Assembly (NCBI GenBank): GCA_017554235.1
Contig: JAFZIV010000025.1
Coordinates: 1-44,558 of the forward strand
Length of the DNA stretch: 44,558 nucleotides
Source of the DNA: Selenomonadaceae bacterium
GTDB lineage: Bacteria > Bacillota > Negativicutes > Selenomonadales > Selenomonadaceae
Reading direction: 5' to 3'
Shown in pieces: positions 1-44,558 of this stretch. The notes beneath the pieces were generated by a model. It was given only the letters and a program-made list of their open reading frames with translations. It was not told the origin of the DNA and did no database searches. Numbering within the stretch: position 1 is the stretch's first letter; the number at the start of each line of letters is the position of its first letter. The position numbers and the translations under genes were made by a program.

Positions 1-120
1 AGTGAGCTCATGAATGAAACTGTTCTTCGAAAGTCGGGACTCTTGAAAAAATTGTTTTTAGCAGACTGAAGCATTATGCAATGAAACTAAAAGCTGGACA
101 CTGCATTAGCAATGCCCAGC
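1..120. other. Unassigned left edge
   Basis: Nothing recognisable lies in these bases. A short open frame on the + strand runs from the window edge to a stop at 67-69 and could be the last 22 codons of a gene cut by the window, but it matches no family I know. The IS1182-type element starts immediately after. Confidence 0.4.
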
Positions 121-1488
121 TCAGACTGTAGACAAAGCCCTTTTCAATGAGAGGGGCTTTAAGATTAGCAGGAGCAAAAATTTCGTTAAAAGTAAGGGAT
201 TTTTGTGCTTTTTCAATGCCAATTTTTTCAGATTCATACAAGCAAAAATAAGAGTAACGGAGGATTTAACTTTAACAAGACCGCGATAGTTTGTATAACG
301 TAGACAGTGACGCTCTTTAGCATCGGCGAAAACTCTTTCTATGGTTTCTTTGCGTTTCTTGTAAGTTTCGCGAATTTCTGGACTGTGGCGTAAATGGTCA
401 GCTTCTTCAACATATTTTGTCCAAATGTGACGAGTGACAACTTTCGTCTGATTTTTGCTCTGGGTGCACTGAGAAAGAAAAGGACAGGTAGCACAAGTTT
501 TCGGATTGCTTTTATATTCGCGATAACCTTCTCGATTTGTGGTTGTATATTTCAAAATTTGGTTTTGCGGACAAAGATAACAGTCAAAATATTCATCGTA
601 AACGTAATCGGATTTTCTGAAAAAACCGTCTTTGGTCATTGGTCGAGTATAAGGAATTGCCGGAAGTTTTCCGCTCAGAAAAATTTTTCTCAACACAATC
701 GGAGTCTTGAATCCTGCATCAAGTGCGACAATTTGCGTATGGGTTAAATCCAATTTCTCGTAAAGTTGATGAAAACTTTGACTGTCGTGTACATTTCCTG
801 CCACCAACTCAAAATCCAAAACAAAGCCGTGTTTATCGCAAGCCGTTTGACTCAAAACAACGTTCCGAAAAGTCCGCTGTCAGGGTCTGTCGTTGAGATT
901 TTTTTCTCGACTTGCTCAGCTGTGTCGAAAAGAAATTTTTTTTTACCTTCAGAAAGTCGCAACTCATTGATTTAGTCCTCAAGTTCAATTTGATATTGCG
1001 TAATGGTTTTTGTGAGTGTAACTTTTTTGCTTTTGTGTTTGTTGGCACTCGCTTTTATATGCGTGGAATCGATAAAAATTGCACTTGAGTCCACATATCC
1101 CGACTTTTGCGCTTCCTCCAATATCTTTTTGAATATCCGCTCGAAAATATCGCAGTTGGCAAACCTGCGTACATAATTTTTTCCGAAAGTCGAAAAATGC
1201 GGCACAGGTTCAGTGAGTGAATAGCCGATAAACCACCTGTACGCCACATTCACTTCTATGTATCCCAAACAGATATTGAATGAACACGATTTTGAATAAA
1301 CTTACAGGATCAATGCCGGGTCGACCTTTTTCGCTGTACAAATTTTCTAATTCGTCGTAAATGAAATTGAAATCTATGGCCTTGTCTATAATTCGTAACA
1401 GATGATTTTCCGGCACAAGTTCATCCAAACTGATTGTCACATTTTCTTTCTGTAGTTGCCTATTCTTCTTGCGATACATAAAAAACAC
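121..1488 (-). pseudogene. IS1182-type transposase, broken
   Basis: The fragments read in order as an IS1182 (DDE, DUF772-type N-terminus) transposase. The N-terminal part at 1488-1210 holds 'LDELVPENHLLRIID' and 'GRPGIDPVSLFK'. The middle part, about 1260-972, holds 'PHFSTFGKNYVRRF' and 'FIDSTHIKASANKHK'. The C-terminal part at 855-121 holds 'TACDKHGFVLDF', 'NVHDSQSF', 'LDAGFKTP' and a Cys-rich segment. At least three lesions separate them. A small deletion with frame change lies near 1260-1270. An in-frame TAA follows 'QIELED' near 972. Another deletion or frame change lies near 850-880, after a readable stretch 'TTDPDSGLF'. The stop codon lies inside the terminal inverted repeat. Family known, inactivation inferred. 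Confidence 0.85.
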
Positions 1489-1546
1489 CTCCCGACTTAT
1501 TTATACCATATCGGAAGGTGTTTTTCTACTTTTGTCTACAGTCTGA
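121..1546 (-). mobile_element. IS1182-family insertion sequence, decayed
   Basis: The element is bounded by a perfect 16-bp inverted repeat: TCAGACTGTAGACAAA at 121-136 and its reverse complement at 1531-1546. It contains the remains of one transposase gene on the - strand. No convincing target-site duplication was found in the flanks. The right end abuts the promoter of the small peptide gene at 1644, so the element lies against, and may have reshaped, that promoter. The transposase is broken in several places, so this copy should not move on its own. Confidence 0.85.
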
Positions 1547-1580
1547 AAAGCTTTACGAAAAGCTTTTAAGGGTTTATAAT
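1547..1580 (+). promoter_or_regulatory. Promoter of the small peptide gene, with paired AAAGCTTT palindromes
   Basis: A -35 like TTTACG (1552-1557) and a perfect -10 TATAAT (1575-1580) are 17 bp apart. Two copies of the palindrome AAAGCTTT (1547-1554 and 1559-1566) flank and overlap the -35 box, which would suit a repressor site. The IS1182 right end stops at 1546, directly upstream. Confidence 0.6.
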
Positions 1581-1643
1581 TTCGTCGATGTCGTAAAAGC
1601 GGCAGGCGGTTTGTCACATCTCCGAAAAGGAGGTGATGACAAT

Positions 1644-1712
1644 ATGGATAAATCTGATTGGCTCACGCTCATCAACATTATCTTGACGCTCATCGATATT
1701 CTTACTCGATAG
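1644..1712 (+). CDS. 22-residue hydrophobic peptide, type I toxin-like candidate
   Basis: The frame encodes 22 residues: a short polar start (MDKSDW), a hydrophobic stretch rich in Leu and Ile with one Asp, and a basic C-terminal Arg. A near-perfect Shine-Dalgarno site, AAGGAGGTGATGA at about 1627-1638, precedes the ATG. The gene has its own promoter (TATAAT at 1575-1580), a long hairpin just after the stop (1718-1752) and a rho-independent terminator (1809-1829). It is therefore a complete, tiny transcription unit. Short membrane-seeking peptides made from structured, self-contained transcripts are typical of type I toxin-antitoxin systems, but this sequence matches no named family I know and no antisense RNA promoter was identified. 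A leader peptide or chance frame is possible. Confidence 0.5.
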   Translation: MDKSDWLTLINIILTLIDILTR

Positions 1713-1717
1713 CGAAA

Positions 1718-1752
1718 AATGCCGCCTGAACTCACCAAATTCAGTCGGCATT
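1718..1752 (+). other. Strong hairpin after the small peptide gene
   Basis: The arms 1718-1730 and 1740-1752 pair over 13 positions with a single mismatch (AATGCCGCCTGAA against TTCAGTCGGCATT) around a 9-nt loop. No T tract follows, so it is probably an RNA stabilising or regulatory structure rather than a terminator. Hairpins like this often sequester or protect the mRNA of type I toxins; that role is inference. Confidence 0.55.
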
Positions 1753-1808
1753 CCAACAATTATATATAGTATTCGCTAAACAAGGACAAGTCCGCTTGCC
1801 CAACATCA

Positions 1809-1829
1809 CCCGCTTAGGCGGGATTTTTT
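1809..1829 (+). terminator. Rho-independent terminator
   Basis: CCCGC-TTAG-GCGGG (1809-1822) is followed by ATTTTTT. It ends the small transcript that begins near 1587. Confidence 0.75.
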
Positions 1830-1933
1830 CTTATTAACATTACGCTTAACATCATTTTGAATTTTATCACGCCCTGCGGTTTTAGTCAATCAAAATAAAA
1901 ATAGATAAAAAAATTTAGAATTAGAAAATTTTT

Positions 1934-1963
1934 ATCCCTGCGAAATCTGCGCGGGGATTTTTT
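1934..1963 (+). terminator. Rho-independent terminator without an obvious upstream gene
   Basis: A 9-bp stem (ATCCCTGCG with CGCGGGGAT, one G-T pair) closes a 7-nt loop and runs into TTTTTT. Between the previous terminator (1829) and here no gene is visible. It may be a leader attenuator for the fumarase operon or a backup terminator. One copy of the over-represented 8-mer CTGCGCGG (1947-1954) forms part of the loop and 3' arm. The rest of 1830-2058 holds nothing else recognisable. Confidence 0.65.
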
Positions 1964-2058
1964 ATTTGAAAATTTTTAAGGGCGGCAGGATTTTTAATCG
2001 TCAACGGCAAATAAATCACGCAGGTAAAAACTGAATATGCCTATAGGAGGGATTATTT

Positions 2059-2901
2059 TTGAGAGAGCTGGACGTAAAAGTTATCACGGAAAACGTCGCT
2101 GAAATGTGCAAGGAGGCGGCGTATTACCTGCCCGATGATGTTTATCGCGGGCTTAAACGCGGACGCGAAACCGAAAAATCCGAAGTCGGTAAAATCGTCC
2201 TCGACCAAATTATTAGAAACGCCGAAATTGCTAAGGCGGAAGATCGTCCGTATTGTCAGGATACTGGCATGACGATTGTTTTCCTTAAAGTCGGTCAAGA
2301 TTTGCACATTGTTGGCGGCGATTTAAATGAAGCCGTCAACGCAGGTATCGCGAAAGGTTACACCGAAGGCTATTTAAGAAAATCTGTTGTCGGTGAGCCG
2401 CTTTTTAATCGTGTCAATACCAAAAATAATACGCCGGGCGTCATCTATACGGAAATTGTACCGGGAGATCAACTCGACATTACCATTGCGCCGAAAGGTT
2501 TTGGTTCTGAAAATAAATCAGGAATCCAAATGCTTGTACCTGCTGACGGTGTTCGCGGCGTCAAAAAAGCAGTAATGGAAATTATCCTTCATGCAAGTAT
2601 GAATCCTTGTCCGCCTATGGTTGTCGGTATCGGTATCGGCGGCACAATGGACAGAGCGGCGTTGCTGTCGAAAAAAGCGTTGACACGTTCGATTGACGAG
2701 CGTAACCCTATGCCCGAATACGCAAAACTTGAAGAGGAACTTCTTGAAATGATTAACTCAACGGGTATTGGTCCGCAACTCGGCGGTACAACTTCCGCGC
2801 TTGCCGTCAACATTGAATGGGCACCTACGCATATTGCGGGACTTCCCGTCGCAGTTACTATTTGCTGTCACGCCATGCGCCATTCTCATCGCGTGTTGTA
2901 A
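2059..2901 (+). CDS. fumA: Fumarate hydratase class I, alpha subunit
   Basis: This is the N-terminal-type subunit of the two-subunit, oxygen-sensitive class I fumarase, which interconverts fumarate and malate in the cytoplasm. It carries the cysteines expected to hold the [4Fe-4S] cluster: 'YCQDTG' near residue 66, 'NPCPP' in the middle and 'CCHAMRH' near the C-terminus. 'GIGIGGTMDRAALL' is also typical. At 280 residues it is full length for the family. The start is TTG at 2059, 8 bases after AGGAGG (2045-2050). The beta subunit follows 28 bases later and the succinate dehydrogenase genes come after it, which favours fumarase over the related L-tartrate dehydratase. Confidence 0.95.
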   Translation: MRELDVKVITENVAEMCKEAAYYLPDDVYRGLKRGRETEKSEVGKIVLDQIIRNAEIAKAEDRPYCQDTGMTIVFLKVGQDLHIVGGDLNEAVNAGIAKGYTEGYLRKSVVGEPLFNRVNTKNNTPGVIYTEIVPGDQLDITIAPKGFGSENKSGIQMLVPADGVRGVKKAVMEIILHASMNPCPPMVVGIGIGGTMDRAALLSKKALTRSIDERNPMPEYAKLEEELLEMINSTGIGPQLGGTTSALAVNIEWAPTHIAGLPVAVTICCHAMRHSHRVL

Positions 2902-2929
2902 TTGAAAAATTTTTACGGAGGAAAATTCT

Positions 2930-3502
2930 ATGGCTGAAAGTATCAGAATTACTACGCCGTTTACAGAGGAAATGTCACGTAAGCTTAAAGCAGGTGACAG
3001 CGTCCTTATAACCGGCACGATTATCAGCGCACGTGATGCCGCCCATAAAGTTATGACGGAAGCACTTGCACGCGGTGAGAAATTGCCCGTCGACTGGAAT
3101 AATCAGATTGTTTATTATCTCGGACCTACTCCCGCTAAACCCGGCGATCCTATAGGTTCATGCGGTCCTACTACTTCGGGAAGAATGGACGCTTATACGC
3201 CGACAATGTTGGATCAAGGTATTAAAGGTATGGTAGGTAAAGGTTCACGTGAGCCTGCAGTTATCGAAGCTATGAAGAAAAATGGTGCAACTTACTTTGC
3301 GGCAGTTGGCGGCGCGGCGGCACTTATCGCTAAGTCTGTAAAAAGTTATACCGTGCTTGCGTATCCTGAACTTGGTCCCGAGGCAGTTGCGGCTCTTGAA
3401 GTTGTCGATTTCCCCGCTATCGTCGTAATTGACTGTGAAGGAAATAATTTTTACGAGATTGGTCAAAAACCTTTCCGCAACTTCGATATTAATCAGATTT
3501 AA
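2930..3502 (+). CDS. fumB: Fumarate hydratase class I, beta subunit
   Basis: This is the C-terminal-type subunit of the heterodimeric class I fumarase (190 residues, usual length). It shows the family segment 'CGPTTSGRMDAYTP' (about 78-91) and the substrate-binding loop 'MVGKGSREP' (about 101-109), followed by a glycine/alanine-rich 'AAVGGAAALIAKSV'. It starts at ATG 2930 after GGAGG, 28 bases downstream of the alpha subunit, so the two are surely co-transcribed and make one enzyme. A palindromic repeat separates it from sdhC. Confidence 0.95.
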   Translation: MAESIRITTPFTEEMSRKLKAGDSVLITGTIISARDAAHKVMTEALARGEKLPVDWNNQIVYYLGPTPAKPGDPIGSCGPTTSGRMDAYTPTMLDQGIKGMVGKGSREPAVIEAMKKNGATYFAAVGGAAALIAKSVKSYTVLAYPELGPEAVAALEVVDFPAIVVIDCEGNNFYEIGQKPFRNFDINQI

Positions 3503-3524
3503 AAATTTTTCAAAGATTAAAAGG

Positions 3525-3586
3525 GTGCGTAATTCGTAGTCGAAAAATTTTCATTACGCATTACGCACTAAGTATTACGCATTAAC
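3525..3586. repeat. Short palindromic repeat with TGCGTAAT units
   Basis: GTGCGTAAT (3525-3533) pairs with ATTACGCAC (3560-3568), and two further ATTACGCATT copies follow (3553 and 3575 areas). The unit is repeated in both orientations in the gap between fumB and sdhC. Its architecture resembles the GTGATCAGTG repeats at 19946, 23493 and 32570, but the word differs. It may also fold in the operon mRNA. Confidence 0.6.
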
Positions 3587-3601
3587 AAAAGGAGGCGTGA
3601 A

Positions 3602-4225
3602 ATGTTTCATACAACTTTCTACTTAAGGCGGTTGCATTCGTTGTGCGGATTACTTATGCTCGGATTTTTTATTCTTGAACATATGATGACAAATTCGCTG
3701 GCAATGGCTGGTCCGCAAATTTTTAATATGGCAATGGGAATGGTTGAGGAAATTCCCAAGCCGGTTTTCTACGGCATTGAAATTGGTATGTACGCTGTAC
3801 CGATTTTGTTTCACGGCATTTATGGCATTTACATTGCTCTACAGGCGAAAAACAATCCCCGCGATTACGGCTATTTGCGCAACTGGAATTTTACTCTTCA
3901 ACGTTGGACTGCGTGGTATCTCGTAGTGTTCCTTATTTGGCACGTCGGCTATCTGCGCATTTATCTCAAAGGCATTACGGGAACGCCGATGTCATTTGAG
4001 TTGCTCCAAAACATTTTCCAAAATCCCGTTGTCGCAATTCTCTACGTCATAGGAATGTGGGCGGCGATTTTCCATTTCTGCAACGGTATTACAACTTTCT
4101 GCATGACTTGGGGAATTACCAAAGGACCGCGTGCGCAAAATGTTATTAACGCAATCAGCATGATGCTTTGTGCAGGTCTCTGCCTTTTAACTTTGGCGTT
4201 TATGGCAAGTTACTTTGTTTACTAA
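3602..4225 (+). CDS. sdhC: Succinate dehydrogenase/fumarate reductase cytochrome b558 subunit
   Basis: This is the membrane anchor of a Bacillus subtilis-type (type B) succinate:quinone oxidoreductase, 207 residues with five hydrophobic helices. The histidines at about 27, 71, 114 and 158 sit where the B. subtilis anchor has its four axial ligands for two b hemes (28, 70, 113, 155). That indicates a di-heme enzyme using menaquinone. The ATG follows AAAGGAGG. It is the first of three genes sdhC-sdhA-sdhB, close behind the fumarase genes. In an anaerobe the complex may work mainly as a fumarate reductase; the sequence alone does not decide direction. Confidence 0.95.
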   Translation: MFHTTFYLRRLHSLCGLLMLGFFILEHMMTNSLAMAGPQIFNMAMGMVEEIPKPVFYGIEIGMYAVPILFHGIYGIYIALQAKNNPRDYGYLRNWNFTLQRWTAWYLVVFLIWHVGYLRIYLKGITGTPMSFELLQNIFQNPVVAILYVIGMWAAIFHFCNGITTFCMTWGITKGPRAQNVINAISMMLCAGLCLLTLAFMASYFVY

Positions 4226-4243
4226 GCGGGGTGAAATTGGATA

Positions 4244-6055
4244 ATGGCAAAAGATATGAGCAAGAAAAAAATTGCAATCGTAGGCGGCGGTATTTCGGGT
4301 TTGCTGGCGACGATAAAAGTTTGTGAACTCGGCGGCGAAGTTGATTTATTTTCCTACTGTCCGGTTAAGCGTTCTCATTCACTCTGCGCACAGGGCGGCA
4401 TTAACGCTTGCATGGATACTAAGGGCGAACACGATAGCATTTACGAGCATTTTGATGACACAGTATACGGCGGCGACTTTTTAGCGGATCAAATTGCGGT
4501 TAAAGGTATGGTTGAAGCCGCGCCTAAACTGATAAAAATGTTTGACAGAATGGGCGTACCTTTTACGCGTACTGCTGAAGGTGTACTTGACCTTCGTAAC
4601 TTCGGCGGACAAAAACATAAACGTACTTGCTTTGCAGGTTCTACGACGGGACAACAAATTTTATACGCTCTTGATGAACAAGTTAGACGTTGGGAAGTTA
4701 AAGGCGCGGTTCACAAATACGAATTTTGGGAATTTGTTAAGATTATCAAAAACAAAGAGGGAATTTGTCGCGGACTCGTTGCGCAAAGTATGAATACAAT
4801 GGAAGTTCGTGCCTTCCGCGCAGATACGGTAATTTTGGCGACAGGCGGTCCCGGTCAAGTGTTCGGACGTTGTACAGCGTCAACAATTTGTAACGGTTCA
4901 GCAGTTTCAGCCGTTTATCAGCAGGGTGCGGAAATTGCTAACCCAGAATTTATACAGATTCATCCCACTGCGATTCCCGGTTCAGATAAAAACCGTTTGA
5001 TGTCAGAAGCTTGTCGTGGTGAAGGCGGGCGCGTTTGGGTTTACAAAGATGGTAAGCCTTGGTACTTCCTTGAGGAAATGTATCCTGCTTATGGTAACCT
5101 CGTACCGCGTGACGTTGCAAGCCGCGCTATCTTCAAAGTTTGCGTTCATATGGGCTTGGGCATTAACGGCGAAAATCGCGTTTACCTTGACTTGTCACAC
5201 ATTGACAGCGGTTATCTTGAAAGAAAACTCGGCGGTATTCTTGAAATGTATTCTGAATTTGTCGGACAAGACCCGCGCAAAGTTCCTATGGAAATTTTCC
5301 CGTCTGTTCACTATTCAATGGGCGGCATTTGGGTTGACAGAGTTCACAATACAAATATTCCCGGACTTATGGCAAGCGGCGAATGCGATTATCAATATCA
5401 CGGCGCAAATCGTCTTGGCGCAAATTCTCTTCTTAGTGCGGCGTATTCGGGAACTGTTTCCGGTCCTGAAGCAATGCGTTGGGCTAAGGAAGGTAACAAA
5501 GGTTCTGAACTGACTGATGCCGAAATGGAAAGGGCGCGTCTTGAAGTTCAAAACGAATACGAAAAGATTTTGCAGATGAACGGCTCTGAAAATGCTCACC
5601 AACTTCATCATGAAATGGGCGACCTTATGTATGAGTACGTTGCGATTGAACGCGATAATAACGGACTTGATAAAGGTTTAGAAGGTTTAAGGCAAATTCT
5701 TAAACGTTGGGATAATATCGGTATTAGCGATCACTCCAAAGTTGCGAATCAAGAGGCAATGTTCGTCCGTCAACTGCGTAATATGATTCTTTACGCAATG
5801 GCTATCACGAAGTCAGCCAGAATGCGTGACGAATCTCGCGGCGCACATGCTAAGATTGTACTTGAAAACGGCAAGCGTAAACTCGATAAAGACGGCGAAT
5901 TGGTATTTATGGGACGTGATGACGAAAAATTTATGCGCGTTACGATTGTCAATTACGATCCCAAAACCGAAGAACCGATTATCAGCTATCGTGACTTCGA
6001 CCACTCATTAATTCCGCCGCGTGCCAGAAACTACGCCGTTGCTAAGAAAGAGTAG
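4244..6055 (+). CDS. sdhA: Succinate dehydrogenase/fumarate reductase flavoprotein subunit
   Basis: This is the catalytic FAD subunit (603 residues), interconverting succinate and fumarate at the inner face of the membrane. The dinucleotide-binding motif GGGISG is at 14-19. His45 in 'RSHSLCAQGGI' is the expected covalent FAD attachment residue. Active-site segments are 'HPTA' (His240), 'ACRGEGG' (Arg258), 'HYSMGG' (356-361) and 'GANRLGANSLL' near 388-398. The ATG at 4244 follows GGGGTGA. An in-frame ATG at 4256 is possible but has no better ribosome site. The gap to sdhC is 18 bases. Confidence 0.97.
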   Translation: MAKDMSKKKIAIVGGGISGLLATIKVCELGGEVDLFSYCPVKRSHSLCAQGGINACMDTKGEHDSIYEHFDDTVYGGDFLADQIAVKGMVEAAPKLIKMFDRMGVPFTRTAEGVLDLRNFGGQKHKRTCFAGSTTGQQILYALDEQVRRWEVKGAVHKYEFWEFVKIIKNKEGICRGLVAQSMNTMEVRAFRADTVILATGGPGQVFGRCTASTICNGSAVSAVYQQGAEIANPEFIQIHPTAIPGSDKNRLMSEACRGEGGRVWVYKDGKPWYFLEEMYPAYGNLVPRDVASRAIFKVCVHMGLGINGENRVYLDLSHIDSGYLERKLGGILEMYSEFVGQDPRKVPMEIFPSVHYSMGGIWVDRVHNTNIPGLMASGECDYQYHGANRLGANSLLSAAYSGTVSGPEAMRWAKEGNKGSELTDAEMERARLEVQNEYEKILQMNGSENAHQLHHEMGDLMYEYVAIERDNNGLDKGLEGLRQILKRWDNIGISDHSKVANQEAMFVRQLRNMILYAMAITKSARMRDESRGAHAKIVLENGKRKLDKDGELVFMGRDDEKFMRVTIVNYDPKTEEPIISYRDFDHSLIPPRARNYAVAKKE

Positions 6056-6073
6056 GGAAGGGGAGATTTATTG

Positions 6074-6865
6074 ATGGCTGATAAAGTCAGATTTATTATA
6101 GAGCGGCAAGACGGTCCCGACGAAAAGCCTTATAATCAGGAATTTGATGTAGATTATCGTCCCGGACTTAACGTCGTCGCCGCGTTAATGGAAATTCAGA
6201 AAAATCCCGTAACTGTTGACGGAAAAAGAGTTCCGCCCGTCAACTGGGAATGCAACTGCCTTGAAAAAGTTTGCGGAGCTTGCACAATGGTTATCAACGG
6301 CAGAGTTCAGCAAGCTTGCTGTGCGTTGATTGATCACCTTAAGCAGCCTATTCATCTTCAACCTGCGCGGACATTTCCTGTAATTCGTGACTTGCTCGTT
6401 GACCGCAGCATAATGTTTGAAAATCTTAAAAAGATTCAAGGCTGGGTAGAAATTGACGGCTCTTGGGAAGTAACCAACGCACCGATTCAAAATCCTTATA
6501 CCGCACAGCTTACTTACAAACTTTCGCAGTGTATGACTTGCGGCTGTTGTCTTGAAGCGTGTCCGAACGTCAATTACAGTCATTTGGGCATTGAAGGGCT
6601 TAGAGAGGAAAAAAGCGCGGGAGCTGCCGATTTTATGGGAGCATCGCCTATTGCTCAAGCTTACCTGTTCAACTTAAATCCTATTGGAAGTTTCGATAAA
6701 CCTAAACGTCTTAACGCGCTTATGGAAAAAGGCGGCATTACCAGTTGCGGCAATTCTCAAAACTGCGCGGCTGTCTGTCCGAAATCTCTTCCGCTTTTGG
6801 ATGTACTCGCGCAAGTTAATCGTGACGTTAATGTCCAAGCATTGAAAAATATGTTTAACTTCTAA
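6074..6865 (+). CDS. sdhB: Succinate dehydrogenase/fumarate reductase iron-sulfur subunit
   Basis: This subunit passes electrons from the flavoprotein to the cytochrome b anchor. Three cluster motifs are visible: a [2Fe-2S] set 'CNCLEKVCGAC' plus a later Cys (about 60-82), a [4Fe-4S] set 'CMTCGCCLEACP' (about 153-164), and a [3Fe-4S] set 'CGNSQNCAAVCP' (about 225-237). I chose ATG 6074, 8 bases from AAGGGGAG (6058-6065). The TTG directly before it at 6071 would add one Met and cannot be excluded. The gene ends the fum-sdh operon; a terminator follows within 50 bases. Confidence 0.97.
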   Translation: MADKVRFIIERQDGPDEKPYNQEFDVDYRPGLNVVAALMEIQKNPVTVDGKRVPPVNWECNCLEKVCGACTMVINGRVQQACCALIDHLKQPIHLQPARTFPVIRDLLVDRSIMFENLKKIQGWVEIDGSWEVTNAPIQNPYTAQLTYKLSQCMTCGCCLEACPNVNYSHLGIEGLREEKSAGAADFMGASPIAQAYLFNLNPIGSFDKPKRLNALMEKGGITSCGNSQNCAAVCPKSLPLLDVLAQVNRDVNVQALKNMFNF

Positions 6866-6889
6866 AATATTTTCCGATTAAAAAAATTA

Positions 6890-6920
6890 ATCCCGCGAAA
6901 ATTTCATCGTGGGATTTTTT
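6890..6920 (+). terminator. Terminator of the fum-sdh operon
   Basis: A 9-bp stem (6890-6898 with 6907-6915, one G-T pair) with an 8-nt loop runs directly into TTTTTT. Confidence 0.85.
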
Positions 6921-6970
6921 AGTTGATAATCATTTAAAAATGTAATTATTAAAATTTTTCACATACGGGC

Positions 6971-6998
6971 TTGCATTTAAATTGCGGATAATTATAAT
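6971..6998 (+). promoter_or_regulatory. Promoter of hemA
   Basis: TTGCAT (6971-6976) and TATAAT (6993-6998) are separated by 16 bp, about 30 bases before the hemA start and just after the preceding operon terminator. Confidence 0.7.
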
Positions 6999-7027
6999 AG
7001 CGGTAAAATATTTTTTAGGATTAGGAA

Positions 7028-8275
7028 ATGCAACTTAAAATTTTAGGATTGAATTATAAGACTGCACCCGTTGAGATTCGTGAAAAAATTTCTCTCGACA
7101 AAGAATCTATTCGACTTGGTCTTGAAAATCTTGACGGTTATGATGACATTGAAGAAGCGGTTATCCTTTCAACGTGTAATCGCACAGAAATTTATGCCGT
7201 TATATCGACAGTACACGCGGACAGCATCAGAGATTTTTTAAACGATTTAACAGGCGGTAGCGTTGAAAATTATCTTTATGAATACACCGGCGAAAGTTGC
7301 GTCCGTCATCTTTTTAAAGTTGCGTCGAGTTTGGACTCATTGATTTTAGGCGAAGGGCAAATTTTATCGCAGGTTAAAGACGCTTACACCCTTGCTAAAT
7401 CTGTCGGTGCTACCTCAACTGTGCTGAATACGCTGTTCAATAAAGCCATTGCTGTCGGGAAACTCGTCCGCACTGAAACGCGCATTGCTTATAATTCCGT
7501 GTCGATAAGTTCTGCCGCAGTAAATCTTGCCGAAAAAAATTTGGGCAGTCTTCAAAATCTTATCGTTCTAATTTTTGGCGCAGGTAAAATGGCACAACTT
7601 ACCGCTCAACATCTTAAATCCCGTAATGTTGGGAAAATTTTTATTGCCAATCGTCATTACTCCCGCGCAGTTGAAATGGCTGAAAAGTTTAACGCAACTG
7701 CCGTAAAGTGGGAAGACGCTCTTAACACTGCCGATAATGTTGACATTATCGTTACTTCGACGGGTGCGCCGCATTACGTCGTTAAGGCATGGCAAACTCA
7801 ACAACTTATGACGCGTAGGCAAGGGCGAAAAATTTTTTTTATTGATATTGCCGTGCCGCGTGACGTTGACCCGGACGTTACAAAAATTAACGGTGTCACT
7901 CTTTACAACATTGACGATTTAGAATCCGCCGTCGAGGAAAATATAAAATTTCGGCAGGAGGAAGCGAAATCTGCGCGGAAAATTTTAAATGAACACGTTG
8001 CCGCGATTATGGAACGGTTTAAATATTTAAAATTCCGTCCGCTTATGGCTGACTTGTCTCAACGTGCAGAAAAAATTCGTGAAAGAGAAATTAAACGTAT
8101 TGCAAACAAATTATCCAATATTAGCAATGATGATAAAAAAATTATTGACAATATGACTAAAATGATTGTGAGGAAACTTTTGCGTATGCCAATGATGCGC
8201 TTAAATGCGTCTGTCGGTACGGATGATGAAAAGTTTTACGCGGACGCAATGAAGGCACTTTTATTGGACGGTTGA
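7028..8275 (+). CDS. hemA: Glutamyl-tRNA reductase
   Basis: This enzyme catalyses the first committed step of C5-pathway tetrapyrrole synthesis, reducing glutamyl-tRNA to glutamate-1-semialdehyde with NADPH. The catalytic cysteine is Cys50 in 'STCNRTEIYA', the family's signature place. 'GEGQILSQVKDAY' (108-120) and the nucleotide-binding 'IFGAGKMAQL' (about 182-191) are also present. At 415 residues it is full length. It has its own promoter and only a weak ribosome site (AGGATTAGG). Other hem genes normally found next to it (hemC, hemD, hemB) are absent here, but an AhbC-like heme gene lies about 3.5 kb downstream. Confidence 0.96.
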   Translation: MQLKILGLNYKTAPVEIREKISLDKESIRLGLENLDGYDDIEEAVILSTCNRTEIYAVISTVHADSIRDFLNDLTGGSVENYLYEYTGESCVRHLFKVASSLDSLILGEGQILSQVKDAYTLAKSVGATSTVLNTLFNKAIAVGKLVRTETRIAYNSVSISSAAVNLAEKNLGSLQNLIVLIFGAGKMAQLTAQHLKSRNVGKIFIANRHYSRAVEMAEKFNATAVKWEDALNTADNVDIIVTSTGAPHYVVKAWQTQQLMTRRQGRKIFFIDIAVPRDVDPDVTKINGVTLYNIDDLESAVEENIKFRQEEAKSARKILNEHVAAIMERFKYLKFRPLMADLSQRAEKIREREIKRIANKLSNISNDDKKIIDNMTKMIVRKLLRMPMMRLNASVGTDDEKFYADAMKALLLDG

Positions 8276-8300
8276 CTTTTCGGCATAAAGTTTTTATTAT
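8272..8300 (+). promoter_or_regulatory. Promoter of the HAD phosphatase gene
   Basis: TTGACT (8272-8277), 17 bp, then TATTAT (8295-8300). The -35 overlaps the hemA stop codon. Confidence 0.7.
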
Positions 8301-8374
8301 AAGAGAAATTTTTTGTTAAAAGCAAAGTCGAGGTAAATTATTTTCAAATGTTTTTCATTTAGGAGGTGAACAAA

Positions 8375-9043
8375 TTGATTTTCCGTGCGGCAATTTTTGA
8401 TATGGATGGGACGCTTGTCAACACGCTTGAAGACCTTGCCGACAGTGTCAACGAAATGCTGGAACATTTTAACTTACCTACAAAAACTGTTGACGAAATA
8501 CGCTTGGCAGTTGGTAACGGAGCAATGAAGTTAATGGAACGGACGGCACTTTTGGGCGACAAGGCAACCGATGAAAATTTTTTGATTGAGGCGTTAAATT
8601 ATTACGACGGCTGTTACAAGCGGCGACTTCTTAATAAAACTAAACCTTATGACGGCATTATAGAATTTTTGTCCGAGCTTAACGCTAAAAAAATTCCGCT
8701 GGGTATCTGTACTAATAAGCAACATTTTGCGGCGGTAGAAATTGCTGAAAAAATTTTGTCGCCGATAAAATTTGACGCAGTAATTGGTGACGAGCGCGGC
8801 AAGCCTAAAAAGCCTGATCCTACGAACGCGCTTGCTATTGCGAAAAGTTTTAACGTCAAGCCTGATGAAGTTGCATATTTCGGAGACACGGCTGTTGATG
8901 TTCAGACGGCGATTAATGCGGGATTTTATCCAATAGGTGTGACTTGGGGATTTCGTCCTGAGAGTGAACTTATTGAAACCGGCGCAAAATTAATTGTTCA
9001 CCATCCAAACGAAATTTTAAAATCGATTGATTTTGAACGATAA
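8375..9043 (+). CDS. HAD-family phosphatase, phosphoglycolate phosphatase-like
   Basis: This is a cytoplasmic haloacid dehalogenase-type hydrolase of the Gph/PpaX kind. Motif I is FDMDGT with nucleophile Asp9 and acid/base Asp11. Motif II is 'ICTNKQ', the motif III lysine is in 'KPKKPDP', and motif IV is 'YFGDTAVDVQTA'. A helical cap lies between motifs I and II. I chose TTG 8375, 8 bases after AGGAGG (8361-8366). The longer frame from GTG 8366 would start inside that ribosome site. Substrate cannot be told from sequence; phosphoglycolate, pyrophosphate and other sugar phosphates are all possible. It is 222 residues, usual for the group. Confidence 0.88.
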   Translation: MIFRAAIFDMDGTLVNTLEDLADSVNEMLEHFNLPTKTVDEIRLAVGNGAMKLMERTALLGDKATDENFLIEALNYYDGCYKRRLLNKTKPYDGIIEFLSELNAKKIPLGICTNKQHFAAVEIAEKILSPIKFDAVIGDERGKPKKPDPTNALAIAKSFNVKPDEVAYFGDTAVDVQTAINAGFYPIGVTWGFRPESELIETGAKLIVHHPNEILKSIDFER

Positions 9044-9095
9044 AATATTTGTTGACAGTTGAATTATAATTTGTTCAACTGAAAGGAGAATTTTT

Positions 9096-10178
9096 ATGCC
9101 AACTCCCCTCCTGTATAGTCCCGCTATTTCCGTAGTTATTCCGATGTACAACACCGAAAAATATGTCGGAGCATGTCTTACCAGCATTTTGACGCAGACG
9201 TTTCAAAATTTTGAAGTCATTGTAGTTGATGACGTGTCGACGGATAATTCTTGCGCGGTGGTTGAAAGTTTTATTCCAAAATTCGGTGGACGGCTTAAAT
9301 TGGTACGCTCCGAAGTCAATCGAGGTCCCGCAATTCCTTCTAATAAAGGCATCAATCTTTCATGCGGCAAGTATGTTTACCAAATGGACAGCGACGATTT
9401 GATTGTTACTAACGCGCTGGAAGTTCTTTATAATTATGCAGAAAATTTTAACGCAGATGTAGTTCATATGAATGTGGGTTTTAAATTTATCAGAAACTCT
9501 GAAAAAAGCTTTCCGAATCGAGAAGATTTGGATATTGTTGGCTGGCATGGAGGACCTTTCGTAGATAAACCTACGCTTGAAAGCAATGATATTGCAGAGC
9601 GTGCAAAAAAAATCTCCAAAAATGGTGTCGGATGGACTGCGTGGGAAAAACTTGTAAAACGTGATTTATTAATGGAAAACGATATTGCTTTTGCCAATAT
9701 TAGAACTTGTCAAGACCTCCTTTGGGTTATAGAAGTATTTAGCTTAGCCAAAAAAATCTTATCTATACCAGAGCCATTGTATGTCCATCGAGCTAATCCA
9801 ACTTCAAATACTGCTAGGAAACGTACAACAGAACAAGCATTACACTTTGACCTTAGTGCTACCAATGTTGGTTTAAAAATCTCAGATGAGTTTTTAAGCA
9901 GTAAAAAGTTTTTTCAGGAGAACCCGCAATATAAATGGGAACTTATGAGATTTTTTGAAAGTGTAAGTTTTAATAATACAAGAACAATATTTCAAGAAAA
10001 CCCGCCTCATAAAATTTACGAAATACTTAAACCAAAGTTTAGTGAATTGTTCGGAGAAAATGGTGCATTGATTTCATATCTTGTAGATTCTTCACATTTT
10101 ATGCGTTGGAATATGGTACAAATGTCACAGAGAATAGCATATCTCGAAAATCAATTAAAAGAATTACAGTCAAAATAA
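9096..10178 (+). CDS. Family 2 glycosyltransferase
   Basis: The N-terminal GT-A domain is clear: 'ISVVIPMYNTEKYV' (11-24), 'VIVVDDVSTDNS' (41-52) and the metal-binding 'MDSDD' (97-101). It transfers a sugar from a nucleotide donor to a glycan or lipid acceptor at the inner face of the membrane; the acceptor is unknown. The protein is 360 residues, with a C-terminal part of no recognised function and a short coiled-coil-like tail (near 'MSQRIAYLENQLKEL'). From about 9550 on, the codon choice looks more AT-rich than in neighbouring genes, a hint of separate origin. The ATG follows AAAGGAG. It is not accompanied by other polysaccharide genes. Confidence 0.85.
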   Translation: MPTPLLYSPAISVVIPMYNTEKYVGACLTSILTQTFQNFEVIVVDDVSTDNSCAVVESFIPKFGGRLKLVRSEVNRGPAIPSNKGINLSCGKYVYQMDSDDLIVTNALEVLYNYAENFNADVVHMNVGFKFIRNSEKSFPNREDLDIVGWHGGPFVDKPTLESNDIAERAKKISKNGVGWTAWEKLVKRDLLMENDIAFANIRTCQDLLWVIEVFSLAKKILSIPEPLYVHRANPTSNTARKRTTEQALHFDLSATNVGLKISDEFLSSKKFFQENPQYKWELMRFFESVSFNNTRTIFQENPPHKIYEILKPKFSELFGENGALISYLVDSSHFMRWNMVQMSQRIAYLENQLKELQSK

Positions 10179-10207
10179 AATTTTTATTAGAGAGGAGAAT
10201 TTTGTTA

Positions 10208-11458
10208 ATGCAAATTCTAAATATGGAGAATTGGGATGCTAAAGCCATCCTAACAGCAAAAGGTGTATCGATATTGACGGCAACGGCATTATTGGCTGGC
10301 GGTGTGACATTGGCGGTGTCAAATTCGGTAGCGGATAGCGACAAAGTTATTTCCGGTGTGAGATATGACGGTAAAGACATAGGCGGAATGACAGCCGCGC
10401 AAGCTAAAAATTTCTTTGAACAGTCTGCCGCGCAAAAAATGCAACCTTTGACGTTCACGTATAACGGTCAAGAGTTTAAGATTCAACCGCAGGATATTAA
10501 TTGGACGCCGAAAGTTAATGATGCAGTTAATGAGGCGGAAAGTTACGGACGCGGTAAAGGTTTACTTGGAAATTTCGGTGAGCAAATTAATTCATTTATG
10601 GGCGGGCATGACGTAAAACTTGCCGCAGTTTATGATGAAGATTTACTCAACCAAAAACTTGACGAGATTGCCGCGCAGGTTAATACTCAACCCGTCAATG
10701 CTTATTGTAACCTTCACTCCAACGGAATGATTGAACCTATTCCCGGCGTTGTCGGAAAAAAGCTTGACCGCGATAAATTAGCCGAATCACTCAAAGACCC
10801 GCTTACAAATTTGACAACTTCTAAACAGGCTATTGCACTTGAACTTGATGACATTGAACCTTTCATAAGGACGGAAGACGTTGCAAGTATCGATACAATT
10901 CTTGGCGAATACAGCACCTATTATTATCCCGGAGATCGCGGCGATAACATTTGGATTGCCGCTAATTCGATTGCAGATAAAATTGTAAGACCGGGCTGGG
11001 AATTTTCCTTCAATACTACGGTTGGACCGCGCACTTGGGAGGCTGGCTATAAACCTGCAGGCGTTATCATTAACGGAAAAGCTGATGTTGATTACGGCGG
11101 CGGTGTATGCCAAGTAAGCTCGACACTTTACAACGCGGTATTGCTGGCGGGATTGACTCCTACCGAGAGAACTCCGCATTACTTCCAATCTTCATATATA
11201 GGTTACGGCAGGGACGCAACGGTTGCTGACGGACAAATTGATTTTAAATTCCGTAATGATTTACCGCATACCGTTTACTTGAAAGCGGACGCATCAGGCT
11301 CAACTTTAACCATGTATGTGTTAGGAACGAGAGCTGATTTAAACGGAACGACAATTTCCATTGAAAATGATGGCGCGTCATTGTACAGAACTTATTATAA
11401 AGACGGACAAGTAGTCAAAGATGAATACTTGCACACCGACCAATATTATACCAGTTGA
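10208..11458 (+). CDS. VanW-family protein with PG-binding-4-like domain
   Basis: This is an exported or membrane-anchored cell-envelope protein of 416 residues. One hydrophobic segment (about 19-40) should act as an N-terminal anchor. After it come repeats of the peptidoglycan-binding-4 type found next to VanW and L,D-transpeptidase domains. The VanW domain itself follows, with the hallmark 'YGGGVCQVSSTLYNAVLLAGL' near 296-315. VanW's biochemical role is not established; the family associates with cell-wall metabolism. I chose ATG 10208, 10 bases from AGAGGAG (10191-10197). A longer frame from 10106 would overlap the glycosyltransferase and has no ribosome site. The stop abuts the structured RNA at 11460. 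Confidence 0.88.
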   Translation: MQILNMENWDAKAILTAKGVSILTATALLAGGVTLAVSNSVADSDKVISGVRYDGKDIGGMTAAQAKNFFEQSAAQKMQPLTFTYNGQEFKIQPQDINWTPKVNDAVNEAESYGRGKGLLGNFGEQINSFMGGHDVKLAAVYDEDLLNQKLDEIAAQVNTQPVNAYCNLHSNGMIEPIPGVVGKKLDRDKLAESLKDPLTNLTTSKQAIALELDDIEPFIRTEDVASIDTILGEYSTYYYPGDRGDNIWIAANSIADKIVRPGWEFSFNTTVGPRTWEAGYKPAGVIINGKADVDYGGGVCQVSSTLYNAVLLAGLTPTERTPHYFQSSYIGYGRDATVADGQIDFKFRNDLPHTVYLKADASGSTLTMYVLGTRADLNGTTISIENDGASLYRTYYKDGQVVKDEYLHTDQYYTS

Positions 11459-11459
11459 A

Positions 11460-11740
11460 ATCAGTAACCCCACGCCCAAAGGCGGAGCTTGTGTGAAACT
11501 TAGAACAAGTTCTTGCTGATTAGCCTAAGTCTTCACTGACTACGTTACTTGCGAATGTATAGTTACCTGCGAGCGTAAATCCTAACTTGCAGCTCTAAGG
11601 TCAATGGTTAAAAGTTCTGAGGGGTAGGAACAGTGCTGTTGTCACGTAAACCGCAAGATAACTTTGGCGAAGGATTATTACGCTAGCGGGCGGCGGCTTT
11701 AAAAGCATTTATGCCCGCTCGTCTTAGGGCGAAATGTCCT
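11460..11740 (+). ncRNA. Large structured RNA, HEARO / IscB omega-RNA-like candidate
   Basis: No protein reading explains this stretch, but paired segments do. ATCAG (11460-11464) pairs with CTGAT (11516-11520). CGCC-CAAA-GGCG is at 11473-11484. CTTGT (11488-11492) pairs with ACAAG (11505-11509). A long-range helix joins 11573-11583 with 11671-11683 (11 pairs, one 2-nt bulge). AGCGGGC near 11685 pairs with GCCCGCT near 11713-11719. A last hairpin lies at 11726-11740. Size, nested multi-stem layout and the opening GC hairpin followed by a GTGTGAAAC segment recall the HEARO RNAs (the guide-bearing omega RNAs of IscB mobile elements), which also occur without their protein. That assignment is from memory, not a search. 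An IS200/IS605 end is the main alternative. No IscB gene follows. Confidence 0.55.
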
Positions 11741-11794
11741 TTATTTAAAAAAGAAGGGAAAAGCTGGATTTTTATACAAGTTCGGCTACCTATT

Positions 11795-12967
11795 ATGATT
11801 AGTTTAACGAAATTATTATTTGCAAAAAATTATTTCGGCGATAGCTTACGTTATACAAAAAATTCTAATCGTATGACGAGCGGCGCGGCTGAAGGTATCG
11901 GTCCCGTCGTTGTCTGGAATTCTACACGCACCTGCAACTTGAAATGTCGGCATTGTTATATGAACTCGGACGCTAAAATTTATCGTGATGAACTCACGAC
12001 GGACGAAGCGAAAAAGTTTATAGATGACTTATCGGCGTTTAAAGTGCCGGTGCTACTTTTTTCAGGCGGCGAACCGCTTATGCGTAAAGATTTTTTTGAA
12101 CTTGCCGAATATGCGGCGGCTAAAAATGTTCGCCCGACTCTTTCAACTAATGGCACGCTTATAACCCGCGCAGTAGCCGAAAAAATTAAAAATATTGGCG
12201 TTGGTTACGTTGGAATTTCTCTTGACGGTATCGCTGATGTTAATGATAAATTTCGCGGCGTTGAAGGTGCTTTCAAGCGGGCAATGGACGGCATAAAAAA
12301 TTGTGTTGCCGTCGGTCAACGCGTCGGTTTAAGGTTTACAATTAACCGCCATAATTTTATGGAGCTTGATAAAATTTTTGACTTCATTGAGTTTGAAAAA
12401 ATTAATCGCGTCTGCTTTTATCATTTAGTTTATTCAGGACGCGGTTCAAATATGATTGATGAAGATTTAACGCCTATTGAGTCGCGTCAAGCTATGGACA
12501 AAATTATTGAGCGTACAAAAGATTTTGAAAGGCGCGGGCTTGAAAAAGAAATTTTGACGGTTGATAATCATTGCGACGGCGTTTACGTCTACTTGAAAAC
12601 TTTATCAGAAGGTGACGTTGAGACTGCCGCGCAGATTAAAAAATTTATTTCGATGAATGGCGGCAACCGTTCAGGCATTGCATTTGGAGAAGTTGACCAT
12701 TTAGGTTACGTTCACCCAGACCAATTTACGCAACATCATACTTTCGGCAATGTACGTGAAAAATCTTTCGGTGAGATTTGGACAGACACTTCCAATAAAA
12801 TTTTGGCAGGGTTGAAAAATCGCAAGCCGCTTTTAATTGGACGTTGTGCTACGTGTAAATTTTTAGATTGTTGCAACGGAAATTTTAGGACACGTGCTGA
12901 AGCCGTTACAGGAAATTTTTGGACGTCTGACCCTGCCTGTTATCTGACTGACGAAGAAATTCGTTAA
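11795..12967 (+). CDS. Radical SAM/SPASM-like heme biosynthesis protein, AhbC/NirJ-like
   Basis: The radical SAM core opens with 'CNLKCRHCY' (Cys47, Cys51, Cys54), which binds the catalytic [4Fe-4S] cluster. 'FSGGEPLMR' and 'STNGTLI' follow, and a Cys-rich C-terminus ('CATCKFLDCCNGN', then a last Cys) is expected to hold an auxiliary cluster. The N-terminal layout ('KLLFAKNYFGDSLRY' before the cluster) resembles proteins called NirJ1/AhbC, which remove acetate side chains from didecarboxysiroheme in the alternative heme route. HemA upstream supports a heme role. I chose ATG 11795, which fits the family N-terminus. The frame stays open back to 11711, but that part lies in the structured RNA. 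No clear ribosome site precedes 11795, which is odd. Confidence 0.75.
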   Translation: MISLTKLLFAKNYFGDSLRYTKNSNRMTSGAAEGIGPVVVWNSTRTCNLKCRHCYMNSDAKIYRDELTTDEAKKFIDDLSAFKVPVLLFSGGEPLMRKDFFELAEYAAAKNVRPTLSTNGTLITRAVAEKIKNIGVGYVGISLDGIADVNDKFRGVEGAFKRAMDGIKNCVAVGQRVGLRFTINRHNFMELDKIFDFIEFEKINRVCFYHLVYSGRGSNMIDEDLTPIESRQAMDKIIERTKDFERRGLEKEILTVDNHCDGVYVYLKTLSEGDVETAAQIKKFISMNGGNRSGIAFGEVDHLGYVHPDQFTQHHTFGNVREKSFGEIWTDTSNKILAGLKNRKPLLIGRCATCKFLDCCNGNFRTRAEAVTGNFWTSDPACYLTDEEIR

Positions 12968-13003
12968 GTTTATTAAAATTGATATTAATATTTACGTTGA
13001 ATA

Positions 13004-13037
13004 AAGGGCAATTCGACAAAATCGAATTGTCCCTTTG
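13004..13037 (+). terminator. Hairpin terminator after the radical SAM gene
   Basis: AAAGGGCAATTCGA (13004-13017) pairs with TCGAATTGTCCCTTT (13023-13037) with one bulged base and a 5-nt loop. The following T run is poor (GAAATATTT), so termination strength is uncertain. Confidence 0.55.
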
Positions 13038-13095
13038 AAATATTTATCGACTTTGAAATTGTCAATATGTTTTAATTATTTGTGAGGTGTCAAAT

Positions 13096-14970
13096 ATGGT
13101 TACATTTTTTCCTGAACTCGATGAAATTGAAAAATTGCGCGTGAAACCAACTGCAGGTGAAAATTATTTGTTAAAATTTTTGTCAGAATATCTGGGAAAT
13201 CTTGACGGTAATTTTGAGGTTTATTTTCAGCCTCCTTGGGACGGTTCTTTTCCTGATCTTGTTATTATGCGTAAAAATCACGGGATTTTGATAATTGAGG
13301 TTAAAGATTGGAATTTAGATTTATATTCTCTTAAGGATAACGATACTTGGACTTACGAAGGACATGAAAAACAATCGCCGATTGCTCAGGCTCGGAATTA
13401 CAAAGACCTTTTTTATAACACGTATAGTCGAACATTAGCGGTAGAGTCGCTTAGAAGTACAAAAAATTTTGCGCTTGTACCTGCCGCCGTATTTTTTTAC
13501 GGTTCTACGGAAAATCGTGTCAGAAATTTTTTTGGTAGTCATTTAGATAAAGATAGTTATTTAAGTTCCAAATATATAAATTTGTTGACGCAAGATATTT
13601 TGACAAAAAAAGGGTTAAGCACTATTCCTTACGCAAATTTTTTTATAGGCAGACCTGAATCAAAATTTTTTAACGACGATATTTATAACGAATTGCACAG
13701 GGTCTTAAAACCGTCTGAACATAGTCGCTTGAAAAATGTTTCAATGATGTTGAGTAGTGTACAAAAAGACATTGCTACCAGTAAACCTTCAACTAAACAA
13801 AAAATTAAAGGTCCTGCAGGTAGCGGCAAGACGACAGTTTTGGCATACCGCGCAGTTGATGCATTCAAAAAAACAGGAAAGCCCGTTTTAATTTTGACGT
13901 TCAATATTACTTTGTGTAATTACATTCGCGATTGCATAAGTGCCGCTCTGGAATCTCTTCCTGAAATTAAAGGCGTTAAGAAGGAGACGTTACAAATATT
14001 TTTCAAGATAATGCATTACCATCTTTTTTATGGCATTTATCGCAATAAAACGGATCAGCAAAAAAAGATGCGACTGGATAATAAAAAGCACAAGTATGTT
14101 GAAAGTTATGGTAGACTCGATAAGACACCCATAAAATATTCTACTATATTTGTGGACGAGACACAGGATTATGAGCGAGAATGGCTTGAAACAATCGTCA
14201 ACGATTTTTTAGAGAAAGACGGCGAAATAGTTTTCTTCGGCGATGAAGACCAAAATATTTATGAGCGTGAAGAAATGACCGAGCCTGCAAAAATTCCAAA
14301 GGTAGTCGGACGCTGGCGTGAACTTAAGGGAACTTATCGTCTTAGTTCAAGGATTGCTGAACTTGCGCGGGATTTTCAGGTAAAATTTTTTGAAGGTAGC
14401 GTCGGTAATGAAATTTCTCCGCAAGGTAATTTGTTTGATGAAACGACCGTAAGATATTTCTTTTTCAATGATTTTGATAGGCAAGCTATAGTAAATATCT
14501 GCCAAAAAATTTTATCGCAAAATAGCAATGATGATATTTGCATTTTGTCTCACGTTGTCAGACACGTTCGACCGATTGAAAAAGATTTGAGAAGTGCCGG
14601 TTATCCTACAATTACGACTTTTGAAACTGAAGAAGAATATAACGAATTTGCATCAAATTATGAAGCTGATGAATTGGAAGAAAAATTATATCCTATACGT
14701 CGTGCTGCAAAATTTGCCTTTAATATGGAGAGTGGCAAAATTAAATTATCGACGATTCAAAGTTACAAGGGATGGGGAATTCATACTGAAATTTTAATTA
14801 TAGGTAATGATACGGAAGATGTCGATAGTTTTTTGAACTACGCGATGGTTTATACCGGCATAACGCGAGCAATCCAGAATTTGGTAATAATAAACATTAG
14901 AGATAAGGATATGGATAAATTTTTCAGTGAATGGATGAATAGTCACAGAATAAAAATTGGAGTGATTTAG
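13096..14970 (+). CDS. NERD-domain superfamily 1 helicase (UvrD-like)
   Basis: The first roughly 120 residues form a nuclease-related (NERD) domain: 'FPDLVIMRKNHGILIIEVKDW' fits the D...ExK core of this PD-(D/E)XK-like fold. A UvrD/Pif1-like helicase follows, with Walker A 'GPAGSGKTT' near 239-247, Walker B 'FVDETQD' near 352-358, 'GDEDQNIYE' and a late 'YTGITRAI' near 586. NERD helicases are believed to act in DNA processing; some sit in defence contexts, but here the neighbour is mutS2. I chose ATG 13096, 6 bases after GAGGTG. The upstream in-frame GTG (13087) is part of that ribosome site. It ends 21 bases before the first usual start codon of mutS2. It is 624 residues. Confidence 0.85.
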   Translation: MVTFFPELDEIEKLRVKPTAGENYLLKFLSEYLGNLDGNFEVYFQPPWDGSFPDLVIMRKNHGILIIEVKDWNLDLYSLKDNDTWTYEGHEKQSPIAQARNYKDLFYNTYSRTLAVESLRSTKNFALVPAAVFFYGSTENRVRNFFGSHLDKDSYLSSKYINLLTQDILTKKGLSTIPYANFFIGRPESKFFNDDIYNELHRVLKPSEHSRLKNVSMMLSSVQKDIATSKPSTKQKIKGPAGSGKTTVLAYRAVDAFKKTGKPVLILTFNITLCNYIRDCISAALESLPEIKGVKKETLQIFFKIMHYHLFYGIYRNKTDQQKKMRLDNKKHKYVESYGRLDKTPIKYSTIFVDETQDYEREWLETIVNDFLEKDGEIVFFGDEDQNIYEREEMTEPAKIPKVVGRWRELKGTYRLSSRIAELARDFQVKFFEGSVGNEISPQGNLFDETTVRYFFFNDFDRQAIVNICQKILSQNSNDDICILSHVVRHVRPIEKDLRSAGYPTITTFETEEEYNEFASNYEADELEEKLYPIRRAAKFAFNMESGKIKLSTIQSYKGWGIHTEILIIGNDTEDVDSFLNYAMVYTGITRAIQNLVIINIRDKDMDKFFSEWMNSHRIKIGVI

Positions 14971-14973
14971 ACG
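14959..14973 (+). promoter_or_regulatory. Ribosome site pointing to an ACG start for mutS2
   Basis: GGAGTGA (14959-14965) stands 8 bases before ACG at 14971, which is in frame with mutS2 and directly follows the helicase stop. The first conventional start, TTG 14992, has no ribosome site in front of it. Confidence 0.5.
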
Positions 14974-14991
14974 AAAGATTATTTTAACGTA

Positions 14992-17340
14992 TTGGAGTTT
15001 GAAAAAATTCGTCAGCGTCTTAGAAATTGCGCGTCAAGCAATATTGGTAAAGAACTTGCCGCTGCGATTGAGCCGGACGCTGATTTTAATACAGTCAACG
15101 AAAATTTGAAATGGACGACTGAAGCCGTAAAAATTTTTGCAGTAAATTCACCTCCTCTCGGCGGGATTCGTGATATTCGTGAGACACTTGAAAACATTAA
15201 GTTGGGAAGTTCCGCAAGTTCCGAAGAATTTTTGGATATTCTTTCGACTATGTACGCGATGAAGAATGTTAAGAAATTTTTTAAGGAAACCGAAATTGCC
15301 GCGCCCAAATTAAAAAATCGTGCCGCGCAGATTGAAATTCTCGGCAACCTTGAAAAGCAAATTGAAAATACCGTTGATGAACATGGACAGGTAAGAGATA
15401 CTGCAAGCGTTGAGTTGCAAAAGATTCGTCGGGAACTTCGCGCCGCTCAAAATCGCGTTAAGACGGAAATTTTTAATATCCTTCACGACACCGCCAAACA
15501 AAAATATTTTCAGGACGCAATCGTTACAATGCGCGGTGACAGATATGTTTTGCCCGTCAAGACAGAATATAAGGCGCAAATTCAAGGCATTGTTCACGAT
15601 CAATCTGCGACGGGCGCGACACTTTTCATTGAACCCATTGCGATTGTTAATCTTAACAATGACATTCGTCAGCTTGAAGTTGATGAGCGTAACGAAGTTG
15701 CAAGGATTCTTCGCGTACTTAGTGAATCCGTAAGAAAAAATTCCGTCGAACTTTTAATCAACGTTGACATTTTAGCGGAGATTGATTTACTTTTCGCGAA
15801 GGCAAAGTTGGCTTATGAACTCAACGCAACTGAACCGATTCTTGCAAAGTTCACTGACATAAAATCTGCGCGGCATCCTTTAATCCCTCCTAAAGAAGTT
15901 GTGCCGATTGATATTAAACTTGGCGAAGAATTTACGATATTATTGGTAACCGGACCGAATACTGGCGGCAAAACCGTTTCGATGAAAACTTTGGGCTTGC
16001 TTGTAATGATGACTCAATGCGGACTTTATATCCCTGCCGCGCCGTTTTCAAAAATCGCAGTCTATACGGACATTTACGCGGACATTGGCGACGAACAATC
16101 TATCGAACAAAGCCTTTCAACTTTCTCGGCGCATATGAAAAAAATTGTAAAGATTTTAAAGGAAGTGCGTCCGACCGATTTAGTATTGATTGATGAAATT
16201 GGAGCAGGTACAGACCCTGATGAAGGTGCCGCGCTTGCAATGTCGATTTTAAGCCGTCTGCTGAAAATTAAAACTCCCACGATAGCTACGACGCATTATT
16301 CGGAGCTTAAAACTTTTGCTTACACGACTGCAGGGATTGAAAATGCTTGCGTAGAATTTAACGGCGAAACTTTACAGCCGACGTACAGGCTTTTAATCGG
16401 TATACCGGGCGCAAGTAATGCCTTTGCAATCAGTCAACGTTTAGGCTTGCAACAAAGTTTGATTCGACGCGCTAAAAAGTTTTTGAAGGCAGACCACGCG
16501 AATTTTGAACAGGTAATTTCTGAATTGGAATCAGAGCGCACGATTTACGAGCAACGCAATCTTGAGATTAAAAATTATCAGAATCAAATTGAACGCCACG
16601 AAAAGCAACTTGCTGAAATGCGCAGTGAACTTGAAAAGAGTAAAGGCGAAATTATTAAAAAGGCGCGTGAAAAATCTGCCGCTATGGTGCGTGAGACTAA
16701 ACGCGAAGCTGAAGAAATTATTGCGGCGTTGAAGGAACAATTTGATGACTTCGGAGTTAAACGTCGACAGCAGGCGATTCAATCTGCGCGGGATAAACTT
16801 CGTGACGCTGAAATTGCAACTGCGCCGATTATTGTAGCTGATAAATCTGTTGGCAAACGTATCAGCAAAGATTCGTTGATGATTGGCGACACGATTTATA
16901 TCAAGCCTCTTGACCAAAATGGTAAAATTATTTCGCTTGACCTTGACGCAGAAAAGTTGACCGCGCAGGTTGGCGCACTGACTACGACGGTAAAATTTTC
17001 TGACTGCCGATTTATCAGCCATGCGGAAATTTCTACGTCAACACCAACTTCAAGCGGTAATCGCGGCTCGACGGCTTTGTTGCAAAAAGTTTCAACAGTT
17101 TCAAGAGATTTGGATATTCGCGGTATGATGGTTGATGAGGCGGAACAAGTTATTGGAAAATTTCTTGACGACGCACAACTGGCAGGGCTTAAGCAGGTTT
17201 TGATAATTCACGGTAAAGGGACGGGCGCACTTCGTAAAGGTGTGCAAGATTTTTTAAGGCGTCATCATTCGGTAGCAAATTTTACGCTTGCTGACATTGA
17301 TGAAGGCGGCGCAGGTGCTACGCTTGTGACTTTAAAGTAG
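14992..17340 (+). CDS. mutS2: MutS2 endonuclease/ribosome-rescue ATPase
   Basis: This is a full-length MutS2 (782 residues). A core and clamp region leads to the ABC-type ATPase with Walker A 'GPNTGGKTVS' (321-330) and Walker B/signature 'IDEIGAGTDPDEG' (about 400-412). A long charged coiled coil follows (about 500-600), then a C-terminal Smr domain (about 706-782) with 'LDIRGMMVDEAE' and 'IIHGKGTGALRKG'. MutS2 suppresses recombination and, in Bacillus, acts on collided ribosomes; it is not the mismatch-repair MutS. The coordinates use the first conventional start, TTG. The family normally has 7-10 residues before the 'LEF' found here, so translation may really begin at ACG 14971. It is co-directional and almost contiguous with the NERD helicase. 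Confidence 0.93.
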   Translation: MEFEKIRQRLRNCASSNIGKELAAAIEPDADFNTVNENLKWTTEAVKIFAVNSPPLGGIRDIRETLENIKLGSSASSEEFLDILSTMYAMKNVKKFFKETEIAAPKLKNRAAQIEILGNLEKQIENTVDEHGQVRDTASVELQKIRRELRAAQNRVKTEIFNILHDTAKQKYFQDAIVTMRGDRYVLPVKTEYKAQIQGIVHDQSATGATLFIEPIAIVNLNNDIRQLEVDERNEVARILRVLSESVRKNSVELLINVDILAEIDLLFAKAKLAYELNATEPILAKFTDIKSARHPLIPPKEVVPIDIKLGEEFTILLVTGPNTGGKTVSMKTLGLLVMMTQCGLYIPAAPFSKIAVYTDIYADIGDEQSIEQSLSTFSAHMKKIVKILKEVRPTDLVLIDEIGAGTDPDEGAALAMSILSRLLKIKTPTIATTHYSELKTFAYTTAGIENACVEFNGETLQPTYRLLIGIPGASNAFAISQRLGLQQSLIRRAKKFLKADHANFEQVISELESERTIYEQRNLEIKNYQNQIERHEKQLAEMRSELEKSKGEIIKKAREKSAAMVRETKREAEEIIAALKEQFDDFGVKRRQQAIQSARDKLRDAEIATAPIIVADKSVGKRISKDSLMIGDTIYIKPLDQNGKIISLDLDAEKLTAQVGALTTTVKFSDCRFISHAEISTSTPTSSGNRGSTALLQKVSTVSRDLDIRGMMVDEAEQVIGKFLDDAQLAGLKQVLIIHGKGTGALRKGVQDFLRRHHSVANFTLADIDEGGAGATLVTLK

Positions 17341-17353
17341 GGAGCGTAATTTT

Positions 17354-18550
17354 TTGGAAACAATAGACATTTCGGGAAAAATTAAAAATCTAATTCGATT
17401 CGGCTTGATTTTACTTTTAGGGACAGCCGGCGCGATTGGTTACGGTGTCTTTGAACATTATCACGCCGCTAAAGAATTGCGTATAGAAGACGCAAAAATT
17501 ACAGGGACAATGGTTTCTGTACGCACTTTAGTCAACGGTCAAGTCGGCGAATTTTTAGTTGATGACGGCGCGGAAGTTAAAGCGGGAGACGTTATCGCGA
17601 AGATTAAAGTCAGTGTTACTGAAGAAGATATTCAGCAACTTCAAGATACACTTGATATGGCTCGCGCAAATTACGAAGAATTGCAAAAAGGTAAGTGGGT
17701 AACAGTCCCTGTTAAAAGGATGCGTGCCGTAAGAACTCCTGTAACTTCCACGATAACTCATAGAGGCACTTATACTAATAATTCGGCAAATTTGGCAAGT
17801 CTTCAGGAACGCGCCAACCGTATGCGTGAACTGTATGCAATGGGCGCAGTCAGTGCGCAACAACGTGATGCCGCGATTCAAGCTTACGAAACCGCAAAAA
17901 GAAATCAAGGTTCGTCTTATTCGCCATACACGACTACTGATACAACTTATGAGACGACTTACGTTGAAGAAATTGAATACGTTGAGCAATTTCAACCTAC
18001 GCCGCCTGAAATTTTGAGTATTGCGGAAAATGCCGTAAAGCAGGCGGAACTTTCTCTTAACGTTGCGCAACAACAAGCTTTGCAAACGGAGATTGTTGCG
18101 CCGGTGGACGGAACGCTTTATTATTCCGCAGAAGTTGACAAAGATTTAAATGCAGGTGACGTTGTAGCTAAAGTTGGTGACAGTAATGAACTTTGGCTTG
18201 CCGCTGAAGTTAGCGAAGAGACTTTCAACAAAGTTTCTCTCGGTAAGTTGGTAAATTATTCTATTGACGGAAAAAATTTGACAGGCATTGTTATTGAAAA
18301 GATTGCACCTGATCCTGTTGAAGAAATTGTTGAAGAAGAAGAGCCCGTTTGGCAACCGCCGAAAGAGGAAAATTCTGTAGCTGAAAATTCTGCGTCAGAA
18401 GTAAATTCCTCAACAGAAAAATCTGCCGGAGAAAATTCTACAGACGCACCGCCTCGCAATGATAAATTTATTCTGCGCGTATCTTTGCCTACGGAAAGTG
18501 ATTTGAATTACAAGCCCAATTCCACCACGACGCTTAAAGTTAAATTGTAA
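17354..18550 (+). CDS. HlyD/biotin-lipoyl-type membrane fusion protein
   Basis: This is a periplasmic adaptor-like protein of 398 residues. It has one N-terminal membrane helix (about 14-34), a first half of the lipoyl/barrel-sandwich domain ('VNGQVGEFLVDDGAEVKAGDVIAKI'-type motif, about 55-80), a helical hairpin with 'LASLQERANRMRELYAMGAVSAQ', and the second lipoyl half with 'IVAPVDGTLYYSAEVDKDLNAGDVVAKV'-type sequence near 250-280. The C-terminal barrel is interrupted by a low-complexity linker rich in Glu, Asn and Ser (about 320-365). No transporter or outer-membrane channel gene is adjacent, so its partner is unknown. The start is TTG 17354, 13 bases after mutS2, with GGGAGCG in front. 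Confidence 0.82.
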   Translation: METIDISGKIKNLIRFGLILLLGTAGAIGYGVFEHYHAAKELRIEDAKITGTMVSVRTLVNGQVGEFLVDDGAEVKAGDVIAKIKVSVTEEDIQQLQDTLDMARANYEELQKGKWVTVPVKRMRAVRTPVTSTITHRGTYTNNSANLASLQERANRMRELYAMGAVSAQQRDAAIQAYETAKRNQGSSYSPYTTTDTTYETTYVEEIEYVEQFQPTPPEILSIAENAVKQAELSLNVAQQQALQTEIVAPVDGTLYYSAEVDKDLNAGDVVAKVGDSNELWLAAEVSEETFNKVSLGKLVNYSIDGKNLTGIVIEKIAPDPVEEIVEEEEPVWQPPKEENSVAENSASEVNSSTEKSAGENSTDAPPRNDKFILRVSLPTESDLNYKPNSTTTLKVKL

Positions 18551-18576
18551 TAAAAAATCCCTGCCGCTTGACAGGG
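18551..18576 (-). terminator. Terminator for the - strand DUF805 gene
   Basis: CCCTG/CAGGG (18559-18563 and 18572-18576) with an 8-nt loop is followed, on the - strand, by ATTTTTTA (18551-18558). On the + strand no T run follows, so it serves mainly the - strand gene. Confidence 0.65.
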
Positions 18577-18616
18577 TGTCGTTATGAATTTTTGTTTTGT
18601 GAAGGGTATTGTAAAT

Positions 18617-19111
18617 TTATTTTGCCGCGCCGTATTCGTTGGTAACTTCTTCACCTTTCATAAACAAAAGGTACATATAGAAACCCAACATTGAAATTCC
18701 ACTGATAATCATATACGGCATTGATTCTGCTATCGAGGGGAAGCCGCTGTTTATTACTGATATTAATATGCTAACTCCTAAAAATATTTTAGCTAAAGTT
18801 TCATCCTTGCCAATATCATGTAAACGTTTTGAGTTTAAGCAGTATTGCGGAACTAATGCTCCAAACATTACAATCGCTGTAACGATGTCAAACCAAATCG
18901 GTGTTGACGGTGTTGGATCTGACCCTAATGCTAACGAAAGAATTGCCGCACTTCCGGCTACGAATAATGTTATAAACTCAAGTAAGAGTAACAGAATACT
19001 TCTACTGAAAAATGTCATTCTGCCAATTCTGCCGTTTGGAGTAAAAAATTTCTCCTTGAAAGTTTCGTTATTCTCCGATACCGTTTCACTTTTCATAATT
19101 TCGTTTGTCAT
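18617..19111 (-). CDS. DUF805 membrane protein
   Basis: This is a small integral membrane protein of 164 residues with four hydrophobic helices. It carries the DUF805 hallmarks: 'GRIGRMTFFSRS' just before the first helix and 'NSKRLHDIGK' between helices. The function of DUF805 is unknown. I chose the start at 19111, because AAGGAGAG lies 7-8 bases upstream on the - strand. A longer frame to 19165 would place that ribosome site inside the gene. It is the only normal gene on the - strand in this window, converging on the HlyD-like gene. Confidence 0.82.
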   Translation of the reverse strand: MTNEIMKSETVSENNETFKEKFFTPNGRIGRMTFFSRSILLLLLEFITLFVAGSAAILSLALGSDPTPSTPIWFDIVTAIVMFGALVPQYCLNSKRLHDIGKDETLAKIFLGVSILISVINSGFPSIAESMPYMIISGISMLGFYMYLLFMKGEEVTNEYGAAK

Positions 19112-19213
19112 TTCTAATCTCTCCTTAAATTTTATTTTTTTCTTTCTGTTCATTATACGCACCAAAGATTAAAATATTAATAAAAAATTTTTAAACGGAG
19201 ATGAAATTTTACG

Positions 19214-19957
19214 TTGATGATTGAGGGAGCAGAGCCGTTTTTATTTCGCGGCGGCAAAGAAGGCGTCCTGTTGATTCACGGATTTACGGGATCGCCAGCG
19301 GAACTTTTATTGCTAGGAGAATTTTTAAACCACGCAGGTTATACAGTTTTATGCGTAAGACTTGCCGGACACGGCACAAGCGAATTTGACTTGGAGCGTA
19401 CAACTTGCGCCGATTGGTTTAACTCTGTGCTTGACGGTTACGCAATGCTTAAAAGTTCCTGCGAAAAAATCTTTGTCGTCGGTCACTCTATGGGTTCACT
19501 TTTAAGCTTGAAACTTGCCGCGTTAAAGCACGTTGACAAATTGGTTACATTATCGCCGCCGTTTTTTATCAACGAAGAATTACATTTGGAACAATTACCG
19601 CCGCGCAGTGAGTGCGAAAATTTATTCACATTTAAACCGCGCAGAAAATTACACAACGTCCCTCCCGCCGTCAATAAGACTTATAGAAAATTGCCGTTGG
19701 TCTGCGTCCACGAATTTTTAATTTTGCTTAATGAAGTAACAGAAATTTTATCAAAAGTTCGGACGCCGCTTTTAATAATGCACGCGGAAGACGATCACAC
19801 GGCGAAATTTGAGAGCGCGGAATTTTTATTTAATGCCGTCTCGTCGGAGCAAATCAAGCTGGTTAAAATTCCTACGGGCGGACATTTAATCCCGCTGACT
19901 GAAGGGCGGGATTTTGTATTTGAAAATATTTTGGAGTTTTTAATAAGTAGTGAATAG
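19214..19957 (+). CDS. Alpha/beta hydrolase, carboxylesterase/monoacylglycerol lipase-like
   Basis: This is a cytoplasmic serine hydrolase of 247 residues related to the Est30-type carboxylesterases. The oxyanion-hole segment 'LLIHGFTGSP' (about 19-28) and nucleophile elbow 'GHSMGS' (Ser92) are clear. The acid is probably Asp193 or Asp194 in 'HAEDDHT', and the base His224 in 'TGGHLIP'. Natural substrate is unknown. The start is TTG 19214 or ATG 19217; the nearest ribosome-like GGAG is 13-16 bases away, rather far. The last codons and stop (AGTAGTGAATAG) are formed by the first units of the palindromic repeat that follows, so the C-terminus was probably set by that repeat. Confidence 0.87.
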   Translation: MMIEGAEPFLFRGGKEGVLLIHGFTGSPAELLLLGEFLNHAGYTVLCVRLAGHGTSEFDLERTTCADWFNSVLDGYAMLKSSCEKIFVVGHSMGSLLSLKLAALKHVDKLVTLSPPFFINEELHLEQLPPRSECENLFTFKPRRKLHNVPPAVNKTYRKLPLVCVHEFLILLNEVTEILSKVRTPLLIMHAEDDHTAKFESAEFLFNAVSSEQIKLVKIPTGGHLIPLTEGRDFVFENILEFLISSE

Positions 19958-20032
19958 TGAATAGTCAATAGTGAATAGTGATCAGTAATCAGTGATCAGT
20001 GAAGAGTAAAAATTTCTGATCACTGACCACTT
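19946..20032. repeat. Palindromic repeat, copy A (GTGATCAGTG family)
   Basis: The left half has repeated GTGAATAGT and GTGATCAGT units. The right half reads the same words reversed (CTGATCACTGACCACTT). Copies B (23493) and C (32570) share this layout and the right-hand end. It sits between two genes and supplies the upstream gene's stop codon. Confidence 0.8.
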
Positions 20033-20050
20033 AAACAGAAAGGAAATCTT

Positions 20051-20452
20051 ATGGCACAAAGTGGAGATAATTATTGCTTTGCCTGCGGTGAAAAAAATCC
20101 CGTCGGCTTACATTTAAAGTTTGAAAAAGTTGATGAAAAAATTATCGCTAAAAAAATTTTGGCGCGAGAATATGAAGGTTACGAAGGCGCGGCGCATGGC
20201 GGAATTGTAGCAACGATGCTTGATGAAGCCATGTGCAGGTTCATAAAAGTTTTTTACGATGAACAGGCAATGACGGGGCGGCTTGAAATTCGTTACAAAC
20301 ACCCTACGCCGATTGAACAGGAATTGACAATCACCGCGTGGCAAGAGTCACAACGCCGAAATATTATCACTATGTGCGCCAATATCACAACGGTTGACGG
20401 CGTCATAACTGCGGAGGCAACGGCAAAATTCGCCGTCGTAGCATTACAATGA
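20051..20452 (+). CDS. PaaI-family hotdog thioesterase
   Basis: This is a single hotdog-fold acyl-CoA thioesterase of 133 residues. The N-terminal 'CFACGEKNPVGLH' (Cys9, Cys12) and the catalytic helix 'AHGGIVATMLDEAM' (about 48-61, with the conserved Asp58 region) are typical of the PaaI/YigI-like group. It hydrolyses thioesters in the cytoplasm; the acyl group cannot be told. It starts at ATG 20051 after AAAGGAAA, and its stop overlaps the RNase R start by 4 bases (ATGA), so the two are translationally coupled. Confidence 0.87.
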   Translation: MAQSGDNYCFACGEKNPVGLHLKFEKVDEKIIAKKILAREYEGYEGAAHGGIVATMLDEAMCRFIKVFYDEQAMTGRLEIRYKHPTPIEQELTITAWQESQRRNIITMCANITTVDGVITAEATAKFAVVALQ

Positions 20453-22440
20453 CAAGACGTAAAAAATTTTATGATGACTTTGATTTTGATGATTGGATTG
20501 CGCCGAAAAAAAATATTTATGTCACGGGAAAAATCAGCATAAATCAGCGCGGTTTTGGTTTTGTGGCGACTGATGACGGCAGGAAAGATATTTACGTTGC
20601 GGCTACAGATGTTTATCACGCCATGCACGGTGATACGGTTAAAGTTCGTATAATTTCTGATTACGGCGAGCGGCGCGAAGGTGAAGTCGTTGAAGTCGTA
20701 CAACACGGCAACGAAATTTTTATTTGTAAAATTAAAAATCGCGGCAAACTTTTTTGGGCTGAACCTGCCGACGAAAAATTTAATTTCCAAATTAAATTTA
20801 AATGCGACAATAAAAAATATTTTATGGATTTAAAACACCGTCACGCAAAAGTTGTCGTCAAGGTTACCGATTGGAAAAATCTGCGCGGAGAAGTTTTAGA
20901 AGTCATTGACCCGACTAAAGATTTAGGAAGTGACATTACGGAGATTTTACGCAGTCACGGAGTCTTTGAAGAATTTCCCGCCGAAGTTCAAGCCGAAGCC
21001 GCTAAACTTGAAACTGTTCCCAATGCTAATGAAATTTCACAACGCATTGACCGCAGAGATTTTGAAATTGTTACGATTGACGGCGAGGACGCTAAAGACC
21101 TTGACGACGGAGTTTTCGCGAAAAAAATTGACGGCGGATATTTTTTAGGCGTGTATATTGCGGACGTTAGTTATTACGTTAAGCCGCACACCGCGCTTGA
21201 CAAAGAGGCGTTTAATCGCGGTACAAGTATTTATCCCGTTGACAGAGTTGTACCAATGTTGCCCGTCGAACTTTCCAACGGAATTTGCAGCCTTAACGCC
21301 AATGTTGACAGGTTAGTTATGGCTTGCGAAATGAAAATTAATTCTGAAGGAAAAATTATTGACTACAAAATTTTTCCTACAACTATTCACGTTTACCGCC
21401 GATTGAGTTATACACAGGTTCAAAAATTTATTGACGGTGACACGTCCGAACTGGCAGACTGCGCGGAAAATATTAATACGTTGCTGGAGATTTACAAGTT
21501 GCGGAAAAAAATTCGCAATGAACGCGGCTCAATAGATTTTGATTTGCCGGAAATTAAAATTGAACTTGATGAATTTGAAAAGCCCGTCAAGCTGACGAAA
21601 AAAATTAACGGCGTCGCAGAAAATATCATTGAAGAATGTATGTTGGCGGCGAATGAAACCGTTGCCGAACATACGATTAGAAAAAATCTTCCGAGCTTAT
21701 ATCGCGTCCATGAAAATCCTTCGTCCGATAAAGTTGAAATTTTTAATAAATTGCTGGCGCATTTCAGCCTACATATTTCTGCCAATGAAAAAAATCTCCA
21801 ACCTCGTGACTTTCAAAAGATTATCGAAAAGATTAAAAATAATCCTGCCGAAAAAGTTATCACGACATTTGCTCTGCGTACAATGCAACAAGCGCGTTAT
21901 TCGGCTGAAAATCTCGGGCATTTCGGAATTGCCGCGCAGTTTTACACGCATTTTACTTCGCCGATTCGTCGCTATCCCGATTTGATTGTACATAGAATGT
22001 TGCACGCAAGTTTTGAGACGCCGGAAAAAATTTCTAAGTTGGCTAAAAAACTTGAAGAAATTGCTATGAAGTCGTCAGAAATGGAACGCCGCGCAGTTGA
22101 CATTGAACGCGAAGCCGTCGACTTAAAATCTGTTGAGTATATGAAAAATTTTTTGTGGCGGAAATTTGACGGCGTAATTTGCAGTGTCACGAATTTTGGA
22201 TTTTTTGTCGAGCTTGATAACGGTGTTGACGGACTTGTACACGCGTCTACGCTTAACGATGATTATTATAATTACATTGATTCGGAATTTGCGTTGATAG
22301 GTCAGAGGAGCGGAAAAAGTTTTCATATTGGAGACAAAGTACGAGTCAGATTGATTGGAGCTAATGTCAAGTTGCGACAAATTGATTTTGAATTGGTTGA
22401 TGAAGTTGAAGATGATGATTTAGTTGCAGAAATTAATTAG
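20449..22440 (+). CDS. rnr: Ribonuclease R (RNB/VacB family 3'-5' exoribonuclease)
   Basis: This is a processive exoribonuclease of 663 residues. Cold-shock-like RNA-binding domains occupy the N-terminus ('RGFGFVATD' near 34-42). The catalytic RNB domain carries 'DGEDAKDLDDGV' (about 210-221), whose aspartates bind the metal ions. A C-terminal S1 domain runs from about 573 to 655. It is shorter than many RNase R proteins because the N-terminal helix-turn-helix domain is missing and the C-terminal basic tail is short. The start ATG overlaps the thioesterase stop. The secG, smpB and tmRNA genes that often flank rnr are not here. A strong terminator follows. Confidence 0.94.
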   Translation: MTRRKKFYDDFDFDDWIAPKKNIYVTGKISINQRGFGFVATDDGRKDIYVAATDVYHAMHGDTVKVRIISDYGERREGEVVEVVQHGNEIFICKIKNRGKLFWAEPADEKFNFQIKFKCDNKKYFMDLKHRHAKVVVKVTDWKNLRGEVLEVIDPTKDLGSDITEILRSHGVFEEFPAEVQAEAAKLETVPNANEISQRIDRRDFEIVTIDGEDAKDLDDGVFAKKIDGGYFLGVYIADVSYYVKPHTALDKEAFNRGTSIYPVDRVVPMLPVELSNGICSLNANVDRLVMACEMKINSEGKIIDYKIFPTTIHVYRRLSYTQVQKFIDGDTSELADCAENINTLLEIYKLRKKIRNERGSIDFDLPEIKIELDEFEKPVKLTKKINGVAENIIEECMLAANETVAEHTIRKNLPSLYRVHENPSSDKVEIFNKLLAHFSLHISANEKNLQPRDFQKIIEKIKNNPAEKVITTFALRTMQQARYSAENLGHFGIAAQFYTHFTSPIRRYPDLIVHRMLHASFETPEKISKLAKKLEEIAMKSSEMERRAVDIEREAVDLKSVEYMKNFLWRKFDGVICSVTNFGFFVELDNGVDGLVHASTLNDDYYNYIDSEFALIGQRSGKSFHIGDKVRVRLIGANVKLRQIDFELVDEVEDDDLVAEIN

Positions 22441-22445
22441 CCGTA

Positions 22446-22489
22446 ATAAACGCAAAAAATTTTTTCAGCTATTTTTTGCGTTTATTTTA
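22446..22489 (+). terminator. Terminator after RNase R
   Basis: A perfect 15-bp stem (22446-22460 with 22471-22485) closes a 10-nt loop, then TTTTA. The 3' arm contains the -35 box of the next promoter. Confidence 0.75.
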
Positions 22490-22504
22490 CGATTTTGTTA
22501 TAAT
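22476..22504 (+). promoter_or_regulatory. Promoter of iorA, nested in the terminator
   Basis: TTGCGT (22476-22481), 17 bp, then TATAAT (22499-22504). The -35 lies within the terminator's 3' arm. Confidence 0.65.
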
Positions 22505-22536
22505 TTGCGCAAAAATTTTTTTAGGAGAGAATAATT

Positions 22537-24318
22537 TTGAAAGAATTAATGTTAGGAAATAAAGCATTGGCGCGAGGACTTTACGAAGCGGGCGTTTGTT
22601 TCGTTTCAAGTTATCCCGGTACGCCTTCAACAGAAATCACAGAAGAATCCGCAAAATTTGACGAAATTTATTGCGAATGGGCTCCAAATGAAAAAGTTGC
22701 TATGGAATCTGCTTTCGGCGCGTCTTTGGCTGGAAAAAGAGCTTTTTGCGCTCAAAAACATGTCGGCTTAAATGTTGCAGCGGATCCGCTTTTTACAATG
22801 TCTTACACAGGCGTCAACGCAGGACTTGTAATCGTCGTCGCTGATGATGCAGGTATGCATTCTTCGCAAAATGAACAGGATAGCCGTCATTATGCTATCG
22901 CCGCTAAAGTTCCTATGCTTGAACCTTCCGATTCTGCCGAAGCGTTAAATTTTGCAAAAATTGCTTACGAAATTTCGGAAAAATTTGATACGCCCGTTAT
23001 TATAAAAATGTGTACGCGCGTCGCTCATTCTCAATCTGTCGTCGAAATTGGCGAAAGAGTTGTCCCTACAAAAAATTACGAAAAAAATATCGCAAAATAC
23101 GTAATGATGCCCGGCAACGCTAAAAAACGTCACCCGATTGTTGAGGAACGCACTAAAAATTTAAAAATTTACGCCGAAACTACTCCGCTTAATAAAATTG
23201 AAATTTTTTCTGACGAAATCGGAATTATTACTTCTTCGACAAGTTATCAGTATGTTAAAGAAGTTTTTGGAGAAAATGCCAGCGTTTTAAAACTTGGTAT
23301 GGTTAATCCTCTTCCCGACGATTTAATTAAAAATTTTGCGTCGAAAGTTAAAAAATTGTACGTTGTCGAAGAATTAGACGAAATTATAGAAAATCACGTA
23401 AAAAGTTTAGGAATTGCCGTCGAAGGCTCAAAAATTTTGCCGCGCATTGATGAATTTTCTCAAAATATTATCAGAAATGCTTTTGAAAATTTAGTGGTCA
23501 GTGGTCAGTTGTCAGTGAATAGTGAAATATCCAATTCGCTTAAAAAATCACTGATCCCTGATCACTTTTCACTGAACACTGAAGTTCCCAATCGTCCGCC
23601 TGTTATGTGCGCAGGTTGTCCTCATCGCGGATTATTTTATACTTTGAAAAAAAATAAATGCACGGTTCTTGGCGACATTGGTTGCTATACTTTGGGCGCA
23701 GTTCCGCCGCTTTCTACTATCGAAATGACTTTGTGCATGGGCGCGTCAATCGGTGCTACTCACGGTTTTAATAAAATTCTCGGAAAAAATTCAGAAAATA
23801 AAACCGTTGCGGTTATCGGCGATTCAACTTTTATGCACAGCGGTATGACGGGACTTGCTAACGTCGCTTATAATCAATCAAATTCTACGATAATTATTTT
23901 GGATAATTCGATTACGGGAATGACGGGGCATCAGCAAAATCCTACGACCGGTTTTAATATTAAAGGCGACCCTGCAGGAAAAATTAATCTTGAGGAACTT
24001 TGCCGCGCTATGGGCATTAATCGCGTTAAAGTTGTCGATCCTTATAATTTAAAGCAATGCGACGAAGTTTTAAAGGAAGAATTAAAAATTTCGGAACCGT
24101 CCGTAATAATTTCTCGTCGTCCTTGCGCTCTTTTGAAATACGTTAAACATAATCCGCCGCTTAAAGTTAATCCAGATAAATGTATCGGCTGCAAATCTTG
24201 TATGAAAATCGGTTGCCCTGCTATTTCTATCAAAAATGGTAAAGCCGTCGTCGATTCTACTCAATGCGTCGGTTGCAATGTTTGTTCCCAACTTTGTCCC
24301 AAAAAAGCTTTTGAATAA
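22537..24318 (+). CDS. iorA: Indolepyruvate:ferredoxin oxidoreductase, alpha subunit
   Basis: This TPP- and iron-sulfur-containing subunit oxidatively decarboxylates aryl pyruvates, giving aryl acyl-CoA and reduced ferredoxin. The pyrimidine-side domain starts with 'SYPGTPSTEI' (25-34). The TPP-binding domain has 'CAGCPHRG', 'GDIGCYTLG' and 'GDSTFMHSGMTGL'. Two [4Fe-4S] motifs close the protein: 'CIGCKSCMKIGCP' and 'CVGCNVCSQLCP'. The start is TTG 22537, 7 bases after AGGAGAG. The linker at residues about 319-349 is encoded by an in-frame palindromic repeat (23493-23582), leaving both domains intact. The beta subunit gene iorB, usually next door, is missing: a terminator and then transposons follow. 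It is 593 residues. Confidence 0.93.
   Translation: MKELMLGNKALARGLYEAGVCFVSSYPGTPSTEITEESAKFDEIYCEWAPNEKVAMESAFGASLAGKRAFCAQKHVGLNVAADPLFTMSYTGVNAGLVIVVADDAGMHSSQNEQDSRHYAIAAKVPMLEPSDSAEALNFAKIAYEISEKFDTPVIIKMCTRVAHSQSVVEIGERVVPTKNYEKNIAKYVMMPGNAKKRHPIVEERTKNLKIYAETTPLNKIEIFSDEIGIITSSTSYQYVKEVFGENASVLKLGMVNPLPDDLIKNFASKVKKLYVVEELDEIIENHVKSLGIAVEGSKILPRIDEFSQNIIRNAFENLVVSGQLSVNSEISNSLKKSLIPDHFSLNTEVPNRPPVMCAGCPHRGLFYTLKKNKCTVLGDIGCYTLGAVPPLSTIEMTLCMGASIGATHGFNKILGKNSENKTVAVIGDSTFMHSGMTGLANVAYNQSNSTIIILDNSITGMTGHQQNPTTGFNIKGDPAGKINLEELCRAMGINRVKVVDPYNLKQCDEVLKEELKISEPSVIISRRPCALLKYVKHNPPLKVNPDKCIGCKSCMKIGCPAISIKNGKAVVDSTQCVGCNVCSQLCPKKAFE
23493..23582. repeat. Palindromic repeat, copy B, in frame inside iorA
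   Basis: The left half holds AGTGGTCAGTGGTCAGTTG and GTGAATAGTGA. The right half holds the reversed words TCACTGATCCCTGATCAC and CACTGAACACT. It is the same family as copies A and C, but here it is translated without a stop as part of IorA, between the 'FENL' and 'RPPVMCAGCP' segments. Confidence 0.8.
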
Positions 24319-24333
24319 AATTTTTTCCTACTC

Positions 24334-24353
24334 AGCCTTCGGGCTATTTTTTT
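24334..24353 (+). terminator. Terminator of iorA
   Basis: AGCC-TTCG-GGCT (24334-24345), a UUCG tetraloop hairpin, is followed by ATTTTTTT. Confidence 0.75.
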
Positions 24354-24401
24354 ATTGCAAATTTCCAAAATTCTCATTGATACAACTGCTTTTTATAATA
24401 G

Positions 24402-25249
24402 ACGTATTCGGAAACCAAGAAATATGGTATAATATCTTTGGTGATTGAATTGAAAACGATTGACCAAGTCAAAAATTTTAACGATAAAAAGTTTCAAAAA
24501 ACATTCGCAACTATGATTGAAATATTGCAAAAACAATATCGCGAATCACATAAAAAGTGCGGAAGACCTCCGAAAGTAACAATGTTTGACAGGCTTTGTA
24601 TTTTCTTTGCATATTATAGAGACGGCAGAACAATAGCCGACATAGCAAATGATTACAGTATTGCAGAAAGTACAACTTTTGACATAATGCGCTTAGTGGA
24701 AGATACTTTACTTGCTGATGAAAGATTTCATCTACCCTCTAAACGTGCCTTGCTGAAAGAAAATATTGAGATTGCAGTAGTAGACTGTTCAATTCAACGT
24801 CCCAAAAAAACAAAGAAAATGCTATTCCGGCAAAAAGAAACGTCATACCTTGAAAGTTCAACTTGTAATCTCAGAGAAAAAAATTCTGTGTACAAATTAT
24901 GCAAAAGGAGCAGTTCACGATTTTCAACTTTTTAAATTCAGTCGACTCCCTTTAAAACGAAATACTGTGGTTATAGCTGATACAGGTTACTTGGGAATTG
25001 AAAAGATACACAAGAAAAATTTGATACCGAAAAAATCTTCAAAATTTCATCCCTTAACGTTGGAAGAAAAATATTACAATCGGTTTATTTCAAAAATCAG
25101 AATATGTATAGAACATGTCATCAGAAAAATAAAATGTTTTAGGATATTTTCAGAGCGTTATAGATGTCGGCATAAAACTTTTAAAAAACGCTTTAATCTG
25201 GTTTGTGCTATCTATAATTTTGATTTATAAATGTGGTTTCCGAATACGT
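24402..25249 (+). mobile_element. IS5-type insertion sequence
   Basis: A perfect 16-bp inverted repeat, ACGTATTCGGAAACCA (24402-24417) and its complement (25234-25249), encloses about 850 bp with one transposase gene. TAATAG occurs near both outer edges but is not a clean target duplication. An extended -10 (TGGTATAAT, ending 24433) lies just inside the left end. Confidence 0.85.
24438..25230 (+). pseudogene. IS5-family (DDE_Tnp_4-type) transposase in two frames
   Basis: The first frame (24438-24935) has a helix-turn-helix-like N-terminus: 'KVTMFDRLCIFFAYYRDGRTIADIANDYSIAESTTFDIM', and the first catalytic Asp in 'IAVVDCSIQRPKK'. The second frame (open to 25230) continues with 'GKKKRHTLKVQLVI', 'AKGAVHDFQLF', 'IADTGYLG' (second Asp) and the C-terminal 'RICIEHVIRKIKCFRIF' (Glu). 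Joining them needs a +1 shift near 24810-24825, close to an A-rich run. That is not the -1 direction expected of the A6-type slippery site there, so a disabling one-base change is the simpler reading. Translation probably starts at TTG 24438 or GTG 24441 with almost no leader. Confidence 0.75.
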
Positions 25250-25251
25250 TT

Positions 25252-25410
25252 AATAGACAAATTCGGGAACTGTAAGTGATACAAACCAAATTTTTCAGAG
25301 ATAACAAGTTTTTTACTCCAAAATTTTTTTGAAAATTTTTGTCATTGAAATTTTCAACCTGTTCAATCGTTTTAAATTCAATCACCAAAAAGATCATAGT
25401 TGCGTTTGTT
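25252..25410 (-). mobile_element. Truncated inverted relative of the IS5-type element
   Basis: On the - strand from about 25398 to 25318 the sequence encodes 'VIEFKTIEQVENFNDKNFQKNFG'. This matches the start of the neighbouring transposase ('VIELKTIDQVKNFNDKKFQKTF'), and the homology extends upstream to the ATCTTT-GGTGATTG leader. Around 25252-25270, ACAAATTCGGGAACT resembles a decayed terminal repeat. The rest of the transposase is deleted. It lies head to head against the TnpB element. Confidence 0.65.
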
Positions 25411-25460
25411 ATAGTCAAACACATTAGAGATGATAAACTCTCCGGCGTACTACACGCCTC
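25405..25460 (-). ncRNA. Possible 3' end of the TnpB element, omega-RNA-like hairpins
   Basis: On the - strand directly after the tnpB stop, GGCGT-GTAGT-ACGCC and GAGAG-TTTATCAT-CTCT form consecutive hairpins. TnpB elements end in a structured omega RNA that overlaps the 3' end of the gene, with the guide just outside the element, so this is the expected place. The exact boundary is not determined. Confidence 0.4.
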
Positions 25461-26709
25461 TATCCGATTGTATAAACTTTCGGACTACATTTTAAAATTT
25501 GCTCTGAATATGTCGGTTCGGCGATTTCTGCGTGATATTGAAAAAATTTTCGCATTATGTTTAATGAACCGTTTACATCAGCATTCAGCGTAAAATTTTT
25601 TGACTTGTAAAGACCTCTGCATTTTCTGCGACCGCTGAATTTATGCTTGACTAAATCCGCAGGTTTGTAGTCGGGAATAAAATCTCTGTCAAGAAAACTT
25701 GCCTTGCTTGTGTACGATTCGTCTATAATGTGAACTGCAATTCCTTCCAACTCACATTTATAAGTCAGCATATCAATGAATCTATTAAAAGGTATCGAAA
25801 CAAAATTTTGATTCGTCGTACTGCCGAGATTCGTGCCTTGTTTCCACTTTTTATTGTGACCAATTATTAAATCTGTTATTTGGTGAGAAACTAATTGGTT
25901 CACGATATGACGGCTTGATTTGTGCATATAATCAGAAATTTTGTTATCGCGTTTTCGGCTCAACGTCAGCATTTTATTCGTCCGCGAAAAATCTTTATCG
26001 TTTATTTTTCTTTGTCGACTCTGTAATTTTGCATTAATTTTGTTAAAGTATTGATTTATAGACTTTAGAGGTTGACCGTTTATGATAAAAGAATTTGAGT
26101 CAGAAAAAGTTACTGCCGCAAGATTATCTATTCCTATATCAATTGCCGAAAATTTTCGCGGCTGTGATAAATTTTTCTCTTCCGGCAATTCCTTTTTATA
26201 GCCAACTTCTACTGTTATTTTATGTTTTCGCGGTACTACTCTCACGAATTGTACTTTTTCGACTCTGCTTTTTATGAAAATATTGGTTTGAGAAAGATGT
26301 AAATAACCTTTTTGGAATTTTACCGATACAGCTTGGTCTGTGTAGTGTAACACCTGCCGTCCTTTATGCTTATTTAAATATTTTGGAATTTGAATTTTTC
26401 CTTGATATTCTCCAGCGGCTTTCAATTTTAACAGTGAAAAGAAAGCGTTGAAGTTTTGATTTATCAATCTAAGCGTTTGTTGCGCGACTTTTGCGGGAAG
26501 AGCGCGATAATCCGCCTGATTTGTTTCGGTAAATTGACTTGTCAACTTACTATAAGCCAAAAATTTTTTCGTAGCAAAAAAATGCTGACGCACCGTGTAA
26601 AGCCCCGCATTGTAAAGATTCTTTGACAAAAAACAAAGTTGGTCAAGTTCTTTATATTCGGCACGCCTTTAAGAAAGTCATGTTTTTCAACCAGTGCCAT
26701 TGTTGACAT
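25460..26709 (-). pseudogene. tnpB: TnpB-type protein (IS200/IS605 orfB), frameshifted near the N-terminus
   Basis: Most of the protein is open (26629 to 25460). The RuvC-like residues are visible: Asp in 'AIDIGIDNLA', Glu in 'IIDESYTSKASF' and Asp in 'LNADVNGSLN'. The usual CxxC zinc ribbon is degenerate ('TSKASFLDRD'). The natural start is ATG at 26709, preceded by AAGGTGAG. From it the frame reads 'MSTMALVEKHDFLKGVPNIK' and then is lost near 26652, where restoring one A would give 'KELDQLCFLSKNLYN' and rejoin the long frame. A one-base deletion therefore breaks the gene unless translation restarts internally. No tnpA was seen. Family known, inactivation inferred. Confidence 0.75.
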
Positions 26710-26968
26710 TTTCTCACCTTCTTTCAGGTAAGATTTTACTAGATTTTTTTATCTTTGTCTATAAAATTTAAATTCAAATGCAATACCGTATTTTTCCGTT
26801 TTTGAATTTGTCTATTGGAAAAATTTTTCAGAATTAAAGGTAAAAAACTGATTAATAAAACTTCAATCTCGGCAGGATTTTTTGACTTCGACGTTTAATT
26901 ATTGTTGAATTGTAATTTTATGTTGGCGTTAATTTTTTTCAACGCAATGACAAAAGGAGGTATTTTTT

Positions 26969-29900
26969 ATGGAGAGCGTAGGCTCAGAATTAATCGTGCG
27001 TCTTCGAGAACTTTTCAAAAAAATGGAAGCGTCACGAATAAGATTGCGCCCAATCTTAGCCGATATTGCCGCGTCAATCGACAAAGGATTTTTTTTAGAT
27101 GCCGATTCAGAAGAAGTAAACTTACTTTTAAAACAAATTTTAGAGGCACAAGAAAAATTTTCCAATATCGAACAAACAAAACGCGCCGCAACTTCAGGTA
27201 AACTTGAATTGGTTGACAAAGTCCTTTCCGATCTCGAACAAAATTCAATGCGTGAGGAAATTGTACAAGTCTTATCAAGAATTTCAACAATCGTATTAGA
27301 TTCACAAGAACCTAAAATGGTTGAGTCCGTCCGAAAAGTCAAACTGCAAGCGGAACGCATTAAAAATAATTCCATTAAAACGGATATGGTGCACTTATCA
27401 AAACTTGCCGAAAGATTCGTTTTACTGGACGAAATTATTTCCGATGATAACACTATTTCAACGGAAAAATATCTTGAAGTCGTTCCACATTTCACCGACA
27501 ATCCAATTTTGTTGATGGCACTTTCGCAAAATAAATTACACTTTCCAAGACCCGTTGAGCCTGAACCCGCCGTCGAAATTGAACTGTTGCCCGAACCCGT
27601 CGAAGTCAAGCCCGAGAAAAAGCCGACGTTTAATCCTACTGCCCACGCCGTCAGCGCAGTAAATGTCAAGTTCAGAAGCATTAAACCGCCGCCTGATTTA
27701 TCGCTTGTCGTTTACGATGAAAAAAGTTTTGAGATTGAGAAATCAGCCGTAAAGAAAAATTTCAGCGTAAAATCTTTTAACAACAAACTGCATGAAATGC
27801 TTGATTCTTCCGACCCGTCGCCTATCTTCAGAATTTTTATGGAGGCAAGAGTTTTTTTCAAGTCTAATTCCGAAAGTCTTAAGGCAAGCGGTAAATTCTC
27901 TAAAAAACTTTCCGTATTTATTCCTACGATTCTTGAAAAACTTTTTGCTTGGGGAATTGCCGATAAAGTTACGTGGCGCGAGCGTCAATTTTATTATCTG
28001 AATAATGCCGGTTATGAACTTTGTAGCCGCGTATTTCGCAATATCCGCACTTCGCAAAATTCCAATGAAAACGATTTTGAAACGCTGATTCGTGCCATTA
28101 AATATTCGTCGATGAAAATTGCCGAATCGAAAATTAAAGACGGTCTCCGAATTAATTTTGAATACCATACCAACATCCCTTTCGCCCGCGCAGAACGGAA
28201 ATTTGACGGCGACTCAACGCAAGTTTTACTTATGTTTTCGTTAAATTTGTTGGGCGAAAATTGGAATGAAGGCATTGCAAAATTCCGTATGCTGATTGAA
28301 CACGAGATTAGCCAAAACAATGAAGTTAAGGCGGTCTTCGTTTTTACTTTTAAAGTTGAAGACTTGCCTTGGATGAAAATGTTTGATACGGTTAAGTTCA
28401 AGACCATAAGATTTTTTATGTGTACGCCGGAAAAAATTTACGCGCCTAACGGTGTAGATTTAGAGTTTGACGAGTGGCTTAAGATTAGTCGTTTTGGTCG
28501 TCCGTCGCTTAGGCGTGTGAGAAAATCTCCCAACCTTAAAGACAGTGAAGACGAAAAAAATAAAAAGCTTGACGTAAATATTCCGTTACCTTTGGAGCAG
28601 GAAGAGCCGAAAATTGATTCTGACGCGCAGATTGTTGAAACGGAAGAAGTTGCCGAGCCTGCGTTTAACGAAATTTCCAATGAGGAAGTCAGTAAAAAAT
28701 TCTTCGATGACTTTTTAGATGATGATGACGATGATGATTCTGTTGAAGAAGACGACTTTGACGACGAAGAAGATTTAGACGAAGACGAAGAGCCGCCGAT
28801 TGAAAAGATTGACGAAGAAGTTACGACGATAGATATTAAAAGCACTTTAGATTCTGAAGAAAAAAATTTTAAGTTGCCCGTCGCTGAAAAAAAATCTGCT
28901 CCCGTTGTAGAAGAAAAAGTTACAGCTCCCGCAGAAGTTGAGGTTACGACGATTGAAAATGATCTCGCCAAAGTTGACAGCGTAACGGGCGTAACAAATT
29001 TATTTAGAATCGGTGCTAAAAGTCGTGCTATGTTGGCATTGCATGCACTGAAAGATTTTATTGCGCAGACTGAACCAGACAACGATAATTGGGCGGCGTA
29101 TCTTGCTGACGAAATTGGATTTATCCTTGACGATCCTTTATCGGCACAAGTTACGCGTCACATTGACCCGTTTACTTTTTGGACTGGTGCGGTTGAAATT
29201 CCTAAAGCTAACGTTGGAAAAACTTTTGATTATCTTAACCTTGCCGCAATGATTAAATGTTTCTTCGCGCCGCTTGATCCTACAAGCTATCAAATTCAAA
29301 AGTCATGGCGTCAACTGAATGAGGATAAGTCAAATACTGCGTTGAGAAATTATCCTGCCGCGAAAAATTTAATTAGCCTGTTTAACGGTTTCACGGAAAA
29401 AACTCATCGCGCCTTTGCAGATTGTCTTGTAGGTGCGGGTAACAGTAACGAAGATAATTTTCAGTTGGCACTCGCGCAGGTTGAAAAGGCGGAAAATATT
29501 TCTGACAGCATTTTACATTCGGACGTAAATCACCGCCGCGTTAAAGACCTTATCAATCAGCTTTTCAGCATTAACGGGCTTGTCCGCAAATATCTTGACG
29601 TTAAAGAGTACAGCGCGGACGAAATTTTAAGCTTTTGCCGAACGTTTGAGGATACGGATTTAAGCGTAATTCTTTCAGAGAGCGGTGCGCATATTGACGA
29701 AGAACTTTTTTCCGAAAAAATTATCAGTGATTATTTAGACCGCATTTGGAACAATCCTAAAGTTCAACTTGTGCGTAAAGAGCGCGAGCCTTTCAAAGGT
29801 CCGAAACGTAAGCGCGTAACTGAAATTATGAAACAGTGTTTAACCGCGCTGTTGAGTTATGTTTACGCGAAAAGAAATCTTGATGAATCCACGACTACCG

Positions 29901-32557
29901 GCAAGCCTTCCGCGCCTGTCGATAAGGCGATTGAGAATTTGGACGACTTGAAAAAGCAAATGTCCAAAGATAAAAAATTAAATCTCGGACAAATTATTTT
30001 TAAGCTGTTCATTGAAAATCTTGAAAAGAAACTCAACGGCGAAAATGTTGCGCTGATTTATAACGAATGTATTTTGACGGCAAATTATATTGAACTTGAA
30101 AACGGTTTGCCGACAATAAATTCTTTCGGAGTCGAGGAATTTTCTTTAAAAAATCGCGTGATGAACTTTGAAGCCGATATGAAAGGCAAAACTTTTGATG
30201 AATCTTTAAAGAGTGCTTATGAAACGTCGTTAAAAAATTATGACTGCGGAATTTTACAGCACCTTACAAAATTTTATTTGCCGCAGTTAAATGTTCCCGA
30301 AGAAGAAATTAAACGCAAAATTAGCGGGCTTGACAGGCAGGTTGACAAACAGATTGACCGCGTGTACGCAGAATTTTTAAGCGACTTGGAATTGGCGCGT
30401 AACTATTCGAGAATCACTGATCAAGAGAAAATCGAGTTTTATATTGACGCCGTAGTAGAAGCGCGTAAACATTTTATGCAGACGAAAAACGCAGGCTTGT
30501 TCCAAAATTTTATCAACGCTTGCAATCAGTCAATCAATAAAACTTCCATTCCGCATAAAAATGCGTTGACTAAGCGTCTTAAAAAATTGGAAGAAACTCT
30601 TGAACAGCATTTGTCTTCAGGTGAAACGCTTGAGACGCGCTATCCAATTATCACAAATATTCGCCGTCAAATTGAGTTGATGAACTTGACGGTTGCGGAA
30701 GATTATATGAATCGCCTTGAAACAGAGGGCGGCAACCTTTTAACTGAACTTGACGTGACAGGTTATGATTTGTCGACGCTGGAAACTTTCCTTAACGATT
30801 ATGAAACTTTGTACCGTTCAATTAGCAGTGCAAATGGCTCGGTTGAAGGCGCGTTTAAGCAGCGTGTTCATACCAATCGCCCCAATCGTGAGACGCAGGA
30901 CGCATTAGATTTTCTGCGCGGCTGGCAAGGTATTCACTCGGGACAAACTACGGCGATTGAAAATGCTGTCATTGATATTTTAAAACATCTCGGTTACGAC
31001 GGCGGAAGAATTACTGCGCGGAATTTTGATGCGCTTAATCAGAAATCTTACACGATAAGTTTTGACGAGCCGATTAAAGCGCGTGAAAGTTATCCTCATC
31101 CCTTCGCGGTATTCGGCACGGAAATTTACAGCAAAGGTCTTGAAGTGATTTATTTGGGCGCGAATCGCCGTTACGATAATATCGCGCAGGTTTTAGGCGA
31201 AATGACAGTCGACAGAGGAACAATTTGCCTTGCCGATGTTGCAATGACTTTGCCGGAGCGTCGCAGTCTTGCAAAGATTATGAAGTTGACGACGAATTTA
31301 AAAAACGTCCTCGTGTTGGATAAGGTTATGGCGTTGTACTTGGCTAGTTTTGATGACGCAACTCGCGGCAAGCGTATGTTGCAAACTGTCCTGCCATTTT
31401 CGCGCGTGCAACCTTATACGACGGGCGGAGTTGTAGCTCCTGAAATGTTTATCGGACGTTCTGAAGAGCTTGACCAAATTCGCGATATGAAAGGACCCGT
31501 CTTTGTTTACGGCGGGCGGCAGTTGGGAAAATCTGCGTTACTTCGTCAAGTGCGGAATATTGAACACAATCCGCGCCAACTTAACTACGCATTTTTCATT
31601 GACTTAAAAAATTTGGACAGCGAACAGACGCTGAAGAAAATTACTTATGAACTTTCCAACGCAAAACTTATCGGCGAAGTGCAGAATTGGGAAGAATTTT
31701 CCTACAAGATGCACAAACTTTTGAACGGACAATTCGGCGGTATCGACAAGCCCAGAAAACTTTTACTGCTTATGGACGAGAGCGACACGTTTTTAAGTCA
31801 AAAGGATTCGGAAAAGGCAATTAATGTTCTGCGCGAATTGCTTGTCACTTTCAACGGGCAATTTAAATTCGTCTTGGCAGGCTTGCACAAAGTCATAAGG
31901 TTTGAGCAAAATTCCAGTTTCGGCAATCTCAATCACATTTCGGTTTTACCGTTTAAGCCGTCGGACGCTATGGAACTTTTGGTAAAGCCTATGAGTTGGC
32001 TTGGTTTCAGAATTTCTGATGAAAGTTTAATCAGCGCGATTTTCAGTCGCACAAATTATTATCCAGGCTCGATTCAGTATTACTGCAAAATGTTGGTCGA
32101 CGCGGTCGGCGCGAATTACACGAAACAGAATTTTGACGTTGTGAAAAATCCTCCGTACACGCTCGACGATGAATATTTGAAAAATGTTTTGGGCAATCGC
32201 GAATTTCAAGAAGAGATTAGGCAAAAGTTTCAGATTACGCTTTGCCTTGACGACGATAATTACTATGAGATTTTAGCGTTGGCGGTAGCGATGGCTTACT
32301 ATGAAAACGGGCGTCCTATTGGCGTAAGTTTAACTGACATTAAAGATTACTGCTTGATGTGCGGCGTTGAAAAAATTGGTAAACTTAGTGATAATGAATT
32401 GCTTTCGTTGCTTGACGAAATGGTTACTTTGAATATTTTGCGCAGAGCGGACGGTAAATTTGAGTTTAACCGCTATGCGTTTTGGCATATGATGGGAACG
32501 GTTGAGGAAGCTAACAAAAAGCTTGACTCCTACGGCACTTTAGGAGCTAGAGCTTAA
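26969..32557 (+). CDS. Giant multidomain ATPase (1862 residues), AAA/STAND-like C-terminus
   Basis: I do not recognise the full architecture. The first roughly 230 residues look helical. Residues about 240-530 look like a separate globular region. A strongly acidic tract (about 575-615) forms a linker. A long helical middle (about 650-1330) could be a TPR-like solenoid. Residues about 1340-1480 form an alpha/beta unit ('KGLEVIYLGANRRYDNIA', 'TICLADVAM'). The P-loop ATPase then starts with 'FIGRSEELDQI', has Walker A 'GGRQLGKSALLR' (about 1515-1526), Walker B 'LLLMDESD' (about 1599-1606) and 'FVLAGLHKV', the pattern of archaeal-type ATPase/STAND NTPases. A winged-helix-like end follows. The ATG has AAAGGAGG in front. 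Codon use resembles the housekeeping genes. With the next gene it may form a conflict system; that is inference. Confidence 0.7.
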   Translation: MESVGSELIVRLRELFKKMEASRIRLRPILADIAASIDKGFFLDADSEEVNLLLKQILEAQEKFSNIEQTKRAATSGKLELVDKVLSDLEQNSMREEIVQVLSRISTIVLDSQEPKMVESVRKVKLQAERIKNNSIKTDMVHLSKLAERFVLLDEIISDDNTISTEKYLEVVPHFTDNPILLMALSQNKLHFPRPVEPEPAVEIELLPEPVEVKPEKKPTFNPTAHAVSAVNVKFRSIKPPPDLSLVVYDEKSFEIEKSAVKKNFSVKSFNNKLHEMLDSSDPSPIFRIFMEARVFFKSNSESLKASGKFSKKLSVFIPTILEKLFAWGIADKVTWRERQFYYLNNAGYELCSRVFRNIRTSQNSNENDFETLIRAIKYSSMKIAESKIKDGLRINFEYHTNIPFARAERKFDGDSTQVLLMFSLNLLGENWNEGIAKFRMLIEHEISQNNEVKAVFVFTFKVEDLPWMKMFDTVKFKTIRFFMCTPEKIYAPNGVDLEFDEWLKISRFGRPSLRRVRKSPNLKDSEDEKNKKLDVNIPLPLEQEEPKIDSDAQIVETEEVAEPAFNEISNEEVSKKFFDDFLDDDDDDDSVEEDDFDDEEDLDEDEEPPIEKIDEEVTTIDIKSTLDSEEKNFKLPVAEKKSAPVVEEKVTAPAEVEVTTIENDLAKVDSVTGVTNLFRIGAKSRAMLALHALKDFIAQTEPDNDNWAAYLADEIGFILDDPLSAQVTRHIDPFTFWTGAVEIPKANVGKTFDYLNLAAMIKCFFAPLDPTSYQIQKSWRQLNEDKSNTALRNYPAAKNLISLFNGFTEKTHRAFADCLVGAGNSNEDNFQLALAQVEKAENISDSILHSDVNHRRVKDLINQLFSINGLVRKYLDVKEYSADEILSFCRTFEDTDLSVILSESGAHIDEELFSEKIISDYLDRIWNNPKVQLVRKEREPFKGPKRKRVTEIMKQCLTALLSYVYAKRNLDESTTTGKPSAPVDKAIENLDDLKKQMSKDKKLNLGQIIFKLFIENLEKKLNGENVALIYNECILTANYIELENGLPTINSFGVEEFSLKNRVMNFEADMKGKTFDESLKSAYETSLKNYDCGILQHLTKFYLPQLNVPEEEIKRKISGLDRQVDKQIDRVYAEFLSDLELARNYSRITDQEKIEFYIDAVVEARKHFMQTKNAGLFQNFINACNQSINKTSIPHKNALTKRLKKLEETLEQHLSSGETLETRYPIITNIRRQIELMNLTVAEDYMNRLETEGGNLLTELDVTGYDLSTLETFLNDYETLYRSISSANGSVEGAFKQRVHTNRPNRETQDALDFLRGWQGIHSGQTTAIENAVIDILKHLGYDGGRITARNFDALNQKSYTISFDEPIKARESYPHPFAVFGTEIYSKGLEVIYLGANRRYDNIAQVLGEMTVDRGTICLADVAMTLPERRSLAKIMKLTTNLKNVLVLDKVMALYLASFDDATRGKRMLQTVLPFSRVQPYTTGGVVAPEMFIGRSEELDQIRDMKGPVFVYGGRQLGKSALLRQVRNIEHNPRQLNYAFFIDLKNLDSEQTLKKITYELSNAKLIGEVQNWEEFSYKMHKLLNGQFGGIDKPRKLLLLMDESDTFLSQKDSEKAINVLRELLVTFNGQFKFVLAGLHKVIRFEQNSSFGNLNHISVLPFKPSDAMELLVKPMSWLGFRISDESLISAIFSRTNYYPGSIQYYCKMLVDAVGANYTKQNFDVVKNPPYTLDDEYLKNVLGNREFQEEIRQKFQITLCLDDDNYYEILALAVAMAYYENGRPIGVSLTDIKDYCLMCGVEKIGKLSDNELLSLLDEMVTLNILRRADGKFEFNRYAFWHMMGTVEEANKKLDSYGTLGARA

Positions 32558-32569
32558 GAGTAAAAGTAT

Positions 32570-32642
32570 TCAGTGAATAGTGGTCAGTGATCAGTGAAAG
32601 TGAAAAAAATTCTGACCACTGATCACTAACCACTGACCACTT
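32570..32642. repeat. Palindromic repeat, copy C (GTGATCAGTG family)
   Basis: The left half is CAGTGAATAGTGGTCAGTGA; the right half carries CTGACCACTGATCACTAACC and ends in CTGACCACTT, as copy A does. It lies between the giant ATPase gene and its partner and may fold in their shared mRNA. The partner's ribosome site GGAGG follows directly. Confidence 0.8.
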
Positions 32643-32662
32643 AAAATGGAGGTCTAATTTTT

Positions 32663-33748
32663 GTGTCCAGAATTAATACGCGAATTTCGCTTTTAAATTC
32701 ATATAACGCGAATGAAAGTAAAATTGATTTTAATAAGTTACAGCCGCTTGACAATGAGGAATTGTCATCTTGGTGGCGAATGGTACCGGGTGCTCGGCGT
32801 TTTACAAACAATGCGGCTGATGCAGTTGAAAAACACTGCGCGGCGGCGGCTCATTTACCGCAGGTTGACCTTGAAGGTTTTGTAAGAATGTTGGCGGATA
32901 AAATTTCGCGGCGTCATGTTTCACAGATTGTAGAAATTTTTGAATACGATGAAAAGGGCGACATTGAAGATTTTGTAACGGCGTTGACTGAAAGATTTGC
33001 GTCAAATTTTCTGCGCGACTTTACAAAAGATTCGCCAATGACAGACGTTGCAGATCAAAATGCATGTGGCGGCTACGTGATAATCGTCAAGCTTAAGCGC
33101 AAAGTAAAATGGCTTACGTCAGCGGTCGTTGACTTTAACAAAGGTATGCACAATTCGACAGGCTCAATAATTTTTGTGACTTGTGAAGACAATCCGCCGC
33201 CAAGTTTAGCGAGATTATCAGATTATTTGACGCCTTATGATGTACAATTTTTTGCGATAAACTTATTGGAAAATTCTAAGTTGACTACGCAGGAAAAATT
33301 ATATACTTCAACATTAGCGGCAAAACTTTCGGGACAATCGGCGATATTGGCGAAAAATCTTGCGAAGGTGGAATTATTGACTGAAGGCGTTGACTTCGTA
33401 AAAAAAATTGTTCCTAACTTCGATGAAAGAGTTTTTTCCCGCGCAGTTTGGGAATGTCAAGCTCAATTTTTATTACCGACACTTGAACAATTACGCGGCA
33501 AGTTGATTGAAAAAAATTTTGTCCGCTTACGACATATACTTCCTGTTACTGATGAATTTGGAAAACTTTTGACAGATCCTTGGGATATGGAACTGCGCCA
33601 CCTTCACTTTTACGGCGGCAATGCTATGGTTTTTCAACCAAGAGATTGGGATATTTTAGAACTTGCCTACCAAGCCCGCAATGAACTTTCACATTTGACG
33701 ACGATTGATTTACAACGCCTTGAAAGATTATTTGCCTTTGCGGAATAA
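32663..33748 (+). CDS. Partner protein with C-terminal HEPN-like motif
   Basis: The protein is unrecognised as a whole, 361 residues. The N-terminal half is mostly helical and Asp/Glu-rich. The centre has an alpha/beta-like segment ('GGYVIIVKLKRKVKW', 'GSIIFVTCEDNPPP', 'YDVQFFAINLL'). The C-terminal 80 residues are helical and contain 'ARNELSHL', an R-x4-H motif at Arg339/His344 followed by 'DLQRLERLFAF', as in HEPN ribonuclease or Swt1-type HEPN domains. HEPN proteins often are RNA-cleaving toxins or effectors controlled by a partner ATPase. The start is GTG 32663, 10 bases after GGAGG. It follows the giant ATPase gene in the same direction, separated by a repeat. Function is inference. Confidence 0.6.
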   Translation: MSRINTRISLLNSYNANESKIDFNKLQPLDNEELSSWWRMVPGARRFTNNAADAVEKHCAAAAHLPQVDLEGFVRMLADKISRRHVSQIVEIFEYDEKGDIEDFVTALTERFASNFLRDFTKDSPMTDVADQNACGGYVIIVKLKRKVKWLTSAVVDFNKGMHNSTGSIIFVTCEDNPPPSLARLSDYLTPYDVQFFAINLLENSKLTTQEKLYTSTLAAKLSGQSAILAKNLAKVELLTEGVDFVKKIVPNFDERVFSRAVWECQAQFLLPTLEQLRGKLIEKNFVRLRHILPVTDEFGKLLTDPWDMELRHLHFYGGNAMVFQPRDWDILELAYQARNELSHLTTIDLQRLERLFAFAE

Positions 33749-33766
33749 TTTATAGGAGTGATAAAT

Positions 33767-35152
33767 TTGAATGAAATTTTGCAAGCGCGTCATAACGCAT
33801 TGGCACGCGCTCTTGAGACTAACATTAAGCATATTTTTCAGACACAGCAGTTGGATTTTTCCATTATGGAACAGGAATTTATCAAGCAAGGTTATCGCGA
33901 AGATCAATCTTCCGGCATAGAAAATATTTTGATTTTCCGACTTGACTACATGGGCGATTTTATTTTGACTACTCCAGTGATTCGTGAAATTCGCGCCAAT
34001 TATCCCTATGCTTTTATAACTTTGGTCGTCAATAAAGCTGTCTATCCTATGGCGGAACTTTGTCCTTATGTCAATGAGGTTATTCCGATTGAAGTTGATT
34101 ACGGACAACTTGTACTTAATCAAGACATACAAGGTATGCTTATGATTGCTTCTAATGTTGCCGCGCAGTATCTTTGGAAAAGAAATTATACTTTGTGCAT
34201 TTGCTTGCGTCATCAAATAGATTTAATAGATTTGTTTTTAAATTATTTAAGTGGTGCAAAAAAACGTGTAGGACATATTAAGAGCATAAGTTATCCTTAC
34301 GAAGGCGATCCCACTCAGAAACCCAATGATATTGCGAATTATTTTTTGACGCAACCGATTGTTCACCCAAAGGAAATTATGCATACATGCGCAAAAAATT
34401 TATACCTACTTAAGGCAATGGGATTGCAAATCAGACAAACAAATGCCGAACTTTGGTATGACGCGGAAGATTTATATACTGCGCGAAAATTGCTTGAAGG
34501 GTTTGCGCCCAATCATCTGAAAATTATTGCCGGAATTGGTGCAAATCATCCCGCCCGAAAATATCCGATTGAAAAATATCTCGCCGCATTTAAATTGATC
34601 GTCAAAAAATCGGGCTCTCTGGTTATTATTGGTGGTTCTCAAGAAGTGGAAGATGCAAAATTTTTGGAAAAAAATCTGCCTAAAGAATCTGTAAAAAATT
34701 TTGTCGACATGAAGTTAAGTTGGAGAATCACGGCCTCAATAATTTCTCAATCCGATATGTACATCGGAAACGATTCCGGTACTATTCATATTGCCGCCGC
34801 TGAAAATATTCCGACAATCAAGATTAGTCGAGAATCTAAAGACAGCTTTGACGATGAAAAAATTAAAGGCTTTCTTAGCGAATACACACTTTTTTTCCCG
34901 TGGCAAACTAATTCAATAAATATTCGTCCGAAACACGCACTCGGCACCTGTAAGAATAAAACCGTTTACGGCGGTTGTGCTGAATGGAAACCGCATTGTA
35001 TAACGCAAATTGATCCAAAAGAAATTGTTGACGCTTATGAAACCTTTGCTAAACTTATCAAAAGTTCAGGAATAAAGAGGACGAGTTGTCCAACGATAAT
35101 GCGCAGTGTGAATCAAGTTCCTCAATTATATTCTAATCTCATCAATCCTTGA
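33767..35152 (+). CDS. Glycosyltransferase family 9 (heptosyltransferase-like)
   Basis: This is a GT-B fold glycosyltransferase of 461 residues, likely adding heptose or another sugar to lipopolysaccharide core at the cytoplasmic face. 'ILIFRLDYMGDFILTTPVIREI' opens the acceptor domain. The donor domain shows 'GIGANHPARKYP', 'LVIIGGSQEV' and 'SDMYIGNDSGTIHIAAAENIPTI', all GT9 hallmarks. Its presence suggests an organism with an outer membrane. I chose TTG 33767, 8 bases after AGGAG. The GTG at 33758 overlaps that ribosome site. It follows the HEPN-like gene by 18 bases and may be co-transcribed, though no functional link is evident. Confidence 0.85.
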   Translation: MNEILQARHNALARALETNIKHIFQTQQLDFSIMEQEFIKQGYREDQSSGIENILIFRLDYMGDFILTTPVIREIRANYPYAFITLVVNKAVYPMAELCPYVNEVIPIEVDYGQLVLNQDIQGMLMIASNVAAQYLWKRNYTLCICLRHQIDLIDLFLNYLSGAKKRVGHIKSISYPYEGDPTQKPNDIANYFLTQPIVHPKEIMHTCAKNLYLLKAMGLQIRQTNAELWYDAEDLYTARKLLEGFAPNHLKIIAGIGANHPARKYPIEKYLAAFKLIVKKSGSLVIIGGSQEVEDAKFLEKNLPKESVKNFVDMKLSWRITASIISQSDMYIGNDSGTIHIAAAENIPTIKISRESKDSFDDEKIKGFLSEYTLFFPWQTNSINIRPKHALGTCKNKTVYGGCAEWKPHCITQIDPKEIVDAYETFAKLIKSSGIKRTSCPTIMRSVNQVPQLYSNLINP

Positions 35153-35188
35153 ACTTAGAAAAATAAAATTTCCCTTTCCAATGCAATG

Positions 35189-35197
35189 TGATATAAT
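35189..35197 (+). promoter_or_regulatory. Extended -10 promoter of tsaE
   Basis: TGATATAAT (35189-35197) is an extended -10. The -35 region (TTTCCC near 35169) is poor. The tsaE ribosome site AAAGGAAAGGA follows. Confidence 0.6.
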
Positions 35198-35233
35198 TAC
35201 GCCCAAATAATTTTTAATAAAGGAAAGGAATTT

Positions 35234-35716
35234 ATGTTGACTCACATAACTCAGTCCCCATACGGGACGGTAAAATTGGCGGAAAAAGTTGCTAAACGCG
35301 TGCGAGAAGGCACGGTAATTTGTCTTGAAGGAGATTTAGGAGCGGGCAAAACTCTTTTTGTTGCAAGTATGGCGCGGACGTTGGGCGTACAAGGCGAAGT
35401 TACAAGCCCGACTTTTAATTTGATGAATATTTACGAGGGATTTTGCCCGATTGTCCACTTTGATTTATATCGTATTCAAAACGAAGATGAGCTTGAGGAT
35501 ATTGGATTTTATGAATACACAGATTTTCCGGAAGGAATTGTGTTTATTGAGTGGGCGGAAAAATTTCCTGACGCCTTGCCGGAAAATTATGTAAGGATTG
35601 AGATTGAACGGCTTAAGGACGCTAAAAATTTGCGACGAATAAATTTTTCTTGCGTTGGCGAAGAACACGAAGATTTTATCAAAGAATTAGGCGACTACGT
35701 AAGCGGAGACGATTAG
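35234..35716 (+). CDS. tsaE: tRNA t6A biosynthesis ATPase TsaE
   Basis: This small ATPase (160 residues) works with TsaB and TsaD to make N6-threonylcarbamoyladenosine on ANN-decoding tRNAs. Walker A is 'GDLGAGKT' (33-40). 'TSPTFNLMNIYEG' and 'HFDLYRI' are characteristic, and 'FIEWAEKFPDALP' is the conserved Trp-containing segment. The genes tsaB, rimI and tsaD, which often follow tsaE, are absent. It has its own promoter after the GT9 gene. Confidence 0.94.
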   Translation: MLTHITQSPYGTVKLAEKVAKRVREGTVICLEGDLGAGKTLFVASMARTLGVQGEVTSPTFNLMNIYEGFCPIVHFDLYRIQNEDELEDIGFYEYTDFPEGIVFIEWAEKFPDALPENYVRIEIERLKDAKNLRRINFSCVGEEHEDFIKELGDYVSGDD

Positions 35717-35747
35717 ATTAAAAGCATTTATAAAAGAAAGGTGTAAA

Positions 35748-36113
35748 TTGGCAGATAATCAACTTTCTAATATTGAATACATTTTTAATTCAAATACGAA
35801 CGTTACTATTATGGTTAATGCAAAGGCGATTGAAAATGCCTTGAAAGATGAAAACCTCAAGCGCGAAAAATATAACAAGGACGCACTTAAACTTAAAAAA
35901 GCCCTTATCAATGATGACGGGATGTATATCATTAAAAATTATATATCGATAGATAATCAAGCTGTTAGTTGTATAGTGAAGACAGGATTCATTTTGGAAA
36001 AACTTAACGATATAACTGCGTTTAAGTTGGTTGAAGACGGAAAAGCAATTACCGTTAATGAAGATAAATTTGCGTTAATGAAAAAAAATTTTAAAAGCAC
36101 AAGTAAAAATTAG
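35748..36113 (+). CDS. Hypothetical protein, 121 residues
   Basis: I do not recognise it. It is a small soluble protein rich in Lys, Asn and Asp with no signal peptide or membrane segment. The first half is helical and basic ('KREKYNKDALKLKKAL'); the second half looks like alternating strands ('MYIIKNYISIDNQAVSCIVKTG'). It starts at TTG 35748 after AAAGGTG, 31 bases behind tsaE and 12 before the metallophosphoesterase, so it is probably in the same transcript. Confidence 0.6.
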   Translation: MADNQLSNIEYIFNSNTNVTIMVNAKAIENALKDENLKREKYNKDALKLKKALINDDGMYIIKNYISIDNQAVSCIVKTGFILEKLNDITAFKLVEDGKAITVNEDKFALMKKNFKSTSKN

Positions 36114-36125
36114 TGGAGAAAAATT

Positions 36126-37394
36126 TTGAGTCGCAGATTGTTCATAAAACTTTTGTTAAGCTTGGGACTTGGAACATATTTTCCAAAATTAGTCGAAGCG
36201 TCACGATATGAAAAATTGCATAAACCGCAGGACGGTTACAAGCCTTTACGACAGGTAAAATTTTTGCGGCAGATTGTCACAAAAGATTCAAGAACTTCAC
36301 GCGTCATAATGTGGCAGTCTGACGAAGAATTAATCGGCGTGCAAGTTGAATATAAACTTATCGGCAATGACGGTGCGATTTTCTGCGCGGTAGACTTTGA
36401 AATTTTTCAGCAGGACGACGCGACGATTTACATTTACACTTGCAAGCTTGAAAATCTTAAGCCTGAAAGTTTATATAACTTTAGAATTATTTGTGATGAC
36501 AAGTCTACGAGTTGGCAAAATTTACGAACGGCTGGCGACGGAAATTTTCAGATGTTAATTTTCAGCGATTCGCAATGCGTCAATTATGAAGTTTGGCAGA
36601 AAGTTGCTGACACTGCTGCGCAAAATTATCCTGACGCGGAACTCGTCACGGTGATTGGTGATTTGGTTGACAACGGGCAGGCGGCGTATCAATGGCGGGC
36701 TTGGTACCTTGCCTCTGCGTTTATTTTGTCGGAAAGAATTTTCGCGCCGGTTATGGGCAATCACGAATGTTATAATTTGAATTGGTTGAATTATTTGCCC
36801 GTCGATTATCTTCACCAATTTTATTTACCGTCGAATGGTACAAAACATTTTGGCGGTTATTTTTATTCTTTCGACTATGGAGCGGCGCATTTTTTTGTAC
36901 TGAACACGCAATTTTTGGAGCTGGAAAATTTTACGAAAAACTTTCAGGACGCCCAAAATTATTGGTTGCGACGTGATGCGGCTAATGCTAATCGGCGTTG
37001 GAAAATTGTTTTAATGCACAAAGACATTTACGACTACACGGCGGATAATTTCAACGATATTGCGGAAAATTTTATGCCGCTGTTTGATGAATTAGAAATT
37101 GACGTAGTTTTTACGGGACACCTGCACACTTACAGAAATCGCGGAAAAATTTTTGCACAAAAAAAATCTGCGCGGGGAACTCTTTACATTTTATGCGGCA
37201 GGTCGGGCGATCAAAAATATGTTGAAAGAAATTCGCAGATTGATGAAGTAATTGCGCCGAATCTTCAAACTGAACCTGAATCTTACATTACGCTTGACGT
37301 TAGCGCGGAAAGTTTAACGTTGACTTCCCAAACTGTGGACGGCGCGATTTTGGATAAATTTATTTTGACGAAGGAAAGACTACAATTTATTTGA
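36126..37394 (+). CDS. Tat-exported calcineurin-like metallophosphoesterase
   Basis: The N-terminus SRRLFIK followed by a hydrophobic stretch matches the twin-arginine export signal, so the mature enzyme should fold in the cytoplasm and work outside it. A fibronectin-like purple acid phosphatase N-domain comes first ('TSRVIMWQSDEE', 'LKPESLYNFRI'). The catalytic domain has metal ligands in 'FSDSQ' (about 146-150), 'GDLVDNG' (about 178-184), 'GNHE', 'MHKD' and 'GHLHTY'. Substrate is unknown; phosphomonoesters or diesters are possible. It is 422 residues. It begins with TTG after GGAG and sits 12 bases behind the hypothetical gene. Confidence 0.85.
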   Translation: MSRRLFIKLLLSLGLGTYFPKLVEASRYEKLHKPQDGYKPLRQVKFLRQIVTKDSRTSRVIMWQSDEELIGVQVEYKLIGNDGAIFCAVDFEIFQQDDATIYIYTCKLENLKPESLYNFRIICDDKSTSWQNLRTAGDGNFQMLIFSDSQCVNYEVWQKVADTAAQNYPDAELVTVIGDLVDNGQAAYQWRAWYLASAFILSERIFAPVMGNHECYNLNWLNYLPVDYLHQFYLPSNGTKHFGGYFYSFDYGAAHFFVLNTQFLELENFTKNFQDAQNYWLRRDAANANRRWKIVLMHKDIYDYTADNFNDIAENFMPLFDELEIDVVFTGHLHTYRNRGKIFAQKKSARGTLYILCGRSGDQKYVERNSQIDEVIAPNLQTEPESYITLDVSAESLTLTSQTVDGAILDKFILTKERLQFI

Positions 37395-37403
37395 AAAAAT
37401 TTT

Positions 37404-37432
37404 TTGACTTTTAATTAAAAATGCGCTATATT
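37404..37432 (+). promoter_or_regulatory. Promoter of pckA
   Basis: TTGACT (37404-37409), 17 bp, then TATATT (37427-37432). It is one of the best matches to the sigma-70 consensus here. Confidence 0.75.
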
Positions 37433-37473
37433 AACATAAAATAATTATCAAATATTTTTGGAGGTAAAGATTT

Positions 37474-39090
37474 ATGCCGATGATGGATTTAACAAAATAC
37501 GGTATCACGGGAACTACTGAAGTACTCTACAATCCCACTTACGAAGTACTTTTCAACGAAGAGACTAAACCCGGTTTGACGGGCTTCGATGTCGGACAGG
37601 AAACGGAACTCGGTGCTATCAACGTTATGACGGGCGAATTTACGGGACGTTCTCCTAAGGACAAATTCATTGTTTACGATGAGACCACTAAAGAAGGCGC
37701 ACCCGGCGAAATTTGGTGGACTACTGACGAGTATAAAAACGATAACAAAAAATGTAGCGTTGAAAGCTGGAAAGCTTTAAAGGAACTCGCCATTAAGGAA
37801 CTTTCCAATAAAAAGCTTTACGTCGTCGACGGTTTCTGCGGCACTCATAAAGATACCCGAATGAAAATCCGTTTCATTATGGAAGTTGCTTGGCAGGCAC
37901 ATTTCGTAACGAATATGTTCATTCGTCCTAAAACTCAAGAAGAGTTCGATCAAGAGCCTGACTTCGTAGTTTACAATGCGTCGAAAGCTAAAGTTGAAAA
38001 TTGGAAGGAACTCGGTCTTAATTCAACGACGGCGGTTGTCTTTAACGTAACCAGCAAAGAGCAAGTCATTCTCAATACTTGGTACGGCGGCGAAATGAAA
38101 AAAGGTATGTTCTCAATGATGAACTATTTCCTGCCGCTGAAAGGTATTGCCGCAATGCACTGCTCCGCCAACACAGATATGAACGGCGAGAATACCGCTA
38201 TTTTCTTCGGACTTTCCGGCACAGGCAAAACTACTCTGTCAACAGATCCCAAACGTCTTTTAATCGGCGATGATGAACACGGCTGGGACGATGTAGGCGT
38301 TTTCAATTTTGAAGGCGGTTGCTACGCGAAAGTCATTAATCTTGATCCCGTTGCAGAGCCCGACATTTACGGCGCAATTACACGCGATGCACTTTTGGAA
38401 AATGTCACCGTTGACGAAAACGGCAAGATTGATTTTGCTGACAAGAGCGTTACCGAAAATACCCGCGTAAGCTATCCGATTTATCACATTAAGAAAATTG
38501 TACGCCCCGACAGTCATGGACCTGCCGCTAAGTCTGTAATTTTCCTTAGCGCAGACGCATTTGGTGTACTGCCGCCTGTTTCGATTCTGACTTCCGAGCA
38601 GTGCAAATATTATTTCCTTAGCGGATTTACCGCGAAACTTGCAGGAACTGAACGCGGTATCACTGAACCCACTCCTACGTTTAGCGCGTGTTTCGGTCAA
38701 GCATTCCTTGAACTTCATCCCACGAAGTACGCAGAAGAACTTGTAAAGCGTATGGAAGCCAGCGGTGCGAAAGCTTATCTCGTCAACACCGGTTGGAATG
38801 GCAGCGGTAAACGCATTTCCATTAAGGATACGCGTGGAATTATTGACGCGATTCTTGGCGGCGCGATTAAAACTGCTCCCACTAAGAAGATTGACATTTT
38901 CAACCTTGAAGTTCCTACCGAATTGGAAGGCGTTGCGACAAATATTCTTGATCCGCGTGATACTTATGCTGATCCGTCTGAATGGGATAAGAAAGCGAAA
39001 GACCTTGCTGAACGTTTCATTAAGAATTTCAAAAAGTATGAATACAACGAAGCAGGTAAAGCACTTGTACCGGCTGGTCCTCAGTTGTAA
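37474..39090 (+). CDS. pckA: Phosphoenolpyruvate carboxykinase (ATP)
   Basis: This enzyme interconverts oxaloacetate + ATP and PEP + CO2 + ADP in the cytoplasm. It has 538 residues, full length. The phosphate-binding loop '[11 protein letters not shown]' (about 246-256) and metal-binding '[10 protein letters not shown]' are clear, as are '[10 protein letters not shown]' for substrate binding and '[12 protein letters not shown]' near the end. Codon use is the most biased in the window, implying high expression. With fumarase and SdhCAB it fits a succinate-forming route in which PEP carboxykinase may run in the carboxylating direction. It is monocistronic, with its own promoter and terminator. 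Confidence 0.97.
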
Positions 39091-39143
39091 GAAACAAGAA
39101 TATTTTAACGCACACAATAAATTTTTAAGCTAAATTTTAGCGT

Positions 39144-39175
39144 AGCCCGTTTCAAATTTTGGAGCGGGCTTTATT
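39144..39175 (+). terminator. Terminator of pckA
   Basis: AGCCCG (39144-39149) pairs with CGGGCT (39165-39170) across a 15-nt loop, followed by TTATTA. The short T run makes it moderate. Confidence 0.6.
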
Positions 39176-39296
39176 AGTTCTTATGGAAATTTTTGTCATA
39201 AATTTAATTTTGTTGCATTCAATAAAAATTTCAATTAACTGTAAATTATCGTATCATTTTTTGATGAAAAATTTTATTTGACTTTTTAAAAAAATA

Positions 39297-39325
39297 TTGA
39301 CATTTTGTCCAATTAGTGATAATCT
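39297..39325 (+). promoter_or_regulatory. Promoter of the grpE-dnaK operon
   Basis: TTGACA (39297-39302), 17 bp, then TAATCT (39320-39325). A second TTGACT lies 19 bp upstream (39278). No CIRCE inverted repeat (TTAGCACTC-N9-GAGTGCTAA) and no tandem CtsR box is visible, so the usual HrcA or CtsR control is not supported by sequence. Confidence 0.55.
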
Positions 39326-39355
39326 TTAGCAACCGAAAAGAAAGGGGCTGATGAG

Positions 39356-39946
39356 TTGACGGAAGATAAAAAGATTAAGCTTGAAAATGAGGACGGTGAC
39401 AGTGCGGATATTAACGCAGATTTATCTAATGCCGATAATATAAATTTGGATGGCGAAAAGAAAGACGTTGCACCTGACTTAGGGCTTGTTACGGAAAATG
39501 AAAAATTGAAGGCAGACCTTGCCGCGAAAAATGACAGGCTTTTAAGATTGCAAGCAGATTTTGACAATTTCCGTAAACGTACCGCAAAAGAAAAATTAGA
39601 ACTTGCCTCGACGGTTGAGCAGGCATTTTTGAAAGATTTACTTCCGCTCCTTGACAACTTAAGCAGAGCGGCAGAAGCGGCAGAAGGTGACAGCGCAGAA
39701 TCTGAAAAGTTCCGTCAAGGAATTAAAATGATTCGTCTTGAGACAATCGCCGCGATGGGTAAACACGGACTTGAACCTATTGAGACAGAAGGTAAAATGT
39801 TCGACCCGAATTTTCATCAAGCCGTTGGAACCGTTAAAGACGAATCTAAGGAAGACGGTATGATTGCCGCAGAATTCCAAAGCGGTTACATGGCACGCGG
39901 CAGAGTTATTCGCCCCAGCATGGTGCAAGTTGTAAATAATGCGTAA
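39356..39946 (+). CDS. grpE: GrpE nucleotide exchange factor
   Basis: GrpE releases ADP from DnaK. The 196-residue protein has an acidic disordered N-terminus (about 1-50), a long coiled coil ('LKADLAAKNDRLLRLQADFDNF'-type region, about 45-90) and the C-terminal beta domain with 'PNFHQAV' and 'GYMARGRVIRPSMVQV', the family signature. It starts at TTG 39356 after AAAGGGG. dnaK follows 38 bases later. hrcA, usually ahead of grpE in Bacillota, is absent. Confidence 0.95.
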   Translation: MTEDKKIKLENEDGDSADINADLSNADNINLDGEKKDVAPDLGLVTENEKLKADLAAKNDRLLRLQADFDNFRKRTAKEKLELASTVEQAFLKDLLPLLDNLSRAAEAAEGDSAESEKFRQGIKMIRLETIAAMGKHGLEPIETEGKMFDPNFHQAVGTVKDESKEDGMIAAEFQSGYMARGRVIRPSMVQVVNNA

Positions 39947-39980
39947 TGAAAATTTTTGAAAGTTAATTTGGAGGAAATAA

Positions 39981-41840
<1,860 letters not shown>

Positions 41841-41847
41841 AATCTAA

Positions 41848-41912
41848 ACGCAAACATTTTTTGATAACTAACAGCGGGGAGGGAGAGGATTCTCTCTTCC
41901 CGTTATTTGCGT
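41848..41912 (+). other. Large nested hairpin between dnaK and the methyltransferase gene
   Basis: ACGCAAA (41848-41854) pairs with TTTGCGT (41906-41912). Inside it, ATAAC with GTTAT and CGGGGAGGGAGAG with CTCTCTTCCCG extend the structure around a GATT loop. No T run follows. It may be an mRNA processing or attenuation element setting dnaK over downstream expression. Confidence 0.5.
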
Positions 41913-41927
41913 AAAAGGTGCTAAGAA

Positions 41928-42713
41928 ATGTCAAAATACAACGACATTGACATAGATTTTTGGAAAGATTATTCAGATATTGAAACTGATTCGTTATGGA
42001 TTATTGACAAGCGCGATAATTCGGGATCGCACAACGGTGATTATCACGGAAATTTTGTTCCGCAGATTCCGCATCAATTATTCAGCAGGTACACCAAAAA
42101 AGGCGATTGGATAATTGATCCTTTTATGGGCAGTGGTACTTCGTTGATTGAGGCTAAGCGTATGGGCAGAAATGCTATTGGCATTGAGTTGCAACAAAAG
42201 GTTTTGGACACCGCCGCGCAGAGGATAGCCGCTGAAATTGGCGATTCAAAGATGATTCAAATTTGCGGAGACAGTTCAACTATTGACTTGCAACCGACTC
42301 TTACCTGCGCGGGTATCGAAAAAGTTCAGTTTGTAATTTTTCATCCGCCGTATTGGGACATAATAAAGTTTTCTGCCAATCCTAACGATTTATCTAACTG
42401 TCTTACGCTTGAAGAATTTAAAAATTCTTTCGGAAAAGTTATAGACAACACGACGAAATTTTTGGAAAAAAATCGTTACTGCGCGGTAGTTATCGGCGAC
42501 AAATACGCTAACAGTCAAGTTGTGCCACTGGGCTTTTATTGTATGAACTTATTTTTGGAAAGAAATTTTTTACTAAAGGGAATTATTGTTAAAAATTTTG
42601 GAGAAACTAAAGGCAAGGCGAATCAGCAAGGAATTTGGCGATATCGTGCGCTTAAGAGCGACTTTTATATTTTTAAGCACGAATATATTTTTATTTTTAA
42701 AAAGATTTTCTAA
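41928..42713 (+). CDS. DNA methyltransferase, N4/N6 class
   Basis: This is an AdoMet-dependent DNA methylase of 261 residues. The AdoMet-binding motif I region is '[28 protein letters not shown]' in outline (about 64-90). The catalytic motif IV is 'FHPPYWD' (about 140): the usual Asp, Asn or Ser before PPY is a His. The PPYW form points to N4-cytosine methylases. No target-recognition domain is obvious and no restriction gene is adjacent, so it would be an orphan. It splits dnaK from dnaJ, which have kept their order, and dnaJ has gained or kept its own promoter. The ATG follows AAAAGGTG. Activity is uncertain because of the His. Confidence 0.75.
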
Positions 42714-42717
42714 ATGG

Positions 42718-42726
42718 TGGTATAAT
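42718..42726 (+). promoter_or_regulatory. Extended -10 promoter of dnaJ
   Basis: TGGTATAAT (42718-42726) overlaps the methyltransferase stop region and lies 35 bases before dnaJ. No good -35 is present. Confidence 0.6.
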
Positions 42727-42760
42727 ATTTTTTTATTTAAAGATTCAGAAGGTGAGAATT

Positions 42761-43939
42761 ATGGCGCAAAGAGATTATTACGAAGTTTTAGGCTTAAATA
42801 AAAATGCGACTGACGATGAAATTAAAAAAGCTTACAAAAAGCTTGCGAAAAAATATCATCCCGATTTAAATCCTGATGATAAGAAAAACGCTGAAGAGAA
42901 AATGAAGGAACTCAACGCGGCGTATGAAGTTTTGAAGGATAAAGATAAACGTGCGCAGTATGACCAATTTGGACATGCGGCATTTCAACCGGGCGGCGGC
43001 AGACCTAATTCCGGCGCAGGTTTTGGCGGATTCGATATGGGCGACATTTTCGGAGGACGCGGCGGCGGCTTCGATATGGGAGATATTTTTGAGCAATTCT
43101 TCGGCGGCGGCGGGAGATCGCGCGGTCGTGATAAAACTCCCGGGCCTGAACGCGGCGCAGATTTACGATACGATTTAAGCGTAACTTTTGAAGAGGCGGC
43201 ATTTGGTAAGGATATGATGATTAAAGTTCCACGCCTTGAAAATTGCGAAGAATGCGGCGGAAGTGGTGCGGCTAAAGGAACTTCGCCTGAAACTTGTCCC
43301 GATTGTAAAGGCACTGGAACGCGTCAAACTACTACTCGTATGCCTTTCGGTGTCGTCAATGCCACGCGCACCTGTGAACGTTGTCACGGTAAAGGAACGA
43401 TTATTAAAAATCCTTGCGGGCATTGTCACGGCAACGGTAAAGTTCGTGTTGAACGCGATATTAAAGTTGTTGTTCCTCGCGGCGTCGATAACGGTACGCG
43501 ACTTCGTATTCAAAACGGCGGACAACCGGGCGAACGCGGCGGAGCTACCGGCGACCTTTACGTTTATATCAATATCAAGCCGCATCCTATTTTCACTCGT
43601 GACGGTACGACGGTTCATTGTGAAGTACCGATTAGTTTTGTACAAGCGGCACTCGGCGCGAAAGTTGAAGCTCCTACCATTGACGGAAAAGTTGAGTTGA
43701 CTATTCCCGAAGGCACGCAATCCGGCACGGTTTTAAAAATTCGCGGCAAAGGTATTCCGGTTCTGCGCGGCGAAGGCAGAGGCGATGAACTCGTTAAGGT
43801 AAAAGTTTTGACGCCGAAAAATCTTTCAGCCCGTCAAAGAAAATTGCTCCAAGATTTTGAGTCCGGCGGCAGTGACGTTCAAAATAATCCCGAGAAAAAA
43901 TCTTTCCTTGATAAGCTTAAAGGGCTTTTTACCGATTAG
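42761..43939 (+). CDS. dnaJ: Chaperone DnaJ (Hsp40)
   Basis: This is a type I J-protein of 392 residues. The J domain carries HPD at 33-35. A Gly/Phe-rich region follows (about 70-125). The zinc domain has four CxxCxGxG repeats starting near residue 162 ('CEECGGSG', 'CPDCKGTG', 'CERCHGKG', 'CGHCHGNG'). Two C-terminal substrate-binding barrels complete it. It stimulates DnaK ATPase and delivers substrates. I chose ATG 42761, preceded by AGAAGGTGAG. An in-frame GTG at 42752 is part of that ribosome site. Confidence 0.96.
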
Positions 43940-43968
43940 TCGGAAAGGGGGGAGGTTAGGGGTAATAA

Positions 43969-44428
43969 ATGCAGTTACAAAAATTTGACAAGATTGTAAA
44001 AAAATTTATGCTGATATTCCTCGTGCTAACTGTAACGGCGGCGGGGTTTAACGGCTTTTTTCTTAAGTGGACATTGCGTGACGGCGATCCAAATTTCGGA
44101 CTTGAAGCGTATCTTGAAGGCACAGCTAAACGTCCCTTCGCCCACCGAGTACTTGTCCCAAACGTCGTTAAAACTATAGCTGATGCAATTCCTGCAGACG
44201 CTAAGGAAAAATTATCTAAGCGATTGATTGAACGGCGAGAAGTTGAAAAAAAATACGCGCAGGCGATTGTTCCCGAAAAATACGTCATTGAATATTACTT
44301 GACGATAATTTTTGCGTTTCTAAGTTTATTCGCGGCTGTATGGGTGTTACGCTCCATTGTCAACGAAGTAACGGGCGATAAAGTTGTAGGCACTTTAACG
44401 GCTTGCCTATACGCACTACTAGGTAGTG
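43969..44428 (+). pseudogene. Membrane protein gene interrupted by an insertion sequence
   Basis: The first roughly 150 codons are intact: an N-terminal membrane helix (about 12-32), a soluble loop with 'RPFAHRVLVPNVVKTIADAI', and a second helix (about 110-131) followed by the start of a third ('LTACLYALL'). From about 44421 the sequence is the end of an IS5-type element, so the open frame continues only by chance to 44499. The rest of the gene would lie beyond the element. I do not recognise the family; the 'RPFAHRVLVP' motif recalls poorly characterised multi-pass membrane proteins. It starts 29 bases after dnaJ. Confidence 0.7.
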
Positions 44429-44558
44429 TTCACACTAAAGAATCAATCACAATAGCAAAGAGAATAAACCCCTCAAAGACTACGTCTAACTTATCGTAAC
44501 GCGTAAAAACTCGACGAAACCGTTTTATTCTTCTAAAAAAACGTTCAACTTCATTGCG
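44420..44558 (-). mobile_element. IS5-type insertion sequence, left part only
   Basis: The element edge is near 44420, where GGTAGTGTTCACAC would be the terminal repeat, and it runs off the window. It contains the 3' end of a - strand transposase. It has cut the membrane-protein gene at 43969. Confidence 0.7.
44430..44558 (-). CDS. IS5-family transposase, C-terminal 42 residues
   Basis: Read from the window edge, the - strand encodes 'NEVERFFRRIKRFRRVFTRYDK' in parts followed by 'EGFILFAIVIDSL' and a TGA at 44432-44430. The pattern of an early Glu with R-F-x-R-I/L-K and R-x-x-T-R-Y-D is the C-terminal signature of IS5-group (IS427/ISL2-like) DDE transposases. The start lies outside the window. 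It differs from the element at 24402, so it is a second IS5-type lineage. Confidence 0.75.
   Translation of the reverse strand, partial: RNEVERFFRRIKRFRRVFTRYDKLDVVFEGFILFAIVIDSLV

Follow-up and report, generated by a model that had tools for sequence, protein, structure and literature searches.

Some bacteria preferentially take up DNA that carries a short word marking it as coming from their own kind. Such uptake words have been described for two families of Proteobacteria, and according to papers published in 2006 and 2013 they were not known from other groups (PMC1626085, PMC3630211). The USS of the Pasteurellaceae (AAGTGCGGT or ACAAGCGGT), as described in the literature (PMC1626085, PMC12616744, PMC1939737), has a density near one per 1–1.5 kb, a short GC-rich asymmetric core and A/T-preferring flanks of which the downstream ones are spaced. 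It is not strongly biased in orientation, at least two dialects are known that differ between clades, and a FimT/GspH-type minor pilin (ComN/PpdA) is its predicted receptor. H. influenzae is reported to have 1,687 copies of the 8-mer in 1.8 Mb (PMC1626085). The DUS of the Neisseriaceae exceeds 1,000 copies and has dialects tracking phylogeny; overlapping dyad DUS pairs are reported for Simonsiella (PMC3630211). Both DUS and USS are described as over-represented in non-coding DNA (PMC1939737), which is a reported trait rather than their defining feature. The cyanobacterial HIP1 (GCGATCGC), also a highly iterated 8-mer, is palindromic and has been linked to orphan methyltransferases (PMC4390886).

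The word considered here, CTGCGCGG, was noticed in a stretch of 44,558 nt (the window) from an uncultured rumen member of the Selenomonadaceae (Negativicutes), probably Quinella-like. The original prediction offered a DNA-uptake word, a HIP1-like element and a methylation or repair site without ranking them. The present analysis favours a DNA-uptake word with dialects, at a probability of about two in three, and lends less support to a HIP1-like or methylation role.

Abundance and shape of the word

A word search of the window finds 32 copies of CTGCGCGG, 16 per strand. On the forward strand they lie at 1947–1954, 6363–6370, 6763–6770, 7971–7978, 15866–15873, 16784–16791, 20881–20888, 21459–21466, 30914–30921, 31014–31021, 32836–32843, 36383–36390, 37168–37175, 42305–42312, 42479–42486 and 43763–43770, and on the reverse strand at 4816–4823, 7663–7670, 10671–10678, 12166–12173, 12627–12634, 13848–13855, 15323–15330, 16961–16968, 19601–19608, 19637–19644, 21932–21939, 22089–22096, 28186–28193, 33439–33446, 34161–34168 and 42214–42221. 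All 30 positions listed in the original prediction (15 + 15) are correct; its total fell short by the copies at 4816 (−) and 42305 (+). Its remarks on strand balance and on an AAAT directly upstream at least five times (5 of 32 copies) also hold, and its remark that IS elements lack copies holds for the TnpB-type element at 25460–26629, whereas its GC content of about 42% has to be lowered to 40.1%.

Dinucleotide-preserving shuffles of the window (n = 100) gave a mean of 0.94 copies and 4 at most. Markov models of orders 1 to 6 expect 1.0, 1.8, 2.1, 3.7, 11.8 and 28.6 copies; models of orders 5 and 6 largely contain the word itself. A third-order model, the order that had been proposed, expects 2.1 copies in the window where 32 are seen, and at this order the word ranks first among the window's 8-mers with at least six copies. 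Enrichment in the rest of the genome, the lack of which had been named as fatal to the idea, is plain: the 2.27-Mb host genome carries 1,508 copies (753 + 755), close to the figure for H. influenzae. The ratio to the word read backwards, a weak control, is only 7.8.

In 452 kb of the host genome 318 copies were found, 304 in ORFs and 14 outside, where 40 were expected (0.245 per kb outside ORFs, 0.770 inside). One-mismatch neighbours are depleted outside ORFs as well, though less strongly (0.560 vs 0.934), so composition explains only part of this depletion. Within ORFs, 132 copies run with the gene and 172 against it (p = 0.025), a slight excess opposite to the gene strand; when copies were sorted by GC skew, the two orientations numbered 101 and 119 (p = 0.25), with no leading-strand bias. 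A test for regular spacing showed random-looking gaps between copies (CV 1.03). Of the host-genome stretches, nine of the first 20 were short whole contigs, and six later ones were picked because they hold genes for pili, secretins or competence. Of the word-free stretches that were inspected, the longest (18.5 kb, C1) consists mostly of a giant RTX-like gene and is not obviously a mobile island; 11 further word-free stretches of 5–7 kb each were listed.

The spelling of the word is sharply defined. Against 240 copies of CTGCGCGG, each of its 24 one-mismatch neighbours reached 0–55, those altered in the central GCGC only 0–9, and the 38 permutations of the same composition at most 11. The extended form is AA[T/C/A]-CTGCGCGG followed by A/T-preferring positions, with G at −1 in none of the 240 copies and conservation fading beyond position +16. 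The host word is strictly asymmetric, as CCGCGCGG and CTGCGCAG occur 3 and 5 times against 318.

Dialects across the genus

Whole-genome counts were made for 60 members of the genus, with thresholds chosen for this analysis (250 copies per Mb and a 1.8-fold preference). Presence in related genomes, which the original prediction had wished to see checked, was borne out: 25 genomes favour CTGCGCGG, and cousins carry spelling variants. Seven favour CTGCGCGA (G006 has 2,335 copies against 170 of CTGCGCGG) and 28 favour neither, two of which carry the largely palindromic TCCGCGCGGA. In six genomes one main word or both are abundant, but the 1.8-fold preference is not reached. The words share the frame C-Y-GCGCG; the core is non-palindromic in CTGCGCGG and CTGCGCGA, unlike in TCCGCGCGGA, which recalls the overlapping dyads reported for Simonsiella. 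The labels cluster on a HemA tree, where CTGCGCGG and CTGCGCGA, the only words taken into this test, need 9 changes against 21.2 when shuffled. The dialects follow phylogeny, as described for DUS.

The word has also switched in place, from CTGCGCGG to CTGCGCGA. Places orthologous to host sites were compared in loci that are an available subset rather than a genome-wide sample, each site being counted once for a given genome or record. Of 59 pairs with CTGCGCGA genomes, 19 hold CTGCGCGA and 3 hold CTGCGCGG; these figures replace an earlier count of 20 and 4 of 63. Control words at orthologous places keep their G 349 to 18. By distinct sites, there are 7 CTGCGCGA vs 2 CTGCGCGG in CTGCGCGA genomes and 0 vs 14 in those favouring CTGCGCGG (p = 0.00015, Fisher's test). 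Some locus records (L) and genomes (G) overlap, L006 and G006 sharing a contig. G045 meets the CTGCGCGG threshold; it was left out of the CTGCGCGG group in these and the pilin-association counts and was later recounted. An example of a place where the spelling differs between genomes is the copy at 7971–7978 (+) inside the glutamyl-tRNA reductase gene, whose orthologous place holds CTGCGCGG in L001, L002, L004 and L037 and CTGCGCGA in L006, L007, L008, L010 and L011. The copy at 7663–7670 (−) in the same gene is shared by L001, L002 and L003, that at 10671–10678 (−) by L050, and that at 15866–15873 (+), inside a MutS2-like gene, by L030.

Further possible dialects are CTGCGCA in G048 (34 vs 6.9), CTGCACG in G013 (35 vs 6.8) and CTGCGCAG in G058 (8 places in 102 kb). 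TCAGCGCG was dropped as a fourth dialect (G037, G045) because whole-genome counts show it to be moderately common across the genus, and GGATCTG in G003 (85 vs 31) was rejected as a comparable word since 78 of its 85 copies lie on the gene strand.

Alternative roles for the word

That the word merely reflects codon usage, pairs of amino acids or base composition would agree with the order-5 and -6 Markov models, which predict 11.8 and 28.6 of the 32 window copies, but this reading can be virtually dismissed. Synonymous-codon shuffling within genes (n = 100, 452 kb) left 15.1 ± 4.1 ORF copies, the largest count being 24, against 304 observed. This 20-fold enrichment shows that codon use is not the explanation; such a codon-aware model had been named as a possible refutation, and the reading stands. 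The argument originally made against a codon artefact is likewise sustained, as copies in ORFs use all three frames in both orientations. The rarity of the same-composition permutations and the switch of spelling in cousins speak against a by-product too. A dispersed repeat, whether mobile or structural (REP-like element, terminator or segregation motif), would account for many copies across the genome and is highly improbable, given little conservation past +16, near-random gaps, 304 of 318 copies within ORFs and the lack of any strong bias in orientation or skew. With only 14 copies outside ORFs, the word is not chiefly a terminator element, in which it differs from DUS, as it does in spelling. 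Only slightly more credible, and still very unlikely, is a Chi-like recombination signal for AddAB or RecBCD. Chi is likewise a GC-rich 8-mer over-represented genome-wide, and Chi sequences vary between lineages. However, in 50 kb of E. coli K-12 the same shuffling test gave 17 Chi sites against 5.05 expected, i.e., 3.4-fold compared to 20-fold, and 14 of the 17 (82%) lay on the gene strand compared to 43% (132 of 304) for CTGCGCGG, whose bias is slight and not towards that strand. A Chi-like role is disfavoured by these two differences, and the word shows no leading-strand bias by GC skew.

The main rival, which is unlikely and yet deserves more weight than the others, is a HIP1-like word kept by an intracellular DNA methyltransferase or a repair or recombination enzyme, with dialects that would reflect a changed enzyme target. 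Both GCGC and CGCG occur within the core, all spellings have one frame in common, one dialect is largely palindromic, the word sits inside genes and is depleted between them, unlike DUS and USS, and HIP1 itself is methyltransferase-linked in the source cited above. On the other hand, the palindromic nature of HIP1 is found only in the TCCGCGCGGA dialect; the host word is asymmetric, and its A/T-preferring flanks resemble those of USS. A single methyltransferase gene was noted in the window (41928–42713). G006 and G007 lack it between dnaK and dnaJ, and it had no match in the other loci compared, which are small parts of their genomes. An uptake word is favoured by the asymmetric core with A/T-preferring flanks, the USS-like density, the lack of strong orientation bias, the clustering of dialects on the tree, the change of spelling at orthologous sites and a genome that encodes competence genes. 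Like DUS and USS, the word occurs in numbers far above composition and codon expectation, in the range of hundreds to thousands. Counting against an uptake word are the depletion between genes, the palindromic dialect and a receptor that is a candidate only. The host belongs to another phylum (Bacillota) than the USS bearers, and its putative uptake word is different and ORF-enriched.

Competence genes, a candidate receptor and implications

The original prediction had pointed to ComEA, ComEC and PilQ as genes to look for. ComEC and secretins are present in the host genome, along with DprA, T2SSE (type IV pilus-type) ATPases and an operon of prepilin-like genes. A FimT-like minor pilin is possibly the DNA receptor. 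It was matched in 56 of 60 genus genomes, in some over the N-terminus only, and 42 of the 51 pilins scored at least 120 have a C-terminal GRxR, reported as the DNA-binding motif of FimT (PMC8897410); the host's own ends in GRWS, not GRxR. With the NCBIfam model for GspH, 21 of 28 pilins gave a match (best E 8e-6), the host's pilin far under the cut-off, and with the Pfam GspH model 1 of 28 did (E 0.07 at best). The pilin is missing from G003, a genome scored 100% complete, and so is CTGCGCGG above background (50 copies, control 94), whereas G007, G027, G031 and G047, for example, have the pilin and neither main word. Among word-rich genomes, G012 and G020 gave no pilin match and G051 and G018 a short one only, all four being scored 60–83% complete. 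The pilin-dialect association on the tree is inseparable from shared ancestry. In a test for a residue code, only one helix position among the pilin residues that set the host's clade apart from the CTGCGCGA genomes was common to the other CTGCGCGG clade.

If the word is an uptake word, the cells would be competent and the word would raise uptake. Word-bearing fragments would be bound at the cell surface by a DNA receptor belonging to a competence type IV pilus; the FimT-like minor pilin is a possible candidate for this receptor. DNA would enter via the outer-membrane secretin and ComEC, be protected by DprA and recombine into the chromosome. Biased uptake together with homologous recombination may then spread the word through the genome (molecular drive), and a shift of receptor preference in a lineage may change words at existing places, giving the dialects CTGCGCGG, CTGCGCGA and TCCGCGCGGA.

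The best reading is that CTGCGCGG is a DNA-uptake word and adds a third lineage to the DUS of the Neisseriaceae and the USS of the Pasteurellaceae. To our knowledge, self-recognition uptake words have been described only in these two distant bacterial families. We lean, somewhat less firmly than towards the uptake word as such, to a third, independently evolved self-recognition system in a two-membraned rumen genus of the Bacillota, with at least three dialects, one of them palindromic, that would change in place when receptor taste shifts and so form a genetic exchange barrier among co-resident species. If true, this third, unrelated case would mean that evolution can produce such a trait repeatedly. 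The uncultured rumen group that includes Quinella, a genus reported in sheep with low methane emission (PMC9585023), would probably exchange genes by transformation. At least 60 genomes in one genus, with several dialects, would allow direct tests of how an uptake preference and its word change together, and the word would be a possible label for introducing DNA into members of this group.

Copy number, placement and anatomy of the word

The 8-mer CTGCGCGG occurs 32 times in the window, 16 times on each strand. The original prediction had counted about 30 copies; all of its 30 positions were right (30/30), and it had overlooked two, at 4816 (-) and 42305 (+). Dinucleotide-preserving shuffles of the window (n = 100) gave a mean of 0.94 copies and a maximum of 4. 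The third-order Markov check proposed with the prediction gave 2.1 expected copies, and the word ranked first among 8-mers with at least six copies; fifth- and sixth-order models, which contain most of the word themselves, gave 11.8 and 28.6. The enrichment is present in the rest of the genome: 753 + 755 copies were counted in the whole host genome (2.27 Mb, 65 contigs), versus 194 for the word read backwards.

Codon use and placement were examined in 452 kb, comprising the window and 26 host stretches of 3.6–20 kb (20 from low-numbered contigs, six around pilus, secretin or competence genes). This sample holds 318 copies. ORFs of 100 codons or more account for 304; the other 14 lie elsewhere, versus 40 expected there by length. 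When synonymous codons were permuted within genes (n = 100), 15.1 ± 4.1 copies (maximum 24) were obtained versus 304, and the codon-use artefact that the prediction had argued against is thereby excluded. The word is present in all frames, the gaps between copies look random (CV 1.03), and GC skew splits the copies 101 versus 119 (15 stretches). Of the copies in ORFs, 132 follow the strand of the gene and 172 the opposite one (p = 0.025). Chi, subjected to the same shuffling in 50 kb of E. coli K-12 (17 observed versus 5.05), was in contrast on the gene strand in 14 of 17 cases. Taken together, the synonymous shuffling, the strand counts and the Chi comparison rule out a codon artefact and set the word apart from Chi. 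Copies are rarer between genes than in genes (0.245 versus 0.770 per kb); one-mismatch precursors are likewise depleted (0.560 versus 0.934 per kb), which matches the depletion of the word in part only.

The word is absent from 2.2 kb of IS605 OrfB-type repeats, namely the TnpB-type element at 25460–26629 (-) of the window and similar DNA in the loci L058 and L207. Zero copies were also seen in an 18.5 kb stretch of host contig G000:C1. It contains a giant gene (L052 12406–20000 and L216 1–8533; about 5,370 codons) that weakly matches RTX-like repeats.

In 334 kb, 240 copies were found, versus 0–55 for any one of the 24 words that differ by a single mismatch. Those in which the central GCGC is changed occur 0–9 times each; the commonest changes are G at base 2 (48), C at base 7 (30), and A (55) or T (36) at base 8. 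The maximum among 38 same-letter permutations, each taken with its complement, was 11 versus 240. With the first base numbered 0, the upstream flank has A in 61% of copies at -3 and 64% at -2, and G at -1 in 0/240; downstream, the flank is A-rich from +8 to +11, with A/T peaks at +13 and +16. This layout is like that of the Haemophilus influenzae USS, the Pasteurellaceae uptake word, described as a GC-rich core with A/T-rich motifs to one side (PMC1626085, PMC12616744). Four genomes elsewhere in the genus with the CTGCGCGG core keep the upstream preference and have a different downstream one.

The window also holds tandem arrays of imperfect heptads, among them TAGTGAA and AGTGGTC, at 3552–3584, 19948–20009, 23493–23582 and 32570–32641, some of which are intergenic. 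In 334 kb, ACTATTCACT was counted 35 times versus 0.3 expected; exact heptad arrays with at least three copies are scarce, with 5 in 452 kb. For a 1,862-codon protein encoded at 26969–32557 (+), an AAA_22 ATPase domain near the C-terminus was the sole Pfam/NCBIfam match at the thresholds used.

Dialects and switching at orthologous places

By glutamyl-tRNA reductase, the closest named records are rumen Selenomonadaceae MAGs. These records form part of a wider group that also includes Quinella sp. 1Q5, and the host is therefore probably Quinella-like. Quinella is placed in the Negativicutes by NCBI, bacteria that possess an outer membrane.

Whole-genome counts in 60 genus genomes (the host and 59 others), with a label threshold of 250 copies per Mb and a 1.8-fold preference, assigned 25 to CTGCGCGG, seven to CTGCGCGA and 28 to neither; six of these 28 have one or both words in high numbers but fall short of the 1.8-fold preference. 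In G006, G004 and G043, CTGCGCGA versus CTGCGCGG counts were 2,335 versus 170, 2,206 versus 123 and 2,294 versus 132. CCGCGCGGA reaches 1,482 in G036 and 2,179 in G052, both unlabelled, versus a maximum of 167 among the remaining 58, and many of these counts are the palindrome TCCGCGCGGA, scored once per strand. Among 45 CCGCGCGG places in 96 kb of this dialect, 32 are TCCGCGCGGA. Synonymous shuffling gave 11.0 for CTGCGCGA in G006 (111 observed) and 5.9 for CCGCGCGGA (65 observed). CTGCGCA (G048) and CTGCACG (G013) are weaker dialect candidates. TCAGCGCG was not taken for a dialect, although in many genomes of the genus its count is several times that of its backwards control (1,005 versus 188 in the whole of G039). 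In loci of G003 (L072–L076, L208, L209), GGATCTG occurs 85 times versus 31 by synonymous shuffling, 78 of the 85 on the gene strand. Outside the genus, CTGCGCGG has 3–587 copies in 108 genomes from the rest of the family (29 genera) and 2–378 in 39 genomes of other families. For some of them the excess over the backwards control is as high as in the host, up to 7- to 8-fold; judged on copy number, the word appears confined to the genus.

Host stretches were aligned to loci of relatives, and the orthologous 8-mer was scored at each host CTGCGCGG site. For the CTGCGCGA dialect, 13 genomes or records gave 59 site-genome pairs at 22 host sites, with CTGCGCGA in 19 pairs, CTGCGCGG in three and neither in 37/59. 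There, other CGG-ending words with the first seven bases kept ended in G in 349 cases and in A in 18. The 40 CTGCGCGG genomes or records (98 pairs, 32 sites) gave 28 CTGCGCGG, 0 CTGCGCGA and neither in 70/98; the 30 unlabelled ones (82 pairs, 46 sites) gave 14 CTGCGCGG, and CTGCGCGA at one site. Counted as distinct host sites, CTGCGCGA versus CTGCGCGG was 7 versus 2 in CTGCGCGA genomes and 0 versus 14 in CTGCGCGG genomes (Fisher p = 0.00015). At window position 7971, in the glutamyl-tRNA reductase gene, loci L001, L002, L004 and L037 carry CTGCGCGG, and L006, L007, L008, L010 and L011 carry CTGCGCGA. Palindromic-dialect genomes have neither word at 4/4 comparable host sites. As judged from these alignments, the word switches in place, CTGCGCGG to CTGCGCGA, at orthologous sites.

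A reductase tree was made from 51 sequences: that of the window and those of all 51 loci except L051, which was too short. Dialect labels, taken from 3–21 kb per record, changed nine times on it versus 21.2 when shuffled. The six CTGCGCGA rows lie on one side of a single branch (support 78). The word is essentially missing from five outer rows and from two Mitsuokella.

Competence genes and a candidate receptor

The host genome encodes ComEC and DprA. Three T2SSE ATPases above cut-off are read as PilB-like, PilT-like and a Tad ATPase; of two secretins, one is isolated and the other lies in a locus that we read as Tad-like. Four consecutive prepilin-like genes, read as FimT-, PilV-, PilW- and PilX-like, adjoin a gene read as mnmG. 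Pfam T2SSE, Secretin and Competence were above their cut-offs, TadE was slightly below, and N_methyl was slightly below in one search and above in another.

A FimT-like pilin was matched in 56/60 genus genomes, some over the N-terminus only, and in 11/12 well-assembled ones. The miss is G003, scored 100% complete, which is also without the word (50 copies). No match was found in word-rich G012 and G020 (71% and 60% complete). Among 51 FimT-like pilins with a score of at least 120, a C-terminal GR is present in 51 and GRxR in 42; the host C-terminus has GRWS. GRxR is given as the motif of DNA-binding FimT (PMC8897410), and the predicted USS receptor is a FimT-family pilin (PMC12616744). Of the pilin residues that separate the host clade from CTGCGCGA pilins, the other CTGCGCGG clade has none in common with the host clade except at one helix position; the FimT-like pilin is therefore no more than a candidate receptor of the word.

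Reading of the word

A DNA methylase gene (PF01555), in our reading circularly permuted, lies at 41928–42713 (+) of the window between dnaK and dnaJ. The methylase is an unlikely general reader of the word: in L090 (G006) and L098 (G007), dnaK and dnaJ stand side by side with no methylase gene in between, and the other relatives' loci compared, all of them small portions of the respective genomes, gave no match.

No paper on uptake sequences in Firmicutes or Negativicutes was found in a search with preprints outside it and few subscription papers within, and an earlier report is possible; CTGCGCGG itself was not found in the literature searched. The literature listed by a looser search was mostly on Neisseria and Pasteurellaceae. 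Veillonella parvula, also a Negativicute, is described as naturally competent; its DUS (the Neisseriaceae uptake word) screen gave no sequence of at least 10 bases reaching 100 copies, and the authors left shorter words open (PMC5397411). A term search of the Quinella genome paper returned no mention of competence, transformation or pili (PMC9585023).

Three observations fit an uptake word badly: the intergenic depletion of CTGCGCGG, the palindromic dialect, and genomes of the genus that have the FimT-like pilin and neither main word, CTGCGCGG or CTGCGCGA. DUS and USS are reported as enriched between genes (PMC1939737), whereas CTGCGCGG is depleted there. Against the palindrome as an objection stand the dyad DUS pairs known in Simonsiella (PMC3630211). 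The host genome has gene parts for DNA uptake; the uptake step itself we infer. As an uptake word, CTGCGCGG would be read on incoming DNA, and such reading explains jointly its asymmetry, flanks, weak orientation, density, dialects and switch in place.
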